Positions 1-64,000 are shown, counted from the stretch's first letter. The stretch: 64,000 nucleotides of DNA from a virus (IMGVR_UViG_3300027881_000008:1-64000), one strand, 5' to 3'. The notes: generated by a model not told the origin, from the sequence alone. Made by a program: numbers and translations.

Positions 1-762
1 CTTGGTGATCGTCGGCGGAGGGATGTAAGTGGTCGGGGGGTACCACGGGTACCAGGGCGTGGTGGTGCCTGGGGGGATCCCCGGGAGCTGGCCCGCGCCT
101 CCTCCGCCGCCCGAAGGCCAGGAGGGGGAGAGTGCGGCGGGCGGTGGGCCGTCGGCCTTGCCCAGGAGCGCGTCGGCGCTCCAATCGGCGGGTCCGCAGG
201 GCGTGAGGTCCACGTAGGTCTGGTCGCGTGGGGTAGGACGAGCCGGTTCCAGGCCAGGAGGCGGCGGAGGAAAGTCGGGGCAAGCGGGGCCGAGGAGCTT
301 CCCGCGAGCTTCGACGTACGCCATGCCGCCGCCCGGGACGTGGACGATGGAAGCGTCGTCAGTCAGGTCGGTAACGTCGTTGGCGGTCACGAACGGGATC
401 GCGCGGGCGTCGTAGCCTGGGAGCGAGTAGTGGCTCGTGAAGACACCCATGTTCGTGTTGGCAGTTCCGGGCCGGTGGTAGGGATCGAAGACGCCGCTGC
501 CGAGGACATCGTCCTGCTGCTCAAGGTCGTAGATTTCTGCGTGCTCATCGCGCTCGATCACTTGTTCGGATTTCATGGGTGCCGCTCCTAAACCGGGAAG
601 ATACCGCCCGTTCTGGGCGGCGTACTGGTGCGCGAACTCGGGGTTGAGCTGGCCCGTGAGAGCCAAGCGCGAACTCACCGGCGACGAGTCGTACGCGGGC
701 CCGTAGTGCAGTTGGTTAGACGGCGCTTGCAGGTCGTCGTACTCGTTGGATGTCCTAGACAT
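1..762 (-). CDS. Pro/Gly-rich virion-like protein, 3' end outside window
   Basis: The frame is open from the ATG at 762 to the window edge, giving 254 codons without a stop. An in-frame TAA lies two codons upstream of the ATG, so translation cannot start earlier. A second in-frame ATG at 576 has an AGGAG-type ribosome site and could be used instead. The N-terminal 60 residues are polar and contain a short YLPGLG stretch. The last visible part is rich in Pro, Gly, Trp and Tyr (PPPPPG, PWYPWYPP). No family is recognised. It lies at the end of a minus-strand run of virion-like genes, so a structural role is inferred. Confidence 0.7.
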   Translation of the reverse strand, partial: MSRTSNEYDDLQAPSNQLHYGPAYDSSPVSSRLALTGQLNPEFAHQYAAQNGRYLPGLGAAPMKSEQVIERDEHAEIYDLEQQDDVLGSGVFDPYHRPGTANTNMGVFTSHYSLPGYDARAIPFVTANDVTDLTDDASIVHVPGGGMAYVEARGKLLGPACPDFPPPPPGLEPARPTPRDQTYVDLTPCGPADWSADALLGKADGPPPAALSPSWPSGGGGGAGQLPGIPPGTTTPWYPWYPPTTYIPPPTITK

Positions 763-798
763 GCGTTAGTAGCCCCCGCCCGGGAGGCCCCCAAAGGG

Positions 799-1827
799 TC
801 ATTGCCCTAGCCCGTCCGGACCGCTTCCGAAGCCCGAGGCAGCTGTGAGCGCCGCGTATTGGTTTGTGGCGGGAACCGGGTCGGAGGATGGGTTTATCGT
901 CATCTGAGCGGGCACGTTTCCGGGCCGGAACTCGTAGACCGGGGTGGAGAAGATGCTCTTAGCCAGGCGGCGGTTTCCCGGAACGGACCCTCCGAAGATG
1001 GACGACGCTACGCCGCGCCGTTGGATGACCCGGGACTGGCGCTCGGGGTACGGGCGCGGCGAAATGGGGCGCGGCGCCCTGGCAGGGCCGCCTCTCGGTG
1101 TGTACTCGCCCATGCCGCTCATCGGCTGGGGGATCCCCCAACCGACCTGGGGGATAGGCTCCATGTTAGTCGGGTTGGGGAGCACGTTGATTTGCGTCGG
1201 CGGGAGCATGACGTGAGGACTCGCGCCGTGGTAATAGGCGCTCGTGGGGCTCTGGCCTCGGATGTTTAGCGAGTTGCCGTCGAGCACGCCGCCGCGGGGG
1301 GTGCTCGAACCGGGCCAGTCCTCTTGCGCCGTGAGGGGGCCCGTCCAAACCGCTTGGGTGCGGTTGTCGATGAGGCGCATGGGGTCCATGAGCTGCATCC
1401 CCGGGTTCACTCCGGGCGCGGAGATGTTACCCAAGCCGGCAGCAGCGATGGCCGCGTTCGCCCGCTCCCATTGCTGAGTCTCGGCTCGGGTGGGGTAGCC
1501 GAGGGCGATGTCACGCGGCTGAAAGCCTACCCGCTGCTCGTGCGGCCAGCCGGGCACCGCGCTTACCTCAGCTCCGGTGGGCACGCCGTTGCGCGCTACC
1601 AAGGGCCAGGTGCGCATCGGTACCGTCCCGGTGTAGTCGGTGAAGTAGCCGCACTGGGACCCGGACGAGGCCATCTGCGGACCCTCGAACACGCCGCCGC
1701 GACCCGCGTAGTGACCCTCGGGGAAGCCGGCCCCGGGACCGCACGGCGCTCCGATGGGATGAGAGGAAATCGGCTGCTGAAGAGGAAGCCGGGGGACGGT
1801 GTTGTAGGACTGCAGTCGAGTGGTCAT
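799..1827 (-). CDS. Hypothetical Pro/Gly-rich protein, virion-like
   Basis: A 342-residue protein of low hydrophobicity, rich in Pro, Gly, Asn and Gln, without a membrane helix, coiled coil or recognisable enzyme motif. Short aromatic and Pro patches (PQVGWGIPQPMSGMGEY, PVYEFRPGNVP) and a basic stretch near residue 260 look like a flexible minor structural protein. It sits 36 nt upstream of the partial gene at the window edge and 17 nt downstream of the next gene, so all are probably co-transcribed. Function is unknown; the structural role is inferred from composition and neighbours only. Confidence 0.7.
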   Translation of the reverse strand: MTTRLQSYNTVPRLPLQQPISSHPIGAPCGPGAGFPEGHYAGRGGVFEGPQMASSGSQCGYFTDYTGTVPMRTWPLVARNGVPTGAEVSAVPGWPHEQRVGFQPRDIALGYPTRAETQQWERANAAIAAAGLGNISAPGVNPGMQLMDPMRLIDNRTQAVWTGPLTAQEDWPGSSTPRGGVLDGNSLNIRGQSPTSAYYHGASPHVMLPPTQINVLPNPTNMEPIPQVGWGIPQPMSGMGEYTPRGGPARAPRPISPRPYPERQSRVIQRRGVASSIFGGSVPGNRRLAKSIFSTPVYEFRPGNVPAQMTINPSSDPVPATNQYAALTAASGFGSGPDGLGQ

Positions 1828-1844
1828 AATCGAATCGATTCCTT

Positions 1845-2255
1845 TTAGACGCGGTGGCCTGAGCGAGTGAATACCTCTGTGTGGTAGCAGCCCCCGTAAC
1901 GCGAACCTTGAAAGCCAGGGTGAGTATCAAGGTCGATGAGCTGGGCCGTCTTGGCCCCCATATAAAAATACCCCAAGAACGCCTTGTCGACGGGCCCGAA
2001 GAGATGGAACCACCCGCGAGGGCCCTCGTAGGTTGGGCTGCCGGGGAGCCACGCCTTGTCCCAAAGGCTCTTCGCGGGCGACGTTTCAAAGAGGCGGTAA
2101 GGTGCCGGGTTGTTGAGCCCGCAGTTGTAATTGAACCGGTGGGCCATTGCGTCGCTCACCCACGCCCACCCAACGAAGCGCCATTTGAGAGAGCCGAACG
2201 GGTCCCACGAGCGCATCCCGGGGTCGTTTTGCCAAAGCTTGTACCATTTCGTCAT
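1845..2255 (-). CDS. Hypothetical Trp/Tyr-rich protein
   Basis: A 136-residue protein whose ATG overlaps the stop of the upstream gene (TGATG at 2257-2253). That coupling is why this start was preferred to one further upstream. It is rich in Trp, Tyr and Phe (KWYKLWQ at the start, GWAWVSDAMAHRF in the middle) with scattered His and Cys. There is no signal peptide or convincing membrane helix. No family is recognised. Coupling to the transglutaminase-like gene suggests the two products act together. Confidence 0.7.
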   Translation of the reverse strand: MTKWYKLWQNDPGMRSWDPFGSLKWRFVGWAWVSDAMAHRFNYNCGLNNPAPYRLFETSPAKSLWDKAWLPGSPTYEGPRGWFHLFGPVDKAFLGYFYMGAKTAQLIDLDTHPGFQGSRYGGCYHTEVFTRSGHRV

Positions 2256-2881
2256 CAGTCGAGGCTCCAAACTAGGATCTTCTTGGCCTTCCGCGCGGCC
2301 TCGCGCTCGCGTGGTCCAGCGACGCTGTCCATCAAGATCCACGCATTACTCTTTGGCTCTTTCACCCGCACCGCCACATGGGTGAGAGCGTCGCCCCCGA
2401 ACCCCATCGCGATGAACTCGACCTCGCGCCCGATGGCGAGCGCCATGGTGGCGGCCATCATCGCGCTCTCGTCACAGTCGACGGCGGTGGTGCCCGCCTG
2501 CATGATTTCTTCGACCTGGCGCAGGGGGTCCTTGACAAACTCCACATGGCGGGGGTCGTTGGTGTAGCGAAATAGGGGAGTCCCCGGACGCATCGGGCTA
2601 GACTGCACGAACACGTTACGGATGGCTAGGATCTCCCCCAGGTAGTCTTTGGGCCAAACGTCGGCCAAAACCCAGGTGGTGAAGGCGCGCACTACCGGGC
2701 TCTGTTCGCCCCGAGGGCCCAGCGCGAGCCTCGTCATCACGCGCAGGGTGTCGCGCGCTCCCCGAAAGGGAGCGAGTTCGGCGGACGGAAGCTTGCCCAG
2801 AAACGAGGCACGCGAGTCGCCCGTGACAGTGGGGGCGCCGCGGGTCGAAGGGCGAAATGGGGGTGCGAAATGGTGCATCAC
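2255..2881 (-). CDS. Transglutaminase-like cysteine protease-fold protein
   Basis: A 208-residue protein with the ordered Cys-His-Asp signature of the transglutaminase-like superfamily. A DCDE segment near residue 134 supplies the Cys, a THVAV segment near 168 the His, and MDSVAG near 183 the Asp. The Cys sits at the start of a small hydrophobic helix (AMMAATMALA), as usual in this fold. Members act as peptidases or cross-linking enzymes and occur in several phages as virion or maturation proteins. The first 45 residues are a Pro/Arg-rich tail. With no other protease visible, it could serve capsid maturation or host-wall attack; that role is inferred. Confidence 0.65.
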   Translation of the reverse strand: MMHHFAPPFRPSTRGAPTVTGDSRASFLGKLPSAELAPFRGARDTLRVMTRLALGPRGEQSPVVRAFTTWVLADVWPKDYLGEILAIRNVFVQSSPMRPGTPLFRYTNDPRHVEFVKDPLRQVEEIMQAGTTAVDCDESAMMAATMALAIGREVEFIAMGFGGDALTHVAVRVKEPKSNAWILMDSVAGPREREAARKAKKILVWSLD

Positions 2882-2974
2882 AAACGCAGGTCTACGTCAT
2901 GGACCCTGCGCTCGCCACTCTCCCACTGGTCCGCCCGCTAGGCTACCGCAGGCGCGGGCGCTGCACAACCCACA

Positions 2975-5362
2975 TCACGACGCAGGAGTGGCGCCGACCT
3001 TGGAGGCAGCCACCGCCCAGAGCGCCCGGACGTACCGCCGCCCGTGGCGCGTGACGATGGCGCTGTCGGCGCTGATCTGTCGCGCCGTCTCCACAACGTC
3101 GGACATGGCGAACTTCTCAAGCAGCTCGCGGGTAGCCTCGGCGCCGATCCGGCCGACGATCCCGTCGGCGAAAAGCTCGGGGGTTATCGTCTTTCCTGCG
3201 ATAGCCGAGTCAAGCTCAGTGAAGAAGAGCGTAACCGACTCGCCGTCTAGCGGGGTAGGGGCGTCCGGGGTCCCCTCTGCGTGGGGCTCGGCGGCAGCCT
3301 CCTGTTCCGCGGGCGGCGGGAGGGCCTCCTGCTCCACGGGCTCCTGCGCGCCTTCTTGGATGGGAAGACCTTCGACGGCCGGCTGGAGGGGCGAGCTAAC
3401 CATGGGCGGGTGCGCCCCCAGGGGCGGGGGAGTCACGGCGCCGAAAGAGGCGGCGCCAATCGGAAGCGGCGAGTATTGGGGGGGCGCCCCGAAAGGCGCG
3501 GCGCCGGCGCCCTCTTGGTAGGCGGCGGGCGACGGGGCCGCGGGCGGCGCCGCGGCCAGCTGGCGGGTGGGTGCCTGGCGCTCCTGCTGTTGCCGTTGAA
3601 TCTGTTGCTGCCGAAACTGCTGCTGCTGAGCGAGGTGGGCGCGTGCGCGCTCCGCCTGCTCCTGGTTCTGGACGCGGTTGTGGGCGACCTTCTCCAAAAT
3701 CTCGGGGACCTTTTCCACTACGCCCCTGGCTAGCCCCACGAGCTGGTCGGCGAGCGAAGAAGGAGGAGCCTCCCCGCCGCCAGTATCGACCTCGCTCGGG
3801 TGGACCATCCCCGACCAGCGCGACATCTCTTGGGCCTCTTGCAATGCTTGCAGCGGCTCCTTGTGGGTCTGTTGGAGGAGGTCGGAGTTGTGGGTCCGCG
3901 CTTCAGATAGCCGCTTTTCCATCTCGGCGACGCGGCGCTCCGCGTCCGCGCGCGCCCTGTCGGAGTCGCGCTGGGCGAGATCGATCTTCCCTCCCGCCAT
4001 CTCTTTGACCAAGGTCGACTGCACCCGTTCCGACTCCCGGACGCTCGCCACCTCCCGCGCGGTCTGCTCGCGTATGGCGGTGAGCTCGCGCTCAGAAGCA
4101 CGTCGCAGATCTTCGAGCCGCGACTCTTGGGTCTCGCGCAACTGGCGGACCTCGATCTCTTTGGCGCGCTCGACTTGGTCGATGCGATGGCGCGCATCTT
4201 CGCGTTGCCGCTCCCGCTCCAGGTTCTGGCCGGACTCGTACCCGCGCCGTTCCTCTTGGTAGCGGCGGGTCATCTCGTCCACCTGGCTGCGGTGGTCCTC
4301 GACGGTCTGCTCGTTCTTGCGTTGGTTCTCCTCAAGGACGCGCCGACGGTCCTCCTCGTATCGCTCTTTGAGTTCGGCAGTGGACCGGCTGTGGGACTCT
4401 CGCAGGTCGTTGTGCCGCTCGTCGAAGCGCTCGCGCATCTCGCGCATGCCCGACGTTTCGATCTGCCGGCTGGTGTTGGCCGCTTCGGTCTCTGCCCGCA
4501 TAAGGCGCTCGCGCAGGCTTCGGATCTCCTCGAGCTGCGCGGCCTCGGTCGCGCGAAGTCTCTCGACCTCTTGTTGCCAGAACGCGAGCTGCGCGTGGTT
4601 CTGTTCTTTGACGTCGCCCCAGGCTCGTTGGACGGTTTGGTTGTAGTGGTCGAGAGCCTCGAAGGAAGGCTGGCTTCCCCCGTTACTGCTCCCGCGTTGG
4701 TCGCGTTCGGCTTGCAAGCGTTCCTCCATCCGGCGCCTGTCCTCGGCTAGTTCTCGCTCGCGCTCTCGCGCAATTTGAAGGCGCGTCACCTCCACCTTTT
4801 CGCTGGGCATCCCGAAATTTCGTGGGTCAAATCTCACCGCTTCGTCCTCGTTGCTCGTAGTAGCTATTCCTTCTAATGTGGGGTCACCCGGGACGCGGAA
4901 CTTGACGTCCTTGACCTGCTTGTAGTCGCTCTGGGTCGCCCCCGTAGCAGAGGAGACGGGACGCATGACCGCGACGATGTACCGCCCCCCGCCGAACTTC
5001 TGAGCGAACTCGTCCATGCTCATTCGCTCGAAGAACTCGCCGAGATAGCCTGCTGTGGCACAGCCGCGAAAACTCGGAGGACTCGTTCGGGTAACTCGGA
5101 TCTTCCAGTCCCCTCGGCCTACCTGGGGGCAAGACGCGTAGAGGTCTTCGAGGGCCTTGGGGCTGGGCGCCGACTCTTCCCGGTGGCGCGGCCTCTGCTC
5201 GTCGATGATCCCGAAAGGCGAGGTGGGCAGCGACGCGAAGGGGACCGGGGCATCCGCCTTTGGGGCTCCGACCTCGGGCAACTCGAAGTCCTGTGCCTGT
5301 TGCTGTCGGGTGATTTCTGCCGCGCCGTCCGAGACTGGGCCACGCTGCTCAGGCACCGTCAC
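2975..5362 (-). CDS. Large coiled-coil protein, probable virion component
   Basis: A 795-residue protein with three visible parts. Residues 1-190 form a mixed domain with a DTTRTSP-like turn region. Residues 190-520 are a long, highly charged heptad-type coiled coil rich in Arg, Glu and Gln. From 560 to 700 it is Gln-rich, then Pro/Ala-rich, before a compact C-terminal domain. A GTG start overlaps the upstream stop by four bases (GTGA at 5362), which fixes the start. Such rods serve as scaffolds, fibres or internal virion proteins. No family is recognised, and no length-spanning tape-measure features (membrane segments, lytic domain) are seen. Confidence 0.65.
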   Translation of the reverse strand: MTVPEQRGPVSDGAAEITRQQQAQDFELPEVGAPKADAPVPFASLPTSPFGIIDEQRPRHREESAPSPKALEDLYASCPQVGRGDWKIRVTRTSPPSFRGCATAGYLGEFFERMSMDEFAQKFGGGRYIVAVMRPVSSATGATQSDYKQVKDVKFRVPGDPTLEGIATTSNEDEAVRFDPRNFGMPSEKVEVTRLQIARERERELAEDRRRMEERLQAERDQRGSSNGGSQPSFEALDHYNQTVQRAWGDVKEQNHAQLAFWQQEVERLRATEAAQLEEIRSLRERLMRAETEAANTSRQIETSGMREMRERFDERHNDLRESHSRSTAELKERYEEDRRRVLEENQRKNEQTVEDHRSQVDEMTRRYQEERRGYESGQNLERERQREDARHRIDQVERAKEIEVRQLRETQESRLEDLRRASERELTAIREQTAREVASVRESERVQSTLVKEMAGGKIDLAQRDSDRARADAERRVAEMEKRLSEARTHNSDLLQQTHKEPLQALQEAQEMSRWSGMVHPSEVDTGGGEAPPSSLADQLVGLARGVVEKVPEILEKVAHNRVQNQEQAERARAHLAQQQQFRQQQIQRQQQERQAPTRQLAAAPPAAPSPAAYQEGAGAAPFGAPPQYSPLPIGAASFGAVTPPPLGAHPPMVSSPLQPAVEGLPIQEGAQEPVEQEALPPPAEQEAAAEPHAEGTPDAPTPLDGESVTLFFTELDSAIAGKTITPELFADGIVGRIGAEATRELLEKFAMSDVVETARQISADSAIVTRHGRRYVRALWAVAASKVGATPAS

Positions 5363-6003
5363 GCGTTCTCCGGCGCGCCGTTCGCGCCTGCCGCGGGGGT
5401 CGCCGGCTCGTCGTCCTCGCCGGCCTCGTCTTCCTCCTCGAAGTCGGGCTCGGCGTCGGCTACCCGGTCAACGAGTAGGTCGCACTTGGCGGCGGCCTCC
5501 ACCAGTTCCTGTTTGGCCCCCTCGTCCAGTCCCGGGTTGCCGGCTAGGTCGGCCTCACAGCGCGCCTTGAGCATCCCGGCGACTTCCAAGATCAGAAGCG
5601 CCGTCTCCTCGTCCCACGGGGACTCTGGGTCGGACTGCTCCAATTCGAGAAGGCGCTCGTTCAGTTCAGCAATATGGGCATCCCGGGCGGGGAATCCCTG
5701 CTGTAACACCCAGTCCCGAAAATGGTGGGCGTTCCCTCGCTCGGTGAGCGCCTCACCGATAAAATCCTGCAAAAGGGGGAGCACCGTGTCGGCGATCTCT
5801 CTGGCAAGCTTGCGGGTTGAAGGATCCTCAAGGGCGCCTAAACGGTCCCGCTCGCGGGGCAGCTCCATGAACAGCGACAAAAGGCCGTCCTCGGCGCTCG
5901 GTGCCGCCTGCTGGGGAGCCGAAGGGGGAGCAGCTGGAGCTGCGGGAGCCTCTGGCGGAGGGGGAACAACCTCGGCTGGTGTAACGTGGGCAGTCTCGGT
6001 CAT
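5359..6003 (-). CDS. Hypothetical acidic protein with Pro/Ala-rich N-terminus
   Basis: A 214-residue protein that begins with about 40 residues dominated by Pro and Ala, followed by an acidic, mostly helical domain (residues 45-180) and an Asp/Glu-rich tail ending in a Gly/Ala stretch. There are no membrane segments, signal peptide or catalytic motifs. It ends within the GTGA overlap with the coiled-coil gene, so the pair is translationally coupled and may form a complex. Function is unknown; a small scaffold or adaptor is possible. Confidence 0.65.
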   Translation of the reverse strand: MTETAHVTPAEVVPPPPEAPAAPAAPPSAPQQAAPSAEDGLLSLFMELPRERDRLGALEDPSTRKLAREIADTVLPLLQDFIGEALTERGNAHHFRDWVLQQGFPARDAHIAELNERLLELEQSDPESPWDEETALLILEVAGMLKARCEADLAGNPGLDEGAKQELVEAAAKCDLLVDRVADAEPDFEEEDEAGEDDEPATPAAGANGAPENA

Positions 6004-6022
6004 GATCTCGTTTTCTCCTCGG

Positions 6023-6883
6023 TCACCCCTTCAAACCGAAGGGGCGTATCAGCTCCAGGTGGCGGCGCCCGTCGAGATGCTCGTCGTCTCGGCGGTCCAA
6101 CTCTTTTGCGACCGACGCCTCGTCATAGGGCTGCCGGTAGTCGCAGGCGTAGACCGCCTCGTTGCTGACGGTCATGAACGCACCGCCGACGCTCCTGCGC
6201 TTTGTGCAGTTGCGGTAGAAGATGAGGTGCCCGAACTCGTCAGGGTCGGGATAGTCGTCGTTGGCCATGAGCTGCCGCTTGTAAAATCGGCACCGTTCTC
6301 GGAGCTGGCGCACAGGGGTGAAGGGTGAGAACCCCTGGAGTCCTTCGTCGGCGTCGCCAGCGGGAACGAGGGGGACACCCCAAAGAAAGACGACTTCCTG
6401 CGGCTTGAAGCGATTCCTCTCCTGGGGCGCGCCATCCTCGTCGTACCGGGGACGGCCAAAAAGAGACATGTCGCCGTCCTGGGCGCCGGGGGCGTCCCAC
6501 GCCCTGGCCTCAGCCGCCTGGCTTTCGTGGTCGCGCGAGCGCCACCCCCGCCCCTCCAGTTCGTCGGCGAACAACTCGACGTACTCGCTGGGGTCCTCGA
6601 CGCACACGCACGTCGCGCGAGTGAACGGATGGGCGAGACTTAGCTTGTCTGTCTCGTCTCTCGGGACCGGCATCCCGTCGGCGGGATGGGGCACCATGAC
6701 GTCGTACCGAGGCTTGAAGGTCTCGAGAATCTCCTCGCGGTGGTCGTACTCCGACTCCGCCGCCGTGCCGTCTCGCTCCGCGGGCGCCACCGCGCACTTC
6801 GCTGGATCAGCATCGCACTCCGACGCATCGGCGTCCGCAAGTGGTTCGTCTTCCAGGTCCTTCCCAGGTTCTTCCTCAGCCAC
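6023..6883 (-). CDS. Hypothetical protein, first gene of leftward operon
   Basis: A 286-residue protein with an acidic, Ala-rich N-terminus of about 60 residues and a folded C-terminal two-thirds. The best-defined part is near residues 215-285, with an FYRNCTKRR segment, paired Cys residues and an ACDYRQPYDEASVAKELDRR helix. I do not recognise the family. It opens the minus-strand operon with a GTG start. No clear Shine-Dalgarno site precedes it; instead a TAGCTT hexamer lies 6 nt upstream, suggesting a leaderless transcript. Confidence 0.65.
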   Translation of the reverse strand: MAEEEPGKDLEDEPLADADASECDADPAKCAVAPAERDGTAAESEYDHREEILETFKPRYDVMVPHPADGMPVPRDETDKLSLAHPFTRATCVCVEDPSEYVELFADELEGRGWRSRDHESQAAEARAWDAPGAQDGDMSLFGRPRYDEDGAPQERNRFKPQEVVFLWGVPLVPAGDADEGLQGFSPFTPVRQLRERCRFYKRQLMANDDYPDPDEFGHLIFYRNCTKRRSVGGAFMTVSNEAVYACDYRQPYDEASVAKELDRRDDEHLDGRRHLELIRPFGLKG

Positions 6884-6889
6884 GGTGCC

Positions 6890-6895
6890 AAGCTA
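6890..6895 (-). promoter_or_regulatory. Candidate leaderless -10 box of leftward operon
   Basis: On the minus strand the hexamer TAGCTT ends 6 nt before the GTG at 6883, with a weak TTGCTT 17 nt further upstream. Transcription would begin at or next to the start codon. The same geometry recurs ahead of the genes at 12335, 56187 and 59863. The hexamer alone is weak evidence; the recurrence is what supports it. Confidence 0.35.
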
Positions 6896-7009
6896 ACCTC
6901 ACAGGCAAAGGAAAGCAACCGCGCCGGCGTCGAATCTATTCCCTAAGCCACCGCGTCACCTATCCGCTCACAACGCCGCGTCACCCTTGGATTTTATCTC
7001 TAAAACCGG

Positions 7010-7027
7010 CAAGTTGTGGACAACTTG
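7010..7027. repeat. Perfect palindrome containing DnaA-box-like site
   Basis: CAAGTTGT-GG-ACAACTTG is an 18-bp perfect dyad with a 2-bp centre. Its minus strand contains TTGTCCACA (plus-strand 7015-7023), one base from the E. coli DnaA box TTATCCACA and equal to the form common in high-GC Gram-positive bacteria. A run of six T follows on the right. It could be a DnaA site or a repressor operator. Confidence 0.5.
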
Positions 7028-7116
7028 TGCAGATTTTTTGCCCTTGATCTCAACAACGTGGCTCCTTTAGGGTGTCCACTGGCTGAGACCGGCCAAAATA
7101 CGTACCACAAAATGAC

Positions 7117-7150
7117 CTGAAGCGCCCTCAGACTGCAAGGGGCGCTTCAG
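7117..7150. repeat. Perfect 11-bp hairpin in intergenic region
   Basis: CTGAAGCGCCC at 7117-7127 pairs perfectly with GGGCGCTTCAG at 7140-7150 across a 12-nt loop. Read leftward it is followed by GTCATTTTG, a weak U tract. No gene ends nearby on either strand, so an attenuator, a small-RNA end or a structural element of an origin are as likely as a terminator. Confidence 0.5.
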
Positions 7151-7301
7151 TTACAACGCGACGACGATGATAGGAGGCGCGGTTGCTAACGACGATCACT
7201 AAAACGAATGACTCCGTGAAGAAACCGGAGACACCCGGACAATACCAACAAGACCCGGGTGTGTCAAAGCCATACGTGGCGTTACCATACGTGGGCGCCT
7301 G

Positions 7302-8375
7302 ATGGCCACATACGCTAAGAGCAAGGCTCGTCGCCGGAGAAAAGGCGAGAGCGAGGCTGCCTTCGCCAAACGCATCACGCGCCTCGACCGCGTGAAACAG
7401 AGGCGCCAGGGGAAAAAGGACCACGACGCGGACCTACAGATCGACGAAGCTTCCGCGTGCGCCGAACTCGTGCTCACCAAGCAGCACGCTATCCAGTCAG
7501 ACGTTTCCGTCCTCGACGCCCGTGAGCTTCCATCTCCTCAAGAAAAAGGAGCGCAGTGGCGCCGGGCTCAGGCTGCGCACTTGGAGCGGGTCGCTGAGAT
7601 CGAGGAGTCGCTCCGTGCCCTGGATGGCGTGTCCCCGAGAGACCCTGCGCCAAGGGTGGTGGTGCCCTCCGCTAGTGCCGAAGTGGTAGTGCCGGCGGCG
7701 GGGAAGAACGGAGTGGTAAAAAAGGAGGGGGGGGACGGAGTACCATCCCCCCTCCTTATACCCCCAAATGATCCCCCTCCCACAGGGTCCAACAGCCCGA
7801 TAATAAAAGAAAAAGAAGAAGAGAAAAAGACCCCTTCTGAAAAAGCCTCTGAAATGAGGGATCATTTGGTGCCAAATGATCCCCCATTTGGCGCCGAAAT
7901 GATCCCCCAAATGATCCCCGCCGATCCGGGAGACGAGAGGGGCCCGCCCGAGGGGGACTCGGTCCTCTCTCGGTTTGACTTCGCGGCAATGTCCCTGCTG
8001 AGCGGTTGGCTCTCTCAGGCCCGCGTCTCTGTCCTCTGTCCCCACCCTCTCTCGCTCACCTTCGGCGCGTTCGAGAAGGAGGCGCTCCGAAGCGCCGTGT
8101 TGAGTATAGCTGGCCCGACCTACGACCTGGGAGAGAGAGCGCAACCAGCAGACTCTGCTCTTCGCGAGTTCGTGGGCCGGCTCTCCGTGGGCTTACGGGA
8201 GATGGGTGGGCGCGTTTGGTCCGTCCCCAGGTTGCTCCAAGCGTGCGAGCGGGCCACCGCGGTGCTGAGGGTTCCTGGGGCCGCTGACCCAGAGCTGGTG
8301 CGGCGGCGCTTTGAGCGACAAGTCGTCGGGGAGTTGAGAACGGGAACTTTTGCGATTCTAGGGAACGGGCGATGA
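7302..8375 (+). CDS. Probable replication initiator with internal origin (lambda O-like arrangement)
   Basis: A 357-residue protein, first in the replication operon. Residues 1-110 are strongly basic and helical. Residues 120-215 are a low-complexity linker rich in Pro, Lys and Glu. The C-terminal 140 residues form a folded helical domain. The linker-coding DNA carries five AAATGATCCC-type iterons, a 24-bp palindrome, an 11-bp hairpin and a 26-nt pure purine tract. This mirrors lambda O, where origin iterons and an A+T-rich stretch lie inside the initiator gene. The helicase gene follows with an ATGA overlap. No sequence family is recognised; the role is inferred from gene order and the iterons. 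Confidence 0.55.
   Translation: MATYAKSKARRRRKGESEAAFAKRITRLDRVKQRRQGKKDHDADLQIDEASACAELVLTKQHAIQSDVSVLDARELPSPQEKGAQWRRAQAAHLERVAEIEESLRALDGVSPRDPAPRVVVPSASAEVVVPAAGKNGVVKKEGGDGVPSPLLIPPNDPPPTGSNSPIIKEKEEEKKTPSEKASEMRDHLVPNDPPFGAEMIPQMIPADPGDERGPPEGDSVLSRFDFAAMSLLSGWLSQARVSVLCPHPLSLTFGAFEKEALRSAVLSIAGPTYDLGERAQPADSALREFVGRLSVGLREMGGRVWSVPRLLQACERATAVLRVPGAADPELVRRRFERQVVGELRTGTFAILGNGR
7722..7757 (+). repeat. 11-bp hairpin in initiator gene
   Basis: AAGGAGGGGGG at 7722-7732 pairs with CCCCCCTCCTT at 7747-7757 across a 14-nt loop. It lies immediately left of the first iteron (7766) inside the linker-coding part of the initiator gene, so it is likely part of the origin structure and not a terminator. 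Confidence 0.5.
7764..7920. other. Candidate origin: iterons plus purine-rich tract
   Basis: The 12-mer AAATGATCCCC(C/G) occurs at 7766-7777, 7874-7885, 7897-7908 and 7909-7920 on the plus strand. An inverted copy lies at 7858-7869, making a perfect 24-bp palindrome with 11-bp arms (7859-7882). Between the first copy and the cluster lies an A-rich stretch with 26 consecutive purines (7805-7830), a candidate unwinding element. Phage and plasmid origins commonly combine initiator iterons with an A+T-rich region next to the initiator gene. Confidence 0.65.
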
Positions 8376-9805
8376 GCGAAGAAGAAGAGAAACTACCGAA
8401 GACGAGCTACCGCGACCTCCTGCTGTGGAGGGCCAACGGCCACGAGGTGGACGAGGTGGAACTCGGACGCTGGCGGCGGGAGGAGGAACTCATTCGGTGC
8501 GCCATAGCCTACTCCTCTCATTTCAGGGGTGTAGCGGTCATACCTAAACACTTCCTTGCGCCTCTGCATGCGCTGGCTTGGGAAGCGATCATGCAGCTCG
8601 TGGAAGACGACCCCTACCGAGGACCGGCCCAAGAGGCGGACGACGCCCGTCTGGACACGGCGGTCATGTTGAGTCTCATGCGGGAGCAGAGCGACGAGCT
8701 TGCCGGCGGGCACCGCGGCGCTGGGTGGATTTTCGCCATCGCTCAAGAGAACCCGGTGAACCCTCGTTACGCCCTCCAACACCTGGTGGTGGAAGTGCGG
8801 CGCCACCATCGCATCAGGTTGTGGGAGGTGCAGGGGTCGGCCCTTCGCCGTAGGGTCTCCACGGACAAAGACCTGGCGTCACTCGAGTTCGACTTTGCTC
8901 ATTTTGGCATGGAGATGGCCTTGGCGTCCCAGGGCGAAGGGAGGGTAGACGTCCCGCTAGAGGAGTTTGACTGGGATCCTCACTCCGACGTGGCAGCGTC
9001 GCTGGTTCCGACGGGGATCAAGATCATCGACAGAAGCGCGGGGGGCGGCCACGGGCGGGGAGAGATGCTCGTCTGGGGAGGCGGCACCGGCCACGGCAAA
9101 AGCTACGCCGCGCGCTCGCTTCTCAAGGCGCAGACCGAACTCGGACAGCGAGCGCTCTACATTAGCTGCGAGGACGCTAAGGAGCTGATGTTTTGCCGAA
9201 CCGTCGCCGACTACTCGGAGCCTAAGCTGGCGCCCCAGGCCGTTCGTCAGAAGACTGCCGATCCCGAGGTAGTGGGACGCGCAATCACCGCCATGAAGGT
9301 CGCGCAGGCCGGCCGCATTCACGTCATCGTGCGGAAGAAGCCAACCATCTCGGAGGTCATGAGCGCAATACACACCTACCGTTACGTGGAAGGAGTCGAC
9401 CTCGTCATCGTGGACTACCTACAGGCGATCCGCGAGGACGAGCCCATGACGAACAAAGTTCAGGAGATGGCCTCTATCACTAGCAAACTCAAGCGCTGCT
9501 TTACCGACGCGGACGTCGCCGGCGTGGTGTTCAGCCAGTACTCGCGGGAGAGTTACAAGGACGGAACGGAGCCTGGGCTCAACGCGTGCAAGTACTGCGG
9601 CGACATTGAAAACGAAAGCGAGATCATGGTGATGATGTGGCGGACGCCGAGCGGTGAACTGATGGTCAAGTTGCCCAAGGCAAAGTGGTCCGCCACGCGG
9701 GACGTGGTTTACGCGATAGACGTGGACCCGACGACGGGCTGCCACCGGGGATGGCTCCCGGCGGAGAGAAGAGAAGAACCCGAAAAGAAACGGAGCAGAA
9801 GATGA
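8372..9805 (+). CDS. dnaB: Replicative DNA helicase, DnaB family
   Basis: A 477-residue hexameric-type 5'-3' helicase expected to unwind the fork and recruit primase. Residues 35-150 resemble the DnaB N-terminal helical domain. The RecA-like domain has the Walker A motif GGTGHGKS near residue 236, a Walker B segment VDLVIVDYLQ near 340 with the usual YLQ continuation, and a DnaB-like SQYSRE motif. A short NACKYCGD insertion with two Cys lies before the segment that normally reads QDADVV; the pair might bind zinc. The C-terminus is basic. It overlaps the initiator by ATGA and the next gene by ATGA. Length matches the family (about 450-480). Confidence 0.92.
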   Translation: MSEEEEKLPKTSYRDLLLWRANGHEVDEVELGRWRREEELIRCAIAYSSHFRGVAVIPKHFLAPLHALAWEAIMQLVEDDPYRGPAQEADDARLDTAVMLSLMREQSDELAGGHRGAGWIFAIAQENPVNPRYALQHLVVEVRRHHRIRLWEVQGSALRRRVSTDKDLASLEFDFAHFGMEMALASQGEGRVDVPLEEFDWDPHSDVAASLVPTGIKIIDRSAGGGHGRGEMLVWGGGTGHGKSYAARSLLKAQTELGQRALYISCEDAKELMFCRTVADYSEPKLAPQAVRQKTADPEVVGRAITAMKVAQAGRIHVIVRKKPTISEVMSAIHTYRYVEGVDLVIVDYLQAIREDEPMTNKVQEMASITSKLKRCFTDADVAGVVFSQYSRESYKDGTEPGLNACKYCGDIENESEIMVMMWRTPSGELMVKLPKAKWSATRDVVYAIDVDPTTGCHRGWLPAERREEPEKKRSRR

Positions 9806-9981
9806 GCGAAGAGACTGGGACAACTGGCCGAGACGACGGCCCCCACCTGACAGACCCGCCTCTCGCGGAGCGCTTGGCTAAGTGCACCGAACTGGGCCTT
9901 CACGACTTCATCAGCCTAGAGGGGTGCGTGCCCCGTTGCCTCTTCTGCGGCGCTCTAAAGGATCAGCGTGCCAGTTCCTGA
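9802..9981 (+). CDS. Small Cys-rich (zinc-binding) protein
   Basis: A 59-residue protein whose ATG overlaps the helicase stop (ATGA). It has a polar N-terminus, a helix (LAERLAKCTELGLHDF) and a CVPRCLFC cluster that with the upstream Cys and His could hold one zinc ion. Such fingers occur next to phage replication genes as DNA-binding or primosome accessory proteins. No specific family is recognised. Confidence 0.6.
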   Translation: MSEETGTTGRDDGPHLTDPPLAERLAKCTELGLHDFISLEGCVPRCLFCGALKDQRASS

Positions 9982-10246
9982 GCAAGACGAAAGAGGGCCC
10001 GACGGGGTCATGGAGTGCGGCTCCTGCTTGACCGTTTTTATCGTCGAGCTTGAGGGGGACGACCTCCACCCGTTGTCGGCCGCAGCCGACCGTTTGTGCG
10101 GCGGGTGGCACGGGTCTCCAGTGATCTGCGCCAGGTGTTCGTTCCCCGTATGTCGAGGGTGCAGCACGGAACCTGGGAGGCGGTCCAACATCCACCTTTC
10201 CTGCGCTGGAGGCCAGCCGGGCGTCACGGGGCGCTCATGGAACTGA
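9968..10246 (+). CDS. Zinc-finger protein of replication operon
   Basis: A 92-residue protein with Cys pairs at CGSC near residue 17 and CARCSFPVCRGC near 57, followed by a His/Cys pair (HLSC). The spacing resembles a treble-clef or RING-like double zinc site. The GTG start at 9968 has AAAGGA six bases upstream and overlaps the previous gene by 14 nt; an internal ATG at 10010 is the alternative. The 3' end overlaps the primase start. Probably a DNA- or protein-binding accessory to replication. Confidence 0.55.
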   Translation: MPVPEQDERGPDGVMECGSCLTVFIVELEGDDLHPLSAAADRLCGGWHGSPVICARCSFPVCRGCSTEPGRRSNIHLSCAGGQPGVTGRSWN

Positions 10247-11256
10247 CGCTCTGGTCCGTAGGCCGCCTGTTCGGGAAAAGCCTTCCTCCCCTCGGGAAGC
10301 GGAGCTGGTGCCCCATACGGAAACACCGGAAGTCGGCCAAGTCGTTCACCGTCTTCCGCGCCAGGAGCGGAGCGGTGCTCTACAAGTGTCACTCCTGCGA
10401 CCCCCCGGTTGACGTCGGAGACGCGGTCGCCCTGTACGCGGCGCTCGACAACACCGACCGGCGCTCTGCCTGGGCTACTCTCAAGGAACAGGGCTACGCG
10501 GTGCCGGGCCTGAGAGAAAAGGGCGCGCCTTTCCGGCCCGCGCGGCCAGCGCCAGTTCGTCGGCCCGTTGTTCCGACGCGCGGCGAGGAACCGTCGGCTA
10601 CTATTCCCCTGGACCCGCAGCGGTGGGAGGAACACCTGGCGCGGCGCGTGGGGGCGGTGGAGAAGCTCGCGGCGACGCGGCTGCTCGACCCCTCCGTCCT
10701 CCGGGAACTCGACGTAGTGGACATCGACGCCACCCATGTGGGGTTCGGGTACCGAGAGCCCACGCGCGGCGTCGCCTGCCGCGTGAAGGTGCGGGGATTG
10801 GAGAGGAAGTCCTTTTGGGTCGAGCCGCGCGGCGATAGGGGCAAGGCGCTCGCGCCGCTTTATCTCGCCCATGCTCTTGACCAGTCGCTGCGTTTCGCCG
10901 TGGTTCACGAGGGCGAGCTCGACGCCCTCACGCTGGCCCAGGCCCGTCTTCCGAACTCGGTGTCGCTGCCAGATGGCGCCCGCTCGGCGGCGACCGTGGA
11001 CCTGCGACCGCTGAGAAACTACCCGCTTTGGCTGCTAGCGACCGACGCCGACGAGGCGGGGAGACGCGGCGCCGAGGTTCTCGAACGACGAGCCGCGCGC
11101 CTTGGATGCCAGGCGGTTCGCGTCCGCTGGAAGGCGGGAGGCAGCCTTTTCAAGGATGCCAGTGAGGCGTGGGTCGCAGGCGCCCGCCGGGCGACCATGG
11201 CCGCCTGCCTTAGTGACGCCTGCCACGCCGCGCTGGGCTACCGGGTCGAGATATGA
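10237..11256 (+). CDS. DnaG-like primase
   Basis: A 339-residue primase that would make RNA primers for replication. The N-terminus carries a CHC2-like zinc finger: Cys near residue 24 within CPIRKHRKSAKSF, then KCHSC near 47. The TOPRIM domain has the acidic motif HEGELDALTL near residue 223 and the second motif TDADEAGRRGAE near 268, matching the metal-binding EGxxD and DxDxxG patterns of DnaG. It is shorter than cellular DnaG (about 580) and lacks the helicase-binding C-terminal domain. The ATG at 10237 was chosen because the zinc finger begins shortly after it. Confidence 0.8.
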   Translation: MELTLWSVGRLFGKSLPPLGKRSWCPIRKHRKSAKSFTVFRARSGAVLYKCHSCDPPVDVGDAVALYAALDNTDRRSAWATLKEQGYAVPGLREKGAPFRPARPAPVRRPVVPTRGEEPSATIPLDPQRWEEHLARRVGAVEKLAATRLLDPSVLRELDVVDIDATHVGFGYREPTRGVACRVKVRGLERKSFWVEPRGDRGKALAPLYLAHALDQSLRFAVVHEGELDALTLAQARLPNSVSLPDGARSAATVDLRPLRNYPLWLLATDADEAGRRGAEVLERRAARLGCQAVRVRWKAGGSLFKDASEAWVAGARRATMAACLSDACHAALGYRVEI

Positions 11257-11825
11257 GGCCGACGACGCCGGCCCCGCCGCCAGACCCGCCGCTTTCCGTC
11301 GAGCAGGAGGACGCCATCAGGCGCGAGCGCCAGCTCGCCGACGACGCTCGGGCTTTGGCGCCAGCTCGGCGGGCGCGCCTTCGGGACCGCCTGAGCATGC
11401 GCCCCAAGGAGCAGTTCGTTCGCGACTTCCTCGCTGCGTCGCGAGTGGGGGCCTACCCTGTCGTCGCAGACGAGGTCGCCGATGCCAACGAGGTGGACTA
11501 CGCGGCTCACTATCCGGGGGAGTCGCTGGTCACGGTCGTGGAGCGCGAGGTAAGGCGCTGTTACGAGCGCCACCAGTTCCCCGGTCAGTCGGCGCGCTCG
11601 GTAGCCTGCGACATCCTAAACAGTTCGTGCGGGTCGTTCCTCTTCTCGTTGCGTGGCTCTCCCGAGACCTCTCTCTCTACGGAGTTGGTCCTGGCCCACC
11701 TCGAGACGCTAGGGTTCGGCCTTCCCCCCGCGGTCGCCTTTTCGGTTGCTGTTAGGGTCACACTCGCGCTGCTCAACCGCGACCTGATCAGCGAGGCGAA
11801 CGGAGAGGACGCGACGCCGTTTTGA
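11253..11825 (+). CDS. Hypothetical replication-operon protein
   Basis: A 190-residue protein with a Pro-rich N-terminal tail (about 20 residues), a charged helical segment (residues 20-60) and a globular helical domain. The start overlaps the primase stop by ATGA and the end overlaps the next start by TTGA, so it belongs to the replication operon. There are no catalytic motifs, zinc sites or membrane segments. By position it may be a primase or helicase partner. Not recognised. Confidence 0.6.
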   Translation: MRPTTPAPPPDPPLSVEQEDAIRRERQLADDARALAPARRARLRDRLSMRPKEQFVRDFLAASRVGAYPVVADEVADANEVDYAAHYPGESLVTVVEREVRRCYERHQFPGQSARSVACDILNSSCGSFLFSLRGSPETSLSTELVLAHLETLGFGLPPAVAFSVAVRVTLALLNRDLISEANGEDATPF

Positions 11826-12298
11826 AGTGGGGGGACCCCAGGGATTTCTTCGCCGAACGCTGTGCTGACACCGAGGACGAGCGGGAGTGGATGAGCGGCG
11901 GTACGCTTTACGCGCACTACCGCCGGCGCTGCTTCCGGTGTGGCGTTCGAGCCCTGGGACTGGGGCGCTTCCGCGCCGCGTTGGAGAGGCGCACCGAGGG
12001 CGTCGTGGAAGAGGTCCACGGCCACATCATCTACCCGTTGGAGATTTTGGACGAGGAGCACTGGGAACTCGCCGAGGGACCCCCTACGACGCAGGAGCCC
12101 GCTCGCGCACGCGCCTCGTTGAGGGTGTTGGTCACTCAGGCGTACCGCGACGTTCCCATGCCAGCGGGGGAGGTGGTGCGGTGGCTTGAGCCCACCTGGG
12201 GGGAGAAACAACGCTTGGAGCCTGACGACCTGGTGGTGGAGTGGCGGGGTGCTCGGCGCTACATTAAGAGTCGAGCGGCTGAGGTGGTAGACTCGTAG
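11822..12298 (+). CDS. Stand-alone P4-type primase C-terminal winged-helix-like protein
   Basis: A 158-residue protein. Its N-terminal 55 residues follow the pattern of the winged-helix tail of P4-like/D5 primase-helicases: FFAERC, then a short acidic stretch, then GTLYAHYRRRCFRCGVRALGL, then a helix FRAALERR. In those enzymes the domain ends a fused primase-helicase; here it is separate and follows a DnaG-type primase. The TTG start at 11822 overlaps the upstream stop (TTGA) and is needed to include the FFAERC helix; an ATG at 11891 would remove it. The remaining 100 residues are unassigned. Confidence 0.55.
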   Translation: MKWGDPRDFFAERCADTEDEREWMSGGTLYAHYRRRCFRCGVRALGLGRFRAALERRTEGVVEEVHGHIIYPLEILDEEHWELAEGPPTTQEPARARASLRVLVTQAYRDVPMPAGEVVRWLEPTWGEKQRLEPDDLVVEWRGARRYIKSRAAEVVDS

Positions 12299-12322
12299 CG
12301 CCGCGCCGTGGTACCGCCGTGG

Positions 12323-12328
12323 TATAGC
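12323..12328 (+). promoter_or_regulatory. Candidate extended -10 box before 12335 gene
   Basis: TATAGC is preceded by TGG (extended -10 pattern) and ends 6 nt before the ATG at 12335, where no Shine-Dalgarno site is seen. Two copies of CGCCGTGGTA lie at 12304-12325. The geometry implies a leaderless transcript. An additional GTGGTAGACT lies at 12284-12293. Confidence 0.4.
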
Positions 12329-12334
12329 CACACC

Positions 12335-12826
12335 ATGGGCCAGCTCGTCGACATAGCAAAACGGATTCTTAGCGAGGCGTTCTACCCCGAGGTGGGAGAC
12401 CTACCTCCCGCAGACGCATCGCTCGGGGGCGACGTGGCTGACCAGGCCGCCGCCATTTGGGAGCACAAGCGCCTCTCCCGCATCAACGCCGAGTACTTCG
12501 TGGTCATTGAGCGCATGGAGGCAGAGCGCGACGAGTGGAAAGAGATGTTTTTCGAGCAGAGCCGCCAGCACCTTGCGGCCCAGGCTATGTTGTCTCGCCA
12601 GCTCGGGGAATCGCGCCAGCAACTCCGCGCGGCGGTCCAACAACTCAACTTCTACCGAAAATGTGCGGACCACGAGCCGATTAAAGAGCCGGCCGGACTG
12701 GATGCGAGCCCCTCGGCGATCCCCGACGGGTACAAGGCTAAGATGGACGCCCTGGTGGCTGGCGCCCCGGAGCCCACGGACGGGAAAGCTGCGCGCGCCC
12801 GCATCGCGAGCGCTCAAAAGTCTTGA
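12335..12826 (+). CDS. Hypothetical helical protein
   Basis: A 163-residue protein with a predicted long helical/coiled region (residues 35-110, regularly spaced Glu, Arg, Leu and Gln) and a Pro/Ala-rich C-terminus. There is no membrane helix. The ATG at 12335 directly follows a candidate -10 box, which is why it was preferred to a GTG 27 nt upstream. It is the last gene before the structural block, and its stop overlaps the -35 box of the next promoter. Function unknown. Confidence 0.6.
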   Translation: MGQLVDIAKRILSEAFYPEVGDLPPADASLGGDVADQAAAIWEHKRLSRINAEYFVVIERMEAERDEWKEMFFEQSRQHLAAQAMLSRQLGESRQQLRAAVQQLNFYRKCADHEPIKEPAGLDASPSAIPDGYKAKMDALVAGAPEPTDGKAARARIASAQKS

Positions 12827-12850
12827 CGGCTGGAGGGAGCCCGGTATGCT
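12823..12850 (+). promoter_or_regulatory. sigma70-like promoter of structural block
   Basis: TTGACG at 12823-12828 and TATGCT at 12845-12850 are separated by 16 bp. They match the consensus at 5/6 and 4/6 positions. The predicted start near 12857 gives a roughly 75-nt leader before the GTG at 12932. The -35 box overlaps the stop codon of the preceding gene. This is the best promoter match seen in the window and stands ahead of the presumed late genes. Confidence 0.6.
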
Positions 12851-12931
12851 CGTCACGGATCTACAGTTGTTGGCTGCACCTTCGGGTTAAGCGGGGCCAA
12901 CGCGCTGTGCCAAGAAAGCACAGGTGCGTTT

Positions 12932-15343
12932 GTGTCTCGCCGAAGAGCGTTAGCAAAGAAAATTACGCGTAAACAGGCTCGCGCCTACGACCGCACCGTT
13001 CCCAATCCGATGGGCGTCACCGCCATCGCCGCGGTGAACGGCCCGGGTAGCTATGCCCGCCGCTACGAGGCCACTCGCCAGCTTCTTGAGCGCGAGCCCT
13101 CCAGCCGACGTCGCCCGGTTCGCCCCAACAAGGCCACGCGCCGGCGCATCAAGACTTGGGCCGAGTTCCAAAAGCTGGCGGCCGTGGCCAACGCTCCCCC
13201 CAAGAAGCGCCGGGCGATGTACAGGTCGTACCACCAGAAGCATACCGGCAGGCTCCCGCCCGCCTCGGCTTGGACAGAAGCGAAGCCCAAGGCGAAGCCC
13301 AAGGCGAAGCCCAAGGCCAAGGCCAAGGCCAAGCCCCGGGCGAAAGCGAAGCCCAAGCCTCGCGCAAAGGCTCCCTTGAAGCGAGCCAAGAAGCGCCAGA
13401 CGAAGGCCGATTGGGTGCGCATGAAGCGCCGCGAGAAGCCTGGCGCCAGCGACGAGCAACTGAACGCTTGGTGGAACAGCAAAAAAAGAGGAGACGAGCG
13501 TCAGCGGGCTATCAGGGCGTCCAAACAGGGGCGAGCAGCGGTTGCCCGCACTCCCGCTGGCCGTGAGGCCGCGCGTAGGAAGCGGATGCTGGGGGCGCAG
13601 AAGAAGACCGGCAAGAAGACCGGCAAGAAGACCGGCAAGAAGCGCCAAACGAAGGCCGACTGGGAGCGCGCACAACGGCGCAAACACCCCGGGGTGAGCG
13701 ACAAGCAGCTCGCCGCCCGGTGGAAGTTGGGGCAGGCGTCCAAGAAGCGCTACGCAGCTTCAAAGCGCCAGCGAGCCGAGGCCAAGCGAAAGAAGCAGGT
13801 CCGGCGCTACGGCAAAGGAAAGTTCAAGGCCGCGCGAGCTCGCGTCGGCAGCGGGGTGCCCACCGACTACTGGACCTACATGTACCGGGACAAGGGCGGT
13901 CGTATGCGGAAGATCCCCGTGTGGGCGCTCGCTGGCTACAGCAGTAGCCGCGCCGCGCAGAAGGTACGAGACGAGGGAAGCCCACGCCGCCAAAGGGCGC
14001 TGGAGAAGCGTCTCGAAGCAATCCGAGTACGGCGGGACAAAGCGGTCGCCGTGGCGAAGAGACAGATCGAAAGAGGCACTGGCCGTTACGCCATGTTCTC
14101 ACCTAACCAAGAACGCACAATTACCTACGAGGAGTGGGAAGAAGACATGAGAGCAAACAGCCGGCGTCGCCGCCGTAAAAAGTCCACGAAGAAACGGCGC
14201 ACCCGTCGCGTTCGCCGCAATCCTGTCCACGCGAGCGCCCGCAAGGCTGCCCCCAAGCGCCGTCGCCGCCGTAAGGCGTCGACCCGCAAGGGAATGGTCC
14301 GCACCACGGCACGTCGAGCTTTCGAGTCGAATCGCCCGAAGCGTAAGCGCAAGCGCAAGAGCACCCGCAAGGGCATGGTGCGCCGCACCTCGCGTCGTGC
14401 GTATCGAAAGAACCAGGCCGCCACGTTCGGTGGGCGCTTCGTAGAGGTGCTTCAGATCGGTGGCGTGGTCGCAGTGGGCTTTGTTGTCCAGAAAGCTGCG
14501 ACCACCGGCATCGTGAAGGCAATCGGAGACAAGTTCCCCGAGAGCGTCTTGAAGTTCAAGGGCTCGCTCGTCGGTCTCGGCGTAGCTGCCGCCGGCGTGC
14601 TTATTGGGAGCGGGATGAAGTCCGCGGCGATGCAGAACTTCGCCGCTGGTATGGGCGCCGGCCTCGTGCACACGGTCGCGAAGGAGGCTCTGGCCGCTTT
14701 CGCCCCTGACTATGCCGACTACCTCGGTGCGCTTCCATCTCAGTACACGAACGCCGAAGGAAACCCGCAGTACAGCGGTTACGGCTCGTATTACGAGTTC
14801 AGCCCCCATCAGGTTTTTGATGGGGTCGGCGAGTACTACGAGACGGCTCCCGCGGCCGTTCCGACGAGCGGCTTCGGCCAGCTTCCCCAGCTCTACCAGG
14901 CTGCGGCGGCATACGGCCAGGCGCCTCCGGGAATCCCGCAGCTCACGCAACAGGCGGCCGGCTACGGCAACCTGGACGTGAACCAGCTCACGCAGGCGGC
15001 AGCTGGACTCGGCGCACCGATGCTCACCCAGGCCGCCGCAGGCGCCATGGGCGAGTATGTGGTGAGCGGAGGCAAAGGGATCGGCGAGTACGAGGAGGTC
15101 ACTCCTGAATACCAGAAGCCGACCACCACGGACGAGGGGATCCACCCCGACCTGACGAGCGCCGAATACGCGCTGTCGATTGCGGAAGCGGCGGCTGGCG
15201 TCGGCGCGTTCGGCGACAGCAACGTACCGCTGCAGAGCATCGTCAATCCAACCGGCCACCCCGAGGCCATCCCAGACATGCCAGGCGGCAGCCGAGCTGG
15301 CACCTTCGCTGGCCCCAACGGAGTCTTCGGACCCGGACACTGA
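12932..15343 (+). CDS. Histone-like, membrane-anchored virion protein
   Basis: An 803-residue protein with an unusual layout. Residues 1-490 are very basic. They include H1-like KAKPKAKPKAK repeats (about 110-150), two copies of a module beginning QTKADW (about 152 and 238) joined by a triple KTGK repeat, and dense Arg/Lys blocks near 410-480. Two hydrophobic segments follow near 500-525 and 545-590. The C-terminal 210 residues are neutral and hold SPHQVFDGVGEYYE near 625 and LTQxAAG repeats near 670-710. I infer a basic DNA-binding domain on one side of a membrane and a display domain on the other. The GTG start has an AGGTG ribosome site. Confidence 0.65.
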   Translation: MSRRRALAKKITRKQARAYDRTVPNPMGVTAIAAVNGPGSYARRYEATRQLLEREPSSRRRPVRPNKATRRRIKTWAEFQKLAAVANAPPKKRRAMYRSYHQKHTGRLPPASAWTEAKPKAKPKAKPKAKAKAKPRAKAKPKPRAKAPLKRAKKRQTKADWVRMKRREKPGASDEQLNAWWNSKKRGDERQRAIRASKQGRAAVARTPAGREAARRKRMLGAQKKTGKKTGKKTGKKRQTKADWERAQRRKHPGVSDKQLAARWKLGQASKKRYAASKRQRAEAKRKKQVRRYGKGKFKAARARVGSGVPTDYWTYMYRDKGGRMRKIPVWALAGYSSSRAAQKVRDEGSPRRQRALEKRLEAIRVRRDKAVAVAKRQIERGTGRYAMFSPNQERTITYEEWEEDMRANSRRRRRKKSTKKRRTRRVRRNPVHASARKAAPKRRRRRKASTRKGMVRTTARRAFESNRPKRKRKRKSTRKGMVRRTSRRAYRKNQAATFGGRFVEVLQIGGVVAVGFVVQKAATTGIVKAIGDKFPESVLKFKGSLVGLGVAAAGVLIGSGMKSAAMQNFAAGMGAGLVHTVAKEALAAFAPDYADYLGALPSQYTNAEGNPQYSGYGSYYEFSPHQVFDGVGEYYETAPAAVPTSGFGQLPQLYQAAAAYGQAPPGIPQLTQQAAGYGNLDVNQLTQAAAGLGAPMLTQAAAGAMGEYVVSGGKGIGEYEEVTPEYQKPTTTDEGIHPDLTSAEYALSIAEAAAGVGAFGDSNVPLQSIVNPTGHPEAIPDMPGGSRAGTFAGPNGVFGPGH

Positions 15344-15483
15344 AACCACTGCGTCCGACGGGGAGCGAGCTGGCCTTACGCTCCTCGTCACATGGCGCAA
15401 ACAAAAACTAGGCCAGGGCCGTAGCGGAACCAGGCCGCTTTATCAACGGAAGCCCAGAGAGAACAGAGAACACCATCCCTAAA

Positions 15484-16278
15484 TTGACAAATGTGCGAGA
15501 GCGCGTCCATCAGCCCTTTCGCGATACCCTAGTGCGGACGGCCGGTACACAGACCGGTAACGTCAGTGACAACACCAAGCTGTTTACCGTTGCGGGTAAA
15601 CCAGAAGGTGCAACGAACTTGCCCAACGGATCGACGCTTCCAAGCGATCAGTCGTTCGTCGTGCTGGCTCTGCGCGTCTTCACATGGTTCCGCAACAGCA
15701 TCCAGCGTCCCATGCAGCAGGGCGCGGCCCCAGGCCGGCTCGTCATCCCGCTCCCCGACGGAACCACCATCTTCGCCGGCAACGGCGACTTCAACCTTCC
15801 CTTCGGCGGTGGCCCGGTCACCGGCGCTGCCTTCGCAGCCGTGCTGAACGGGCAGGGAATCGGAGACGTCAACGACGTTCACCGATTGAACTGGCAAGCT
15901 GAAGAGCAGCTCCTATGGAGCTACGGTGCGGGCGATAAATTCTCCCTCACATCCATGCCGTCAGCGTACTTCCCATATGGCGGCGGGCTTCACGGCCAAT
16001 TGCCCTGTTCGACGGATTTGATTCTGTGGAACAACGGCATGCCGTCCCAAGAGGGCATCTTGCGTCTGGCAAGAGCAATCTTGATTCCCCCGCGACAGAA
16101 TATCAAGGCGGAAGCCAACATTGCGCGCCTCGATACCGGCCCCAATGCGGCGACCCTCGCCACCACCCAGGGAGCGCGTGATATGTTCTCCCTTCGCGAC
16201 AACCTCAATGCCCCGGACCTCATCAACAAGGTTATTAGTCTGACCTTTGACGGCTTGTTCAGCCGCGACGTGCAGTGA
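15484..16278 (+). CDS. Candidate major capsid protein
   Basis: A 264-residue protein, beta-rich in appearance, with short strands and Gly/Pro turns, no basic tail and no membrane helix. Visible segments include SDQSFVVLALRVFTWF near residue 55 and ARAILIPPRQNI near 195. Length and texture suit a jelly-roll capsid protein of a tailless virus (for comparison, PM2 P2 is 269 residues), but I cannot demonstrate homology. Context supports abundance: its own 140-nt leader and a strong terminator directly after it. Start is TTG at 15484 or GTG at 15493. A folded phage-type MCP of the HK97 class seems unlikely from the length and the absence of partners. Confidence 0.5.
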   Translation: MTNVRERVHQPFRDTLVRTAGTQTGNVSDNTKLFTVAGKPEGATNLPNGSTLPSDQSFVVLALRVFTWFRNSIQRPMQQGAAPGRLVIPLPDGTTIFAGNGDFNLPFGGGPVTGAAFAAVLNGQGIGDVNDVHRLNWQAEEQLLWSYGAGDKFSLTSMPSAYFPYGGGLHGQLPCSTDLILWNNGMPSQEGILRLARAILIPPRQNIKAEANIARLDTGPNAATLATTQGARDMFSLRDNLNAPDLINKVISLTFDGLFSRDVQ

Positions 16279-16368
16279 GCCGTTAGCAGCGCGCCCGTTT
16301 TATATGCAGCAGAAAAAAAGTAGCAGAACATAACGGCGCGTTGCGCCACACCAAGTCGCCCGGCCTGG
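16279..16368 (+). repeat. Structured 3' untranslated region of capsid gene
   Basis: Directly after the capsid stop, CGCGCCCGTT (16292-16301) can pair with AACGGCGCG (16334-16342) with one bulged base, and the latter overlaps a GGCGC-GTT-GCGCC hairpin (16337-16349). The loop contains an A7 run. This may stabilise the capsid mRNA upstream of the terminator. Confidence 0.35.
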
Positions 16369-16392
16369 CAAGCGCGGGGCCTATTTTCGGGT

Positions 16393-16428
16393 CCCGACCA
16401 AAACCGGGTCGGGCGCCTCGGTTTTTTT
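16393..16428 (+). terminator. Rho-independent terminator after capsid gene
   Basis: CCCGACC (16393-16399) pairs with GGTCGGG (16407-16413). An alternative AAAACCG/CGGTTTT hairpin (16400-16406 and 16419-16425) runs directly into a T7 tract at 16422-16428. No other site in the window has so clear a stem plus U tract. Confidence 0.65.
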
Positions 16429-16490
16429 CTCCGCCTCTTTTGGCGGTGTCGCCCCAGGCAAGACGCGGTCGTGGGGAATGAAGGAGCGTC

Positions 16491-17522
16491 ATGTACGGAA
16501 ACCAATACGACCCAGGCTTCGCCCAAGCAGTGCAGCAGCTGCGCGCAGAGATCAATCGCAACGCGGGCGGCCTTCGCAAGTACACCGACGAGCAGATGGC
16601 CAAGATGGTCGGACGCCTGGACGAGCTGAGCCGCGTGACCAGCGCCATGAGCGCCATCCGCTCGGGGGCCACCAAGGACCCGGGAGTGCGCCTCATCGAG
16701 GACATACCAGGGCGACGGGTGCCCTACGTCATGCTCGTAGATATACCCCTAGGTGCCGACACGACGAGCATTCGAGAAGGGTCCGTCACCATCTCTCAGG
16801 AGGGACCGTTCGTCGCCGTGCGTCGCATGGCCACCTTCCAGTCGGCCTACGAGTTCCAAGTCACCGACCCGGTGAGCAGCCAAGTGGCGCGTTTCGCAGG
16901 CCGGTCGTTCGGGCGCTACCGCCCCATTCACTCTGTCTGTGACACCAACGACAGTCAGCATAATGCGTGGTCCGACGCGAGCCGTTGGTACCTAGCGGCG
17001 CTCACCAACCCCGACGCGGTGCCAGGCCCCGCGGCCGAACTTCCCTCGGCTGCGCTCAGTCTTCCGAGCAACATGTCGAGCTTCCGCACCATGGAGTTCG
17101 ATGGGCGTATCAGCGTCATCAACGCTGGCTCGAGCTACCCCCGCCAGAACATCAGCGTGCCGTCTAGCTTCTGGGCCAGCGAGTGCAACAGTCCCGTCAC
17201 CCTAGGCGCTTTGGACTTCTTCGAGCGCGGTGAAGTGCTGACCGTTCGGGTTCAGCCCAACCATGTGTCGAATCCGCCAGCCGGAAACGTCGATGGCGAC
17301 TGCATCTTCCCTAACGCGGCGGCCCCAGGTTGGCCCTTTGTCGAGGGCCAGTACGACTCGCACGAAGGGATTTGTACTCCCGACGCAAGCACCCTCGCTA
17401 CCATCCGACCGTTTGAGCCAGCCCTCATCGCCAACGACCCCGTGGCCCGGCTTCCTGACGGTATCCTCACTATCGCATGGGAAGGCTACCGAATCATTCA
17501 GCCTGTTGGGCCGGTTGGATGA
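16491..17522 (+). CDS. Virion structural protein, possible minor capsid or spike
   Basis: A 343-residue protein. Residues 1-65 are helical and polar. The rest looks beta-rich with many Asn, Ser, Pro and Gly turns and four scattered Cys. There is no membrane helix and no enzyme motif. AAGGAG lies 5 nt before the ATG. It overlaps the next gene by ATGA. With that gene it forms a pair of similarly sized beta-type proteins after the presumed major capsid protein, an order seen with penton, spike or second capsid proteins in tailless phages. The role is inferred. Confidence 0.55.
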   Translation: MYGNQYDPGFAQAVQQLRAEINRNAGGLRKYTDEQMAKMVGRLDELSRVTSAMSAIRSGATKDPGVRLIEDIPGRRVPYVMLVDIPLGADTTSIREGSVTISQEGPFVAVRRMATFQSAYEFQVTDPVSSQVARFAGRSFGRYRPIHSVCDTNDSQHNAWSDASRWYLAALTNPDAVPGPAAELPSAALSLPSNMSSFRTMEFDGRISVINAGSSYPRQNISVPSSFWASECNSPVTLGALDFFERGEVLTVRVQPNHVSNPPAGNVDGDCIFPNAAAPGWPFVEGQYDSHEGICTPDASTLATIRPFEPALIANDPVARLPDGILTIAWEGYRIIQPVGPVG

Positions 17523-18304
17523 GCCATATCCTCGACCGCCGTGCGCCGGAGCAGTTCATCCGTGAGCTGTCCCAAGAGGCGCGCCTCGTCCGTCAGGGCG
17601 CGGCAGGACAGGAGGCCGGCCCCCCAGGGCTCGGTCCCGAGCCTGCGGTGGTCCATCAGCCGGGGGGCGAGCTCCTCAACAAAATCCAAGACCCGGCGTT
17701 CGATACGGTCGAGCATCTTTTTCGGGCGCTCCCCGAGGACAGTTGGTTCTCCCCTACCACCTCGACCAAGCGCCCCATCAAGTTCGAGTTCGGCGTCTTC
17801 ACCGTTCCCCAGAGCCAGTATTTTCTGGTGACCGACTACGAGTTCGTGGCGCTTCGGCAGAGCGGCATCGACCCCTTCGACTTCATGCAGGCGGCGCCGT
17901 ACCGCTTCAGCGGCTTCATGGGGTTCGACATCACGCTCGATGGCCGGCGCGTGAGTAACCTCATGTACCAGCTCGACCCCGCCCCAGTGCAGTTCTTCCG
18001 TCAGGCGTTCGCGTCGCCCTTCGATCCTCGCGCGCCCGCCGCGAGCTTCAACCAAGCTGCGGCCAACAGCTTCGGCGCCGTGGCCGGCGAGGGCACGTCG
18101 CTCTTGCCCGTCCGCCCCAACGTACAGGGAAGCCGGAACATGCCCTTCACCATGATCGCCGAGCCTGGCACCAAGGTTGCGCTCTCGTGCGTCATCTTCC
18201 GCCGCGTGACTGCCGCTCTCGCGGGCCTCCAGGCGAGCGTGTCTGGCTACTCGATCCACGCCAACACTATGAGCGCACTGCTCAACCGAATGAGGCCCAG
18301 ATGA
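17519..18304 (+). CDS. Virion structural protein
   Basis: A 261-residue protein with a charged helical start (residues 1-50) and a beta-rich body. It includes FEFGVFTVPQSQYFLVTDYEF near residue 85 and a hydrophobic Val/Ile-rich end (TKVALSCVIFRRV). There is no transmembrane segment or signal peptide. The ATG overlaps the stop of the previous gene (ATGA) and its own stop overlaps the next start, so the three are coupled. It is possibly a partner capsid or vertex protein; the family is not recognised. Confidence 0.55.
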   Translation: MSHILDRRAPEQFIRELSQEARLVRQGAAGQEAGPPGLGPEPAVVHQPGGELLNKIQDPAFDTVEHLFRALPEDSWFSPTTSTKRPIKFEFGVFTVPQSQYFLVTDYEFVALRQSGIDPFDFMQAAPYRFSGFMGFDITLDGRRVSNLMYQLDPAPVQFFRQAFASPFDPRAPAASFNQAAANSFGAVAGEGTSLLPVRPNVQGSRNMPFTMIAEPGTKVALSCVIFRRVTAALAGLQASVSGYSIHANTMSALLNRMRPR

Positions 18305-18528
18305 TGCAAGTAGGACCGCCGCCGCGAGGGTTTTATGGGATGGGAACCGACCCGCTTCTGCCGGGAGTCGTCCTCCCTGACTTGCCCGGTTACGTGACCG
18401 AGGAAAAATGTTCTGCGGCCCAGTTGTCGGCTGAAGAAAAAGCCAAGGGCAGCGTGCTTCCCTGGGCGATTGGCGCCGGAGTCGGCGCCCTGGTTCTAGG
18501 ACTCGCCATAGGAAGGATGAGCAAGTGA
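18301..18528 (+). CDS. Small tail-anchored membrane protein
   Basis: A 75-residue protein. The N-terminus carries GFYGMGTDPLLPG, a variant of the tag seen on later proteins. A PGYVTEE segment sits near residue 29, followed by one C-terminal helix (LPWAIGAGVGALVLGLAIG) and a four-residue basic end. PGYVT(E/K)E is shared with the next protein. There is no signal peptide, so insertion would be C-terminal. Both junctions overlap neighbours by 4 nt or 1 nt. Probably a small virion-membrane protein. Confidence 0.6.
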   Translation: MMQVGPPPRGFYGMGTDPLLPGVVLPDLPGYVTEEKCSAAQLSAEEKAKGSVLPWAIGAGVGALVLGLAIGRMSK

Positions 18529-18965
18529 TGTACGGACTTGGAGAAAATGGAGCGCCTCCGGGCGGACCACCACCGCCCCCCACCCCCGGTGCCCCACCGG
18601 CCATACCCACGCCGATCCCCGGGGCCACGGACCAGGCGAGCTGCGCGCAGCACGGCGGAACCTGGCAGGGACTCCCCCCGCCTGCGCCGCCGGGAATGGG
18701 CGTGTGTCTATCGGGCGCGTTGCCCCCCATTCCTGGGGCTCCCCCCGTACCAGGTGGCCTTCCGGCTCTTCCTCCGGGAGTCCAGAAGCCGGAGATCCCG
18801 GGATACGTGACGAAGGAGCACTTAGCCGCGTCGCTTCAGGGCGCCGCCACGCAGTGCAACACCGCGCGCGCCGAATCCAGGCGCATGTCCATCTACGTGG
18901 CCGTTGGTGTCGGCTTGGCGGGCGTGCTCATCGGTGCCGTCGTCGGAAAGAACATGAAGAAGTGA
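18528..18965 (+). CDS. Tail-anchored Pro-rich membrane protein
   Basis: A 145-residue protein. It begins MYGLGENGAPPGG, continues with a Pro/Gly-rich stalk containing two Cys (about residues 10-85), shares PGYVTKE with the previous gene product, and ends with one hydrophobic helix (YVAVGVGLAGVLIGAVVG) and KNMKK. The start ATG overlaps the upstream stop (TGATG), with GGAAGG in range as ribosome site; a GTG three bases earlier is possible. Layout is tag, stalk, anchor, as in the later genes of the block. Confidence 0.6.
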   Translation: MYGLGENGAPPGGPPPPPTPGAPPAIPTPIPGATDQASCAQHGGTWQGLPPPAPPGMGVCLSGALPPIPGAPPVPGGLPALPPGVQKPEIPGYVTKEHLAASLQGAATQCNTARAESRRMSIYVAVGVGLAGVLIGAVVGKNMKK

Positions 18966-18969
18966 GATT

Positions 18970-19077
18970 GACGAGCCGCAAGAGCCGGGCCCTCGGTTTG
19001 GTGTTCCGGGGGCTGTCCGCAAAAGTGATGGCCTTCCTCAGCCGCTCCGGCCGGGAGCTCGACTCTTGCGGCTCGTC
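18970..19077. repeat. 15-bp perfect inverted repeat in intergenic gap
   Basis: GACGAGCCGCAAGAG at 18970-18984 is exactly complemented by CTCTTGCGGCTCGTC at 19063-19077. The arms nearly fill the 133-nt gap before the gene at 19099. The 78-nt interior has further GC-rich pairing potential. No U tract follows, so a structured leader, RNA processing site or recombination site fits better than a terminator. Confidence 0.6.
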
Positions 19078-19098
19078 GAAACACGCGGGGGAGGCGTA

Positions 19099-20037
19099 AT
19101 GTACCGCGGCATAGGCCGGCCGCTGGGCGCGACCACGCGGGGCCTCGGTGCCCGAGAGTGGGACGACGTCCAGGAGTGGTGTCCTGGGGTGTTTGTGGAG
19201 TCCGAGAAGGACTTCTGTCCTTTTTCGCGCGCGCTTTGGTCGACCGACGAGGTCTACGTCATGCGCTTCCATGTTACTGGACTCGACGGAGGCATTCAGA
19301 CGGCCTCCCAGGGGCTCAGGTGGGCGAACGCTTACGGCAACACGCTCATGACGGCGTGCCTGCCCTTCGGCTGTCCTTCCATCGAACGCCAAGACGTCAA
19401 GGGGATCGTGTTTGACAGTCAGGGCGGACCGGGCGTCTACGGCGTCGACCTCGTCGTGACCACGCAGGAGGGCGGTGCGCCCGTCTTTGGTCAGCGGGGG
19501 GTGGAAGCTACCGTTAAGATGCTCAACAAGGACCCGGACCTGCTCAGCGTCTGGCCGAATTTGCACGTAAACGACTTCCAGCCTCTTCTGATGCTCGACG
19601 AGACGGCAGCGCAGAAGGCTAGGATCACCGACTGGCGCGCAGCGCCGACGGTTTGGAGCTGGGAGCTTTGGGAACAGAACGAGGACGCGCCCGAGAGGAC
19701 CAGGGGAAAGACCGACGCCTACGGAAAAGGCGAAGGGGTCTGGCTCGGTGGGACGGCGGCGCACCCCCAGGCGCGGCTCAAGCCCAAGGCGCCCACCCCC
19801 GTCGGTCCTCCCACGCCCAAACCTCCCACGCCCAAACCTCCCACGCCCAAGCCTCCCACGCCCAAGCCTCCCGAGCCGGGACCGTTGCCTTCCAAGGCCG
19901 GCCTCAACGCGGGCACCGTTGCGGGGGTCGCCCTGGTCGCCGGGGTTGGATGGTTCGCTTTCGGCACACGTATTCGAGACCACCTGAGTGGCAAGAAGCA
20001 AAAGGAAAAACAGCATGTCCTACAAAAGCCTTGGTAA
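19099..20037 (+). CDS. Tagged, tail-anchored virion-type protein
   Basis: A 312-residue protein. It starts MYRGIGRPLG, the clearest form of the shared N-terminal tag. Residues 20-225 form a mixed domain with several Cys and Trp. A linker of five KPPTP-type repeats follows (DNA 19800-19870). One hydrophobic helix (VAGVALVAGVGWFAFG) lies near residue 280, and a basic tail ends the protein. GGGGGAGG is the ribosome site just before the ATG. No signal peptide. The family is not recognised; the layout suggests an exposed domain on a Pro stalk held by a C-terminal anchor. Confidence 0.65.
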   Translation: MYRGIGRPLGATTRGLGAREWDDVQEWCPGVFVESEKDFCPFSRALWSTDEVYVMRFHVTGLDGGIQTASQGLRWANAYGNTLMTACLPFGCPSIERQDVKGIVFDSQGGPGVYGVDLVVTTQEGGAPVFGQRGVEATVKMLNKDPDLLSVWPNLHVNDFQPLLMLDETAAQKARITDWRAAPTVWSWELWEQNEDAPERTRGKTDAYGKGEGVWLGGTAAHPQARLKPKAPTPVGPPTPKPPTPKPPTPKPPTPKPPEPGPLPSKAGLNAGTVAGVALVAGVGWFAFGTRIRDHLSGKKQKEKQHVLQKPW

Positions 20038-20689
20038 CCCGCTCGGGTCTTACTACGAGTTCAGCCCCCACCAGGTTTTCGACGGGGTGGGCGAGTATTA
20101 CGAAACAGCGCCCATGAGCGGGCTGGGGTCTTACTACGAGTTCAGCCCCCACCAGGTCTTCGGCGCCTTCGGGGCCGAGACGACCTTCAACGCCCAACAG
20201 GTCTGGGCCGACGCCCAGCTCGGTGGGAGCTGCTTCACGCCGGGAAACCCGAACTGGAAGAACGAGGCGATGCTGGGCACCTGCAACGCCGCTGGCGGGC
20301 GCGCCACCCGCGAAATCCAAGCGGCACTGAACACTCTCGGCTACTCCACTCCGCTCGACGGAAGGTTCCAGGGGGCCACGAGGGCGAACTGGAACAAGTT
20401 TATGGCCCAGCACGGGCTCTCGAGCGCAATCGGAGAGGTGCAGGAGCAGGGTCTCTTGCTTATCGAAGACCAGCTGCGCCAGGGCATCACCCCGGGGCCG
20501 GACGAGCCTAGGAAGACCAAGAAGGTCAACGGCAAGTACATCCCCGTCAACGGCGACTCCAAGGCCGGACTGGGGGCGGTGGCGGCCGTCGCGCTCGTGG
20601 GGCTCGCTGCCTTTGGCGGGTACATGGTCTACAAGAAAAAGAAAGGCGGCGCTAAGTCGCGCCGCCCGTTGGTGAGACTGAAGCCGTGA
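20015..20689 (+). CDS. Tail-anchored protein with peptidoglycan-binding-like domain and SPHQVF motif
   Basis: A 224-residue protein starting MSYKSLGNPLG. Two copies of SYYEFSPHQVF follow (residues 12 and 39), the first continued by DGVGEYYETAP as in the 803-residue protein. Residues 95-135 fit the PG_binding_1 pattern: IQAALNTLGY, then PLDGRFQGATR, then a helix. One C-terminal helix (GAVAAVALVGLAAFGGYMV) and a Lys/Arg-rich tail close it. AAAAGGAAAA precedes the ATG, which lies 23 nt inside the previous gene. It could bind host wall during entry; that is inference. Confidence 0.65.
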   Translation: MSYKSLGNPLGSYYEFSPHQVFDGVGEYYETAPMSGLGSYYEFSPHQVFGAFGAETTFNAQQVWADAQLGGSCFTPGNPNWKNEAMLGTCNAAGGRATREIQAALNTLGYSTPLDGRFQGATRANWNKFMAQHGLSSAIGEVQEQGLLLIEDQLRQGITPGPDEPRKTKKVNGKYIPVNGDSKAGLGAVAAVALVGLAAFGGYMVYKKKKGGAKSRRPLVRLKP

Positions 20690-20695
20690 GAAAGA

Positions 20696-20923
20696 ATGGA
20701 AACGAAACACATCATCCAGGTTTTGGAAGCAGCCAACCAGGGCTCGCCTCAGATCCTGCATGCTGCGGGCCGCGTGTTCGGATTGGGCGAGGCGGAGCGG
20801 GATGCGCTGGCGAAGCGGACGTTTCCGGCTTGGGCGGCGGGACTGCTTGGGATCTCGGTGGGGATCCTAGCGGGCGCAGCCATACAGCGGCGTTGGCCGG
20901 GGAAGATCCTTCCGGGGGCCTGA
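20696..20923 (+). CDS. Small membrane protein
   Basis: A 75-residue protein with an amphipathic N-terminal half (residues 1-40) and one hydrophobic helix (AAGLLGISVGILAGAAI, about 47-64), then a short basic tail. It lacks the N-terminal tag. It lies between two tag-bearing genes with 6 nt upstream and 1 nt downstream, so it belongs to the same operon. Probably a virion-membrane protein. Confidence 0.6.
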   Translation: METKHIIQVLEAANQGSPQILHAAGRVFGLGEAERDALAKRTFPAWAAGLLGISVGILAGAAIQRRWPGKILPGA

Positions 20924-20924
20924 T

Positions 20925-21467
20925 ATGAGCTACGTAGGACTAGGAAACGCTTTCGGGTCGACTGTCTCGTTACCAGCAGGGTTCGACGCGGGTAAACTCC
21001 CCTATTGCGGCACTGTGCGGGCCCTTCAAACCACGTTGGGCGGCATCGGCTACGACGTCGGCAAGGTAGACGGTAAGTGGGGGACGAATACGGCCAAGGG
21101 GGCCACCGCCTTCGCGCAGGCTAAGGGTCTGAACGTGAGCGGAGGCATTACCAAGAACTTCTGTCAGGCGCTGCAGAGCGAGTGGGTGGCCTCGATGGCT
21201 CCCCCGACTCCCTCTGTCCCAGCGCCCCCGGCTCCAGTGCCGGGAGCAAAGGAACCGCCACCGGCGGGAAGGCACCCGGCTCCCCCCGCCGAAAAGGGGG
21301 CGGGGCCCGATCGACTTGACGCCTCGGGTGGCGCGCCCCCACCCCCCGTCAAGGCTGGGCTCTCGACGGGCGCTAAGGTCGCAATTGGCGGCGCGGCGCT
21401 CGTGGTCGTCTTCGGTGTCGTGGCAATCGCCAGCGGCTACGCCGACAAAGGGAGAACATCGCGGTGA
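20925..21467 (+). CDS. Tagged, tail-anchored protein with peptidoglycan-binding-like domain
   Basis: A 180-residue protein starting MSYVGLGNAFG. Residues 30-85 follow the PG_binding_1 repeat: VRALQTTLGGIGY, then VGKVDGKWGTNT, then a helix. A Pro-rich stalk (about 90-145) leads to one hydrophobic helix (VAIGGAALVVVFGVVAIASG) and a basic end. There is no signal peptide. Same architecture as the preceding PG-binding-like protein but without the SPHQVF motif. Confidence 0.65.
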   Translation: MSYVGLGNAFGSTVSLPAGFDAGKLPYCGTVRALQTTLGGIGYDVGKVDGKWGTNTAKGATAFAQAKGLNVSGGITKNFCQALQSEWVASMAPPTPSVPAPPAPVPGAKEPPPAGRHPAPPAEKGAGPDRLDASGGAPPPPVKAGLSTGAKVAIGGAALVVVFGVVAIASGYADKGRTSR

Positions 21468-22687
21468 ATTACACAGGAATAGGAATGCCCTTCGGCGCCT
21501 TCGGGCGCGTGCCCGAGGACCAGCCGTGTTGCGAACCGACCTGCGAGCAGCCGTGTCCTTTGGGCACCGGAACGCATTGCGGCAGCGTCTACGCCATGCA
21601 GACCATGCTTGGGGTCTTGGGCTTTCTCCATCCCCTCGACGAGACGAGCATCGACGGAAGGAACGGCCCGAAGACACGCGGGGCCGTGGCGGCCTACGCG
21701 CTGGCAAAAGGGATCCCCGTGGACCCGAACAAGCCGTCGGGCCTCTTCTGCGTGGCCCTGATCGCTGACTACAACGCCTATGTGGATCCTGGTCCCGGTG
21801 CGACCGACCCCAACGAATGCGCCCCGGGCCAGTGGGGCGCCCCGCCCTTCTGCTTCGGCCAACCGTCGTCGGTGCCGCCCCCCCCCAAGGAGGCTGGCGC
21901 CTGCCCCCCTCCCACCGTGGGGCTCCCGCCTTACTGCGTGACGTTGCCCGGCGGAGGGGCTCCCCCCGTGCCACCGGGCGCCTCGGCGTGTCCACCCGGC
22001 ACCCTCGGACTACCCCCGCATTGTTTCGGCGTGCCTGGTGGCGTCCCTCCCACCACGCCTCCCGGGACTCCGCCAAAGCCCCCCCCAGGGCCAAAGCCCC
22101 CAGGGCCAAAGCCCCCGGGACCCAAGCCCCCGGGACCCAAGCCCCCGGGACCCAAGCCTCCCGCAGGACCCCCGCCCCCGACCCCAGGTCCCGTGCCCGC
22201 AAACGGGTTCTGGGAAAGCCGGAGCGACGGAGAGAAGGCGCTACTGCTAGGCGGCGGCGCTGCTGTCGGCTTGCTCTTGGTGGCTGCTCTGATGTCAGGC
22301 AGGCGCCGAAAGCCCAGCTCTAAGAAGCTCCCCGCGCTGACCTCCAACCCTAGAGGGCGCCGAAAGACGAAGCGCCGCCGGGCAAAGCTGCGCAAGGCTT
22401 CCAAGCGCCGCACCAAACGCCGCACCAAGCGCGTCCGCCGCAAGAAGAAGTGGGCCCAGGCAGTCGACCGGAGCATGCAAGAGCGCGGCACCGTCGGGTC
22501 TTTCACCAAACAGGCCCGCAACGCCGGCTACTCGGACACCATGGAGTTCGCGCGCAAGGTGATGGCCGGCTGGAGAGACGGAAGCAAGACCGTCTACAAC
22601 AAACGGACGCGCCGCAACATGCGGATCACCAAGCGCACCATGTACCGCGCCAACTTCGCTATCAACATCCAGAAGCGTCGGCGTTAG
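21464..22687 (+). CDS. Membrane-spanning protein: PG-binding-like domain, Pro stalk, anchor, basic interior domain
   Basis: A 407-residue protein. It starts MNYTGIGMPFG, followed by a Cys-rich PG_binding_1-like unit (residues 30-105: VYAMQTMLGVLGF, SIDGRNGPKTR). A long Pro-rich stalk contains Cys-bearing repeats (GLPPYC, GLPPHC) and five GPKPP units (DNA 22078-22165). One helix (ALLLGGGAAVGLLLVAALM, about 258-278) precedes 125 residues that are extremely Arg/Lys-rich and end in a small helical domain. The layout suggests a protein crossing a membrane with wall-binding on one face and DNA-binding on the other. GTG start overlaps the upstream stop (GTGA). Confidence 0.65.
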   Translation: MNYTGIGMPFGAFGRVPEDQPCCEPTCEQPCPLGTGTHCGSVYAMQTMLGVLGFLHPLDETSIDGRNGPKTRGAVAAYALAKGIPVDPNKPSGLFCVALIADYNAYVDPGPGATDPNECAPGQWGAPPFCFGQPSSVPPPPKEAGACPPPTVGLPPYCVTLPGGGAPPVPPGASACPPGTLGLPPHCFGVPGGVPPTTPPGTPPKPPPGPKPPGPKPPGPKPPGPKPPGPKPPAGPPPPTPGPVPANGFWESRSDGEKALLLGGGAAVGLLLVAALMSGRRRKPSSKKLPALTSNPRGRRKTKRRRAKLRKASKRRTKRRTKRVRRKKKWAQAVDRSMQERGTVGSFTKQARNAGYSDTMEFARKVMAGWRDGSKTVYNKRTRRNMRITKRTMYRANFAINIQKRRR

Positions 22688-22696
22688 GAGACCCTC

Positions 22697-23386
22697 ATGA
22701 CCGTACCCGCATACACCAACATCGCCCACTTTCGAGCCCCTTACAAAAACTCCTACGTCTACACAGGGGTGGGTCAGGACGACGTGCCCGTGGGACCCCC
22801 AGGCGGTCCGCCCCCGCCAGACGATACGGACCCAGCTCAAAAGGAACTGATGAAGCACATCACCGTCGGTAAGAGCGGCGAGCTGAGCTGGAACACCGAC
22901 ACGGCCAACCTCATCCGAAAGGCCCTGAAGGGGTACGGAACGGTCCACCTGTCCAACGAGGCGGTCGAGGTTATCCCGTTCACCCCGGTAGAGATCAACG
23001 CTGCGATGACGGACCCGAAACTGGCCGCCCTCCTCAAGGCCCGTAGCGGGGCCACCTGGGTGGACCAACGCGCCGCAGAAGGGAAGGTGGTCTTCGCCTC
23101 CGTGGGGATGTTCGTACCAGGCGCAGGGGCCAAGAACCTAGCGGCCCTGGACCCCGGTGACCGCGAGCGAGTGGACGCCACGTCGCGGGTGATGCCCATC
23201 GTCGCCCTGCCTGGCGCCGTCACTCCCCCCACTCCTACGCCAGGAAAGGTTACCCCCACCTCGAAGGCTTCGATCTTCGACAGTCCGACGGCGTTGGCCG
23301 TGGGAGTCGTGGTGGTGGGCACCGTTTCTTTCGTCGTTTACAAGGGCTTCCAGAGTAAGAAGAAGCTCCCCCCCCTCAAGGTTTGA
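22697..23386 (+). CDS. Tail-anchored virion-type protein
   Basis: A 229-residue protein. A tag-like YTGVGQDDVPVGPPGG lies at residues 22-37, not at the extreme N-terminus. A folded domain (50-165) is followed by a Pro/Thr linker, one hydrophobic helix (ALAVGVVVVGTVSFVVYKG) and a Lys-rich tail KKKLPPLKV. No signal peptide or enzyme motif. It is 9 nt after the previous gene and 3 nt before the next. Function unknown beyond probable membrane anchoring. Confidence 0.6.
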   Translation: MTVPAYTNIAHFRAPYKNSYVYTGVGQDDVPVGPPGGPPPPDDTDPAQKELMKHITVGKSGELSWNTDTANLIRKALKGYGTVHLSNEAVEVIPFTPVEINAAMTDPKLAALLKARSGATWVDQRAAEGKVVFASVGMFVPGAGAKNLAALDPGDRERVDATSRVMPIVALPGAVTPPTPTPGKVTPTSKASIFDSPTALAVGVVVVGTVSFVVYKGFQSKKKLPPLKV

Positions 23387-23389
23387 GCC

Positions 23390-24604
23390 ATGGCGTCCCT
23401 ATCCTCCACATCTCGCGCGTCGGACTCCGCTAAGGACGCGGCTGCCCTAGTCGGCCAACTCGTTCAGGTGCGGGCGGAGGGGGCGGCTACGGGGAGCCAA
23501 GACGCTGCGGTCGACGCGGCCATCGGGACCGACTCGAGCCATTGGAGGAAGAATGTGCGCGCCACGTTGGGCCAAACCGTGGCCCAGTCGGGGCGCCAGC
23601 AAGCGGCCGTGACTGCCGGGTACGTGGCGGATACTCTCCGAGGGTCGACGAACATTCCTCAACCCACCGTGGTCGCTATTTTGCGCGCGGACCTAGAGCG
23701 AGCCGAGAGAGAGGTCACCGACGCGGCGGCCGGTGCTTCGCGCTACCAACTGCCGCGCGACTTTGCGAGGGTAAAAATGAAAAACGAAATGACCTCAGAA
23801 TCAATAGCTCCAAGCCAGACGGTCGCCACGGCGCGCCTCATCACCCGGCCGTCCACGGTCGCGCTCACCTATCCGGCCACCACCTCAGTACCTTATCCAG
23901 GCCCCACATCAGACCCCATCGTGGGCGCCAACGGGGGGCTAATCCCCAACGGCAATGGGGGGAGCGACGTCGCTGGGCCCGACCTCAATGGGTTCGAGAC
24001 CCTCTTCCCCGGGGGCTTCGCCGCTGGCGTCGTCGAGCCGGCGACGTGCAACGGATTATCCTACATGCGCATCGCTCCAGGTCACGCCGCGGCGGTCGCG
24101 CAGACGCTGAGCCAAGCGATGGCGACCCCCGACTTCTGCTCGGTCGTGCAGTGCCCCCCGGGCAAAGACGGCAAGATCAGCTCGGTGTTCTGTATGGCGG
24201 ACGCCGAAGCCATAGCGGCCAACGAGGCGCAGCCGGTCGGACCTCTGCTAGCGAAGCTCCGGGCCGAAGGTCGCGCCTGCGTGCTCATCGCAGCTGAGCC
24301 CTTTGGCACCTGCCTCGCCGGCGTTCCCCCTACGGGCCTCCCTGACATCGCGGGGAAAGGGTTCCACGCCGTGGTGCTGAGCGAGCCGACGGGGGGCTGG
24401 CAGCCGCCGTGCGGCGGTGCGCCGGTTCCCAAGCCTCCCGCTCCACCGACCCCCACCGCCACAGCGGGGATGAGCACGGGCACGAAGCTCCTCTTGGGGG
24501 GGATCGGCCTGGGCCTGGTGGGCACCGTGGTCTACCTAGCCACCCGCGACATGAAGAAGAAGTCGCCCTCCCTCACCTCCAACCGCCGCCGCCGACGTAG
24601 CTGA
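23390..24604 (+). CDS. Tail-anchored protein of structural block
   Basis: A 404-residue protein. An Ala-rich helical N-terminus (1-130) is followed by a Pro/Thr/Gly-rich middle and a Cys-containing domain (residues 210-345, six Cys). A KPPAPPTPT stalk, one helix (LLLGGIGLGLVGTVVYLA) and a tail SLTSNRRRRRS finish it. The tail resembles the start of the basic interior domain of the 407-residue protein. The N-terminus lacks the tag. Not recognised; the layout matches the other anchored proteins. Confidence 0.6.
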   Translation: MASLSSTSRASDSAKDAAALVGQLVQVRAEGAATGSQDAAVDAAIGTDSSHWRKNVRATLGQTVAQSGRQQAAVTAGYVADTLRGSTNIPQPTVVAILRADLERAEREVTDAAAGASRYQLPRDFARVKMKNEMTSESIAPSQTVATARLITRPSTVALTYPATTSVPYPGPTSDPIVGANGGLIPNGNGGSDVAGPDLNGFETLFPGGFAAGVVEPATCNGLSYMRIAPGHAAAVAQTLSQAMATPDFCSVVQCPPGKDGKISSVFCMADAEAIAANEAQPVGPLLAKLRAEGRACVLIAAEPFGTCLAGVPPTGLPDIAGKGFHAVVLSEPTGGWQPPCGGAPVPKPPAPPTPTATAGMSTGTKLLLGGIGLGLVGTVVYLATRDMKKKSPSLTSNRRRRRS

Positions 24605-24616
24605 TGAAGGAGTGAG

Positions 24617-25243
24617 GTGAATGTGCATGGGATTGCTGGCATCCAGGGGCTCGGCCAAACGGCGGACCCGAACGCGCGCTTGGGCGCTGCCATGCATTCC
24701 GTGGAGCTTCTCGGACACCAACGCTTTGCCATAAGGCCGAAAGACCGCGACGCGGTCGTCGAGTCCCTGCGGGGGTGGACCCTGGTTAAGACGCTCGACC
24801 ACGCGGGGATAGCGTTCGCGGCTGCCAAACGTGAGGCCCCAGGCGCGTCCCTCTACGAGTGGGCCAGCGGCCAGAACGATACCGGCCGGGGGATCCTTCT
24901 GCGGGGAAACCCCTTCGCCACGGCACCCAACTCGGAGCTGATGGCGTACGCCACCCGGTACTGGGACCTGGGCTTCGCGGGGCCCGCCGTACCCTACATC
25001 CTGCTAGACCCTCCCCGGGGGTGGCGCCATAGCAACCTGCCGGACGCCAACGACGACCCTCGGCCGCCCACGTCCCAGGCGGGTGTTGCCTCGGGGCCTA
25101 GGTTGGTCTTCGCGGTGCTCGCCTTCGCCACTGTTGGCTTTTTCGTCTGGGCCTTGGGAAGAACAAAGGGCGCCACCCGAAGCACCTCAGTCAGCACAGG
25201 CTCCCGCGGGGCGCCTCGTTTGAGCCTGACCTGGCCGGCTTGA
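24617..25243 (+). CDS. Tail-anchored protein, tag variant
   Basis: A 208-residue protein beginning MNVHGIAGIQGLGQ, a loose form of the shared tag. Residues 25-150 form a mixed domain with no motif I recognise. One hydrophobic helix (LVFAVLAFATVGFFVWALG, about 163-181) is followed by a Ser/Arg/Thr tail. AAGGAG lies 4 nt before the GTG at 24617; the GTG at 24623 is also well placed. Coding continues the structural operon. Confidence 0.6.
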   Translation: MNVHGIAGIQGLGQTADPNARLGAAMHSVELLGHQRFAIRPKDRDAVVESLRGWTLVKTLDHAGIAFAAAKREAPGASLYEWASGQNDTGRGILLRGNPFATAPNSELMAYATRYWDLGFAGPAVPYILLDPPRGWRHSNLPDANDDPRPPTSQAGVASGPRLVFAVLAFATVGFFVWALGRTKGATRSTSVSTGSRGAPRLSLTWPA

Positions 25244-25273
25244 GCATATCCAGGTAGAAAGAGAAGACTACAA

Positions 25274-25990
25274 ATGCACATCATCGACCGACAACCCGAG
25301 CGACACTGGGGCTCCTACCAGTCCGTTGACCACGGCTACGACAACCGCGTACGCGAGGTGGCCATGGGGACGCCCCCAAGTTTGCCCCCACTGCCGGGGT
25401 CGACGCCCGACCTTAGCGCCCTTGTATCCCCAGAGGTGCGGGGTCAACTCCAGTTCGTCCGCGCCGACCTCCAGCCCCACCTGGTGGCCGCGCTGAACAT
25501 GACCGACTTCGTGCCTACGAGCGGGCCCCATGTGACCCAGGGGACGATCCAGCTCACGACTAGCGTGGTGGGCCAGAATTGGCTCCAAGCCGAAGTGGGA
25601 GCCGGCGGGGCCGTCATGGTGGACATCCTCAGCGTCACTCAGGGCCCCGTTACGCCCTCGGGCGGCGCCGCGGGTCCGATGTTCGTGTTGAGCAAGGACC
25701 CCCAGGAGATCGCCCGCTTCGCGCGGCCAGGTGGTCCTCTCTTGATCGTAGCCATCGCGCCAGGGATGGAGGCCGCTGCCCAGCAGGCGGTTCCCCCCAC
25801 GCCAGTTCCCGTGGTCCCGCCGCCCCCGGGCCGGCCCGTGCCCCCTCCGCCAGGGCCGCGCCCCGGTGGACCTCCGGCCCCTCCGCCGCCGTCGGAACTC
25901 CCTCCAGCAGCTATGGTGGGGGGCGGCGTTCTCATCTTGGGCCTCGTCGGCCTCGCCACCTATATGGTCTACACGAGCCGAAGGAAGTAG
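25274..25990 (+). CDS. Tail-anchored protein with Pro stalk
   Basis: A 238-residue protein. A soluble domain of about 165 residues is rich in Val, Thr and Gly. A 40-residue almost pure Pro/Gly stalk follows, then one C-terminal helix (AAMVGGGVLILGLVGLATYMV) and SRRK. It has no N-terminal tag or signal peptide. A 30-nt gap with an AGAAAGAGAAG purine stretch precedes the ATG. Same stalk-and-anchor plan as its neighbours; probable virion-membrane protein. Confidence 0.6.
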   Translation: MHIIDRQPERHWGSYQSVDHGYDNRVREVAMGTPPSLPPLPGSTPDLSALVSPEVRGQLQFVRADLQPHLVAALNMTDFVPTSGPHVTQGTIQLTTSVVGQNWLQAEVGAGGAVMVDILSVTQGPVTPSGGAAGPMFVLSKDPQEIARFARPGGPLLIVAIAPGMEAAAQQAVPPTPVPVVPPPPGRPVPPPPGPRPGGPPAPPPPSELPPAAMVGGGVLILGLVGLATYMVYTSRRK

Positions 25991-25996
25991 CCACCC

Positions 25997-26620
25997 GTGA
26001 TCCAACAGTTTCTCGGTCAGTTGTTTGGGCAAGCGGCCCAACACGCGGCGCGCCACGGCGGTCTGGAGGACCCCGAGGTACGTCGCGGGTTGCAGGTATT
26101 GGGGAATATCCAGCAGCACCTCTACGGCCGCTGGCTTCAGGCTCGGTCTACGCGGGTGGCCTGTTCGATCCGCCTCAACCACCCTCAGCACGGGGTGCTC
26201 CGCTGCGCAGAGTCGATGGCTGGCCTGTGCACCGCGTGCGACAATCCCGTGTGCATCGAACACGCTGCCGTCGTGGTGGCGACGGGCGACCCGGTGTGCT
26301 TCGCGTGCATCGACCTGGCGCGCGCTGCGGTCACCGAGCGCGGACACGCTGTGCCGCCCGGCTCGTCGACCGGCGCGGCTGACGAGATAGACGCCAAGCA
26401 ACGGACGAAGCTGCGGCGCAAGTACCTTCGGCGCCTCGGACTGAAAGCCAACGCCGACCAGGCTCAGATAAACGCGGCCTTCAAGAAGAAAGCCGCAGCG
26501 GCTCACCCGGATAAGGCGGCTCCTGGTCCGGCCAGGGACCGAGCGCATGAGCGCTTCGTCGAGCTCGGGCGTGCCCGCGAGTGGCTGCTCGAGGACTTGG
26601 AAAAGAGGGAGGCAGCGTGA
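25997..26620 (+). CDS. J-domain protein with zinc-binding region
   Basis: A 207-residue protein. Residues 75-105 hold four Cys in two pairs plus a Cys/His (CTACDNPVCIEH, CFACID), a likely zinc site. Residues 140-200 form a J-domain: KYLRRLGLKANADQAQINAAF, a basic helix, and the diagnostic HPD near residue 170 (AAHPDKA). J-domains stimulate DnaK ATPase. In a phage this could recruit host Hsp70 for assembly or replication. The ORF starts with GTG and overlaps the next gene by GTGA. Its place within the structural block favours an assembly role (inference). Confidence 0.7.
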   Translation: MIQQFLGQLFGQAAQHAARHGGLEDPEVRRGLQVLGNIQQHLYGRWLQARSTRVACSIRLNHPQHGVLRCAESMAGLCTACDNPVCIEHAAVVVATGDPVCFACIDLARAAVTERGHAVPPGSSTGAADEIDAKQRTKLRRKYLRRLGLKANADQAQINAAFKKKAAAAHPDKAAPGPARDRAHERFVELGRAREWLLEDLEKREAA

Positions 26621-27003
26621 CGAAACGCCGTGCCGAGCTAAAGGATAGTCTGCGCGCAGCGGCCATGTTCCGCGTGTTCCAGCCACTGGACGCGGCGGGG
26701 ATCGCGCCGGTTCCCGCACCCATAGGCGTCACCAACTGGGCGGTCTTCGACATCGAGGGATATACGCCCTCGGACGCCGTTGTGACACGCCTCGACGAGC
26801 TGGGAATAGCGACTCTCGATTACGAGCCCCAGCGCGACGACGCCGAGGCGCCTGACGACTTCGACGACTCAGACGCGGCGATTGAAGCGCTTTTGGACGG
26901 TTGGTGGCTGTGCGTCGTGCCCGATACTCTGCGGTCTCCCTATTCCCGCCTCCTGGTGGTGGAGCGGGTGACCCCACCTTCCCGCATAGGAGCGAAACCG
27001 TGA
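26617..27003 (+). CDS. Hypothetical protein
   Basis: A 128-residue protein with a basic helical start, a central segment with VFDIEGYTPSDAVV, and an Asp-rich stretch near residue 85 before a hydrophobic, Trp-containing end. No membrane helix, zinc site or known motif. GTGA overlaps on both sides couple it to the J-domain gene and the following gene. Function unknown. Confidence 0.6.
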   Translation: MTKRRAELKDSLRAAAMFRVFQPLDAAGIAPVPAPIGVTNWAVFDIEGYTPSDAVVTRLDELGIATLDYEPQRDDAEAPDDFDDSDAAIEALLDGWWLCVVPDTLRSPYSRLLVVERVTPPSRIGAKP

Positions 27004-27527
27004 AGTACGAATTGTTTTACGCGACCGGCGGCCATGGCGGTCCCTACGAGGGAAAGGCCGCGGCCTTGGAGGCAGCACGCAGACTCGTCGGCGGTGCTAA
27101 CGGCAGCTACATCGACGTCGTCCCCTACTCCCAGCCCTGGGAAGCGACCCCGGTGCGTGACCTGCACCTCCTGCGGGGTGTCGAGCGCGTGTACGCTGCA
27201 CCTGACGGCTGGTATTCTGAGGAGTACGAGACTCTAGCCGACAAGATGTTCGCGGAGCGGAACCCAGGCGCGAGAGCGGCGGAGTCCATCTACGTCATGA
27301 AGGCCGGGGAGGGCAACTACTACGCTCGCCGCACCACCAAGCCTCCGAAGTACCTGCGCTGGGAGTTGCAGCTACCCGACCCGCGCTCGTGGGGAGGCGG
27401 GATGAAAAGGGCGCACTACCGCCCGGCCGGCGGAAAGCTCTACTCACGCTCCGGTCTCAGCGCGCGCTTCGAGACCCTCAAAGAGATTAAGAAAGCCTAC
27501 CCCGGCGACTGGCGGAAGGTCCAATGA
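27000..27527 (+). CDS. Hypothetical protein
   Basis: A 175-residue soluble protein, Tyr-rich and mildly basic, with a compact alpha/beta look at the N-terminus (MKYELFYATGGHGGPYEG) and a basic C-terminal third. The GTG start overlaps the preceding stop; the end overlaps the next ATG (ATGA). There is no membrane segment or catalytic signature. It is one of the few non-anchored proteins in the block and may be an assembly factor. Confidence 0.6.
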   Translation: MKYELFYATGGHGGPYEGKAAALEAARRLVGGANGSYIDVVPYSQPWEATPVRDLHLLRGVERVYAAPDGWYSEEYETLADKMFAERNPGARAAESIYVMKAGEGNYYARRTTKPPKYLRWELQLPDPRSWGGGMKRAHYRPAGGKLYSRSGLSARFETLKEIKKAYPGDWRKVQ

Positions 27528-27802
27528 CCTACTCCCACCAGCAGCAGCAGCAGCACCAGCCCTACGGCCAAATCCCTGGTCTCCCCGTCCCCGGCGCTCC
27601 GGTGGGGGACGAGGTCTTGAAGGACGTCTCGGTGCGAGCGTTCGAGCATATCTGGCCGCTAATGGAGACGCGCCTCGACGAGAAGCTCGCGCGGGAGCGG
27701 TACGTGACGTTTGCGATGAGCGGGCTCGCCATGGCGGGATATTTTGCACTGCTGTGGGCGGTGGGCGTCAAGCTCCCGTGGCAGCGGAAATGGCGACGAT
27801 AG
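27524..27802 (+). CDS. Small membrane protein
   Basis: A 92-residue protein with a Gln/His run near the start (residues 5-11), a Pro/Gly linker, a charged helix (38-62) and one hydrophobic helix (VTFAMSGLAMAGYFALLWAVGV) before a basic end. It lacks the tag. It is coupled upstream by ATGA and abuts the next gene. Probably a minor virion-membrane protein. Confidence 0.6.
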   Translation: MTYSHQQQQQHQPYGQIPGLPVPGAPVGDEVLKDVSVRAFEHIWPLMETRLDEKLARERYVTFAMSGLAMAGYFALLWAVGVKLPWQRKWRR

Positions 27803-28192
27803 ATGGCATCGTACCGACCCAACTACTGGAACAACTACCCCGAGCCTTTCTACGCGGACTGGCAGCAGGAACCGATCCCCGGGTGGGGCGCCCGCCCGGT
27901 CATGGCGGGCCCAGCTCGCGTGGGGGTGGGCGCCATGATCAGCTTGGCCAAAGAGCAGAAGCTTTCGTCGCACCTTACGTTGGCCAGGATAAAGCCCCAC
28001 ACGTTGGCCAGGATAAATCCCCACGCGATTGTGCGGCTGCCCGGATTCGTGGGAAAGCCGCCGGCCGACGAGGGAGGAGGCGGAACCACCCCTTCAGAGC
28101 CGTCGTCCGGTCTGCGCTGGTTTATCGCGGGTGCGCTCGTCTTGTCGGTCGGCGGCATCGGCTTCTACCGTGGATGGAAGGGAAAGCGATGA
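27803..28192 (+). CDS. Tail-anchored small protein with duplicated octapeptide
   Basis: A 129-residue protein with an aromatic N-terminus (YRPNYWNNYPEPFYADW), a middle containing TLARIKPH then TLARINPH, and one C-terminal helix (WFIAGALVLSVGGIGFY) with a basic end. The two octapeptides come from an exact-length 24-bp tandem duplication (27977-28000 and 28001-28024) differing at one base, so it is recent. It overlaps the next gene by ATGA. Confidence 0.6.
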   Translation: MASYRPNYWNNYPEPFYADWQQEPIPGWGARPVMAGPARVGVGAMISLAKEQKLSSHLTLARIKPHTLARINPHAIVRLPGFVGKPPADEGGGGTTPSEPSSGLRWFIAGALVLSVGGIGFYRGWKGKR

Positions 28193-29550
28193 GCTACCAG
28201 GGGATAGGCGCGCCGCCGGGGATGACACTGCTAGGCGGCGGCGCTGGCGCAGTAGGGCGCCGTGACCTCGGCGCAGTCGATGACCGGCCGGGGATGGCAC
28301 TGCTAGGCGGCGGCGCTGGCGCAGGCTGTTCGCTCGGGTACGAGCTGTCGGGGATGGACCCGCAGAGCGCTTCGTGCCCCGGGGGCGGTTGCGACTCGGA
28401 TTATTGCTGCTCTCCCCGAGACTGGCGCGACTCGGTTTATTGGAAGCTCAAGGGCGCGGTAAACTACGCGTACTTTCAAGAGGCATCTATCCGCAAATCT
28501 CTCTACCAGCTCCTCGACGTCCCTACCCCCACCGGGTTTCCGAGTCGTCTGGACGAGTACGCCTACGACGCCTGCGGGGACGAAGAGGGCCCAGCCTTTA
28601 CGCAGAGTCTCGAGGCGCTGCGGGCGCGCCTCAAGCGCGCCGGGTTTAACCTGTGGAATATCTTGCCCCCCGACCGCTGGTCCCGCGAAAAGAAAGGGGT
28701 GCGCTCGGAGTGCCAGAGCGACGGCTGGCTCAGCCAGATGCGTGCTCCCTATCCCTACAAGATCAGCGGCGGGGGCTTCATGGCGCGGTTGGCCTACTGG
28801 CGCGACGGCCCCATCGAGGGAGAGCGGGCGAAGTCCGTCTACAACGTTACGGGCGGCCATCCTGGCGCCTTCAAGGACTGGCTGGCCGACAAGGCGATTC
28901 CCCTGATCGCGACTTCGCCGACGAGCACTCGTATCGAGAACTCGTCCTTCAACCCGGATGGATACGACTCTGGCGGCGACCCTAGGTGGAAGGCCAAGGC
29001 GCCGTGGGCGCTGGTGGACCGTTGGATAGGCACCACCGCGCCGGCAGAGATAGCCCCGCTCATGCTCACCTGCGGTCCCAACTCCCGCCTGGGGGGCTGC
29101 TCCGGGTGCGAGGCCCCACCCGACCGTTGGGCGGCGCAGCACGGCGGCGACCCAGGCAACCGAGTCACGATGCGCGATATGGGGAAAGCCCCCTCGATGC
29201 GCTGGTGGGCTCGCTTCTTGGACGTGTTCGCCCCTTTGCCCGACGTGGGCTGGGAGCCTGCGACGAAGGCCGGTCGCGCTGCCCAACAAAGCCGCTTCGT
29301 TCTCGCTAAAACGCCGGGGCGGGTGGCGGCCCACAGCGCTTCTCTTCCTTCGCTGATGGCGGTTAGGAAGCCAGCCCCTAGGTTCGTGGCTTCGGACGAA
29401 GGGATCGAGCGGCGCGTCGGGGGCGGCACCCCGCCGGCACCGCCGGGCAAAAGCGCCACACAAGGAGCTGTCCCATGGGTCCTGGCGGGACTTGTTGGGG
29501 CGGGCTTGGTTGGCGGCGGCGTGTGGTATTGGAGGAGCAGGGATGTATAG
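28189..29550 (+). CDS. Tagged, tail-anchored Cys-rich protein, paralogue A
   Basis: A 453-residue protein starting MSYQGIGAPPG. Two GMxLLGGGAGA repeats and a Cys cluster (CSLGYE, CPGGGCDSDYCC) follow. The body holds a conserved SRLDEYAYDACGDEEGPAF segment near residue 120 and LTCGPNSR with CSGCEAPPDRW near 300. One helix (VLAGLVGAGLVGGGVWYW) ends the protein. The next gene encodes a clear paralogue with the same order. Many Cys suggest disulfides outside the cytoplasm. The two genes overlap by 8 nt. Probable surface or spike protein, inferred from architecture. Confidence 0.6.
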   Translation: MSYQGIGAPPGMTLLGGGAGAVGRRDLGAVDDRPGMALLGGGAGAGCSLGYELSGMDPQSASCPGGGCDSDYCCSPRDWRDSVYWKLKGAVNYAYFQEASIRKSLYQLLDVPTPTGFPSRLDEYAYDACGDEEGPAFTQSLEALRARLKRAGFNLWNILPPDRWSREKKGVRSECQSDGWLSQMRAPYPYKISGGGFMARLAYWRDGPIEGERAKSVYNVTGGHPGAFKDWLADKAIPLIATSPTSTRIENSSFNPDGYDSGGDPRWKAKAPWALVDRWIGTTAPAEIAPLMLTCGPNSRLGGCSGCEAPPDRWAAQHGGDPGNRVTMRDMGKAPSMRWWARFLDVFAPLPDVGWEPATKAGRAAQQSRFVLAKTPGRVAAHSASLPSLMAVRKPAPRFVASDEGIERRVGGGTPPAPPGKSATQGAVPWVLAGLVGAGLVGGGVWYWRSRDV

Positions 29551-31105
29551 AGCAGTGGGAAAGCCGCCAGGGGTCGGTTTGGGATCGTTTGGTCCCGGCA
29601 CCGCAGGCGCAGGCCCCGGCTGCAGCTTGGGCTACGAGAGGGGGGGGATGGAGCCCGAGAGCAAGGACTGCCCTACCGGGGGGTGCGACAGCGAGTTCGG
29701 CGACGCGAGGGACTGTTGCGGCGTCTCACATTGGCGAGATTCTGTCTACCACAGGATCAAGGGGGGGCAAGCCTATCAGTACTTCCAAGAGGCGGCCATT
29801 CGGAGGGCCCTTTACGACCTGCTCGACGTCCCTACCCCCACCGGGTTTCCGAGTCGTCTGGACGAGTACGCCTACGACGCTTGCGGGGACGAAGAGGGCC
29901 CAGCCTTTACGCAGAGTCTCGAGGCGCTGCGCGCGCGCCTCAAGCGCGCCGGGTTTAACCTGTTCTCGATCCTTCCCCATAGCCGATGGTTCGTGGACGC
30001 CACCGGGACCAAGAGTCCCAAAGCCATCGACGTCGTGCACTTGGCCCCGTGTAGCGACTCTCAAGAAGACGGCTGGTACAGCAAGCGTCGCGTGTACCCC
30101 TACCTGAACGACGACTTCGTTCGGGTCAAGGTGAAAGGAAACGACGGCAAGTACCGGTGGGTCGTGAAGCCTCGCGGCACGACGACGGAAAACAAGAAGT
30201 ATCCGTGGGACACGGGAGAAAGGGAAGGGGGGGAGCCCGTTTGCGCCCGGCAGGACGGGGGTTGGACCGCGCACCCCGCCATGTCCACCATACCCGGTGG
30301 GAGTAATCTGTTCGGCCCTGAAAACTCGGAACTCAAAAAGGGCTTCAAGAACCCCTGCATCGGGGGCGCGCCGACCGTCAACAAAGAGATGGCGATATTT
30401 AACGTCACGGGCGGCAAGCCGGCCAAGTTCTGGGACTGGTGGGAGGACTTCGGAAAACCCCTCATTCGTTTCTCCCCCATCAGCAGCAGGGAACACCACT
30501 ATGGGGGACACCGAGACGCCTCTGCGACGCCGCGCTGGAAAGCGTGGAACCCCGAGCAAACGGAGAAACGGTTCACGGGCACCGTAGGTCCGGCTGAGGT
30601 GGCCCACCTCATGCTCACCTGCGGGCCCAGTTCGCGCTATGGAGCCTGCTCCGGGTGCGAGGCGCCAGCCGACCGTTGGGCGGCGCAGCACGGCGGAGAC
30701 CCAGGCAACCGAGTCACGATGCGCGACATGGGGAAAGACATCTCGATGCGCTGGTGGTCGAGGTTCTTGGACGTTTTCGCCCCTATGCCTGACGTGGGCG
30801 GCGGCGCCCCGAAAATCGACACGAGCAAGCTGAAGGCCGGGCTGAAGTTGTTCACCGCGCCGAAGAAGGGAGCGACTGGGATTTCTATCCACGGGCAGAT
30901 CGCTCCAGGTGCATTAAAAGCTGCGAGCATGGCTGTTTCGAGGCGGCCTGCCCCGGTGTTAGTGGCCCACGACGAGGGCTCCGTAGACGCCCCTCCACTG
31001 CCCCCAGCGCCTGCTCCCAAAAGCAACGTCCCCTACATTCTGGGTGGCATCACGGCGGTCGGCCTGGTCAGCGTAGGGGTCTGGTATTGGAGGAAGGATG
31101 TATAA
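29543..31105 (+). CDS. Tagged, tail-anchored Cys-rich protein, paralogue B
   Basis: A 520-residue protein starting MYRAVGKPPG. It shares with paralogue A the early Cys cluster, the SRLDEYAYDACGDEEGPAF region, a YNVTGG/FNVTGG segment, the LTCGPxSRxGxCSGCEAP region and the ending GVWYWRxxDV. An extra 90-residue segment near 190-280 is absent from A. Two DNA blocks (29822-29963, 30650-30737) are nearly identical to A although flanking regions have diverged. One C-terminal helix. The start overlaps the end of A, and the same GGAGGA-ATGTATA junction recurs before the next gene. Confidence 0.6.
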   Translation: MYRAVGKPPGVGLGSFGPGTAGAGPGCSLGYERGGMEPESKDCPTGGCDSEFGDARDCCGVSHWRDSVYHRIKGGQAYQYFQEAAIRRALYDLLDVPTPTGFPSRLDEYAYDACGDEEGPAFTQSLEALRARLKRAGFNLFSILPHSRWFVDATGTKSPKAIDVVHLAPCSDSQEDGWYSKRRVYPYLNDDFVRVKVKGNDGKYRWVVKPRGTTTENKKYPWDTGEREGGEPVCARQDGGWTAHPAMSTIPGGSNLFGPENSELKKGFKNPCIGGAPTVNKEMAIFNVTGGKPAKFWDWWEDFGKPLIRFSPISSREHHYGGHRDASATPRWKAWNPEQTEKRFTGTVGPAEVAHLMLTCGPSSRYGACSGCEAPADRWAAQHGGDPGNRVTMRDMGKDISMRWWSRFLDVFAPMPDVGGGAPKIDTSKLKAGLKLFTAPKKGATGISIHGQIAPGALKAASMAVSRRPAPVLVAHDEGSVDAPPLPPAPAPKSNVPYILGGITAVGLVSVGVWYWRKDV

Positions 31106-32795
31106 AGGTATCTGGGTGCCGCCGGGGATGGGCGCGTACGACGACTCTCCCGACGAGGCGGACTGGGGACATCGCAAGGTGCCCTCGCCAGCCTACCCTT
31201 GGGACGGGTGGGACAAAACTGGCAAGCACCCTGACGCGGCGGACTTCGGCTACGACACCGCCTCGGCCTATAGCCTTCTTGACGACGGCTTCCTCAACGA
31301 ACAGACGAAGATCGCGCTACCCGGGATGCCAAACACCGGCGAGTTGATACAGCTGGTGGGACCACCTTCCCAGTCTGCGGTTCTCGGCGTCAGGTCGGCT
31401 CTCGAAGGGGCGACGGGGCTGCCCGTGGACAAGATCGCTTCTACCATGGGGGTCGACCTCGGCCTCATGGGGTCGATGGTGGGCAATCTGGTAAGAGGAG
31501 AGACCGAGGTCGCCCAACAACAGGCGCTCCAAATGGGAAAGGGGATCCTGAAGGCGGGGCTAGACCTCGCCTTTGGAAACATCCCAATCGTCGGGCAGAT
31601 CGTAGGGATCGCCGCCGACGTCGTGTTCGCTTTGCTGGGAAACGCGGCGAAGTTCCAAGCGGAAAAAATTCACAAGGCGACGCTCGATCAGGTGAGGAAA
31701 GAGCTGCAGAGCCGCTGCGACACGCTTTACTCGATAGGCCAAAATCCCGTGAAGACGGGGATCTCACTAGGGGACGGTTCCCTGATGGCCACGCCCTCCG
31801 ACTTGTTCCGCCCGGTGAGGGAAGCCTACGAATCTGGGAGCGGCGTATTGCCGATGACACCCGCGTCTGTCTACGTGCTCCTGTGCGGCGCGGAGAGCCA
31901 AGGGTTTGGCTTCTCCCGCCAGGAATGGGAACAAAAGAACGCGGGCTACGGCATCACAATACCGCCCCCGGTCCAGCGGCGGATGTGGAAGTGCATCAAA
32001 GCGATCTTCTCAGCGGTCCAACATCCCAGTGCGCAGTACGTTCCGGGCGACGGCGGCAAGTCGTCTTACATGGTCGTCCAAGAACTGGTGCGTACGCAGA
32101 GGGAGTCAAACAACTTCTCCGAAAGATCGATCTGGATGCTCGCCACCGAGCTCGCCGCCCGCGTCACCTATTGGCACCCTGACCCCAAGAAGGAAGAATG
32201 GGGCCCTTCAGGAGCCGGCGAGTACAACCGATACTACGGGGGAAACTGCTCCGGCACCGTGATGTGGCACGGCGCGGGCGGTCAGGGGGAGGAGTGCTTC
32301 AAGCGTGGCGGCTGCCAGACCCCCCAGGTGGTCTTCAAGAAGACGCGCGGGCGCTACATGGAGTGGGAGAAGGCCGAGAAAATCTCGGGCCCGACCGATT
32401 TCGCAGTAGCTCCTCTCGTGCGCGCCATAGCATCTCCTCAGACGGGCACCTTCTGGGTCGGTCAGGGCAAGTGGGCCGCGCTCATGCGCGAAGCTTACAG
32501 GGACCCCAAAAGCGGGCGCTTGGGCCTTTACCCGAACGAGAAGTTCGTGGCCGCACAGGGTCTCGACCAGCCCCGGGAGGCCAACAGCAAGCTGACTTTG
32601 AGCCTCGCGGGCACCCAACACCTCGTCATGAACCTGAAGAAGTCCATCGACGTTCAGGACGAGGGAGCCGAGGGGGAAGAGGAAGGCCCCAGCTTGGTTC
32701 CGTGGGTGTTGGGCACCGCCGTTCTTGGCACCGGAGCCTACTTCGGGGCCCGACAGCTGGGGCGGATGGGACGGAAAAAGGGCTGGGGGAGATAA
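31098..32795 (+). CDS. Tagged, tail-anchored large protein
   Basis: A 565-residue protein starting MYKGIWVPPGMG, a degenerate tag. Residues 130-185 are hydrophobic and Gly/Ala-rich (LDLAFGNIPIVGQIVGIAADVVFALLG), possibly a membrane-active or fusion-type segment. A charged helix follows, then a soluble domain with Cys pairs near 385-410. One C-terminal helix (LVPWVLGTAVLGTGAYFGA) and a basic end. It overlaps paralogue B by 8 nt. The central hydrophobic stretch sets it apart from the others and would suit membrane penetration, an inference. Confidence 0.55.
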   Translation: MYKGIWVPPGMGAYDDSPDEADWGHRKVPSPAYPWDGWDKTGKHPDAADFGYDTASAYSLLDDGFLNEQTKIALPGMPNTGELIQLVGPPSQSAVLGVRSALEGATGLPVDKIASTMGVDLGLMGSMVGNLVRGETEVAQQQALQMGKGILKAGLDLAFGNIPIVGQIVGIAADVVFALLGNAAKFQAEKIHKATLDQVRKELQSRCDTLYSIGQNPVKTGISLGDGSLMATPSDLFRPVREAYESGSGVLPMTPASVYVLLCGAESQGFGFSRQEWEQKNAGYGITIPPPVQRRMWKCIKAIFSAVQHPSAQYVPGDGGKSSYMVVQELVRTQRESNNFSERSIWMLATELAARVTYWHPDPKKEEWGPSGAGEYNRYYGGNCSGTVMWHGAGGQGEECFKRGGCQTPQVVFKKTRGRYMEWEKAEKISGPTDFAVAPLVRAIASPQTGTFWVGQGKWAALMREAYRDPKSGRLGLYPNEKFVAAQGLDQPREANSKLTLSLAGTQHLVMNLKKSIDVQDEGAEGEEEGPSLVPWVLGTAVLGTGAYFGARQLGRMGRKKGWGR

Positions 32796-32819
32796 CCAAC
32801 CACCTGTAAGGAGCGAACA

Positions 32820-33062
32820 ATGAGCGAAAAAATGAACTGGATACAAAAGCTGTCACATAGGAAAGACCCGGGGCGAGACGCCTTCGACGCGGCCCAGAAG
32901 GCGGCCCAGGAGGCGGCCGGTAAGGCGCCTGTCCAAGAGGCCGAGGCTGACCCTGTCGTGGTAGCCGAGCCCGATCCGGCTCCCGAGCCCGAACCCCCAG
33001 TTGAGGTGGCGCCCGAGCCCGAGCCCGAAAAGCCCAAGCGCGGCAGGTCGCGAAGGCGGTGA
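32820..33062 (+). CDS. Small Pro/Glu-rich protein with basic tail
   Basis: An 80-residue protein. The N-terminal 35 residues are helical and Ala-rich; the rest is a PEPxPEP-type acidic/Pro stretch ending KRGRSRRR. No membrane helix. AAGGAG lies 7 nt upstream of the ATG. The end overlaps the next start (GTGA). The charge switch (acidic linker, basic tip) could bridge a membrane or protein to DNA; unproven. Confidence 0.55.
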   Translation: MSEKMNWIQKLSHRKDPGRDAFDAAQKAAQEAAGKAPVQEAEADPVVVAEPDPAPEPEPPVEVAPEPEPEKPKRGRSRRR

Positions 33063-33598
33063 GTTACGTCGGAGTGGGCAAGCCCCCCGGCGGCGGTGGC
33101 CGTGGCGGCGGTGGCCGTGGCGGCGGTGGCCGTGGCGGTGGAGGGCACGCGGGTATGGGTCCCGGTCCTGGTCCTGGGCCGCATCCTGGGCCCCATCCTC
33201 ACCCTCACCCTCATCCCGGGCCCGGCCCCCATCCTCACCCGGGCCCTCACCACCGGCCTGGCTGGGGTAGGCGCCGTCGGCGGCTACGGTGGGGCGGCTA
33301 TGCGCCGCCTGGCTACTACGACACCACGCCGTGGTACTTCACAACCGGCGACCAGTGCAGCTACTACGGAGGCCGGAAACAATGCGTATTGGCGGGTCCC
33401 AACGACTACGGGGGCGACCCCTTCTGCGACCCTGGTTGGGTGAGGCGGTGCATCGTACCGCTCGGCAGTTGCGCCAGTCTGGGCGGGTACAAGCAGTGCA
33501 TCCCTCTCCTTGCCGGCGACCCGCCTGATCCTCTATGTCCAACCGGGAACTCACGCCAGTGCGTGCTCCCTCCGCTTCGAGGCGGCTACACATGGTAG
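33059..33598 (+). CDS. Tagged Gly- and His/Pro-rich Cys protein, possible spike
   Basis: A 179-residue protein starting MSYVGVGKPPG. Four GRGGGG units (DNA 33090-33146) are followed by a long His-Pro-Gly run (residues 33-68) that could bind metal, then RRRRR and a Cys-rich C-terminal domain with eight Cys in repeated xxxYKQC/GGRKQC-like units. Unlike the other tagged proteins it has no C-terminal membrane helix. Metal-stabilised His repeats and repeated Cys units are reminiscent of needle or spike tips; that is analogy, not homology. Confidence 0.55.
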   Translation: MSYVGVGKPPGGGGRGGGGRGGGGRGGGGHAGMGPGPGPGPHPGPHPHPHPHPGPGPHPHPGPHHRPGWGRRRRRLRWGGYAPPGYYDTTPWYFTTGDQCSYYGGRKQCVLAGPNDYGGDPFCDPGWVRRCIVPLGSCASLGGYKQCIPLLAGDPPDPLCPTGNSRQCVLPPLRGGYTW

Positions 33599-33611
33599 GA
33601 AGGCCGAAAAG

Positions 33612-34226
33612 ATGAAACCAGCCGGTCCCACCGCCTCCTACCGGGCCTACATCCGAGGGCTCCAGAAGCAGGCCGCACAGCTGGAGGCGTCCCTGGTGGA
33701 CCTCGGCGCTCGCCGCCCCCGCCCCCCGCCGGGACTGGGGGTGCCTTGGTTGGGGGAGGCATACCAAAAAGTGAGGGAAGCAGGGGCGTACCTGGAACTG
33801 GAAGCGACGATGGGCCAGCCCGGCGACTACGACGAGGACACGCCTGCTCGGGAAGAGTACTGGGACCAGGTCGGAGAAGCCGAGCGCGCAGAGGAGGCGG
33901 TTCGCGCGGCCATGATACGCCTGCGCCCCAAAAACCCGAAGAGCCGCACGGTCCATCCCATCAAGCCGGCCACTATTCGGTCCCAGGTATTCTCCTCTTG
34001 GCTATTCCCGTACCGTGGGCACGGCGCCGTCGAGCCCACGCCGCTTGTCGTCTACGTGTTCACGGAGTCGGGGAACCTCCGCGACCCCTACAGCTACGGC
34101 CTAGCGCCCTACTTCGGCCGGGTAGCGGAGGCCCTCCGAAAGGACCCTCTCTATGGAGACGCTGGGTGGGACAGCGTCAACGCCGCCATCAGCTACTTCT
34201 GGCTTGAGCCGGAGGCGCTCGCGTGA
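33612..34226 (+). CDS. Hypothetical protein
   Basis: A 204-residue soluble protein. A helical N-terminus (about 1-110, charged) leads to a region with KSRTVHPIKPATIRSQVF and an aromatic C-terminal part. No membrane helix or recognised motif. GGAAGG lies upstream of the ATG; an earlier in-frame start would overlap the previous gene and lacks a ribosome site. The end overlaps the next start by GTGA. Confidence 0.55.
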   Translation: MKPAGPTASYRAYIRGLQKQAAQLEASLVDLGARRPRPPPGLGVPWLGEAYQKVREAGAYLELEATMGQPGDYDEDTPAREEYWDQVGEAERAEEAVRAAMIRLRPKNPKSRTVHPIKPATIRSQVFSSWLFPYRGHGAVEPTPLVVYVFTESGNLRDPYSYGLAPYFGRVAEALRKDPLYGDAGWDSVNAAISYFWLEPEALA

Positions 34227-34411
34227 CCAAGAAGGAGCTGAAAGAGATTGCGATCACCGCCGCCATCACGGCCGCCGCCTCGAGCGTGGCCTCGATCATA
34301 GCTAGCGGCGCAGTGGCCTACTTCATAACGCGGGCCAGCGCGAAAAAGGAGGAGGCGCGCGCGGCCCAGATGACCACCGAAGGAATGTGGCCTGAATGGC
34401 CGCCGGGCTGA
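34223..34411 (+). CDS. Small membrane protein
   Basis: A 62-residue protein. A short basic start (MTKKELKEIA) leads into one Ala/Ser-rich hydrophobic helix (residues 8-36, AITAAASSVASIIASGAVAYFI), followed by a charged tail. The GTG start overlaps the upstream stop and the 3' end overlaps the Nudix gene by 16 nt. Its size, single helix and position would also suit a holin, but there is no direct evidence. Confidence 0.5.
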   Translation: MTKKELKEIAITAAITAAASSVASIIASGAVAYFITRASAKKEEARAAQMTTEGMWPEWPPG

Positions 34412-35076
34412 TCGCGCGCGCCCTGGTGCGCAACGACGCGGGCCTGGTACTAGCCGTGGCCCCGCACCGCCGGCCAGGGCGCCTTACGCTACCCGGAGGG
34501 TTCGTGGACCCCGGCGAGTCGGTAGCTGAGGCCGCAGCGCGTGAGCTTCACGAGGAAACGGGGCTTGTCGCTGAGTCGATGGAGCCGCTGCTAGTGGTCG
34601 AGACCGCCCGGCGCCACACCGTGTTTTTCGCGGTAGCCGCTCGGGGGCGGTTACGCGGGAGCCCAGAAGGGCGCCCGGTCTGGGTGGAGCCAGCCAAGCT
34701 TCTGGGCACCAACCGTTACGCTGCATCGCACCGCGCGGTCTTCGACGCAGCTGGCATGCGCCCCAACCCGGGACGCGTGCGCGGCTACAAGGTTATGGCG
34801 CTGGCGGGCGACCGCCTGGTGTCGGGGGCGAACGCGCGTCTTTCCTTCCCAGCGCGAGAGGGGGCGGTCTTGAGAATGCCGGGCAACGGAATCTACCTCA
34901 GCCCCAACAGGGACTACGTGCTCGATTACTACAGCGGCTTGGCGGAGGACGAGGTGCTGCTCACCCTCGGCTTCCGAACGGCCGACATAAAGTGGGGGAA
35001 CCTCTCGGACCGAGAGTCCGAAGTGGGAGTTAGCCCCGTCACCGTTATCTCCATCGAGCGCATAGACCCAGGCTAA
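34396..35076 (+). CDS. Nudix hydrolase with C-terminal extra domain
   Basis: A 226-residue protein. The Nudix box is complete: G35, E41, R49, E50, E53 and E54 in GX5EX7REUXEEXGU spacing. Nudix enzymes cleave nucleoside diphosphates linked to another group. After residue 125 comes a separate domain of about 100 residues starting GYKVMAL and containing NGIYLSPNRDYVLDYYSG and EVLLTL. Its texture slightly resembles ADP-ribosyltransferase-type folds, but I cannot assign it. Last gene of the structural block; ATG chosen directly before the Nudix core. Confidence 0.8.
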   Translation: MAAGLIARALVRNDAGLVLAVAPHRRPGRLTLPGGFVDPGESVAEAAARELHEETGLVAESMEPLLVVETARRHTVFFAVAARGRLRGSPEGRPVWVEPAKLLGTNRYAASHRAVFDAAGMRPNPGRVRGYKVMALAGDRLVSGANARLSFPAREGAVLRMPGNGIYLSPNRDYVLDYYSGLAEDEVLLTLGFRTADIKWGNLSDRESEVGVSPVTVISIERIDPG

Positions 35077-35082
35077 GCGGGG

Positions 35083-35112
35083 TTGACTTGGTGGCAACTG
35101 CTGAGGCATTCT
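35083..35112 (+). promoter_or_regulatory. Candidate promoter before 35120 gene
   Basis: TTGACT at 35083-35088 (5/6 match) is followed after 18 bp by CATTCT at 35107-35112 (3/6). The start site would fall at or beside the ATG at 35120, giving a leaderless message; no Shine-Dalgarno site is seen. It marks the likely start of a new transcription unit after the Nudix gene. Confidence 0.4.
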
Positions 35113-35119
35113 GCGGGCC

Positions 35120-35851
35120 ATGGCTGAACACCTCACGGATACGGCGCCCGACGCCGCTGACACCGAGCCCTCTTTGCGGGAGCCCGACTTTGACATACCC
35201 GAAGGTGAGCACCCGGATTTGGCCCTCACGCCCGGCGAGCTCGCTGCAGCGACGGCGCATCTGAGCGGCGACACCTCCACTCCCATCCCTGACGCGAAGC
35301 GCGGGCCCGACGTGTTCGTCAAGTTCGCGTCAGCCACCACCAGCGCACACGACGACATGATGTCCGCTGCTGTCGAAGACGGCGACCGCCGGCGGGCTGA
35401 AGCCGACGCCGAGCGCGCCACCGCACGCGCGAAGGGGTTGGGCAACGACCCGAACGAAGTCGCGAGCCAACACACCAGCCTCTTCACTGATCATCCCGAG
35501 GTCGAGGAAGGGAAGGTGCATCTGTTTTACATCTCCCGCTTCGGCACCGAGGTGGAGTTCGAGGGGGTCGGCGACATCGTCATCCCCGACGAGCCGGCGT
35601 TCGAGGGCGAGCGGATGCTCATGCTCTTCTGTCCGCGCTGCCTAGAGAGGTACCCGGCAGCTCACTGCATCATCCAGGTGCGGCAGAGCAACAGGTTCTG
35701 GGCCCTAGACGAGAAGACCACGGGCGACCCTTTCGTGTTTGAGGACGAGCACTACGTGAGCGCGGGCATGATCATGGAATCGGAGGAGTTCACCTGCGGT
35801 CGGTGCTCGTGGGCAGCGAATATCGACAAAAACCGAGTGAGGCCGCGATGA
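35120..35851 (+). CDS. Zinc-ribbon protein
   Basis: A 243-residue protein. The first 60 residues are acidic and disordered-looking. The C-terminal part has CPRC near residue 174 and CGRC near 229, a typical two-knuckle zinc ribbon, with a beta-rich region between. It heads the operon containing two glycosyltransferases and a phosphatase and overlaps the next gene by ATGA. Function unknown; may be a binding or regulatory protein. Confidence 0.6.
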   Translation: MAEHLTDTAPDAADTEPSLREPDFDIPEGEHPDLALTPGELAAATAHLSGDTSTPIPDAKRGPDVFVKFASATTSAHDDMMSAAVEDGDRRRAEADAERATARAKGLGNDPNEVASQHTSLFTDHPEVEEGKVHLFYISRFGTEVEFEGVGDIVIPDEPAFEGERMLMLFCPRCLERYPAAHCIIQVRQSNRFWALDEKTTGDPFVFEDEHYVSAGMIMESEEFTCGRCSWAANIDKNRVRPR

Positions 35852-37152
35852 CTGACCCGCAGGCCGCCGATGTTGGCGTCGTCGAACAGATGGCTCCCTA
35901 CGCCCAGGCAGAGGCAAACGTGGGTTTCATCATGAAAGAGGGCACCCCCGCTACGCACGACCGCGGCGTCCTCTTCTTGGGTCCGTGGCAGAAGGCAGGC
36001 GACGGCTTTTCCGAGCACGTCCGTCGGCAAGCTCGGGCGCTCTCTTTGGCCGACGTGCCCGTCCACCTGCGCGCCCCAGCCGCCCGGGTGCAGGAGACGA
36101 CGAAGGATGAGCGGGCGCTGATGGCCGCTTACCAGGACTTGGCGATGAAAAGCGTAGGCACCTACGGCGCACAGGTGAACATGGTGGTGCCCCACAGCGA
36201 CTACCTGACCAAGCTGGTGCGCGGCTCGCTGCGCCACTACTCCGTCGACCAGCAGGCCCACATCAACGCCCACCGAGCGGTCTATACGGTTTGGGAGCGC
36301 CAAGCCGGGATGTCCCCCGGCGACGTCGCCGCGTTCAACGCTTGCGGTCAGGCGTGGGTAGCTAGCAACCAGGCTAAGGCGCTGCTGGCCAGTTCGGGCG
36401 TTGAAACCGACACTCGGGTCTTCCCGTGCCCCTTCTTTCCTGACGACCCACATCTCGCATTCAACGAGAGGGAGCGTTCTCGGGGCCCAGTGACCTTCTA
36501 CCACGTCGGCAAGTGGGAGCCGCGTAAGGCTCAACACCAGATGCTCGGGAGCTTCTTGAGGGCTGTGAAGCCCGGCGAGGCGCTGTTTGTGCTCAAGACC
36601 TCCTCCCGCTTCCCCGTTACCGACGGCGAGTACCCTGACAGCCCCGCCGATAGCCTCGCTCATTGGCTCGATAACGACGCGGCGGTGAGAGCGAACGGCT
36701 GGTCCCGAGAGAGCATCAATAGGGGGGTCATCCTGATCGCCAGTTTCATCTCCGAGGAGAAGATGCTCGCACTTCACCGCACTGGCGACGTCTACCTCAC
36801 GTTGAGTCGCGGCGAGGGGTTCGACATGCCGGCCTTCGACGCCAAGCTCTCGGGCAACCTCATGGTTTACACGCCGAGCGGTGGCCCACAAGACTTCGCG
36901 GGCGAACTGGACCAGCGGGTAGAGTCCACCGGAACGGTGCCGGCCGACCCTTTTTACGACTGGCCCGAAGACGCTACCTACCTCGACTACGACATGGACG
37001 CGGCTGCCGCAGCGATCCAGGCAGCCATGAAAGAGGTGCGTGACGGGCGCCGGATCCGGGGCGTCTCGCTAGCCGGTTTCGAGGCGCACTCGGTAGGGGC
37101 CGCGATGGCGCGCGCCTTGGACGAGATAGGGTGGCGAGGGGATCCAGGGTGA
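35848..37152 (+). CDS. Glycosyltransferase, GT-B fold (GT4-like)
   Basis: A 434-residue protein that should transfer a sugar from a nucleotide donor. Residues 35-190 form the acceptor-side Rossmann domain (LFLGPWQKAGDGFSEHVRR). The donor side starts near 215 with YHVGKWEPRKAQHQML. It holds the GT4 signature SRGEGFDMPAFDAKLSG near 330, whose paired acidic residues contact the donor sugar. No membrane segment. ATGA and GTGA overlaps couple it to both neighbours. Targets could be virion proteins, modified DNA bases or host surface; nothing in the sequence decides. Confidence 0.75.
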   Translation: MTDPQAADVGVVEQMAPYAQAEANVGFIMKEGTPATHDRGVLFLGPWQKAGDGFSEHVRRQARALSLADVPVHLRAPAARVQETTKDERALMAAYQDLAMKSVGTYGAQVNMVVPHSDYLTKLVRGSLRHYSVDQQAHINAHRAVYTVWERQAGMSPGDVAAFNACGQAWVASNQAKALLASSGVETDTRVFPCPFFPDDPHLAFNERERSRGPVTFYHVGKWEPRKAQHQMLGSFLRAVKPGEALFVLKTSSRFPVTDGEYPDSPADSLAHWLDNDAAVRANGWSRESINRGVILIASFISEEKMLALHRTGDVYLTLSRGEGFDMPAFDAKLSGNLMVYTPSGGPQDFAGELDQRVESTGTVPADPFYDWPEDATYLDYDMDAAAAAIQAAMKEVRDGRRIRGVSLAGFEAHSVGAAMARALDEIGWRGDPG

Positions 37153-38918
37153 CAGGCGATCACGTTCCCGTGCGTGTGGCGATGATGGCGTGCGACCGTG
37201 AGGGGGCGTACGTGGCCGAGAGCCTGCGGGGAATTTTTGCGGCCGAGCCGTCCCTCCGGCAGGTGGACATAGTCATCGACGGCGCGGACGCCGCCTTTCT
37301 GGGGCGCTGGGCCACGGACAAGCGCGTGGTGCTCCACCTCCTCGACGACCTTCCACGCGACGATGAGGGAACAGAGTGGAGGACCGTACGCACCTTTCGC
37401 CGCTGTTTGGAGCTTCACCAATCCAAGCAGGACGCGGCGCACCCCGCCTGGCGAGGCCACCACCTGGTGGTGGTCCAAGACGACGTCGAGTTCGCGCCGG
37501 GATGGTTAACGAAGACGCGCGCTGGCCTGTCCTGGTGCGAGAACAACGCACCTAACGCTGCCCCTTGGGTTCTCCAGGTCTACACGCCCTTTGGCCTGCA
37601 CGACCTCCCTGTTCACCAGCTCGACGTCGACCTTTATTATGCCAACGTCGGCTTAGCGATCCCCTGTGGGATTGTAGGCTCCCTGATGGAGCATGTCGGC
37701 GCCCCGGGCGTCCCCCGCGCTGACGACATGGCGGTGGCCCATTACCTGAAGGTGAAGGGCGGCGCGTACCTGGCCCTTAATCCGAGCGTGGTCCAGCATA
37801 CAGGCGACGTGAGCGCCCAGGTGGGGAGAGAAGAAGAGGACTTCGGGCCCCGCCGGAGCCCGACATTTGGGCCTCTACCCAGCCGGCCTTCGTTCCGCGT
37901 TTACGGGTTGACCAAGGGGCACGGAAGCTTCCGGCGTCTCACCGACGGGGTCGTTGGCGCGCTCGGGAAGCTCGAACGGGGCGGCGAGCTTTTTGCCTAC
38001 GACGACCTCGACGGTAACGCCTCCGAGGGGGCCGCCCACCCTTGCGGTATCTTAGTGGGACCAGCGGGTTGCGTGGGCGCCATGACGAGCCGAGGGCGGC
38101 ACCGTCGCCAGTTTGCCGTGGTCGCCCCCAACAGCGAGTGGCTCCCCCGCAAGCTCATGGAGAGCGTGGACTCCCATGCCCAGCTCGTAGCGCCCAGCGA
38201 ATGGGGCGCGCAGGTGTTGGCGCGGTACGTTAGCGGCGGGCGCCAAGTCCCCCCGTTCCGTCACGGAGTAGACGGCGCCTTCAGGCCGGACCCGGACGCT
38301 GTCAGGGACCCGGAGTCCTTCCGGGTGCTTCATCTGTCGTCCACCGACCGCGAGCGCAAGAGCACGCGCGAGCTTCTGGAGGCGTGGGTGCAGCTCGTCG
38401 ACAGCGGGGCGTTGGTGTCCCCGCGCCCGCTCCTCACTGCGGTTGTCGACGCGGCCACCGGCACCTACGGGGCCCTGGGTGAGCACCCGGCCGTGAACCT
38501 TGTCTACCGGCATCTCAACCTAGACCACGAGGGCATGGCCGCCCTGTATCGGAGCGTGGACGTGGTGTGCCAGCCTAGCCGGGCCGAGGGTTTCGGCTTG
38601 TGTCCCCTTGAGGCGCGGGCGTGCGGGACCGTTGTGGTGGCTACGGCCTGCACGGGTCACGCCGACCACATCGCTCCTGGCGACCCGGGCGTGGTGGTCG
38701 TGCCCCACGGCCCTCACGCCCCCATCGACGACGCGCCGAGCCGGGCGGCCACCGCTCCGACCGTGCGGGTGGACGACATTGCCTCGGCGTTGCTACAGGC
38801 GCACGAGCGCTTCGCCGAACTCGACGTCGAAGCCAAAGCCGCCGCCGCCGCCATAGGAGAAAAGTGGGCGTGGCCGGTAGTGACCAGGCAGTGGCTTCAA
38901 GAGATGGATCTCTGGTGA
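37149..38918 (+). CDS. Two-domain glycosyltransferase (GT-A-like plus GT4-like)
   Basis: A 589-residue protein. Residues 1-250 look like a GT-A domain with VVVQDDVEFAPGW near 113 as the DxD-type metal site. Residues 300-589 are a GT-B donor domain with STDRERKSTREL near 400 and the GT4 signature SRAEGFGLCPLEARACGT near 477. The fusion suggests two sequential sugar additions. GTG start overlaps the upstream gene. It is longer than single-domain GT4 enzymes (about 380) by one full domain. Confidence 0.7.
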   Translation: MTGDHVPVRVAMMACDREGAYVAESLRGIFAAEPSLRQVDIVIDGADAAFLGRWATDKRVVLHLLDDLPRDDEGTEWRTVRTFRRCLELHQSKQDAAHPAWRGHHLVVVQDDVEFAPGWLTKTRAGLSWCENNAPNAAPWVLQVYTPFGLHDLPVHQLDVDLYYANVGLAIPCGIVGSLMEHVGAPGVPRADDMAVAHYLKVKGGAYLALNPSVVQHTGDVSAQVGREEEDFGPRRSPTFGPLPSRPSFRVYGLTKGHGSFRRLTDGVVGALGKLERGGELFAYDDLDGNASEGAAHPCGILVGPAGCVGAMTSRGRHRRQFAVVAPNSEWLPRKLMESVDSHAQLVAPSEWGAQVLARYVSGGRQVPPFRHGVDGAFRPDPDAVRDPESFRVLHLSSTDRERKSTRELLEAWVQLVDSGALVSPRPLLTAVVDAATGTYGALGEHPAVNLVYRHLNLDHEGMAALYRSVDVVCQPSRAEGFGLCPLEARACGTVVVATACTGHADHIAPGDPGVVVVPHGPHAPIDDAPSRAATAPTVRVDDIASALLQAHERFAELDVEAKAAAAAIGEKWAWPVVTRQWLQEMDLW

Positions 38919-39370
38919 GAGACAACCGGCTGACCAGGAGCGCCAGCGTGGTAGCGCCACGGCTCCTTCAAGGAGGGCGTGCCCCCACGGGCGGGTCCAT
39001 CGCAGAAGCGGGGGTGGACCTTTTGGTCCTCGCTGCCCGTGAGCACCAGCCCCCCGCCTCGAGCTTCCCCGGAGTGGACGTCATCCACGTCCCGCTCGAC
39101 GACGTGAACCGTCCCCTTACGCAGCGCCAGCGGCTGGCGGTCAGGCGGGCCAGTCACGAGGTCGCCGAGCGCCTCAAGGCCGGCGAGCGAGTGCTCGTTA
39201 CCTGCCAGATGGGGCTGAACCGCAGCGGGCTTATCGCCGCCGCCGCGTTGACCGAAGCCTACGAACTTCCCCCGTGCGTGGTAGTCGCCCAGATCCGGTC
39301 TAGGCGCAGTTCTTTTGCGCTCAGCAACCGCGCCTTCGTCCGCGAGCTCACCGGCGGGCGCGACTGTTAG
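38915..39370 (+). CDS. Dual-specificity-type protein phosphatase
   Basis: A 151-residue protein with the CX5R phosphatase loop VTCQMGLNRSG; the nucleophile Cys is near residue 97. A PLDDVNRPL loop near 62 could supply the general-acid Asp. The usual His before the Cys is Thr here. Family members remove phosphate from Ser/Thr/Tyr or from small molecules; atypical ones act on glycans or RNA caps. Coupling to two glycosyltransferases by GTGA favours a role in sugar-phosphate handling, an inference. Confidence 0.75.
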   Translation: MRDNRLTRSASVVAPRLLQGGRAPTGGSIAEAGVDLLVLAAREHQPPASSFPGVDVIHVPLDDVNRPLTQRQRLAVRRASHEVAERLKAGERVLVTCQMGLNRSGLIAAAALTEAYELPPCVVVAQIRSRRSSFALSNRAFVRELTGGRDC

Positions 39371-39402
39371 TCCCAACTCCAGCGAACCTCGGAGTTGACT
39401 TT
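39370..39402. terminator. Possible bidirectional terminator between convergent genes
   Basis: CAACTCC (39374-39380) pairs with GGAGTTG (39391-39397) across a 10-nt loop, followed by ACTTTC. It occupies the 31-nt gap between the plus-strand phosphatase gene and the minus-strand gene ending at 39402. The U tract is weak, so confidence is moderate. Confidence 0.45.
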
Positions 39403-39938
39403 CAGTCCACCCAGGCGATGCCCGTATGAGGGACGGAAAACGAGTTGTGGCCTTGCCAGAGGTGGGGAGACGGGGCGACTGGCCAGCGGTGGGAGGGAGC
39501 GGGTGAAATCTTCCGCCACATGGGCGGACTATGGGGAGCAAGGTTGCGCTTTGCCCATGCCTCCACGAGGCGGGGCGGCTCGTAGGAGGTGTCGAAAATG
39601 GCGAAGGTGGTGCCGCTCGACGCGAACGTCGAGTAGCTCGAGTAGAGGTCGCTCTTACCAGGTACAAACGGGTAGGGGTTCTTGGCGTTTCCGCTGGCAG
39701 GATTGAGCCACGCTTCGACGTCCTTGGCAGGCGGTGGCGCGTGGAAAAACCACACGGCTCCCCGTCCCTTTGGTCGCCCGAGACCATTGAGCCAGGTGGG
39801 CTCCTCGAAGACCGCCATGTAACGCGCAGGGGGACGGCGCCGGAGCGACGGTTTTCCCCAACGCGACATAACGCTGAAGGGGACGCCGCGTCGGCGCGGC
39901 TTGCGGGGAAGGTGCGAAAAGCGAAAAGGGAACGGCAT
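39402..39938 (-). CDS. Hypothetical basic protein
   Basis: A 178-residue protein with an Arg-rich first 40 residues and a Ser/Pro/Phe-rich remainder (YSSYSTFASSGTTFAIFDTSYEPP). No signal peptide, membrane helix or recognised motif. It follows the lytic transglycosylase by 9 nt on the same strand, so the two are likely co-expressed and it could be a lysis or entry accessory. Confidence 0.55.
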   Translation of the reverse strand: MPFPFRFSHLPRKPRRRGVPFSVMSRWGKPSLRRRPPARYMAVFEEPTWLNGLGRPKGRGAVWFFHAPPPAKDVEAWLNPASGNAKNPYPFVPGKSDLYSSYSTFASSGTTFAIFDTSYEPPRLVEAWAKRNLAPHSPPMWRKISPAPSHRWPVAPSPHLWQGHNSFSVPHTGIAWVD

Positions 39939-39947
39939 GGGGAGGTC

Positions 39948-40853
39948 CTATTGGGTAGACGCGCGTCCGGGCGCGCCGGATGCGAGTGAGTCCCACAGTT
40001 CGGCCGCTGCGTAGCCCAGCAGAGCGGCTGCGGCGACGACTGCGACGTCGCGGCCAAGGTCGGCCACCGGGATGGGGGGCGCCGCGGGAGGAGGTAGCGG
40101 GGGCGGCTTGGGTTCGGGTGGTTTAGGGAGGGGCGCGCCGATGAAATTGGTCACCGCGGAGTTGTTCATCTTCATCGCGTTGAGAGGATAGTTGACCGCG
40201 CAGTTGAACTTTCCCGGTACCGCCGCGCTGGGCGCGCAGACGAGGCTCTTGGCAGGCGTGTTGCGCCTGACGCACCCTTGAACCACCCCGAACTGGTCAC
40301 GCGGGCACGGCTCTTTGGGGGCGCTGAAGGTGGTGCTTCCCCCGCACCGGATACTACCCGCGTTGTAGGCCACCGCCCCGTGGACGAAGTCGCCGCCGTA
40401 ACGGTCCATTTGGTGGCGTAGGTACTTCGCTCCGAGGTCGACGTTGAGGTCGTTGTTGTTGCGCAGCTCGTGTTCCGTCAGCCCCTGGCCGTCGTTCATG
40501 AACTTGGCCGTCGTGAGCGTGACGGCCATGAGGCCCATCCCCTCGCGGTGGTTGCACTGGCCGCCGTGGTTGCAGCCTGCCACTCCTTCGCGGTTCTTTG
40601 GGCATTTGAGGCAGAGTCCAGGTCGACCCCCGCTTTCGATCCCCATCACTGCCGCGAGCTGGTGGGGCTGAAGCCCGTGTTTCGCGGCCTTTTCGTTGAT
40701 GAGGTCGCGCCACTGGTTGATCTCGGGCGGCCAGCTTCGGTCGGGGAAAGAACCGTCGAGCTCGACGCGCCCGTCGTTGGTGTAGCGCCAGCGGCCATCC
40801 CCGCACTTTTGGCCCTTGTCGTTGGCGAAACTGACGAAGTCTGTGGCTGCCAT
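39948..40853 (-). CDS. Tail-anchored lytic transglycosylase (SLT-like)
   Basis: A 301-residue peptidoglycan-cleaving enzyme. The SLT-type core begins near residue 60. The catalytic Glu is E73 in VMGIESGG, GLMAVTLTTAKFM near 110 corresponds to the GLMQ motif, and AYNAG near 165 to the C-terminal AYNxG motif. Nine Cys in the core suggest disulfides. A Pro-rich linker (about 245-265) leads to one C-terminal helix (VAVVAAAALLGYAAAELW). No signal peptide. Stalk plus anchor match the structural proteins, so virion placement is likely. Start ATG at 40853; an in-frame GTG at 40874 is possible. Confidence 0.75.
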   Translation of the reverse strand: MAATDFVSFANDKGQKCGDGRWRYTNDGRVELDGSFPDRSWPPEINQWRDLINEKAAKHGLQPHQLAAVMGIESGGRPGLCLKCPKNREGVAGCNHGGQCNHREGMGLMAVTLTTAKFMNDGQGLTEHELRNNNDLNVDLGAKYLRHQMDRYGGDFVHGAVAYNAGSIRCGGSTTFSAPKEPCPRDQFGVVQGCVRRNTPAKSLVCAPSAAVPGKFNCAVNYPLNAMKMNNSAVTNFIGAPLPKPPEPKPPPLPPPAAPPIPVADLGRDVAVVAAAALLGYAAAELWDSLASGAPGRASTQ

Positions 40854-40860
40854 GGTGCCA

Positions 40861-40873
40861 TGGTAGGCTACCA
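40861..40873. promoter_or_regulatory. Palindrome in divergent promoter gap
   Basis: TGGTAG-G-CTACCA is a perfect dyad in the 25-nt gap between the divergent genes starting at 40853 and 40879. On the minus strand it contains TAGCCT, matching the TAnnCT hexamer seen before other start codons. It could be an operator overlapping a promoter. CCATGGT is repeated next to it. Confidence 0.4.
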
Positions 40874-40878
40874 CGGCT

Positions 40879-41406
40879 TTGGAGCCGCAGAAACGAAACT
40901 GGATCTACGGCGGCCTGGCGCACCCTCCGAGCGTGGCTCTGGCCCACCCTCGCACGCGCCGAAGGCTGCCGCCGGGGAGCACCCTGCTCGTGGCGGGCGA
41001 CGACCATGCGTGGGGTCTTGCTCCTTTTCTCAAGCGGCTGGGGGACGACTCGAAGGTGACCACCGTGGTGGACGTCCAGCCCCAGGGGGCCGAACTGCGC
41101 GCCTGGACCAAGTCGGGCCGCCTGGGGGCGGTGGCTACGCGCACGCAGCCTACCATCATCTTGTTGAGCCTCCCTTTTGCTGCTTCTTGCGAGGCGGACC
41201 TGGCCGAGCTTCGGCGCCAAGCGGGTGCGGCCACTCTGGTCTGGGTACGGCCGCCAGGGAGCGAGCCGGGGCTCCGCCGGGCGCTCGACCGGGCGAAGGT
41301 CCCTTCTTTCCATTCCGAGGCCCTTCCCATCCCCACCGCAGGCAGCGCCGTCACTGCTCGTGGGTACGCGGGATGGGCCGGCGCCCTTTGGCGTTGGATC
41401 GGGTAA
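40879..41406 (+). CDS. Hypothetical protein with SGNH-hydrolase-like texture
   Basis: A 175-residue protein. LLVAGDDHAWGLAPFLKRLGDD near residue 36 resembles the first block of SGNH/GDSL hydrolases, but the nucleophile Ser position is Asp. TIILLSLP near 95 falls where the second block is expected. If related, it is probably inactive. The TTG start at 40879 lacks a strong ribosome site; GTG at 40933 is an alternative. It is divergent from the lytic transglycosylase gene. Confidence 0.4.
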   Translation: MEPQKRNWIYGGLAHPPSVALAHPRTRRRLPPGSTLLVAGDDHAWGLAPFLKRLGDDSKVTTVVDVQPQGAELRAWTKSGRLGAVATRTQPTIILLSLPFAASCEADLAELRRQAGAATLVWVRPPGSEPGLRRALDRAKVPSFHSEALPIPTAGSAVTARGYAGWAGALWRWIG

Positions 41407-41438
41407 TCCCCCTGCGACCTCTCGGCAACGCCACCGGA

Positions 41439-41753
41439 ATGCGCTACGATGCGGCTCGCATGGACAATTGTGGGCCAGACGGGCGCTACCGGCCCGGAGA
41501 CAGCCAGGCCCCGGTCGACATATGGACTGGTTGGCACGCGGCCATCGGGGTGGCGTACGGAGCCGTAGGGGTGCCGTGGGAGTACGCGTTGGGCGCTTCG
41601 GTCCTGTGGGAGGTGGTGGAAAACCCCCTGAAGGACCGGCTGCCGGAGGTCTTCCCCGACGCTTGCCACGACACGCTCGGCAACGCGGTAGCCGATGTGG
41701 CGGCCGTGATGGTAGGATACGCTCTGGGGCGGTATTGGAGAAAAGGACGCTGA
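41439..41753 (+). CDS. Small membrane protein
   Basis: A 104-residue protein with hydrophobic segments around WTGWHAAIGVAYGAVGV and LGNAVADVAAVMVGYALG, separated by WEVVENPLKDRLPEVFPDACHDT. The acidic, His-containing loop between two helices recalls VanZ-like or small periplasmic-loop membrane proteins, but the match is not firm. ATG at 41439, or at 41460 nine nt after a TACGAT hexamer. The stop overlaps the next ATG. Confidence 0.55.
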   Translation: MRYDAARMDNCGPDGRYRPGDSQAPVDIWTGWHAAIGVAYGAVGVPWEYALGASVLWEVVENPLKDRLPEVFPDACHDTLGNAVADVAAVMVGYALGRYWRKGR

Positions 41754-41995
41754 TGGCAACGATAGGCACTGTGACGCGGACGATGGGCGACACCTACGCC
41801 AGTTCTACGCAGACATTCCAGGGCAACAGGGGCGCCTTTGTCGCGCGCAACGCCGCCGGAGTGACTATCGGGTTCTTTCGATCTGCTGCGGGGGCTCAGG
41901 CGGCGGTTTCAGCCGGACACGGGATCCTCCTGCGATGGACGCGCAAGGACCTGCGTGGCGACATCGAACAGTACATCGCCGACGACGGTTCATGA
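41753..41995 (+). CDS. Hypothetical small protein
   Basis: An 80-residue soluble protein rich in Thr, Ala and Gly with a basic end region (LLRWTRKDLRGD). AAAAGGA is well placed upstream of the ATG, which overlaps the previous stop (TGATG). No recognised motif. It continues the run of small coupled genes. Confidence 0.55.
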   Translation: MATIGTVTRTMGDTYASSTQTFQGNRGAFVARNAAGVTIGFFRSAAGAQAAVSAGHGILLRWTRKDLRGDIEQYIADDGS

Positions 41996-42552
41996 CGGCG
42001 CAGCGGCTCATCGTGCCCGACGGCACCGACGTCTTCTTCAAGGAGGGAATGATCTACCTGGCGGCTATCGACAGCCCCCCTTCGATCATCGCGTCCGAAG
42101 AGGACATCGTCGAGGAACTCGAGAAGCGCCGCTTTCAGGTCATCAATTTCTGGGAGTGCGAAGGCCAGGGAGCCCCCTTCAGGGCGCCCGGAAAATGCGG
42201 CGATGAGTACGACTACCTCGGACTGGCGCGCAAGCTCGCGCCGTCGGAGATGCTCCCTGTGCCCGACCTCGGGGTAGCGGGTGGCGTGGCCTGGATCATG
42301 GAGATGGATCCCGCGCCTCCTCCTCAGCCGCCAGGCCCTCAGCCGCCAGGCCCTCAGCCGCCAGGCCCTCAGCCGCCAGGCCCTCAGCCGCCAGGCCCCC
42401 AGCCCTCAGGCCCTCAGCCCTCAGGCCCTCAGCCGACGGCCCCGGTCCGCGTATCCCTTGCGGGGCCCGCGAGCGCTCGGATCCTTGTGTTCGGAGTTGG
42501 AGCGGCCGTCGCCTACGGCGCGCTAGGGATGCGGCAGCGGAGGTCGCGCTGA
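41992..42552 (+). CDS. Tail-anchored protein with PQPPG repeat stalk
   Basis: A 186-residue protein. A 100-residue soluble domain with one Cys pair is followed by eight near-perfect PQPPG/PQPSG units encoded by 15-bp tandem repeats (about 42315-42435). One helix (ILVFGVGAAVAYGALG) and RQRRSR end it. No tag or signal peptide. The stalk-anchor plan repeats that of the structural block 10 kb upstream, so it may also be a virion-membrane protein. The repeat is a likely length polymorphism. Confidence 0.6.
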   Translation: MTAQRLIVPDGTDVFFKEGMIYLAAIDSPPSIIASEEDIVEELEKRRFQVINFWECEGQGAPFRAPGKCGDEYDYLGLARKLAPSEMLPVPDLGVAGGVAWIMEMDPAPPPQPPGPQPPGPQPPGPQPPGPQPPGPQPSGPQPSGPQPTAPVRVSLAGPASARILVFGVGAAVAYGALGMRQRRSR

Positions 42553-42635
42553 TGTGGCTGTTGCCGGTCCTCGGGTTCGTGTTGGTGGTGTGGGGTACGT
42601 GGGCGGTGTTCCGCTACGAAGGGAGCGATGGATGA
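42552..42635 (+). CDS. 27-residue single-helix membrane peptide
   Basis: ATG at 42552 overlaps the upstream stop (TGATG), and its stop at 42633-42635 overlaps the next ATG at 42632. The product is almost entirely one hydrophobic helix (LLPVLGFVLVVWGTWAVF) followed by RYEGSDG. Perfect nesting between two coupled genes supports translation despite the small size. It might be a spanin- or holin-like accessory or a virion micro-protein. Confidence 0.5.
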   Translation: MWLLPVLGFVLVVWGTWAVFRYEGSDG

Positions 42636-42784
42636 ATTTCGAGATGCCAAAATACGACCTGGGGCGTTTTCACCCCTTTCTCAAGGGCACGGATGCCGTC
42701 AATTTGGCGGTGATCGCTCTGACCAGCGTGTTTGGGGTAATGATCATCACCGGGGACTTCCCCTGGGACCAAAAGGGCTACTAG
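42632..42784 (+). CDS. Small membrane protein
   Basis: A 50-residue protein with a polar start (NFEMPKYDLGRFHPF) and one hydrophobic helix (AVNLAVIALTSVFGVMIITG). The ATG at 42632 overlaps the previous stop, with AAGGGAG upstream as ribosome site. Coupled to the 27-residue peptide, which suggests a two-component membrane unit. Confidence 0.55.
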   Translation: MNFEMPKYDLGRFHPFLKGTDAVNLAVIALTSVFGVMIITGDFPWDQKGY

Positions 42785-42785
42785 C

Positions 42786-43001
42786 GTGAACGGAAAAGGT
42801 TCAAAACAGCGCCCCCGAGCGGTGTGCCGTAACCAGTGGGAGCGAAACTGGAACGCGGCCTTCGGCCAACTGACGTGCGCCGCGTGCAAAGGAACGGGCA
42901 CGGTAAGCGCTGGCGGGTGGCGTGGCGCTCGCGCTGGGTGTCAAGAGTGCCGCCAAGCGGGCGCGGGCGAGAAGCGCGGACACGGCGGCGACGCCTCCTG
43001 A
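42786..43001 (+). CDS. Small zinc-ribbon protein of common phage type
   Basis: A 71-residue protein. The start MNGKGSKQRP followed by a QWERNWNAAFG segment is a pattern found on many small phage and prophage proteins. Here it is joined to two CxxC knuckles (CAACKGTG, CQEC) typical of a DnaJ-like zinc ribbon. GTG start 1 nt after the previous stop. Function of the family is not known to me. Confidence 0.6.
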   Translation: MNGKGSKQRPRAVCRNQWERNWNAAFGQLTCAACKGTGTVSAGGWRGARAGCQECRQAGAGEKRGHGGDAS

Positions 43002-43022
43002 GCTACGCCGTTCTTGGCCAGC

Positions 43023-43041
43023 TATGACCTGGTCTGTCATA
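43023..43041. terminator. Possible terminator between convergent genes
   Basis: TATGAC (43023-43028) pairs with GTCATA (43036-43041) across a 7-nt loop in the 41-nt gap between convergent genes ending at 43001 and 43043. No strong U tract follows, so it may be only a weak terminator or a protein-binding dyad. Confidence 0.35.
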
Positions 43042-43042
43042 C

Positions 43043-43735
43043 CTAGCAGAGGCCGTAAACGGCGCACGCATCGCCGTACCATGCGGCGAAGTCGTCGAGA
43101 GAGTCGCTCACCACGACGCCGTCCTCAAGCTGGCGGTGGTGCGCGACGCCCCAGGCGTTGTCGGCCTCCGAGAGGCCCCCTGTTTGGTACGCGCAGAACA
43201 AGAGCAGCGGGTCGCCGCGGAGGTCCAGGCGAGCGCTGGCGTCCCGCGCCCACGCGGCAGCGAGCGCGAGCGCGGTTGTGGGGTCGCGGAGGATCCCTCG
43301 CCACACCTCTGGAGCCCCTCCGGCGGGCACCGGTTCCGGCGTTACAGTGGGGAACTCGTGCGGGCGGCTCCGGGCGGTCTTGCGCGCCGTGGCTGTCCGC
43401 ATTTTGGCCAGGCCGATCCCCCAGTCTTTGGCTCTTTCGTCGAGCTTCTCTGCGCGCTCGTCACCTCGGCTCTGGGTAGCGACCAGAGCGGCCAGGAACT
43501 GTTCGCTGACGGCGAAACGGTCGGCGCAGGCCAGGATGATGTCGGCGTGGGCCTCGACGACCTTGCGCATCAGGAGCGGCTCTCCCGGGCTGCGCCTCAC
43601 GTCGCCCTCGCCGAACACCAGGATCCCCTCGTCGAGGACGCGCCAATGGTTCCAATCCTCGTCCTCGGCCGCGAGCTCGCGGCCATGGAAGCGGCTTGGC
43701 TCCCAATCGTCACTGTCGGCCAGCTCGATCCTCAC
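43043..43735 (-). CDS. Lysozyme-fold-like protein with altered catalytic residue
   Basis: A 230-residue protein. From residue 60 on it resembles the SLT/goose-lysozyme-type helical fold: ADRFAVSEQFLAALVATQSRGD, then GIGLAKMRTATA, then DPTTALALAAAWARD, then CAYQTGG. In active enzymes the first block carries Glu (xxxESxGx); here the position is Q88. The protein may be a non-catalytic wall binder, or the family assignment may be wrong. GTG start. A 7-bp hairpin lies directly upstream. Confidence 0.4.
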   Translation of the reverse strand: MRIELADSDDWEPSRFHGRELAAEDEDWNHWRVLDEGILVFGEGDVRRSPGEPLLMRKVVEAHADIILACADRFAVSEQFLAALVATQSRGDERAEKLDERAKDWGIGLAKMRTATARKTARSRPHEFPTVTPEPVPAGGAPEVWRGILRDPTTALALAAAWARDASARLDLRGDPLLLFCAYQTGGLSEADNAWGVAHHRQLEDGVVVSDSLDDFAAWYGDACAVYGLC

Positions 43736-43737
43736 GC

Positions 43738-43755
43738 GGCCGTGTTAGCACGGCC
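43738..43755. repeat. GC-rich hairpin before 43735 start codon
   Basis: GGCCGTG (43738-43744) pairs with CACGGCC (43749-43755) across a TTAG loop. It lies 3 nt upstream of the GTG at 43735 on the minus strand, so folding in the mRNA would block that start. It may control translation or mark an RNA end. Confidence 0.45.
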
Positions 43756-43759
43756 CGGC

Positions 43760-44014
43760 TTAGTCGTCGCCTAACACGCCCGGGTAGCGCTCCTTGAGCA
43801 CGGCGATCATCGCCGCGTGGCCGTTGTCCTCGGCCGACCCCAAGGCCGCCTGCATCCGTGCGACGGTGTCCTGGGCGTACGCGGCGCGTGCGGCCTGGAG
43901 GGCCTCCTCGCGCCTCTCCTCTTCGGAGGTTGGCTGGGGGGTTGAGCGGTTCCAGCAGCCGCTCGTACGGCAACACTCGTGCAGCCCAACCCCGAAGCAG
44001 AAGCCGCAGGTCAT
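43760..44014 (-). CDS. Hypothetical Cys-rich small protein
   Basis: An 84-residue protein. The first 20 residues hold CGFC, CC and a further Cys (MTCGFCFGVGLHECCRTSGC), a possible zinc site. The remainder is a charged Ala-rich helix. ATG overlaps the upstream stop (ATGA). It is probably part of the small accessory operon 43043-47731. Not recognised. Confidence 0.55.
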   Translation of the reverse strand: MTCGFCFGVGLHECCRTSGCWNRSTPQPTSEEERREEALQAARAAYAQDTVARMQAALGSAEDNGHAAMIAVLKERYPGVLGDD

Positions 44015-44622
44015 GGGGCCTCTCCCGGCTCATCGGCGACCACGGCCCACTCCGCCCAATAGGCGTCTACGCCTTGAGCCCGTGAGCGGATCTCGTCCGC
44101 GCTCCACTCCAACGCCTCGCGGTTGCCGCCGGCGAGGTTGGACACGAACCGCTCAGAAGAGAGCGGGGACGGGGGGCCCGACGAGGCGAGCACGGCGACG
44201 ACGACGTGGGTGACGCCATCCTCTACGTGCTCAACGAACTCCTCGCCCTCCGCGTCGACATCCGGGTCGGCCCCGTAGGCGTCCAGGCTGTAGACGACAA
44301 CGGCCAAGCTGTCCGTCTGGGCGGCGTGGGCCCGGCGGAGGAAGGCGTCCGTCCGCCCCCGGTGCTCCCGCACCACGAAGTCGGCCGGGTCGCGCCCGAC
44401 GCGGCTCCCAACGCCGGCCGAAACCGCTCGGTGCGCGCGCTCTGGGAGTGGCAGGAAGTGCTGGCCCGGGACGCGGTCCTCGCTCGGGTCGTGCGCCTCC
44501 AGCGCGAGCGCCAACTCGCCAAAAAAAGCGGCCCGGTCGACGACCCGACTCCCGACGACGCTCGCGTCGAAAGCTGAGCAAACGGAACTGACTCCGAAGC
44601 TGAAACGGTGCTGGTCGGTCAC
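44011..44622 (-). CDS. Hypothetical acidic protein
   Basis: A 203-residue protein with a Val/Ala-rich core containing DSLAVVVYSLDAYG near residue 115 and an acidic stretch DVDAEGEEFVEH. No membrane helix or zinc site. The GTG at 44622 is preceded by an excellent ribosome site (ACAGGAGGT) and overlaps the stop of the upstream gene, which fixes the start. Function unknown. Confidence 0.6.
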   Translation of the reverse strand: MTDQHRFSFGVSSVCSAFDASVVGSRVVDRAAFFGELALALEAHDPSEDRVPGQHFLPLPERAHRAVSAGVGSRVGRDPADFVVREHRGRTDAFLRRAHAAQTDSLAVVVYSLDAYGADPDVDAEGEEFVEHVEDGVTHVVVAVLASSGPPSPLSSERFVSNLAGGNREALEWSADEIRSRAQGVDAYWAEWAVVADEPGEAP

Positions 44623-44870
44623 GACGCCACCTCCTGTGGGAGCAGCGAAGAGCCGGGGAAAGCGCGGCGCAGGCGCCGCTGCTGGGGCGCGCTCAACTCC
44701 CCCCACTGCCGCCAGCGTCGGCCAGCGCAGTAGAGCGAGTGCCCGTCCGAATTGGTGTTCACCGCGACCGCGACGAACTGCGCCCGCGGCCCGTAGCGCT
44801 GCCACCGAGGCAGGCGCGCGCCGCAGTCCATGGGCCGCCCCAGGCCCCCGTAGAAGACGTCGTAGAGCAT
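44619..44870 (-). CDS. Hypothetical small basic protein
   Basis: An 83-residue protein beginning MLYDVFYGGLGRPMDCGARL, with a basic C-terminal half (RRWRQWGELSAPQQRRLRRAFPG). The ATG overlaps the upstream stop (TGATG), and its own stop overlaps the next start (GTGA). No family recognised. Confidence 0.55.
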   Translation of the reverse strand: MLYDVFYGGLGRPMDCGARLPRWQRYGPRAQFVAVAVNTNSDGHSLYCAGRRWRQWGELSAPQQRRLRRAFPGSSLLPQEVAS

Positions 44871-45151
44871 CAGGACCCCTCCTGGGGAGGGAAGCCGTGA
44901 AGTAGGCCCTCCAAGGCCGACTCGGACAGGACGCTGTTGCGCTCGACGAGAGCCTCCCACTCGTCGTCGCTGAGCCCAGCGCCAGCGTCGGGGGCGCCCC
45001 CGAAGGGGTGGTCCTGTTGGGCCGCTCCTGGGAGCGGCACCTCGCCGTGCAGGTCCACCCGGAGGCCGGCAGCCAGGAGCGGCCGGAGCATGTCGCCCAG
45101 GTCGCGCGCGTTGAAGCGCGCGTACTCGGCGGTTAGGTCTTCTTCAGTCAT
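44870..45151 (-). CDS. Hypothetical small acidic protein
   Basis: A 93-residue acidic protein, helical at both ends (MTEEDLTAEYARFNARDLGDMLRPL) with a Gly/Pro loop in the middle. No motif. The ATG overlaps the previous gene's stop. Its acidity and small size would fit an inhibitor or DNA-mimic protein, but nothing in the sequence proves that. Confidence 0.5.
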   Translation of the reverse strand: MTEEDLTAEYARFNARDLGDMLRPLLAAGLRVDLHGEVPLPGAAQQDHPFGGAPDAGAGLSDDEWEALVERNSVLSESALEGLLHGFPPQEGS

Positions 45152-45456
45152 TCGTTCGTGGTCTCCTGCCTACTAGACGTCGCGTCGGCCGCTTTCTGAC
45201 ACCCTAACGTGATTTTTTTGTAGAGCCGCTCGATGCCGCAGTCGTTGCACTGCGAGCGGGGCAGCTGGTGGTCGATGCGCCGCCCGGCGGCGTCGGTCAG
45301 GGTGTAGCCGGTGCGCTTGCCGGGGTAGTAGTTGCCGCGCCGGTAGCGCGAGGGCTGCTCGGCGTAGCGCTCGCGGGCCTCGATGGGGAGACCCAGCGAG
45401 CCGCAACGAGGGCATTGACGGCGCACCGTCACCAGGCGGTCGATCTCAGTGGGCAC
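45148..45456 (-). CDS. Zinc-ribbon small protein
   Basis: A 102-residue basic protein with CPRC near residue 15 and CNDC near 70, forming a two-knuckle zinc ribbon around a Tyr/Arg-rich loop. GTG start. It overlaps the upstream gene by 11 nt and the next gene by 4 nt. Such proteins often bind DNA or RNA; the target is unknown. Confidence 0.6.
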   Translation of the reverse strand: MPTEIDRLVTVRRQCPRCGSLGLPIEARERYAEQPSRYRRGNYYPGKRTGYTLTDAAGRRIDHQLPRSQCNDCGIERLYKKITLGCQKAADATSSRQETTNE

Positions 45457-45685
45457 AGTAGTGCTCCTCGGCCACCTCGGCCACCTCGGCCACCTCGGCC
45501 TCGTCGTCGTGCCAGTCCGTCGGGGCGGTCGCCCCAGCAGCTGGCGGCGCGGTCGTTGGCAGGGGCAGAACGGTGGGCAGATGGGCTGCAGCCCGCGCCT
45601 TGGGAGCGGGGGGCGGCGACGCCATGAGCAGGGCTCCCACGGCCCCTAGCGCCAGCGCTAGGACGGCTAGCGGGCGCGCTAGCAC
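45446..45685 (-). CDS. Small exported or membrane protein
   Basis: A 79-residue protein. The N-terminus is a signal-like helix (LARPLAVLALALGAVGALLMASPPPAP), followed by a Pro/Thr-rich segment and an acidic AEVAEVAEVAEE repeat encoded by a 9-bp tandem repeat. GTG at 45685 has a strong GGAGGGGGG ribosome site. Unusually for this genome the hydrophobic part is N-terminal, so it may be secreted or N-anchored; a spanin-like role is possible. Confidence 0.5.
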   Translation of the reverse strand: MLARPLAVLALALGAVGALLMASPPPAPKARAAAHLPTVLPLPTTAPPAAGATAPTDWHDDEAEVAEVAEVAEEHYCAH

Positions 45686-46038
45686 TGTCCCCCCTCCAGC
45701 TCGGCGCGTCGCGGCAGACCGCGCGCGAGAGCCTCGTCTGTGTCCGCCTCTACGCATGCGTGCAGGCCAGAATGATAGCGCGGCTCCTGGCAAGCCTCAA
45801 AGCGGAGGCGGTCGGTTACGGCCAGCAGCCGCCAGGCGGCGCACTCGTCCTCGGCGCGCGCCACGGTGGCCACGTACGAGTAGTCGTACGCTTCCGGGGC
45901 CGTAGTCCACCACCAGCTGAGTTCGGGCCCCAGCTCGGGCTGCAGCTCGCGCACGCTCACGAGAGCACCTCTTCCACCCGCACGGCGTTCGATGGCGACG
46001 GCCGCGTCGAAATCGGGGTGGTGGTAGAGGCGGCTCAT
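45679..46038 (-). CDS. Hypothetical protein whose N-terminus is duplicated at 47462
   Basis: A 119-residue protein starting MSRLYHHPDFDAAVAIE. The DNA for its first 17 residues and the end of the preceding gene forms an 83-bp block repeated at 47412-47494. The body is mixed with several Trp. Overlaps with both neighbours (ATGA upstream, 7 nt downstream). No family recognised. Confidence 0.55.
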   Translation of the reverse strand: MSRLYHHPDFDAAVAIERRAGGRGALVSVRELQPELGPELSWWWTTAPEAYDYSYVATVARAEDECAAWRLLAVTDRLRFEACQEPRYHSGLHACVEADTDEALARGLPRRAELEGGQC

Positions 46039-46070
46039 GGCGCCTCCTCGTGAGCCCCGGGCACCTCGGG
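45988..46070. repeat. 83-bp direct repeat, copy 1
   Basis: This block recurs at 47412-47494 with one mismatch (GACGG versus GACCG). Copy 1 spans the junction between two intact genes: the last nine codons of one (VPGAHEEAP) and the first 17 of the next. Confidence 0.9.
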
Positions 46071-46487
46071 CACGTCGCGCACCACCTCCATCTCAAGTGG
46101 AAGCAGCGCTTGCGCGAGCGCCGCGTAAAAGTGCTCGCTGGCGTCGTCCGCGCGTTTCGCGGCTACGAGGCGCCACGCGCCCGCCTTGAGCTGCAGATCG
46201 AACAGGGCGTAGTGGGCGCCGCTTGTCCACCATTCGACGGTCGCGTGCCCCGCCACTGGGGGGCCCTCGGTGCAGAGCCGCACACGCATGCTCGCGGGGC
46301 GACCGAACGCGCACTCTGCTGTAATGACGGCGCTCACCTCGGCCCCGTAGGGGGACTTCCCCACTTCAAGGAGTCGCGTCACGGTCTCCCAGTCGGTCAA
46401 CCGGCAGCACCACGGCAGCTGGAACTCCTCGCTGAGGAGTCCTGCCGCCTCTTCCCAGGCGGGGTGGTTTCGGTGCGTGTTATCCAT
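46035..46487 (-). CDS. Hypothetical protein ending in duplicated segment
   Basis: A 150-residue soluble protein starting MDNTHRNHPAWEEAAGLL and ending EVPGAHEEAP. Both ends have echoes nearby: HRNHPA is also near the start of the TIM-barrel gene, and the last ten residues are identical to the end of the gene at 47459. These shared ends point to repeat-mediated rearrangement. No functional motif recognised. Confidence 0.55.
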   Translation of the reverse strand: MDNTHRNHPAWEEAAGLLSEEFQLPWCCRLTDWETVTRLLEVGKSPYGAEVSAVITAECAFGRPASMRVRLCTEGPPVAGHATVEWWTSGAHYALFDLQLKAGAWRLVAAKRADDASEHFYAALAQALLPLEMEVVRDVPEVPGAHEEAP

Positions 46488-46551
46488 ATCTTTGCTCCGG
46501 TGAGTTGTGGTCGGGGCGCGGCCCGCGGTGAGCCGCGCCCCTAGGGGGTGG

Positions 46552-47400
46552 TCAGGCGTTGAGCAGCGCGGGCGAGCCCCACGCGAGCAGGATGCCCGCC
46601 TCCTGCACGTCGGTGACCTTGCTCTTGCCCGCTGCGATTAGTCTTGCAGCGAGGTCGCGCGCGGCCGTCAGGGGCCTCGGTCGCGGCTTTCGGCCGACCG
46701 AGGCGAGGATCTTGTTGCTGTCGCAGCTGAGCACCAAGCCGGGCGCCAGCTCGGCGACGAGCGCTTGGATGCGGGGCAGGCGCCGGTTGCGCTCGCCCAG
46801 GCCCAGGAGGTGCAGGGCTCGGGGCGGTCGCTCGGTGAGCAGCTCGCGCACCTCAGCGTCCGTCGTAGCGCCCTTCTTGCAGGGCAGGGCGCGGACGAAA
46901 TCGAAGCCAAGCTCCGCTTCGCAGCACCGGTCCATCTCGCTCAGACTGAGCAGGCCGCGCTGCAGGGCGACGAGGACGTGCGCTCCCAGTTCGTGCAGCT
47001 CGCGCACCTCGTCGGCGTAGTCGTGCAGGCGCACCAGCGTGGACGCTTGGCAGCCGACGAGGTCGGGTGCGACGACGTGGAGCTGGCTGCCCAGAGCCAC
47101 CGCGAGGCGGCGGTAGAGGGCGAGCGTACGGACCCAGCGTTCGTGGGTGTAGGGCTTCACGACGACGAGCCGGCCCGCGTGGGGGCAGAACTGCACCTCG
47201 CCGAACGCGCCGCTGTCCACGAACACGGGGACGCCCGTGCCGGCCAACGCGACGAGCGCGGCCTCGGCGCTGGGTCCGACCTCGGTCGCGGCCACGCCGA
47301 TGGGCTGGCCGAGGCGCGAGAAGGCGCGGATTTCGCAGGCCCGGTTGGAGCCGGACGCGAAGTAGAGTGGTGGAGCAGGGTGGTTTCGGTGCTGGTTCAT
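46552..47400 (-). CDS. TIM-barrel protein resembling tRNA-guanine transglycosylase/DpdA
   Basis: A 282-residue protein. VFVDSGAFGEV near residue 70, VVAPDLVGCQASTL near 128, HVLVALQRG near 157, and a final CDSNKIL near 248 follow the strand order of TGT-like barrels, in which DSGG/DSGAF and PD motifs shape the deazaguanine site. DpdA proteins use this fold to insert 7-deazaguanines into phage DNA. No preQ0 synthesis genes are in the window, so host precursor would be needed. TGT zinc-site Cys are not obvious. ATG at 47400 overlaps a 21-codon fragment. Confidence 0.5.
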   Translation of the reverse strand: MNQHRNHPAPPLYFASGSNRACEIRAFSRLGQPIGVAATEVGPSAEAALVALAGTGVPVFVDSGAFGEVQFCPHAGRLVVVKPYTHERWVRTLALYRRLAVALGSQLHVVAPDLVGCQASTLVRLHDYADEVRELHELGAHVLVALQRGLLSLSEMDRCCEAELGFDFVRALPCKKGATTDAEVRELLTERPPRALHLLGLGERNRRLPRIQALVAELAPGLVLSCDSNKILASVGRKPRPRPLTAARDLAARLIAAGKSKVTDVQEAGILLAWGSPALLNA

Positions 47401-47462
47401 CGGTCGGTCCCTTCGATGGCGACCGCCGCGTCGAAATCGGGGTGGTGGTAGAGGCGGCTCAT
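47397..47462 (-). pseudogene. Truncated duplicate of the 45679-46038 gene start
   Basis: ATG at 47462 opens a 21-codon frame, MSRLYHHPDFDAAVAIE plus four residues. It equals the start of the 119-residue protein, then diverges and stops by overlapping the TIM-barrel ATG (ATGA). It lies in copy 2 of the 83-bp repeat. It may still serve as a translational coupling leader. Confidence 0.65.
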
Positions 47463-47494
47463 GGCGCCTCCTCGTGAGCCCCGGGCACCTCGGG
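47412..47494. repeat. 83-bp direct repeat, copy 2
   Basis: This block is identical to 45988-46070 except for one base. Here the right end supplies the C-terminus of the gene at 47459 and the left end supplies the truncated 21-codon fragment. Confidence 0.9.
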
Positions 47495-47731
47495 CTGCAG
47501 CGCTGCCAAGGCGTGGCCGACAAGATCGACGAAGTTCCTGTCGAGCACGCTTCCTTCTTTCATGACCTCAAGAGCGTCATCCTCTGTGTCGCAGATTGCG
47601 ATCACGGGAGCAGCCTGTAAGACTTCCCATGACCAATTCTTGTTGTAGGCCCGGACAATCCAAGCCTGATTAATGGGTGAGTACTGAGCTATCTGCCCGC
47701 TCAAGTACAGGCTGCGTCGTTTGCGTGTCAT
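47459..47731 (-). CDS. Hypothetical protein, C-terminus from duplicated block
   Basis: A 90-residue protein. The start MTRKRRSLYLSG is basic, and the middle (VLQAAPVIAICDTEDDALEVM) looks like a small alpha/beta fold. The last nine residues come from the 83-bp repeat, so the original C-terminus was probably replaced. AGAAGGACACAAC lies before the ATG, close to the leader sequence of two rightward genes. First gene of the leftward operon. Confidence 0.55.
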   Translation of the reverse strand: MTRKRRSLYLSGQIAQYSPINQAWIVRAYNKNWSWEVLQAAPVIAICDTEDDALEVMKEGSVLDRNFVDLVGHALAALQPEVPGAHEEAP

Positions 47732-47831
47732 GTTGTGTCCTTCTGCCCCTCCCTCGTTCGCCGAGGGGGGTGTCGAGCCAGCCTCGAGTTGAGGTGGCTC
47801 TACCTATTGGTCATTCGCGTAGGGGGACCAT

Positions 47832-47907
47832 TTAGCGTACGGATAATTAAAAAATATCCGTACGCTAAGAATAGGTGCGTACGGATAATAGGGTATTATC
47901 CGTACGC
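47832..47907. promoter_or_regulatory. Two tandem 14-bp dyads with common GCGTACGGATA half-sites
   Basis: Dyad 1: TTAGCGTACGGATA (47832-47845) and its exact complement at 47855-47868, with a 9-nt A-rich centre. Dyad 2: GCGTACGGATAATA (47877-47890) and complement at 47894-47907, with a GGG centre. All four arms contain GCGTACGGATA. TATTAT inside dyad 2 could be a -10 box. The arrangement suggests cooperative binding by a dimeric repressor or a partition protein. Confidence 0.7.
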
Positions 47908-48020
47908 TGCTAGAGGGTCGCCGCGAGCCAACACTGGTTGAGGCCGCTGCCACGATGCAGCCGCCCACCGAGCTCCTCTCAATTCGGAGGCGAGCCGGTC
48001 CCAGACACCCCACAGGAGGT

Positions 48021-48216
48021 GGAGCAGAGTCGCTGTGCCGCACCGGGCCCCATGGCCACGGTAACCCGGCGCAAGCTAGCCAACGAGGAGACCTCTCCGG
48101 GCCATCGTTGTCGACCGAACGCCTAGCCGCCAGCTCCCGGGAGCTGGCCCCGCCAAGGCACAACCGACGACGGCGCCGAGAGCCCCCACGGCTACCGGGC
48201 ACAGCGACTCTGCTCC
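48021..48216. repeat. 18-bp inverted repeat enclosing a perfect palindrome
   Basis: GGAGCAGAGTCGCTGTGC (48021-48038) is exactly complemented at 48199-48216. Between them CCAGCTCCCGGGAGCTGG (48130-48147) is a perfect palindrome. The interior is GC-rich and could form a branched RNA or cruciform. No ORF with a ribosome site fills it. Possible structured RNA, replication or recombination site. Confidence 0.65.
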
Positions 48217-48268
48217 GCACCCTGACCAGACCCCCACCGCGAACCACCACCAGGCAGGAGACCCCGCC

Positions 48269-48658
48269 ATGAACAGCGACAGACACGACAAGACGCGCCC
48301 CCTTCGATGGGGCCTGCAGCCCCCGACCCAGGCCCCCGCCCCGGGCGACCCCCAACCGACCAACCAGCTCAGCGCGGTCGGCCTGGTCCGCCGCGTCGCC
48401 GCCTTGCTCCGCGAGGCCGCCGCCACCCACCGCGACCCCTTCTTTCTGGTGGGCGAGGTGGCTAGCCTGGGTCGCCAGGCACGCCGCCGCGCCGAGTACC
48501 GCGGCAGCGCGGACTTCGCGGACGCCGCCGACGCTGCGGCCGACGCATGTCGCGCGCTGCTGGAGTGCGCCTCGCACTCGGCTCCGCTGGCTGCCCACGC
48601 CCGGGTGGGGTGCGGCCTTCTCGCCGCCTCCTTCGACCGGCTTTGGGGGGCGTCATGA
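48269..48658 (+). CDS. Hypothetical helical protein
   Basis: A 129-residue protein with a polar Pro-rich N-terminus (1-40) and an Ala-rich helical body (VGLVRRVAALLREAAATH, ADAADAAADACRALLECA). GGCAGGAG lies 7 nt before the ATG. The end overlaps the methyltransferase start (ATGA). It may be a partner of the methyltransferase; not recognised. Confidence 0.55.
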   Translation: MNSDRHDKTRPLRWGLQPPTQAPAPGDPQPTNQLSAVGLVRRVAALLREAAATHRDPFFLVGEVASLGRQARRRAEYRGSADFADAADAAADACRALLECASHSAPLAAHARVGCGLLAASFDRLWGAS

Positions 48659-49593
48659 TGCGCACGGCGGATCTCTTCGCCGGGGCCGGCGGCTTCACCG
48701 CTGGGGCCGCGCTGGCGGGCGCCACCCCTGTGTACGCGGCCAACCACCTGCCGTTTGCCGTGGCCACACACAGCCTCAATCACCCCGGCGAGCACGTCTG
48801 CCAAGACCTGCGCCAGGCGGACTGGGCGGCGCTACCGGAGTACGACGTGCTGCTCGCCAGCCCGGCGTGCCAAGGCCACAGCAACGCGAGCCAGCCCAAC
48901 AGGCGGCGGCGTCACTCGCAGGACCGGGCGACCGCTTGGGCGGTCATCGACTGCGCCGAGGTCACGGCGCCCTACGCCATCCTGATCGAGAACGTGCCGC
49001 AGTTTGCCGACTGGAAGCTGTACCCGCGCTGGCGGGCGTGCCTCGAAGACATCGGCTATCACGTCGAGACGCACGTCCTCGACGCGGCCAACTTCGGCGT
49101 CCCTCAGCGAAGGCGGCGCCTGTTCGTAGCGGCTACGCTCGACCGCTTCGGTCCCCTCAGCTACGCCCCACCAACGGGAGTGGAGCAGCCGTTTGGCCCC
49201 TGCATCGACTGGGACGCGGACGCCCGCTGGCTGCGTGTCGCCGACGCGACTGACGGTATCCAGGCCCGCATCGCAAAGGGCAGGCGCAACCACGGCGCCG
49301 TCTTCCTTTCTCAGCATGTCACCGGCCACCCCGGCGTCAGCCTGGATCAGAGCATCCGAACGGTGACGACAAAGGCGCAGTGGAACGTGGTGCGCGGGTC
49401 GGTGTACCGTCCGCTCACCGTGCTCGAACACGCCCGAGCCATGGGCTTCGCCGACGACTACCGCTGGCCGCGGGGCGCCAGCAAGACGGACTGCATCAAG
49501 GGACTGGGCAACGCAGTTTGCCCCCCCGTCGCCGCGTCGCTGGTCGGCGCGCTCGCCGACCACCTGCAACTGAACCTGGCCGCTGCGGCCTGA
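48655..49593 (+). CDS. C5-cytosine DNA methyltransferase
   Basis: A 312-residue enzyme that methylates cytosine using S-adenosylmethionine. Motif I is DLFAGAGGFTAG (residues 6-17). The catalytic Cys is C72 in ASPACQGHS, where the usual PPCQ reads PACQ. Motif VI ENVP is near 113, motif VIII GVPQRRRRLFV near 144. The target-recognition region (about 165-255) is short. Motif IX/X is RPLTVLEHARAMGF plus GNAV. No endonuclease partner is nearby, so it is probably a solitary protective methylase. ATGA overlap with the upstream gene. Confidence 0.88.
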   Translation: MMRTADLFAGAGGFTAGAALAGATPVYAANHLPFAVATHSLNHPGEHVCQDLRQADWAALPEYDVLLASPACQGHSNASQPNRRRRHSQDRATAWAVIDCAEVTAPYAILIENVPQFADWKLYPRWRACLEDIGYHVETHVLDAANFGVPQRRRRLFVAATLDRFGPLSYAPPTGVEQPFGPCIDWDADARWLRVADATDGIQARIAKGRRNHGAVFLSQHVTGHPGVSLDQSIRTVTTKAQWNVVRGSVYRPLTVLEHARAMGFADDYRWPRGASKTDCIKGLGNAVCPPVAASLVGALADHLQLNLAAAA

Positions 49594-49604
49594 AAGGACA
49601 CACG

Positions 49605-49778
49605 ATGATAGGGAAGACAAAGGCCGTCGCGGTTCCGTGCGACGAGGAGGACGAGGCTGGTGGCCCCGTCCGCACCTGGGACGTCGTCTACCGCGACCGC
49701 GTCGTTGAGCAGGGCTACCGCACCCGTCGCCAGGCGCGGGCGGCAGCAGCGGCTTTCGCCAGGGGGGCGAGGCCGTGA
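49605..49778 (+). CDS. Small hypothetical protein
   Basis: A 57-residue protein. An acidic loop near residue 15 is followed by a small beta/alpha unit (TWDVVYRDRVVEQGYRTRRQARAAAAAF). GAAAGGACACACG before the ATG is repeated almost exactly before the gene at 50599. The stop overlaps the next GTG. Function unknown. Confidence 0.55.
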   Translation: MIGKTKAVAVPCDEEDEAGGPVRTWDVVYRDRVVEQGYRTRRQARAAAAAFARGARP

Positions 49779-50587
49779 TCACCAACGTCAACCAGCGCTG
49801 GCGCGAGCGCCGCGCGAGCTACCGCCCGGCGGGCGAGCCCATCGATACCTCGCGCTTCGAGGTGGGGCCCCTGCAGGCCGACCTGGCCGAGGCTCGCGCC
49901 TTCGTCGGGCGCCATCACTACCAGCGGACGTGGCCAGCTGCGCGTGAGAGCTTCGGGCTCTACCGCTCCGACCAACTCGTGGGCGTGGCCGTCTTTGGTG
50001 TGCCCATGCAGTCAAAAGTGATCACCGGGTGCCTGCCTGGCGACCCCCTCGACCACGTCGAGCTGAGCCGCTTCGTGCTGCTCGACGAAGTGCCGGGCAA
50101 CGGCGAGAGCTGGTTCCTCGCGCGTTGCTTCGCCCTACTCCGCCTCCACGGGTACCGGGGCGTCGTCAGCTTCTCCGACCCGCTGCCCCGCAGCGACAGC
50201 GCAGGCCGGGTCACGACGCCTGGGCACGTCGGGTGCATCTATCAGGCGCACAACGCCGTCTACCTCGGGCAGCGAGCGCGCAAGACGATCTACGTGCTCC
50301 CCGACGGACGCACGTTCAACGGCCGAACGATGAGCAAGCTCCGGGGAGGCGAACAGGGGTGGCGCGGAGCCGCCCGGCAGCTCCAAGCCTACGGCGCCCC
50401 CGAACTGGGGCGCAGGCCCAGCGACAGCGCGCGACGCGCCTGGGCAACGCGCTGGCTCGGCCAGCTCACGACCCGGGTGCGTCACCCCGGTAACCACAAA
50501 TACGCCTGGGGCCTCGACCGCGTCACCAAGCGCCACCTCCCCCAGTCCCTCCCCTACCCAAAGCGGCACGCTTCTCTAGCGGCCTGA
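49775..50587 (+). CDS. Mom-like DNA-modification protein (GNAT fold)
   Basis: A 270-residue protein. From residue 40 it follows the pattern of Mom-type acyltransferase-fold proteins: ARAFVGRHHYQRTWPA, LVGVAVFGVP, ELSRFVLLDEVPGNGESWFLARC, VVSFSDP, and GCIYQAHNAVYLG. Phage Mu Mom turns adenine into a carbamoylmethyl form that blocks restriction. The last 80 residues are basic and could bind DNA. GTG start. Adjacent to the methyltransferase gene, which supports a DNA-protection role. Substrate is not shown by sequence. Confidence 0.65.
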   Translation: MITNVNQRWRERRASYRPAGEPIDTSRFEVGPLQADLAEARAFVGRHHYQRTWPAARESFGLYRSDQLVGVAVFGVPMQSKVITGCLPGDPLDHVELSRFVLLDEVPGNGESWFLARCFALLRLHGYRGVVSFSDPLPRSDSAGRVTTPGHVGCIYQAHNAVYLGQRARKTIYVLPDGRTFNGRTMSKLRGGEQGWRGAARQLQAYGAPELGRRPSDSARRAWATRWLGQLTTRVRHPGNHKYAWGLDRVTKRHLPQSLPYPKRHASLAA

Positions 50588-50598
50588 AAGGACACACC

Positions 50599-50826
50599 AT
50601 GACGTTTTATCTCATCTACGCGGCGGACGGCGCCCCCGTGCGCCTTTGTCGTCCGCTCGCCCTCACCTTCGCGTCGGCCGACGAGGCCAACGCTGCCTGC
50701 GAGCGCGTCTTCGGCGCTGCAGCCGTCAACAACACCGTGCTCGTGGCGGCCTTCGGCGACGACGAGGACGAGGCCCCGAGCCCGAGCCGCGAGCAGTGGC
50801 TTGCCCTGGCGGGAGGTGCGTCATGA
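50599..50826 (+). CDS. Small acidic hypothetical protein
   Basis: A 75-residue protein with an alpha/beta start (TFYLIYAADGAPVRLCRPLALTF) and an Asp/Glu-rich segment near residue 52. GAAAGGACACACC precedes the ATG. The stop overlaps the next ATG. No motif recognised. Confidence 0.55.
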   Translation: MTFYLIYAADGAPVRLCRPLALTFASADEANAACERVFGAAAVNNTVLVAAFGDDEDEAPSPSREQWLALAGGAS

Positions 50827-51641
50827 GCCTCCACGAATGGGAGGTGGGGGAACGCCCGCGCCGGGTGCGCCGCCGCCTCGAACGGGGCGACCAGCCGCTT
50901 ACTGTGCTGCTCGCCGAGGGCGCCCACCGCGCCAACATCAAGCGGCACGTGCGCGACCAGGCGCTACGCCTCCTGGCCTGCGAGCGCGTCCCGCGCGGTC
51001 TGCTGCCGCGTCTGCACGCAGCCCGCGAACTGTGGCTGCAGCGCGAGGCCGTCCGCCACGCGCGCCGAGACCCCCTAGCCGAGCCGGCCGCAACGCGGCT
51101 CCCGCGTCTGCTGCTCGCGGTGCTCACCGGCGAGGTGGAGCGGCGCGGCGGTGAGACCACCATCGACGAGGAGCGCCGCACGGTGCATCTGGCCGTCGTG
51201 GGCTCTCCACAGCTCACGCCGACGGGGCGCGCGTACTTGCTCCGGTGCGAGGGGTGGCGCCACTACAGCGGTCGCTTCGGCGCGCGCCGAGCCACGCTGG
51301 CCTACCTCGCGGGCCGCGACGACGGAGGCCGCTGGGCCGCCCGCGTGCCCGGGACGATGGGGTCGGCAGCCGAGGCCCTCGCTTGGTTGGAGCCCGCCGC
51401 CGTCCGCAAGGCCCGCCAGGCGGGGCGCCGGGTCGTGCGCCAGGGGGACGTCTACGCCGTCGAGACCACCTCGGCGCACGACGGCAAGGGCGAGCTGCCC
51501 GAGGACCACCATTGGGACGCCGAGCGGCGCACCCTGACTCACCACACCCACCACCACCTGCGCATCGAACACCCGGTGCGTTTTTTCGCCCAGTCCGTAC
51601 TGGCCATGGGCCGCACTGGCGGCCGACAACGAGGAGACTGA
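50823..51641 (+). CDS. Hypothetical protein with basic N-terminus
   Basis: A 272-residue protein. Residues 1-95 are Arg-rich and helical. The middle has short beta segments. The C-terminus contains RRVVRQGDVYAVE near 210, then a His-rich HHTHHHLRIEH near 245 and MGRTGGRQRGD at the end. RQGD-type segments occur in small phage proteins of unknown role. The His cluster may bind metal. ATG overlaps the upstream stop. Confidence 0.55.
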   Translation: MSLHEWEVGERPRRVRRRLERGDQPLTVLLAEGAHRANIKRHVRDQALRLLACERVPRGLLPRLHAARELWLQREAVRHARRDPLAEPAATRLPRLLLAVLTGEVERRGGETTIDEERRTVHLAVVGSPQLTPTGRAYLLRCEGWRHYSGRFGARRATLAYLAGRDDGGRWAARVPGTMGSAAEALAWLEPAAVRKARQAGRRVVRQGDVYAVETTSAHDGKGELPEDHHWDAERRTLTHHTHHHLRIEHPVRFFAQSVLAMGRTGGRQRGD

Positions 51642-51642
51642 A

Positions 51643-52074
51643 ATGAATCTCACCACGCTCATCCGAATGCTGCAGGCCCATCGCGACAAGGGCCACGGAG
51701 ACGTCCCCGTCGCCGTTCACGTCTCGGCCGAGGCCGGCTGGGGGCTGGTTCCGCTGCTCGACCAAGTCGGCGCGCTGGGTAGCCTCGACGAGCCCGACGC
51801 CATCCTGCTGGCGGCGCAGGCCGACCAGCTCAACCCCTACGACGACGCCGACCCGCCGTCGGGCACCGCGCGGCTCATCCGCGACGCCCTCGCGCGCTGC
51901 GAGTCCTGCAGTCTCGACGACCCCGCCGACCTGGAGCGCGTCGCGCAGGTCGTCGAGAACATCTTCGCCGAGCTGGTGGACGCCCAGGCCAAGGAGCGCG
52001 TCGCGGAGCTGCGCGCTATCGAGTGCGCGTTGCCCGAGCCGCACGGGCACTGGTGCTGCGGGGGGAGGGCGTGA
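51643..52074 (+). CDS. Hypothetical protein
   Basis: A 143-residue protein. The N-terminal 60 residues (LIRMLQAHRDKGHGDVPVAVHV) look like a small alpha/beta domain found in phage accessory proteins; the C-terminal half is helical and acidic and ends in HGHWCCGG. It follows the previous stop by one nt and overlaps the next GTG. Function unknown. Confidence 0.55.
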   Translation: MNLTTLIRMLQAHRDKGHGDVPVAVHVSAEAGWGLVPLLDQVGALGSLDEPDAILLAAQADQLNPYDDADPPSGTARLIRDALARCESCSLDDPADLERVAQVVENIFAELVDAQAKERVAELRAIECALPEPHGHWCCGGRA

Positions 52075-52235
52075 GCGCCTCCCGGGGGCTCGACTGGGCC
52101 CAGGCCGTGGACGGCGCGCTAGCCGTGGCCGCCGCCGAGCTGGCGGCGCTAGGGCCCCAGGGGTGGGTGCAGCTTGGCTGCATCGCCGTCGTGTCGTGGC
52201 TGGGCACTCGCGCGATCACGGGGAGCGCCCGATGA
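52071..52235 (+). CDS. Small hypothetical, weakly hydrophobic protein
   Basis: A 54-residue protein, GTG start overlapping the upstream stop (GTGA). It has an Ala-rich helix and a moderately hydrophobic segment (WVQLGCIAVVSWLGTRAI) that could cross a membrane. The end overlaps the next ATG. Confidence 0.45.
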   Translation: MSASRGLDWAQAVDGALAVAAAELAALGPQGWVQLGCIAVVSWLGTRAITGSAR

Positions 52236-52486
52236 CCGAGCGCCGCTACCGCGGTCGCGTCTACGTCCAGATCGACCCCGGCGAGCTGGTCGAGGGCGAC
52301 GTGGTCGAGTACCAGGACCGCGGCTTCCGCGTCGGCCGCGTCGAGGCCGTCCACCACGGCCGGAAGCGCCACTGGGTCCGGGTGGCGGCCATCACCTACA
52401 ACGGCGCGGTGGTGCGCCCCCGGCGCAAGTTAGAGCTGCGCGAGGTGCAGACCGCCTGGCGGCGCCGGACGGAGGCGGGGTCGTGA
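52232..52486 (+). CDS. Small basic beta-rich protein
   Basis: An 84-residue protein whose pattern (GDVVEYQDRGFRVGRVEAVHHGRKRHWVRV) is like a small SH3-like or KOW-type beta barrel. It is basic and could bind nucleic acid. ATGA and GTGA overlaps on both sides. No family assigned. Confidence 0.5.
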   Translation: MTERRYRGRVYVQIDPGELVEGDVVEYQDRGFRVGRVEAVHHGRKRHWVRVAAITYNGAVVRPRRKLELREVQTAWRRRTEAGS

Positions 52487-53247
52487 GCATCGTCGACAAA
52501 GTGGCTGCCCTCCTGCGTCTCGCCGAGGGGCGCGGGACCACCGCAGCGGAAGCAGCGACGGCCGCGAGCGTCGCCCAGCTGCTCATGGCGCGGCACCGCA
52601 TCACGCGGGCCGAACTTCACAGCGGTGACCCGGACCCGATCCGCCACCACCTCGAGCCCCTGCACGAAGGCGCGCGGCTGGTGAGCTGGCGCCGCCGGCT
52701 GATCGCAGGGATAGCTCGAATAAACGGATGCCGCGTCGTCATACGCCAGCGTGGCAGCTGGCGCTCGCTCGAACTCGTGGGGCGCGACGGCGACGCCAAG
52801 GTCGCTCGGTATCTGGTGGAATACGTCGCCCGCGAAATCGACCGCCTCGCCCGTCGAGCTGTCGCCGAGCGGCGCGAACTGGGGGCGGCGGGAGGCGCAC
52901 GCGCCTTTGGCAGCAGCTTCCGCCTTGCCGCTGTCGCCGAAGTGGTGGGGCGGCTGGAGCGCGACACCCGCGCAGCGCCGGCGGGCACGTGCGTAGCGAT
53001 CATAAACGTCGCGAGGGACGGAGAGGCGCTCGACAAGTTCGTCGCGTCGGTGGCGACCGGCACCGAGGCGCGATGGTCCCCCAGCGGCGAACAGGACCGG
53101 GGCGGACGCGCCGCTGGCCGCAGAGCAGGCCGTTCGCTCCCGCTTCGCCGCGGGGTCCCCGGCGGCGACGACGCACCGCCACGGCCGCTTCTTCCGCAGA
53201 AGTGTTGCCCCCCTGGCAACACTTGCGATACAAGGGGTGAGTCATGA
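52483..53247 (+). CDS. DUF2786-like protein
   Basis: A 254-residue protein. The first 45 residues (VDKVAALLRLAEGRGTTAAEAATAASVAQLLMARHRI) fit the DUF2786 pattern common in phages and actinobacteria. Residues 60-190 resemble the alpha/beta domain that often follows it (IARINGCRVVI, RDGDAKVARYLVEYV). The last 60 residues are Gly/Arg/Pro-rich and end with three Cys. Function of the family is unknown. GTG start overlaps the upstream gene. Confidence 0.65.
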   Translation: MSIVDKVAALLRLAEGRGTTAAEAATAASVAQLLMARHRITRAELHSGDPDPIRHHLEPLHEGARLVSWRRRLIAGIARINGCRVVIRQRGSWRSLELVGRDGDAKVARYLVEYVAREIDRLARRAVAERRELGAAGGARAFGSSFRLAAVAEVVGRLERDTRAAPAGTCVAIINVARDGEALDKFVASVATGTEARWSPSGEQDRGGRAAGRRAGRSLPLRRGVPGGDDAPPRPLLPQKCCPPGNTCDTRGES

Positions 53248-53477
53248 GCTACTCCGAATGCCCCAGCTGCCAGCGCAAGGGCTGGCACCGCCCGTCCGCA
53301 GCAAAGGCCCAGCGCGCATGGGGCGCCGTAAGCGGGGCCCCGCAGTTCAGGCGTTGCCGCTACTGCGGGCACGACAACCGCCTGCTGCTCGCCGAGCGAG
53401 CGCTCCAGGCCACTTTCGATGCCGCGCATCGAAAGCTCGCCCGGACGTTAGACAAGAATAAGGAGAACGGAAAATGA
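53244..53477 (+). CDS. Small zinc-ribbon protein
   Basis: A 77-residue basic protein with CPSC at residue 6 and CRYC near 38, a standard zinc ribbon, followed by a charged helix (LLAERALQATFDAAHRKLARTL). ATG overlaps the previous stop; the end overlaps the next start. Probably nucleic-acid binding. Confidence 0.6.
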   Translation: MSYSECPSCQRKGWHRPSAAKAQRAWGAVSGAPQFRRCRYCGHDNRLLLAERALQATFDAAHRKLARTLDKNKENGK

Positions 53478-53674
53478 GAAAACCAAGAACATTCCACTTG
53501 CGTTACGTCACGGCCGTCGACCCCGGAGAGGTGGTGGAACAGACCGTCACGGCCGTCGACCCCGCATGCGCTCTCGGCCTGTTGCTCGACGAGTCCGACG
53601 AGGACGACCTGCAGCTGAAGTGGGTCGCGATCAGCCGAGAGCCCTTCAGGCACTGGCCAGAGGAGACATTATGA
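53474..53674 (+). CDS. Small hypothetical protein
   Basis: A 66-residue protein with a duplicated TAVDPGE/TAVDPAC segment and an acidic middle (LLDESDEDDLQLKW). It looks like a small alpha/beta fold. Overlaps both neighbours by 4 nt. No family recognised. Confidence 0.5.
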   Translation: MRKPRTFHLRYVTAVDPGEVVEQTVTAVDPACALGLLLDESDEDDLQLKWVAISREPFRHWPEETL

Positions 53675-54075
53675 GCGACATGGAACAAGTAGCACGGCGA
53701 GCAGTGGACTGTGAGGGCTGGCGCTGTATGCGAGGTATGCTGTGTCTCACCGACGAGGACGGATACGCAGCGCGAATACTTCACGTCAGCCGTTTCAGCT
53801 ACCACGCTGCTCTGCCCGACCTCGCCGACCCTGCAACGCTCGGGTGCCTTCTCCATTTGGTTAGAGAGGCGTGGAAGGATGAAGGGCTCACCGCCGTGGT
53901 TGCCAACTACGATCACGAGAATGGGTATCAATGGCGGGTTGTCGGTGGTCATCACCATGGCTCAACCTTCATGGCAATGGGCCAAAAAAGGTATTCGACC
54001 GAAGCAGAGGCCTTGGTCACAGCGCTGGAGGCAGCAGTTGCGCTCGACGCAAGAGAACGGGTTGAATCCGCATGA
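53671..54075 (+). CDS. Hypothetical protein
   Basis: A 134-residue soluble protein. It has Cys residues near 13, 18 and 24, a central helix (LLHLVREAWKDEGL), a WRVVGGHHHGSTF segment with three His, and a final helix. The A+T content seems higher than in neighbouring genes, hinting at separate acquisition. ATGA overlap upstream; the stop overlaps a 26-codon frame. Confidence 0.55.
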   Translation: MSDMEQVARRAVDCEGWRCMRGMLCLTDEDGYAARILHVSRFSYHAALPDLADPATLGCLLHLVREAWKDEGLTAVVANYDHENGYQWRVVGGHHHGSTFMAMGQKRYSTEAEALVTALEAAVALDARERVESA

Positions 54076-54152
54076 ATGGCTGGTCTGTCCCCGCCAAACG
54101 CACCCAGGCCCCCTCTCGGCGCCGTTCCGCCGCGAGCGACGATTGGATCTAG
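54072..54152 (+). CDS. 26-residue basic peptide
   Basis: ATG at 54072 overlaps the upstream stop (ATGA) and reads MNGWSVPAKRTQ, then APSRRRSAASDDWI and TAG. The overlap matches the gene-to-gene pattern of this operon. Size makes it uncertain; it could be a coupling leader for the gene at 54178. Confidence 0.35.
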   Translation: MNGWSVPAKRTQAPSRRRSAASDDWI

Positions 54153-54177
54153 CCCGAGATTGGGTTAGGGATGTACC

Positions 54178-54375
54178 GTGAAACGGTTTGTCGTGCGCGG
54201 TAAAGTGACGCTCGACGTCTCTACGATGGTGGAGGCGGACGACCAGGAGCGGGCCGTGGACGAGGCTGTTTGCGCGTTGGTGGCAGAGCGCGTCCGCGGG
54301 ATGGGGTATCCTACCGACATGGTCGTCGAAGCTACCGCGATGCGAGCGCGCGAAATCCCGCCGCGCCCCAGGTGA
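54178..54375 (+). CDS. Small hypothetical protein
   Basis: A 65-residue protein (GTG start) with a beta-alpha-beta look: FVVRGKVTLDVSTMVEADDQERAVDEAV then a basic end. It overlaps the SNF2 gene by GTGA, so the two are translationally coupled. No family recognised. Confidence 0.55.
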   Translation: MKRFVVRGKVTLDVSTMVEADDQERAVDEAVCALVAERVRGMGYPTDMVVEATAMRAREIPPRPR

Positions 54376-56069
54376 GCAGTGTCGCCCGGGTGACCGGGCG
54401 CGTCGTGCTCGTTCGGCCCGACCAGCTTGGCTCGAGTTTCTCGGTCACCGTTGGTCCGCCGCCCGATCTGTTCTGGTTCCGCTGTTCGCGCAAGCCCCCC
54501 AAGCTGGGGCAGAAGGTGCGGGTAACCGGCGAGCTGGGCGACAAGAGGGACATCGGCACCAGCTCCGTGCCCGCGTCGATCACGACTCTCCACCATGCGC
54601 GCCACGAGGTGCTGCCCGACGCGCACGACACGCGCGTCGTTCCCCCGGCGTGGCTCAAGCGCGTACAGGATGTGATGGCGCGCCCGCTCTATCCTTACCA
54701 AGCCGAGGGCGCCGGCTGGATCTGCTCTCGCCTGTCGAGCGGCGGAGCTATCCTTGGCGACGACCCCGGCCTCGGAAAGAGCGCGCAGACCGTGGCGGCC
54801 ATCTGCGCCATGCGCTCGTTCCCCGTCGTCGTCTGCTGCCCCAGCTCGCTCAAGCCGCACTGGGCACGCGAGTTCGGGTTCGCCAATGACGTGCCCCAGA
54901 TCCAGGTCGTACACGGGAAAAAGGGGCCCCTGTACCAGGCGGACGTTTACGTCATCAACTACGAGCTGCTCCGCTCCCGCGAGGCCGAGCTCAAAGCCTT
55001 GAGGCCGCGCTTGTACGTCTTCGACGAGGCCCAGGCCCTCAAGTCCCCGCTCGCGCGCGGCAAACATCGAGCGGCAGTCGCGACCCGGCTCGTGCGTGAG
55101 ACGCGCGGAGCGGTGCTGCTCTCGGGCACTCCCGTGGTCAACAGGCCCAACGAACTGTGGAGGCTGCTTCACCTCTGCGACCCCAAGGAGTGGCCGTCGT
55201 TCGCCGACTACAAACACCGGTACCTGGAGGGGCGCAAAGGCAAAGAGGTGGGGCGTTCGGTGAGGACCGCAGCGGGCAAGGTCGAGCGCCTCGACGAGCT
55301 GCACGCCAAGGTCGGCCCCTTCCTCTTGCGGCGCCTCAAGAGCCAGGTGCTCACCGACCTGCCGCCCAAGAGTCGCCGGAGCGCGCTGGTGCGGCTGGCG
55401 GAGGCGGATATGGCTCACTACCGGCGCGCGGAGAAGGACGTCGTAGGTTGGCTTCGGTCCATAGGGCACCTGCGCCGGGCGGCCAACGCTCAACGCGCCG
55501 AGAGCATCGTGCGGCTGACGATGCTGCGGCGCATAGCCGCCATGGGCAAGCTCCGCACCGCCATCCCCAATTACCTGCGCACCTGGTTCGCGCGCAGCGA
55601 GGCGGCTCCGCTCGTCCTCTTCGGCTATCACCGCGAGGTGATCAAGGGCCTTTGGCGCATCTGTCAGTCGATGGGACTCCGCGTCACGGGGATCGGAGGA
55701 GCGGAGGGGCCTGACAAGCGCCAGCGCCAGGTTGACGCGTTCATGGACGGACTGGCCGACGTGTTCATCGCCCCGATTGCAACGGCCGGAGTTGGACTCA
55801 ATCTGCAGCGCGCGGCCGACGCTCTCTTCGTGGAGCGAATTTGGACCCCGAGCGGGATGATCCAAGCGGAGGACCGCATCTGGCGCCTGGGGCAGCGTCG
55901 CCCGGTTACAATCACCTACCTGGACGCTGCCGGCACGGTAGACGAACACGTCGCCCAGGTGATCGATGCAAAGCAGCGTTTGATCAACGCCATCGTCGAA
56001 GACGCAGGGGGCGCGGAGTCCATGAAAACGGTCGCGGAGGTCGCTCAGAGGCTCCAAGAGGCGAGCTGA
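54372..56069 (+). CDS. SNF2-family DNA translocase/helicase
   Basis: A 565-residue protein. Residues 1-85 resemble a small beta-barrel (VARVTGRVVLVRPDQLG). The SF2 core has motif I GDDPGLGKS near 130, motif II DEAQ near 217, motif III LSGTP near 250, LLRRLKSQVLTDLPPK near 320, GVGLNLQ near 475 and motif VI QAEDRIWRLGQ near 497. This most resembles SMARCAL1-like bacterial and phage proteins, which remodel or anneal DNA at forks. Phage homologues often sit near replication or modification genes. GTG start. Confidence 0.88.
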   Translation: MSSVARVTGRVVLVRPDQLGSSFSVTVGPPPDLFWFRCSRKPPKLGQKVRVTGELGDKRDIGTSSVPASITTLHHARHEVLPDAHDTRVVPPAWLKRVQDVMARPLYPYQAEGAGWICSRLSSGGAILGDDPGLGKSAQTVAAICAMRSFPVVVCCPSSLKPHWAREFGFANDVPQIQVVHGKKGPLYQADVYVINYELLRSREAELKALRPRLYVFDEAQALKSPLARGKHRAAVATRLVRETRGAVLLSGTPVVNRPNELWRLLHLCDPKEWPSFADYKHRYLEGRKGKEVGRSVRTAAGKVERLDELHAKVGPFLLRRLKSQVLTDLPPKSRRSALVRLAEADMAHYRRAEKDVVGWLRSIGHLRRAANAQRAESIVRLTMLRRIAAMGKLRTAIPNYLRTWFARSEAAPLVLFGYHREVIKGLWRICQSMGLRVTGIGGAEGPDKRQRQVDAFMDGLADVFIAPIATAGVGLNLQRAADALFVERIWTPSGMIQAEDRIWRLGQRRPVTITYLDAAGTVDEHVAQVIDAKQRLINAIVEDAGGAESMKTVAEVAQRLQEAS

Positions 56070-56170
56070 GCTTACGTCGCTTAGGTCGCTTACGTCGCTT
56101 AGGTCGCTTAGGTCGCTTCCGTCGCTTACGTCGCTTACGTCGCTTAGGGGCTCCAAGAGGCGAGCTGAGC
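56050..56170. repeat. 9-bp minisatellite flanked by 22-bp direct repeats
   Basis: Eight to nine tandem copies of a 9-mer, (A/C)(C/G)GTCGCTT, run from 56073 to 56147. They sit between two exact copies of the 22-bp sequence at 56050-56071 and 56149-56170. The first flank contains the SNF2 stop codon; the second leads into the ArdA promoter. The array looks like an expansion inserted by slippage or by duplication of the gene end. Confidence 0.85.
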
Positions 56171-56174
56171 GTGG

Positions 56175-56180
56175 TAAGCT
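56175..56180 (+). promoter_or_regulatory. Candidate leaderless -10 box of ArdA-like gene
   Basis: GTGGTAAGCT ends with TAAGCT, 6 nt before the ATG at 56187; TGG precedes the hexamer as in an extended -10. No -35 match or Shine-Dalgarno site is seen. The spacing matches the sites at 12323 and 59850. Confidence 0.4.
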
Positions 56181-56186
56181 TCGCCC

Positions 56187-56849
56187 ATGGCCGAACTAGT
56201 CCTTTACGCGAACCCGTACGAATACGGCGCGAGCGGGTTCTACTTTCGCTCCGCTGAGGAGTACGAGAAGGCGTTCGACAAGCACCGCCCCGTCGAGGAG
56301 TATTCGCTGGAGTTCATCAACGGGTCGAGCGAAGACGTGGACCTGTTCAAGGTGCTCGAGGTGGACGCCTCCAACCTCGAACAGTTCTTCACGTTCGCCG
56401 AGGACATGGACGACAGCCAAAAGGCCGCCCTGTTTTACCTGATCGCCCACCGCGGGAAGGGTCCTGGGGAGACGGTGGACGACCTCATCGAGAAGTCGGA
56501 AGACGTGAGTGTACACCCCGGAGACGTGGGCGACTGGGCCGAGAGCTTCATCGAAGACCAGGGAGGAGTTGCGGAGTTCCCGCGCGAGTTCATCGAGCAA
56601 CACTTCGACTACGCGGCCTACGGAAAGCTCATCAAAGAGGACATGGAAGAGGGCGACTACCGCGCGGATATGAGCGACGAGGATGCGGGGTACGAGTTCG
56701 TGGACGACGTTGGGATCAAAAACATCCCCAAAGCGGACCTCGAATACCACTTCGACGTCGACTCGTGGGTGAGGGACCTCGCTGCGGGCAGCGACGTAAC
56801 CGCGTTCGAGTTCGGCGGGGCGCAATACGCCACCGACTACTCCGGCTGA
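56187..56849 (+). CDS. ardA: ArdA-like antirestriction protein
   Basis: A 220-residue, very acidic protein. The region from residue 115 matches the ArdA pattern: WAESFIEDQGGVAEFPREFIEQHFDYAAYGKLIKEDM. The earlier FTFAEDMDDSQKAALFYLIAH corresponds to the upstream helix pair. ArdA mimics bent B-DNA and blocks type I restriction complexes. At 220 residues it is longer than typical ArdA (about 165-190), with a 35-residue acidic C-terminal addition. ATG start behind a leaderless-type promoter. The 3' end overlaps the convergent gene by 13 nt. Confidence 0.72.
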   Translation: MAELVLYANPYEYGASGFYFRSAEEYEKAFDKHRPVEEYSLEFINGSSEDVDLFKVLEVDASNLEQFFTFAEDMDDSQKAALFYLIAHRGKGPGETVDDLIEKSEDVSVHPGDVGDWAESFIEDQGGVAEFPREFIEQHFDYAAYGKLIKEDMEEGDYRADMSDEDAGYEFVDDVGIKNIPKADLEYHFDVDSWVRDLAAGSDVTAFEFGGAQYATDYSG

Positions 56850-57751
56850 GGCACCGTCCACGCCAGCCGCACGATGCCCCCATCAAGACCGATTTGGGCC
56901 TCGCCGACCAAAATCCTCTGACCGAAATTAAATCGGACACCGCCCGTGCTTGTCCTTTCAGCCCAACGTGGCGAAACGCAGGCGCGCCAGCGGCGACGGC
57001 CTCGTTCGCGAGCAGCCCTATTACGTCTATCACGAGCGTCCCTTAGGCGTGCCTTCATCGTAGCCGCGAAACGCGCGGACGAGCGACCCAACGGCCCGCT
57101 ACGCGCCAGCGAGCACTTTTCGGCATTCCAGGCATTCCATTCGGCGTCGCTACGGCGACGGCCGTGGTATCCCTCTTCCACGCACCTGGGACAAGGGCGC
57201 TTGCGCGTGAGACGTGACGTGGGTTCCCAGTTGAAAGGGTCGTCCACCGCAGCGCTCGCTCGGATCTCAGCTAAGGGAACCCCTTCAAGTGCGCGAGCCT
57301 TCCCGTCGTCCACCGGGTGGGTGTGGTAAATCTCCACGGCTGCCTGGATGTGGCCGCCCTTTAGAACGGCGACATCTACGACCCTTGCGTTTGGAAGCCG
57401 GTGCTCCACCGCGACCACGCTTGAAGCGGCGGGTCGAAAATCCGAGGTCCAACTGCCTCCGCACCCGTGTTCGGAGCAGCTGCGGCGGACGCGGATGGCT
57501 TCGCCCCCGTCTCGGGCCACCTCAAGCGCCCAGGCCACCCGCATCTTCGCAACCCGGTGGACGATGCTCTCGTGCGAGCAACCCGAGCCGAGGTGAGCGA
57601 AGTGTCGACACACCTGCGTATCCGGGCCCCCTCGTACCATGAGCTTGCAGCGGCAAGCAGGACATACCAGCTCCTCGGTGTCGCGACTGTCCCCAGGAGG
57701 GACAAGGGTTCCGAGAGAGTCGAGCCCAAATGGAACCTTTAGCTCCTTCAT
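56837..57751 (-). CDS. CoiA-like nuclease-type protein
   Basis: A 304-residue protein. Residues 28-70 carry a CoiA-type zinc region: CPACRCKLMVRGG, then CRHFAHLGSGCSHESIVHRVAKM. A PD-(D/E)xK-like core follows: VVDVAVLKGG with AAVEIYHTHPV and a Lys about 10 residues later (near 125-155). A second Cys pair CPRC lies near 190, and the C-terminal third is Arg-rich. CoiA proteins act on incoming DNA in competence; phage versions are of unknown role. It starts the short leftward group here. Confidence 0.6.
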   Translation of the reverse strand: MKELKVPFGLDSLGTLVPPGDSRDTEELVCPACRCKLMVRGGPDTQVCRHFAHLGSGCSHESIVHRVAKMRVAWALEVARDGGEAIRVRRSCSEHGCGGSWTSDFRPAASSVVAVEHRLPNARVVDVAVLKGGHIQAAVEIYHTHPVDDGKARALEGVPLAEIRASAAVDDPFNWEPTSRLTRKRPCPRCVEEGYHGRRRSDAEWNAWNAEKCSLARSGPLGRSSARFAATMKARLRDARDRRNRAARERGRRRWRACVSPRWAERTSTGGVRFNFGQRILVGEAQIGLDGGIVRLAWTVPQPE

Positions 57752-57755
57752 TTTC

Positions 57756-57968
57756 TTATGACGACCCCCTCTGGGCGAACCCCTGGGGCCGGAGCCTGCG
57801 CACTACGCAGGGGGGCATCGCGCGAACTACCTCCTCGAACGCTTCGGCCTCCGCCTGCTCGCGCGGAGTCCCGCTCTCCTGCTTTATCGCGGCGCGCTCC
57901 TCCAGCAGGTACGCGAGCTCGGCCTCGTCGTGGGACCGGACCACGTCCGGCGAAAGCTGGCGCGTCAC
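57756..57968 (-). CDS. Small hypothetical protein
   Basis: A 70-residue charged helical protein (SHDEAELAYLLEERAAIKQESGTPREQAEAEAF) with a GTG start that overlaps the previous gene's stop (GTGA). It lies 4 nt from the CoiA-like gene start. No motif recognised. Confidence 0.5.
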   Translation of the reverse strand: MTRQLSPDVVRSHDEAELAYLLEERAAIKQESGTPREQAEAEAFEEVVRAMPPCVVRRLRPQGFAQRGSS

Positions 57969-58519
57969 CAGAGCGACTCCTGGCTACCGGGCGCCGGGGT
58001 TCCGCTTTCTAGGGCCGACACGACGGCTTCGTGAGCGTCGCGAGCGGCGGAGCCCTTGCAACAAGTCTTGAACGACGCGGCTGCACCTAGGAGGGCGCCG
58101 CGCAGGTCGTCCTCCGAGGCATCCGGGTCAAGAGCGAGCATGGCCCACGCATCGACGTCGGTCCGCGCCGGCAGTTCGGGGCACGCGGCAGCGAAATAGA
58201 CGGACGCCTGTGGGCCGCGCTCCCACGAGCCGAGACGTTGGCAGAAAGGGCTCATCCTCTCCCCGCACTTCGGGCACGCGACGACGACGCCCAGGGCTAT
58301 CTTTACTACTGCTGGGGGCGCGGGCGGCGCGGGCGCTACGGGCGGCGGCGGCGGCTTCGCAAACGCTGGCGCTCGCCTTATCTGCTCGCTGCAGCCATCG
58401 GCCGCCCGCGCCGCGCTTCGGCGCGCTGCGCTGGGCGCGGGCGCTGCGGTGGACGGCCACTCGTGGGGCGCCTCCATCCGGCGGCGCGGGCGACCGCCCC
58501 TGTTGGAAAAAGCGGTCAT
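57965..58519 (-). CDS. Hypothetical Cys-containing protein
   Basis: A 184-residue protein. The N-terminus is Arg/Ala-rich, followed by a PPPPPVAPAPPAPP stretch near 55 and a CPKCGERMSPFC zinc-type region near 85. Then comes a helical domain with DPDASEDDLRGALL. The ATG at 58519 was chosen as the first start after the neighbouring gene; the same frame is open much further upstream but lacks plausible coding there. Function unknown. Confidence 0.5.
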   Translation of the reverse strand: MTAFSNRGGRPRRRMEAPHEWPSTAAPAPSAARRSAARAADGCSEQIRRAPAFAKPPPPPVAPAPPAPPAVVKIALGVVVACPKCGERMSPFCQRLGSWERGPQASVYFAAACPELPARTDVDAWAMLALDPDASEDDLRGALLGAAASFKTCCKGSAARDAHEAVVSALESGTPAPGSQESLW

Positions 58520-58530
58520 GTGACGTTTCT

Positions 58531-58920
58531 TCACTTCCGGTCCCCGCACACCACGCCGAAAAAGGTGCCCGGCACGGCAGGAGGGAACGGTGAAACCGAG
58601 CACATTACCGCAGCGACCGGCGCCGCAATAAGGACGTGGCCGCCGGTAGGTGGGCGTTTTACGACGTCGCCCTCTCGCCGTCGGCCTCTTCCAGCCTGCA
58701 CCTGAGAGACTGAGCGCACAGTGGGAGGGACACCGGCGAGGTGCCGGAGACGGCTTTTGTAATACCACTTCTCCTCGCGTGGAGCGCAGTCGATGCACCC
58801 GCCGCCCGCGTCCCCGCAGCTGAAGCAAAGAGGCTCCTCGTCGCGAAAAGCGAACGGCTCTTCGCGCAGAAAGGCCGCCGCGCGTTCGACGCAGTCCTTG
58901 GGTACCTCGCTCAAATCCAC
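58531..58920 (-). CDS. Hypothetical protein with Cys knuckles
   Basis: A 129-residue protein. The N-terminal half contains CFSCGDAGGGCIDC near residue 32, a compact zinc site. The C-terminal half is Arg/Gly-rich and then hydrophobic (GHVLIAAPVAAVMCSV). The GTG start overlaps the XRE gene by 10 nt, so it is expressed with the repressor. Confidence 0.5.
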   Translation of the reverse strand: MDLSEVPKDCVERAAAFLREEPFAFRDEEPLCFSCGDAGGGCIDCAPREEKWYYKSRLRHLAGVPPTVRSVSQVQAGRGRRREGDVVKRPPTGGHVLIAAPVAAVMCSVSPFPPAVPGTFFGVVCGDRK

Positions 58921-59120
58921 ACCTCGGAACTGACCTGCAACAGGCTGCGCAGGCTCCCCATGTGCTGGCGATCAGGAACGCGGGTGCCCGCCAGCCACCG
59001 GGTGACGGTGGAGGGGGACACCTCAAGCCGGCGGGCCAGCTCGCGCTGACTCCACCCTTTTTGTTGTAGAGCCAGCGCGAGCGCCTTAGCCCCGGCGTTG
59101 GTGTTTTCTGGTTCAGCCAC
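58911..59120 (-). CDS. XRE-family HTH repressor
   Basis: A 69-residue DNA-binding protein. KALALALQQKGWSQRELARRLEVSPSTVTRWLAGTR (residues 12-47) is a textbook Cro/CI-type helix-turn-helix with the SQxELAxxLxVS core. There is no dimerisation or protease domain, so it resembles small Cro-like repressors. The GTG at 59120 lies in a divergent promoter region with three dyads. It probably controls its own operon and the rightward conserved-protein/recombinase operon. Confidence 0.82.
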   Translation of the reverse strand: MAEPENTNAGAKALALALQQKGWSQRELARRLEVSPSTVTRWLAGTRVPDRQHMGSLRSLLQVSSEVWI

Positions 59121-59251
59121 GCCCCATGGTGCCCAGTTGTTGCCTTCAGGTCAACAACCTTGACCTCGGCGATCTCTAGGTCCATGATGTTGCCTTGGTG
59201 GCAACGCCGGTCGCGAGCCGCCCACACAACCGCAAAGAATGGAGCCTGAAA
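59121..59251. promoter_or_regulatory. Divergent promoter and operator switch
   Basis: Rightward promoter: TTGACC (59160-59165), 17 bp, CATGAT (59183-59188). Leftward promoter: TTGACC (complement of 59149-59154), 17 bp, CACCAT (complement of 59126-59131), ending 5 nt before the GTG at 59120. Both -35 boxes are arms of one dyad, AGGTCAA-CAACC-TTGACCT (59148-59166). Two more dyads flank it: GTTGTTG/CAACAAC (59136-59158) and GTTGCC/GGCAAC (59189-59205). One repressor bound centrally could shut both directions. Confidence 0.65.
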
Positions 59252-59842
59252 ATGAAAATGGAATTGATGTTCCCCTCGAAATATCTGCGCGCTGTCGACC
59301 TCGACGGCGAGCGCCTGGTAACAATCGCCGACGTCGTCATGGATGAACTCGTCATGCGAGGAGGTCGGCGGGAGGAAAAGCCGGTCATCCACCTGAAGGG
59401 GGACGACAAGATGCTCGTCCTCAACAAGACGAACGCAGAGACCATCGCCGGCTTGTACGGAGGCGAGAGCGACGAGTGGCGAGGGAAGGAACTCGTTCTT
59501 TTCCCGACCGACGTCACGTTTGGTCGCGAGCGGGTGCTCGCGATCCGGGTGCGCGCTCCTGGGGGCGCAAAGCAGGCCGAGAGCGGCGCTCCTTTTGGCG
59601 CCGACGAGGACGACTGGGCGGCTGCCGACGCCGAGGGGGCGCCTGACTGGTTCGGAGAGGTGGCCGCGTCCCTTTGGCTGCCGTTGGCCGCCGCCTTCGA
59701 CGCAGACGAACTCGCGCGCACGGGGAGCGCCGTGAAAGAGGCTTGGGGGCGCAAGCGGATCAACCAGAACGAGCGCGACGCGCTCAAGAAGAAGTTCGTG
59801 GAGGTGCGCCGCGCTCTCCACAATGAGAGAAACTCCGCGTAG
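59252..59842 (+). CDS. Conserved phage protein of unknown function
   Basis: A 196-residue protein. The first 110 residues match a pattern seen in many phage genomes: MFPSKYLRAVDL, LVTIADVVMDELV, KPVIHLKGDDKMLVLNKTNA, and EWRGKELVLFPTDVTFG followed by AIRVRAP. Family members often lie among replication or recombination genes; no activity is known to me. Residues 130-196 are an acidic then basic helical addition. GGAG lies 7 nt before the ATG. First gene right of the divergent switch. Confidence 0.65.
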   Translation: MKMELMFPSKYLRAVDLDGERLVTIADVVMDELVMRGGRREEKPVIHLKGDDKMLVLNKTNAETIAGLYGGESDEWRGKELVLFPTDVTFGRERVLAIRVRAPGGAKQAESGAPFGADEDDWAAADAEGAPDWFGEVAASLWLPLAAAFDADELARTGSAVKEAWGRKRINQNERDALKKKFVEVRRALHNERNSA

Positions 59843-59849
59843 GAGGTGG

Positions 59850-59855
59850 TAGGCT
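59850..59855 (+). promoter_or_regulatory. Candidate leaderless -10 box of recombinase gene
   Basis: GTGGTAGGCT contains TAGGCT, 7 nt before the GTG at 59863. An AGGAGGTGG at 59841-59849 lies 13 nt from the GTG, rather far for a ribosome site, so both modes are possible. Same form as the boxes at 12323 and 56175. Confidence 0.35.
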
Positions 59856-59862
59856 GGCTTTC

Positions 59863-62800
59863 GTGAGCCAAGCCGCTATCGACATCCACCGCCCCGAGGC
59901 GCAGTTAAGCCGCACGGTGTTGGAGCTAAAGCAGCTCGCGACCGTGTGGGGGAGGAGCGCCAAGGGGCGGAGCTATGTGGAGGCACTTCTCACGTTCCTC
60001 AACCGAAAGCAGAACCACAACACTCAGCGGGCGTACGCTTTTGGTCTTCTTGAGTTCTTCGGCTGGTACGAGCTGAAAAAGGGACGGACGCCCCTGCCCG
60101 AAGAGGTACGGCGCGTAGACGCGTATGCGTTCAGCGATTACCTGCAGAAGCGAGACATTGGGCTCGACGAGCAGCGCCTTGCCCAGGACCCGGACCACGC
60201 GCTTGACCTCGCCATCTACCGTTACGTCAAGGGTCACCCGTCGGCGCGGATTAGCGCCATCCGCAAGAAGCTCGTCGCGGACCACCGGTTCACCCAGACT
60301 GTCGAGTTCGAGGCTGGGGGCCGCAAACAGAGCCTGCGGGTGCTCAGCATCGAGGCCGATGACCTTCGTGGCGACGCCTTGGCGGCCTACGTTGCGAAGC
60401 ACGGCTTCGCTCCGCCGGACCCCCTCGACGAGCGCCTCGCGTGCATGGTCGACCACAACCTCTTGCGCAGGACCCCGACGATACGCCGCGTACGAAGCGG
60501 CGACGCCGGACTCGGCCTGGAGCACCCGAGCCGCGCCCAGCTCGACTTCCGTGTCGACCCCGAGGTTTTCTCGTATTTTGTGGACGTCCACACCACCGCG
60601 TCTGGCGCCGAGCGCGCCAATAGCGTAGTGACCCGGCTCAGTGCGTTAGCGAGCTTCTGGACCTACCTGATCACCGAATCAGCGGAGAACGCCGCGGGGA
60701 GCGAGCCCCTCCTCAAACACAACATTTGGACCGAGCCCCGCGCGCAGCTCATGGGCGCAGCCAAGAGCCGCAGCCGTGCCTCGCGCGAGCTGAAGACGCC
60801 GTCTCGTGAGCTGTTTTTAAGGGTCTTGGCGACGACGTTCGTGCGCAGTCACGAGGGCCAGGAGCTGCAGGCGGCCAGCGCGTTTCTCGAAGGCGCCGAC
60901 GTCAGCGGGTCTTCCAGCGGGGAGGCCGGCATTTACGACCTGCGTGACCGGGCGCTGATGGTTTTCGCCTATTGGACCGGCGCGCGCGCCGAGGAGATGC
61001 GGTCGCTGTCTCGCGACGCGGTGCAGCCTGACGGCCTCGTAACGGTGCTGGGGAAAGGAGACAAAACCCGTTCTTTTGCCGTGCCCCCTCCGGCTCTGCG
61101 CGCGATCTCCGACTTCCAGGCAGAGCTTGACGCAAGGTCCGAGGGTTCGTCCGACCCCAATGCCCTGGTCCACAAGCTCACCGCGTCCGCGGCGCCGCTG
61201 TTCCCGCCCCTGAAGCTTTGGGGCCACAACCGAGGAGCCCAGTTGGTGGGACTCTCCGCCGACTCTTTCTCGAAGATGATGCGGCACCGGGGCCTCCGCG
61301 CAGGGGTGGGGCGACAGAGCGCCGAGTGGAAGAAGCTCCACGCCCATGGGGTGCGACACCTGGCCGCGCTCGAAGCCCGGCAAAGGGGGGTCGACCTCGC
61401 CACCATCCAGGGCACCCTCGGTCACTCCAGCCTGTCCACCACGGGGATCTACATCGAGGTGCGCGACCCCCTGAAACGGTCTCTCATGCCTGCGCGCTCC
61501 GCCCCCGGCGGCGCTCCCCCCTTCCAGCGGCGCGCCCCAGGGCACGAGCACCCCGAGGCGGAGGAGGTGATCGAGGAGATAGAGATCGACGAAGAGCCGG
61601 GGCTGGTCGGGGTGGGCGGCCAACCCGAGGTCCCACCTGGCCTCTACGAGGAGGACGAGGAAGCTGGCGACGAGCCTTTCCCACTTGATGAAGAGGAAGA
61701 GGAGGCGCCCGAAGAGGACGCCCTGACGCTCGTCCACCGGGACGCCGAAGAACTCGTGGCGGAGACCGATGCGGTCGAGAAGCTTCTCCAGGTCTACCGG
61801 AGCAACTGGGGCGAAACGGGGAAGCGGGCCAAGCTGGTGGATGCGAAGGGCCTGTTGGGGAGCACGTACGCGGGGCGACCTACGGGGCTTCCGTGGTGGC
61901 AGGGCGCGGCGGGCGCTATGAACGCCTCCTACTCCTACGTTCCCAACGAGGCAGAGACGACGAAGTTCCCGGCCATGCCAGTGATAGGGCCCCAGCAATT
62001 CGTGATGGAAGCCGGGTGGGGCGAAGAAGACTGCGACGAGCCTCTCTGCCAGGCGCTCGGCGAGCTTTATTCGCAGTGGCTCCAGGACCCCGAGCGCGGG
62101 CCCACAGCCGCGGCGGCGTTGACAGAATGGATCTTCACCTCAGCGATGGTGACGCTCGAAGTGGATGCGGTGGTGCGCGAGCGGTCAGGCCACTGGGTGG
62201 CGTTCGACTCCCCGCTCGAAGACACAAAGAGCGGCCAGGGAAAGCCTCGGGTGTTGCGCGAGCACCTCAACGACGCTGTGGTGAGCTGGTTCGAGCGGAC
62301 GGCATGGCAGTTCCGCCGCAGCGCCGACAGCGCCACCGCTCGCGGCTCCGAGCTCACCGTCCCTGCCTGGTACTCAAAGAAAGACCCGCTGCTCGACATC
62401 CCCGCTCCTGAGCGCGCCGAACTCATCGACTGGCTGCAGGTTTTCGTGGGCCTTCCCCCACTCGACAAGACGCCGCGCTTCGACCACGGCGCCTCGCGGG
62501 CCAAGGTGGGAAAGCTGCTGGGCACCCTGTGCGCGTACGACACTCTGGCGACCGACCCCGACCGCACCCGCAAGCGCGAGCAAAAAGAGATCCTCAGCGC
62601 CGTGGAAGATCAGATCACCGCCGACGTGAAGCGAGCAACCAAGGGGCGCGTCGCGGATTTCCGCTACGGCGACACCAAGAAGCGCCGCAAGATCGAAACC
62701 GTCCAGGCCGAAATGGCGCGCGAAAAATCCAAGAGAGAGGGCAGCGAAGAAGCCGCCGAGGCTTCTACCAAATACTCGAAATACCTTGCGACCCACCTCA

Positions 62801-63459
62801 TGGAGGTCGTGGGAGAGGTCTTCGGAAAGAAGGCAGCTGAAGACCCAATCCTCAGCCTATACGCTCTATGCACGGCCGGAGCGCCGCTCAAGTCGCGCGC
62901 CGACAAGTACAAACCACTGTTCCGGGCGGGGGGCGGAACCATCGAGCACACTCCCGAGTTCGCCGAGCAGTTCGCCCAGGAGACGGGCACTCACTCCGAA
63001 TGCGTGGCGCGCCGTCTGGCGCGGCACATCTACGAGGAGGGACGCGCCCCCAAATGGTACAAGCTCCGCAACTGGCCGCGTGACGTTATCCCTTACCTCG
63101 AGTCGCTTTCCGCCTACCGCGTTCCGTGCCCGTCGAGCCAAGAACACGAACTCCGAAAGCGACTCAAAAGCGAAGAGCCACTTCCCGTCTACAGGCGGTG
63201 GCGCGAGGCTAGCCAGCGACTTCTGGGGACATCGGTTCCAGAGTCCACCGAGGTGGAAGAGATGTTCGCGGAGGAGGCGGGGCGGGGAGCGCCCATCCAG
63301 GCTTTCCGCCCGAGGGACGCAGAGGACTACGAGACGCGTCAGGTCTCCTCCGAAGAGAGCGCCGGGGGCCCAGGCGTGGTGGTTCGCCGCCGCCTCGCGA
63401 CCCCCAACGGGATGCAGCTGCTCCCGCTCTTGTTCGCGATGAAAAGGGCACGAGGATGA
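59863..63459 (+). CDS. Giant tyrosine recombinase/integrase with large C-terminal extension
   Basis: A 1198-residue protein. Residues 40-95 and 220-290 look like core-binding helices, split by an insertion (about 110-215). The catalytic domain has Arg in TGARAEEM near 373, Lys in GKGDKTR near 400, HxxR in HGVRH near 494, His in LGHSS near 520 and Tyr in TTGIYIEV near 530. All active-site residues are present. After residue 545 comes an acidic stretch (EEVIEEIEIDEEP, EEDEEAGDEPF) and about 550 further residues with no recognised domain. Phage integrases are usually 300-500 residues. Confidence 0.85.
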   Translation: MSQAAIDIHRPEAQLSRTVLELKQLATVWGRSAKGRSYVEALLTFLNRKQNHNTQRAYAFGLLEFFGWYELKKGRTPLPEEVRRVDAYAFSDYLQKRDIGLDEQRLAQDPDHALDLAIYRYVKGHPSARISAIRKKLVADHRFTQTVEFEAGGRKQSLRVLSIEADDLRGDALAAYVAKHGFAPPDPLDERLACMVDHNLLRRTPTIRRVRSGDAGLGLEHPSRAQLDFRVDPEVFSYFVDVHTTASGAERANSVVTRLSALASFWTYLITESAENAAGSEPLLKHNIWTEPRAQLMGAAKSRSRASRELKTPSRELFLRVLATTFVRSHEGQELQAASAFLEGADVSGSSSGEAGIYDLRDRALMVFAYWTGARAEEMRSLSRDAVQPDGLVTVLGKGDKTRSFAVPPPALRAISDFQAELDARSEGSSDPNALVHKLTASAAPLFPPLKLWGHNRGAQLVGLSADSFSKMMRHRGLRAGVGRQSAEWKKLHAHGVRHLAALEARQRGVDLATIQGTLGHSSLSTTGIYIEVRDPLKRSLMPARSAPGGAPPFQRRAPGHEHPEAEEVIEEIEIDEEPGLVGVGGQPEVPPGLYEEDEEAGDEPFPLDEEEEEAPEEDALTLVHRDAEELVAETDAVEKLLQVYRSNWGETGKRAKLVDAKGLLGSTYAGRPTGLPWWQGAAGAMNASYSYVPNEAETTKFPAMPVIGPQQFVMEAGWGEEDCDEPLCQALGELYSQWLQDPERGPTAAAALTEWIFTSAMVTLEVDAVVRERSGHWVAFDSPLEDTKSGQGKPRVLREHLNDAVVSWFERTAWQFRRSADSATARGSELTVPAWYSKKDPLLDIPAPERAELIDWLQVFVGLPPLDKTPRFDHGASRAKVGKLLGTLCAYDTLATDPDRTRKREQKEILSAVEDQITADVKRATKGRVADFRYGDTKKRRKIETVQAEMAREKSKREGSEEAAEASTKYSKYLATHLMEVVGEVFGKKAAEDPILSLYALCTAGAPLKSRADKYKPLFRAGGGTIEHTPEFAEQFAQETGTHSECVARRLARHIYEEGRAPKWYKLRNWPRDVIPYLESLSAYRVPCPSSQEHELRKRLKSEEPLPVYRRWREASQRLLGTSVPESTEVEEMFAEEAGRGAPIQAFRPRDAEDYETRQVSSEESAGGPGVVVRRRLATPNGMQLLPLLFAMKRARG

Positions 63460-63932
63460 GACGCGGGTACCTGCGCCTCTACGTCTACGCCAAGAACGGC
63501 GAGCGCATCGTCGCCAGCCCGATTTTGTCGGCGGCGCTTCTTCCCTCTACCACCATCCCTGGGCTTCCCGGCGAAGCTTGGGAGCTGGCCGATAGGAACG
63601 AGGAGGGCCTCCGGCGCGCGGCCGTCGAGCTGCTCGTCCACCGCCGCAAGCGCTCCAACAGCCGCGTGTACGGGATAGCCTTGGTAAAAGGCCCCGCAAG
63701 AAGGAACTCCGCCTACCTCTCGCGGGCCGCGGGCCGCCCGGTGAGCCTCACTGCAACGAACAGTTACATTGCCGCGTTCGCGGCTGTCGGCGACAGCAAC
63801 ACCGTGTGGGCCGGGGATGCGCAACGAGAGACGCTTAGCGACCTGGTGACCCACCTGGGGCGCTGCGTCCGGCACGTACGTACCGAAGAGACCCAGGAGC
63901 CCGGGATGTTCGCGCCTGCTCTGGAGAGATGA
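63456..63932 (+). CDS. Hypothetical protein downstream of recombinase
   Basis: A 158-residue protein. It starts with a beta hairpin-like RRGYLRLYVYAKNGERIVA, and later has a basic loop (RRKRSNSRVYGIALVKGPARR) and a Gly/Asn/Thr-rich core. ATGA overlap couples it to the recombinase. It could be a recombination accessory protein; there is no motif evidence. Confidence 0.5.
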   Translation: MRRGYLRLYVYAKNGERIVASPILSAALLPSTTIPGLPGEAWELADRNEEGLRRAAVELLVHRRKRSNSRVYGIALVKGPARRNSAYLSRAAGRPVSLTATNSYIAAFAAVGDSNTVWAGDAQRETLSDLVTHLGRCVRHVRTEETQEPGMFAPALER

Positions 63933-64000
63933 AGGTGGAGCCCTGGACGCGAGGCAATCGGACAGGCTTTTGAGCGCGCTCCGAGAGCACTCACGGGAGT
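63933..64000 (+). other. Unassigned window end
   Basis: Only 68 nt remain. An ATGA overlap at 63929 opens a 14-codon frame that stops at 63973. Another frame remains open to the edge. The start of a further gene is likely, but its frame cannot be decided. Confidence 0.3.

Follow-up and report, generated by a model that had tools for sequence, protein, structure and literature searches.

The window, that is, the whole stretch of 64,000 nucleotides that was analysed, extended from base 1 to base 64000 of a virus record 75,008 bases in length. A gene encoding a core membrane protein with a Lys/Arg-rich N-terminal part and two to three hydrophobic segments (12932..15343) was followed on the same plus strand by three genes for candidate capsid proteins. 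The first of these (15484..16278, 264 aa) showed weak matches to jelly-roll-type folds of membrane-containing icosahedral viruses, the second (16491..17522, 343 aa) was predicted to combine an N-terminal helix with a beta domain and the third (17519..18304) possessed an N-terminal arm with the sequence PGLGPEP. A tRNA-Gly was predicted at 14963-15039, antisense and within the core protein gene. On the minus strand, positions 2255..2881 encoded a transglutaminase-fold Cys-His-Asp protein, a homologue of the virion protein gp34 of phage SSIP-1.

Eight of the 20 genes located between 18301 and 33598 opened with a shared N-terminal tag in its long form, defined as M(x)[YF]-x-[GAS]-[ILV]-[GW]-x-[PA]-x-G with at most one residue between M and [YF]. 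All eight were found within 19099-33598 and on the plus strand. Helices were called from hydropathy windows alone and gene starts were assigned by simple rules. The first tagged protein (19099..20037, 312 aa, MYRGIGRPLG) has a (PTPKP)n stalk, a C-terminal helix and a basic tail, and its homologue in the relative L005 is likewise tagged (MYTSVGQ). The second (20015..20689, 224 aa, MSYKSLGNPLG) contains GSYYEFSPHQVFxxxG repeats, a C-terminal helix and a weak peptidoglycan-binding match, with a homologue in L005 tagged MSYGGVG. A PG_binding_1 domain (E 6.6e-6), a Pro stalk and a C-terminal helix were identified in the protein encoded at 20925..21467 (180 aa, MSYVGLGNAFG). The product of 21464..22687 (407 aa, MNYTGIGMPFG, GTG start), with a sub-threshold match to PG_binding_1 (E 4e-4), carries a Pro-Gly-Pro-Lys stalk and one helix at residues 253-269, followed by a 131-residue Lys/Arg-rich tail. 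The proteins encoded at 28189..29550 (453 aa, MSYQGIGAPPG) and 29543..31105 (520 aa, MYRAVGKPPG), each with a C-terminal helix, are paralogues, with DNA blocks 82-85% identical and bodies falling into one common cluster. The C-terminal segment of the protein from 31098..32795 (565 aa, MYKGIWVPPG) is weakly hydrophobic, and the N-terminus of its homologue in L031 reads MYGLGVPPS. The last one (33059..33598, 179 aa, MSYVGVGKPPG, GTG start) is rich in Gly, His and Pro and lacks a membrane helix.

Further genes of the plus strand carried less exact versions of the tag. A near form, MYGLGENGAPPG, opens the Pro-rich protein encoded at 18528..18965, which has a C-terminal helix and then KNMKK. Looser forms were noticed in the 75-aa protein from 18301..18528 (GFYGMGTDPLLPG, C-terminal helix), at about residue 22 of the product of 22697..23386 (YVYTGVG, continuing to YVYTGVGQ; C-terminal helix and basic tail) and in the product of 24617..25243 (GIAGIQGLG, helix close to the C-terminus). 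A DnaJ-domain gene is also placed inside the cluster (25997-26620).

The first-pass annotation had proposed that consecutive genes share this tag in front of unrelated bodies, mostly with a C-terminal membrane anchor and without a signal peptide. The sharing was borne out by shuffling residues 2-41 of the 20 cluster genes, in which 0.001 long-form tags were expected and eight were seen; for strict tags, also present in 8/20 genes, the expectation was 0.033, with a maximum of two in 20,000 runs. The diversity of the bodies held in a reduced form: as 28189 and 29543 are paralogues and 20925, 21464 and, weakly, 20015 have peptidoglycan-binding domains in common, the eight tags lead about five or six body families and not eight. 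Similarly, five of the eight strictly tagged proteins have one helix lying no more than about 30 residues from the C-terminal end, a pattern from which 21464, 31098 and 33059 deviate. No N-terminal hydrophobic signal was detected in the tagged proteins by hydropathy, as had been stated.

Such common N-termini might result from ordinary homology or from a nucleotide-level start signal, i.e., from duplicated 5' ends or a translation-initiation effect, and the pair of clear paralogues in the window as well as several relatives in which the body is shared together with the tag speak for this. However, the codons for the conserved residues of the tag vary among the genes, and over the 25 bases preceding the tagged genes the mean identity is only 0.29 (29%). 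The 5' ends are therefore not copies of one stretch of DNA, and a DNA cassette or start signal was ruled out. The tag is conserved at the protein level, not at the DNA level.

To find relatives, the 264-aa protein encoded at 15484 was used as bait, the tag playing no part in the search. It retrieved 24 contigs from IMG/VR, 9 to 182 kb in length, and two more from genome collections. Profile searches revealed that four genes travel together, encoding the core protein (12932) and the three capsid-like proteins (15484, 16491 and ~17519), the latter three giving 28, 27 and 23 matches, respectively. Clusters of proteins with C-terminal helices lie downstream of the core and capsid-like genes in the relatives, with N-termini including MSYHGVGAGPG, MYRAVGAGPG, MYTSLGQ, MYAGLGN and MSYAGLGA. 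Matches were not scattered over unrelated proteins, an outcome that would have refuted the first-pass annotation; they belonged to a coherent virus group with three capsid-like genes and the core protein, adjoined the capsid-like genes and carried C-terminal helices, the points which that annotation had proposed to check.

In a test confined to the relatives, with gene starts picked from their ribosome-binding sites and without regard to the motif, the strict tag was present in 16 of 920 genes, and 14 of these 16 encoded a C-terminal helix, compared with 218 of the 904 other genes (p=2e-7). None of the 119 reordered motifs gave a count above 10. Along anchored proteins, G-hydrophobic-G thinned out from a density of 0.013 per residue at the N-terminal end to one of 0.002 past residue 100, and the motif was present in the first 15 residues of 35/181 anchored proteins vs 17/571 others (p=7e-12). 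When genes were collapsed to body homology clusters, a Y with G-hydrophobic-G near the start was detected in 14 of 119 anchored body clusters and in 4 of 459 others (p=1.9e-7). With the window included, strict tag and C-terminal helix occurred together in 16 body clusters, counted with L005, L029 and L031 treated as one virus and with clustering done after removal of the tag and the helix. Whole-protein homology was ruled out by this clustering, the one true paralogue pair aside, since the association survives with one member per cluster. Homology and a start signal, taken together, are therefore a highly unlikely source of the tag.

By the motif-blind criterion, 105 of the 119 anchored families lacked the motif, so the tag is not obligatory. 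No strict tag was found in the distant clade L019-L023. When 2.9 million viral contigs were scanned for the exact long form, it turned up six times, always out of context: in no case did it open a plausible anchored gene, and no virus so matched had the capsid-like gene. Judged by these matches and by the tags of the relatives, the core Y-x-G-hydrophobic-G is shared across the group and the P-x-G extension is confined to the window virus. The earlier reading of the tag as an address was upheld as far as an N-terminal address linked to C-terminal anchors beside capsid-like genes is concerned, and it applies to one group of viruses.

Related motifs were also identified outside the tagged N-termini. 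In the window, QAAAG-hydrophobic-G and G-hydrophobic-G-E-Y motifs recur along the C-terminal tail of the core protein. In nearly all relatives, this tail contains repeated QAAAG-hydrophobic-G and G-hydrophobic-G-E-Y-F units, a large part of the distant clade having SG-hydrophobic-G singly, and the variants GLGEYFAQN, GMGEYMATS and QAAAGYG occur both in the core tail and in several tagged proteins. In most main-clade sequences, [GSA]-hydrophobic-G is also found towards the N-terminus of capsid-like protein 3, often with Pro a few residues on, PGLGPEP being the version in the window. Motifs in both the core tail and this arm point to one recognition element common to a capsid-like protein, the membrane core protein and many client proteins.

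The same abundance may be read differently, with the motifs as low-complexity Gly/aromatic stickers which self-associate and concentrate proteins at the assembly site with no defined groove. The many loose versions and the tandem repeats in the core tail and in several tagged proteins agree with this, as does the excess of G-hydrophobic-G in anchored proteins (7.3 per 1000 residues overall vs 2.9 expected). However, a single copy at a fixed position at the very N-terminus of many proteins fits a defined site better. The same applies to the preferred Y and G round the hydrophobic residue and to the dominant Gly in the third place, part of this preference being fixed by the search pattern. A sticker role is rather improbable.

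The kind of virus was considered next to these motifs. Large terminase, portal and HK97 capsid families (PF03237, PF04860 and PF05065) were matched in none of 20 records, while controls matched, and the lists of families shown for a relative of 143 kb contained none of them. A tailed-phage (Caudoviricetes) origin was rejected on the lack of these three families in the 20 records. Models of capsid-like proteins 1 and 2 were beta-rich and of low confidence (mean pLDDT 66 and 59, respectively). Their best PDB fold matches, to HHIV-2, SPV1, SH1 and SGIV, concern capsid or capsid-scaffold proteins of membrane-containing viruses, with E >=0.05 and none significant; those of protein 2 included vaccinia D13, also not significant. 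These beta-rich models and matches are what was obtained for the two or more vertical single jelly-roll capsid proteins that characterize Helvetiavirae. The top match in the viral library was I1ZBH9 (211 aa, prob 0.85, E 0.017), which from equal lengths alone would be SSIP-1 gp46, the neighbouring accession I1ZBI0 being gp47. All capsid fold matches had E above 0.01 and are suggestive only, and the capsid proteins assigned from these two low-confidence models are candidates. PHROGs and Pfam gave nothing convincing for the capsid-like genes, a tblastn search of annotated phages with the capsid-like protein gave no match and profile comparison of these proteins with SSIP-1 gave no signal. For the FtsK/HerA-type packaging ATPase of Helvetiavirae and Varidnaviria, the FtsK_SpoIIIE family (PF01580), which may miss viral packaging ATPases, was matched by no virus record, and no homologue of the SSIP-1 ATPase gp40 was found in the group. 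The similarity of the core protein to SSIP-1 gp44 was weak (E 5e-4, prob 31%). Amidase and peptidoglycan-binding domains were present, which suggests a bacterial host.

A firmer link to SSIP-1 was provided by one gene only. The transglutaminase-fold protein has homologues in 22 of 23 contigs, with DCD, H and D (Cys-His-Asp) invariant in 21 members, 15 of which match Transglut_core (PF01841; best 2.8e-8). Its similarity to SSIP-1 gp34, which is annotated as a structural protein and has a C-terminal helix at its end, was detected by phmmer (2e-11) and hhalign (98.1%, E 1.2e-13), so that this sequence relationship is a firm one; a search of the PDB with the profile found no relative by sequence. 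SSIP-1 is described as a phage that lacks a tail, contains a membrane and has capsid proteins of two types (PMC6356626). The group studied here resembles it in being probably tailless and membrane-containing, in a similar gene order, a hydrophobic protein followed by capsid-sized genes, and in several proteins with one C-terminal helix. The two differ in size (43.8 kb vs records up to 182 kb), in the capsid-like proteins, between which there is no significant sequence match, and in the tag: Y-x-G-x-G was absent from SSIP-1, where it was found in 0/8 proteins with a single C-terminal helix. The group is related to SSIP-1 and has conserved capsid-like genes, and the tag is restricted to viruses with these genes. 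The window most probably comes from a large virus which has no tail but an internal membrane, and to which SSIP-1 is a distant relative.

The conserved enzyme-like protein is the basis of the strongest rival explanation, in which the tag would be cleaved during maturation. The transglutaminase-fold protein would cut at G-hydrophobic-G or AAG, trimming the N-termini of tagged proteins and cutting the core tail, much as gp21 trims the targeting peptides of T4. Adenain cleaves at (M/I/L)xGx↓G. QAAAG-hydrophobic-G abounds in the core tails, and the putative enzyme is nearly universal in the group, with its C, H and D invariant, Transglut_core recognized in most members and a structural protein as its homologue in SSIP-1. 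LapG, a transglutaminase-like protease, has its cleavage site between two alanines that precede G (PMC3032545), and T4 propeptides both target and are cleaved (PMC9026906). On the other hand, SSIP-1 has the enzyme homologue without the tag, the distant clade retains the enzyme (G018 and G019) without strict tags, the loss of five residues serves no obvious purpose and the putative enzyme could cross-link instead of cutting. This reading is unlikely, albeit ahead of a sticker role and of recognition by a J-domain protein, both of which are less likely. Cleavage could also act together with docking, as in T4.

Recognition of the latter type would mean that the tag is read by a folding or insertion helper, e.g., the J-domain protein of the virus, which delivers tail-anchored proteins to the membrane. 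The DnaJ-domain gene within the cluster (E 1.8e-9) and the recurrence of J-domain-like genes in relatives are in accordance with it. However, the distant clade has a J-domain-like gene and no strict tags, and neither the repeats of the core tail nor the tag-like arm of the third capsid protein would need delivery to a membrane. Reading by a helper is the least probable of the explanations weighed here.

The reading preferred here, which stands at about even likelihood, is that the peptide serves as an N-terminal virion-incorporation, or docking, tag for tail-anchored membrane proteins, in a large virus which has no tail and encloses an internal membrane. In its favour are the excess of the tag over chance, its conservation as protein, its link to C-terminal anchors across many bodies, the concentration of G-hydrophobic-G near the N-terminus, the basic tails after the helix, the related motifs in the core tail and the third capsid protein, the lack of tailed-phage genes, the conserved capsid-like trio with its weak fold matches, the virion protein shared with SSIP-1 and the precedents of T4 and SGIV. 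We infer this membrane, as well as the virion location, topology and docking partner of the tagged proteins, as follows. A tagged protein would be made without a signal peptide and its single C-terminal helix would insert into the host membrane, the body staying cytoplasmic and the short basic tail crossing the membrane. The absence of a signal peptide, the one C-terminal helix and the short basic tail (mean charge in anchored proteins of +2.6 after the helix vs +0.15 before it) fit such tail-anchored insertion, as predicted from the sequences, and 21464 with its long basic tail beyond the helix fits this orientation too. Once the membrane is enclosed, the cytoplasmic face would become the capsid side and the tag, at the end farthest from the membrane, would be able to meet the shell. 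The free N-terminus (Y-x-G-hydrophobic-G, often then Pro) would bind a common class of capsid-side site, for which capsid proteins 1 to 3 or a minor protein beneath them are the likeliest carriers. Unrelated bodies, peptidoglycan-binding and others, would thereby be gathered in the gap between shell and membrane, with Pro stalks bridging the gap and basic tails meeting DNA. The core protein, whose tail presents many copies of related motifs and whose Lys/Arg-rich part could meet DNA, may be the main membrane-capsid organiser. With the three hydrophobic segments that it seems to have, an uncertain count, its basic N-terminal part and motif-rich tail would lie on opposite sides of the membrane.

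Several observations count against docking. A basic C-terminal tail across the membrane conflicts with the positive-inside rule and so speaks against the proposed topology. The protein from 33059, tagged yet helix-less, is another such observation, as are the lack of the motif in most anchored families and the low confidence of the models behind the capsid assignment. Both SSIP-1, with its eight single-helix proteins, and the distant clade do without the strict tag, which also counts against docking.

The first-pass annotation knew of no described system of this type. In the literature searched, mostly non-subscription papers, no account of tail-anchored virion proteins with an N-terminal tag in common was found, and the claim holds for the combination with C-terminal anchors; shared N-terminal targeting tags as such are known. 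Encapsulin cargo-loading peptides and microcompartment encapsulation peptides are short, terminal, carried by unrelated cargo and dock inside a protein shell, but they serve cellular compartments, are without a membrane anchor and have unrelated sequences. PM2 P3 and P8 are virion proteins with membrane helices at the internal membrane beneath the capsid. The same architecture is seen in Singapore grouper iridovirus (SGIV), where the anchor protein VP88, with a membrane helix, links the inner membrane to the capsid (PMC10090177). VP88, P3 and P8 differ from the case described here in being single proteins and not a shared tag on many bodies.

In the T4 capsid targeting sequence (CTS) of the internal head proteins IPI-IPIII, 10 N-terminal residues suffice (PMC9026906). 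The CTS is shared by internal proteins of different sequence, directs them to the forming head and is then removed (PMC9026906, PMC5694885), and it was proposed as an evolutionary route for loading various proteins (PMC9026906). Judged by its anatomy, the tag would work like the CTS, being a short N-terminal peptide on divergent bodies, without being a CTS itself. T4, however, is a tailed HK97-fold phage, whereas the window virus appears tailless; its cargo is not described as membrane-anchored, whereas most tagged proteins here are; and the CTS is removed by gp21 and is unrelated in sequence to the tag. The closest parallel in function is thus the T4 CTS and in architecture anchor proteins such as SGIV VP88.

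A wider reading is put forward tentatively, as a possibility short of even likelihood. The N-terminal Y-x-G-hydrophobic-G together with a C-terminal anchor would form a peptide code placing any protein between membrane and capsid in giant tailless membrane-containing bacterial viruses related to SSIP-1, with genomes of at least 182 kb at the top, an expandable virion proteome and motifs of the core and third capsid proteins written in the same code. Prokaryotic tailless viruses of comparable size were not found described in the literature searched, again mostly non-subscription papers. The membrane-containing phages known as isolates to date are small, with genomes of 10 to 44 kb in the ones examined, and a widespread tailless group with records up to 182 kb would go far towards bridging the difference in size from giant eukaryotic viruses. 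A transferable membrane-capsid loading tag would explain a quick gain of new virion functions, and the tag, the core protein and the capsid-like trio provide markers for viruses whose capsid-like genes are missed by current phage profiles.

The Lys/Arg-rich membrane protein encoded just upstream of the capsid-like genes (core protein, 12932-15343, plus strand) was conserved group-wide. Its sequence combines extended Lys/Arg/Ala repeats with hydrophobic segments, and its tail is built of tandem QAAAG-hydrophobic-G and G-hydrophobic-G-E-Y-F repeats; in the distant clade this tail part is encoded by a separate gene. In one relative (L003:8641-10768), capsid-like protein 1 was found in two tandem copies, with one longer by about 140 residues, which suggests that the longer copy is a decorated variant.

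A transglutaminase-fold protein with Cys, His and Asp (2255-2881, minus strand), homologous to the SSIP-1 structural protein gp34, was found in 22 of the 23 related contigs; the window copy was not detected by Pfam. This protein is a candidate maturation protease or cross-linker.

Within the structural cluster, the 25997-26620 gene (plus strand) encodes a protein that combines a J-domain (DnaJ) and a Cys-rich part, and J-domain-like genes were present again in many relatives, the distant clade included. A short distance upstream of the tagged gene at 19099 lies an inverted repeat of 27 bases (18970-19077), which is imperfect and encloses a loop of 54 bases.

Two contigs of the virus group, L026 (JAJRCO010000025.1) and L027 (CAUJHX010000182.1), were located inside MAGs that carry the labels Methanomicrobiales and Pseudomonadota. 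These contigs may have been binned wrongly, so the labels are at best tentative pointers to the host.

The gene at 59863-63459 (plus strand) encodes a very large protein of 1198 aa that contains a tyrosine-recombinase domain (E 6e-16); a homologue of 1249 aa was identified in the relative G013. Two adjoining plus-strand genes (35803-38918), the second encoding glycosyltransferase domains, were each matched by homologues in both of the relatives that were read completely, and possibly play a role in virion glycosylation.
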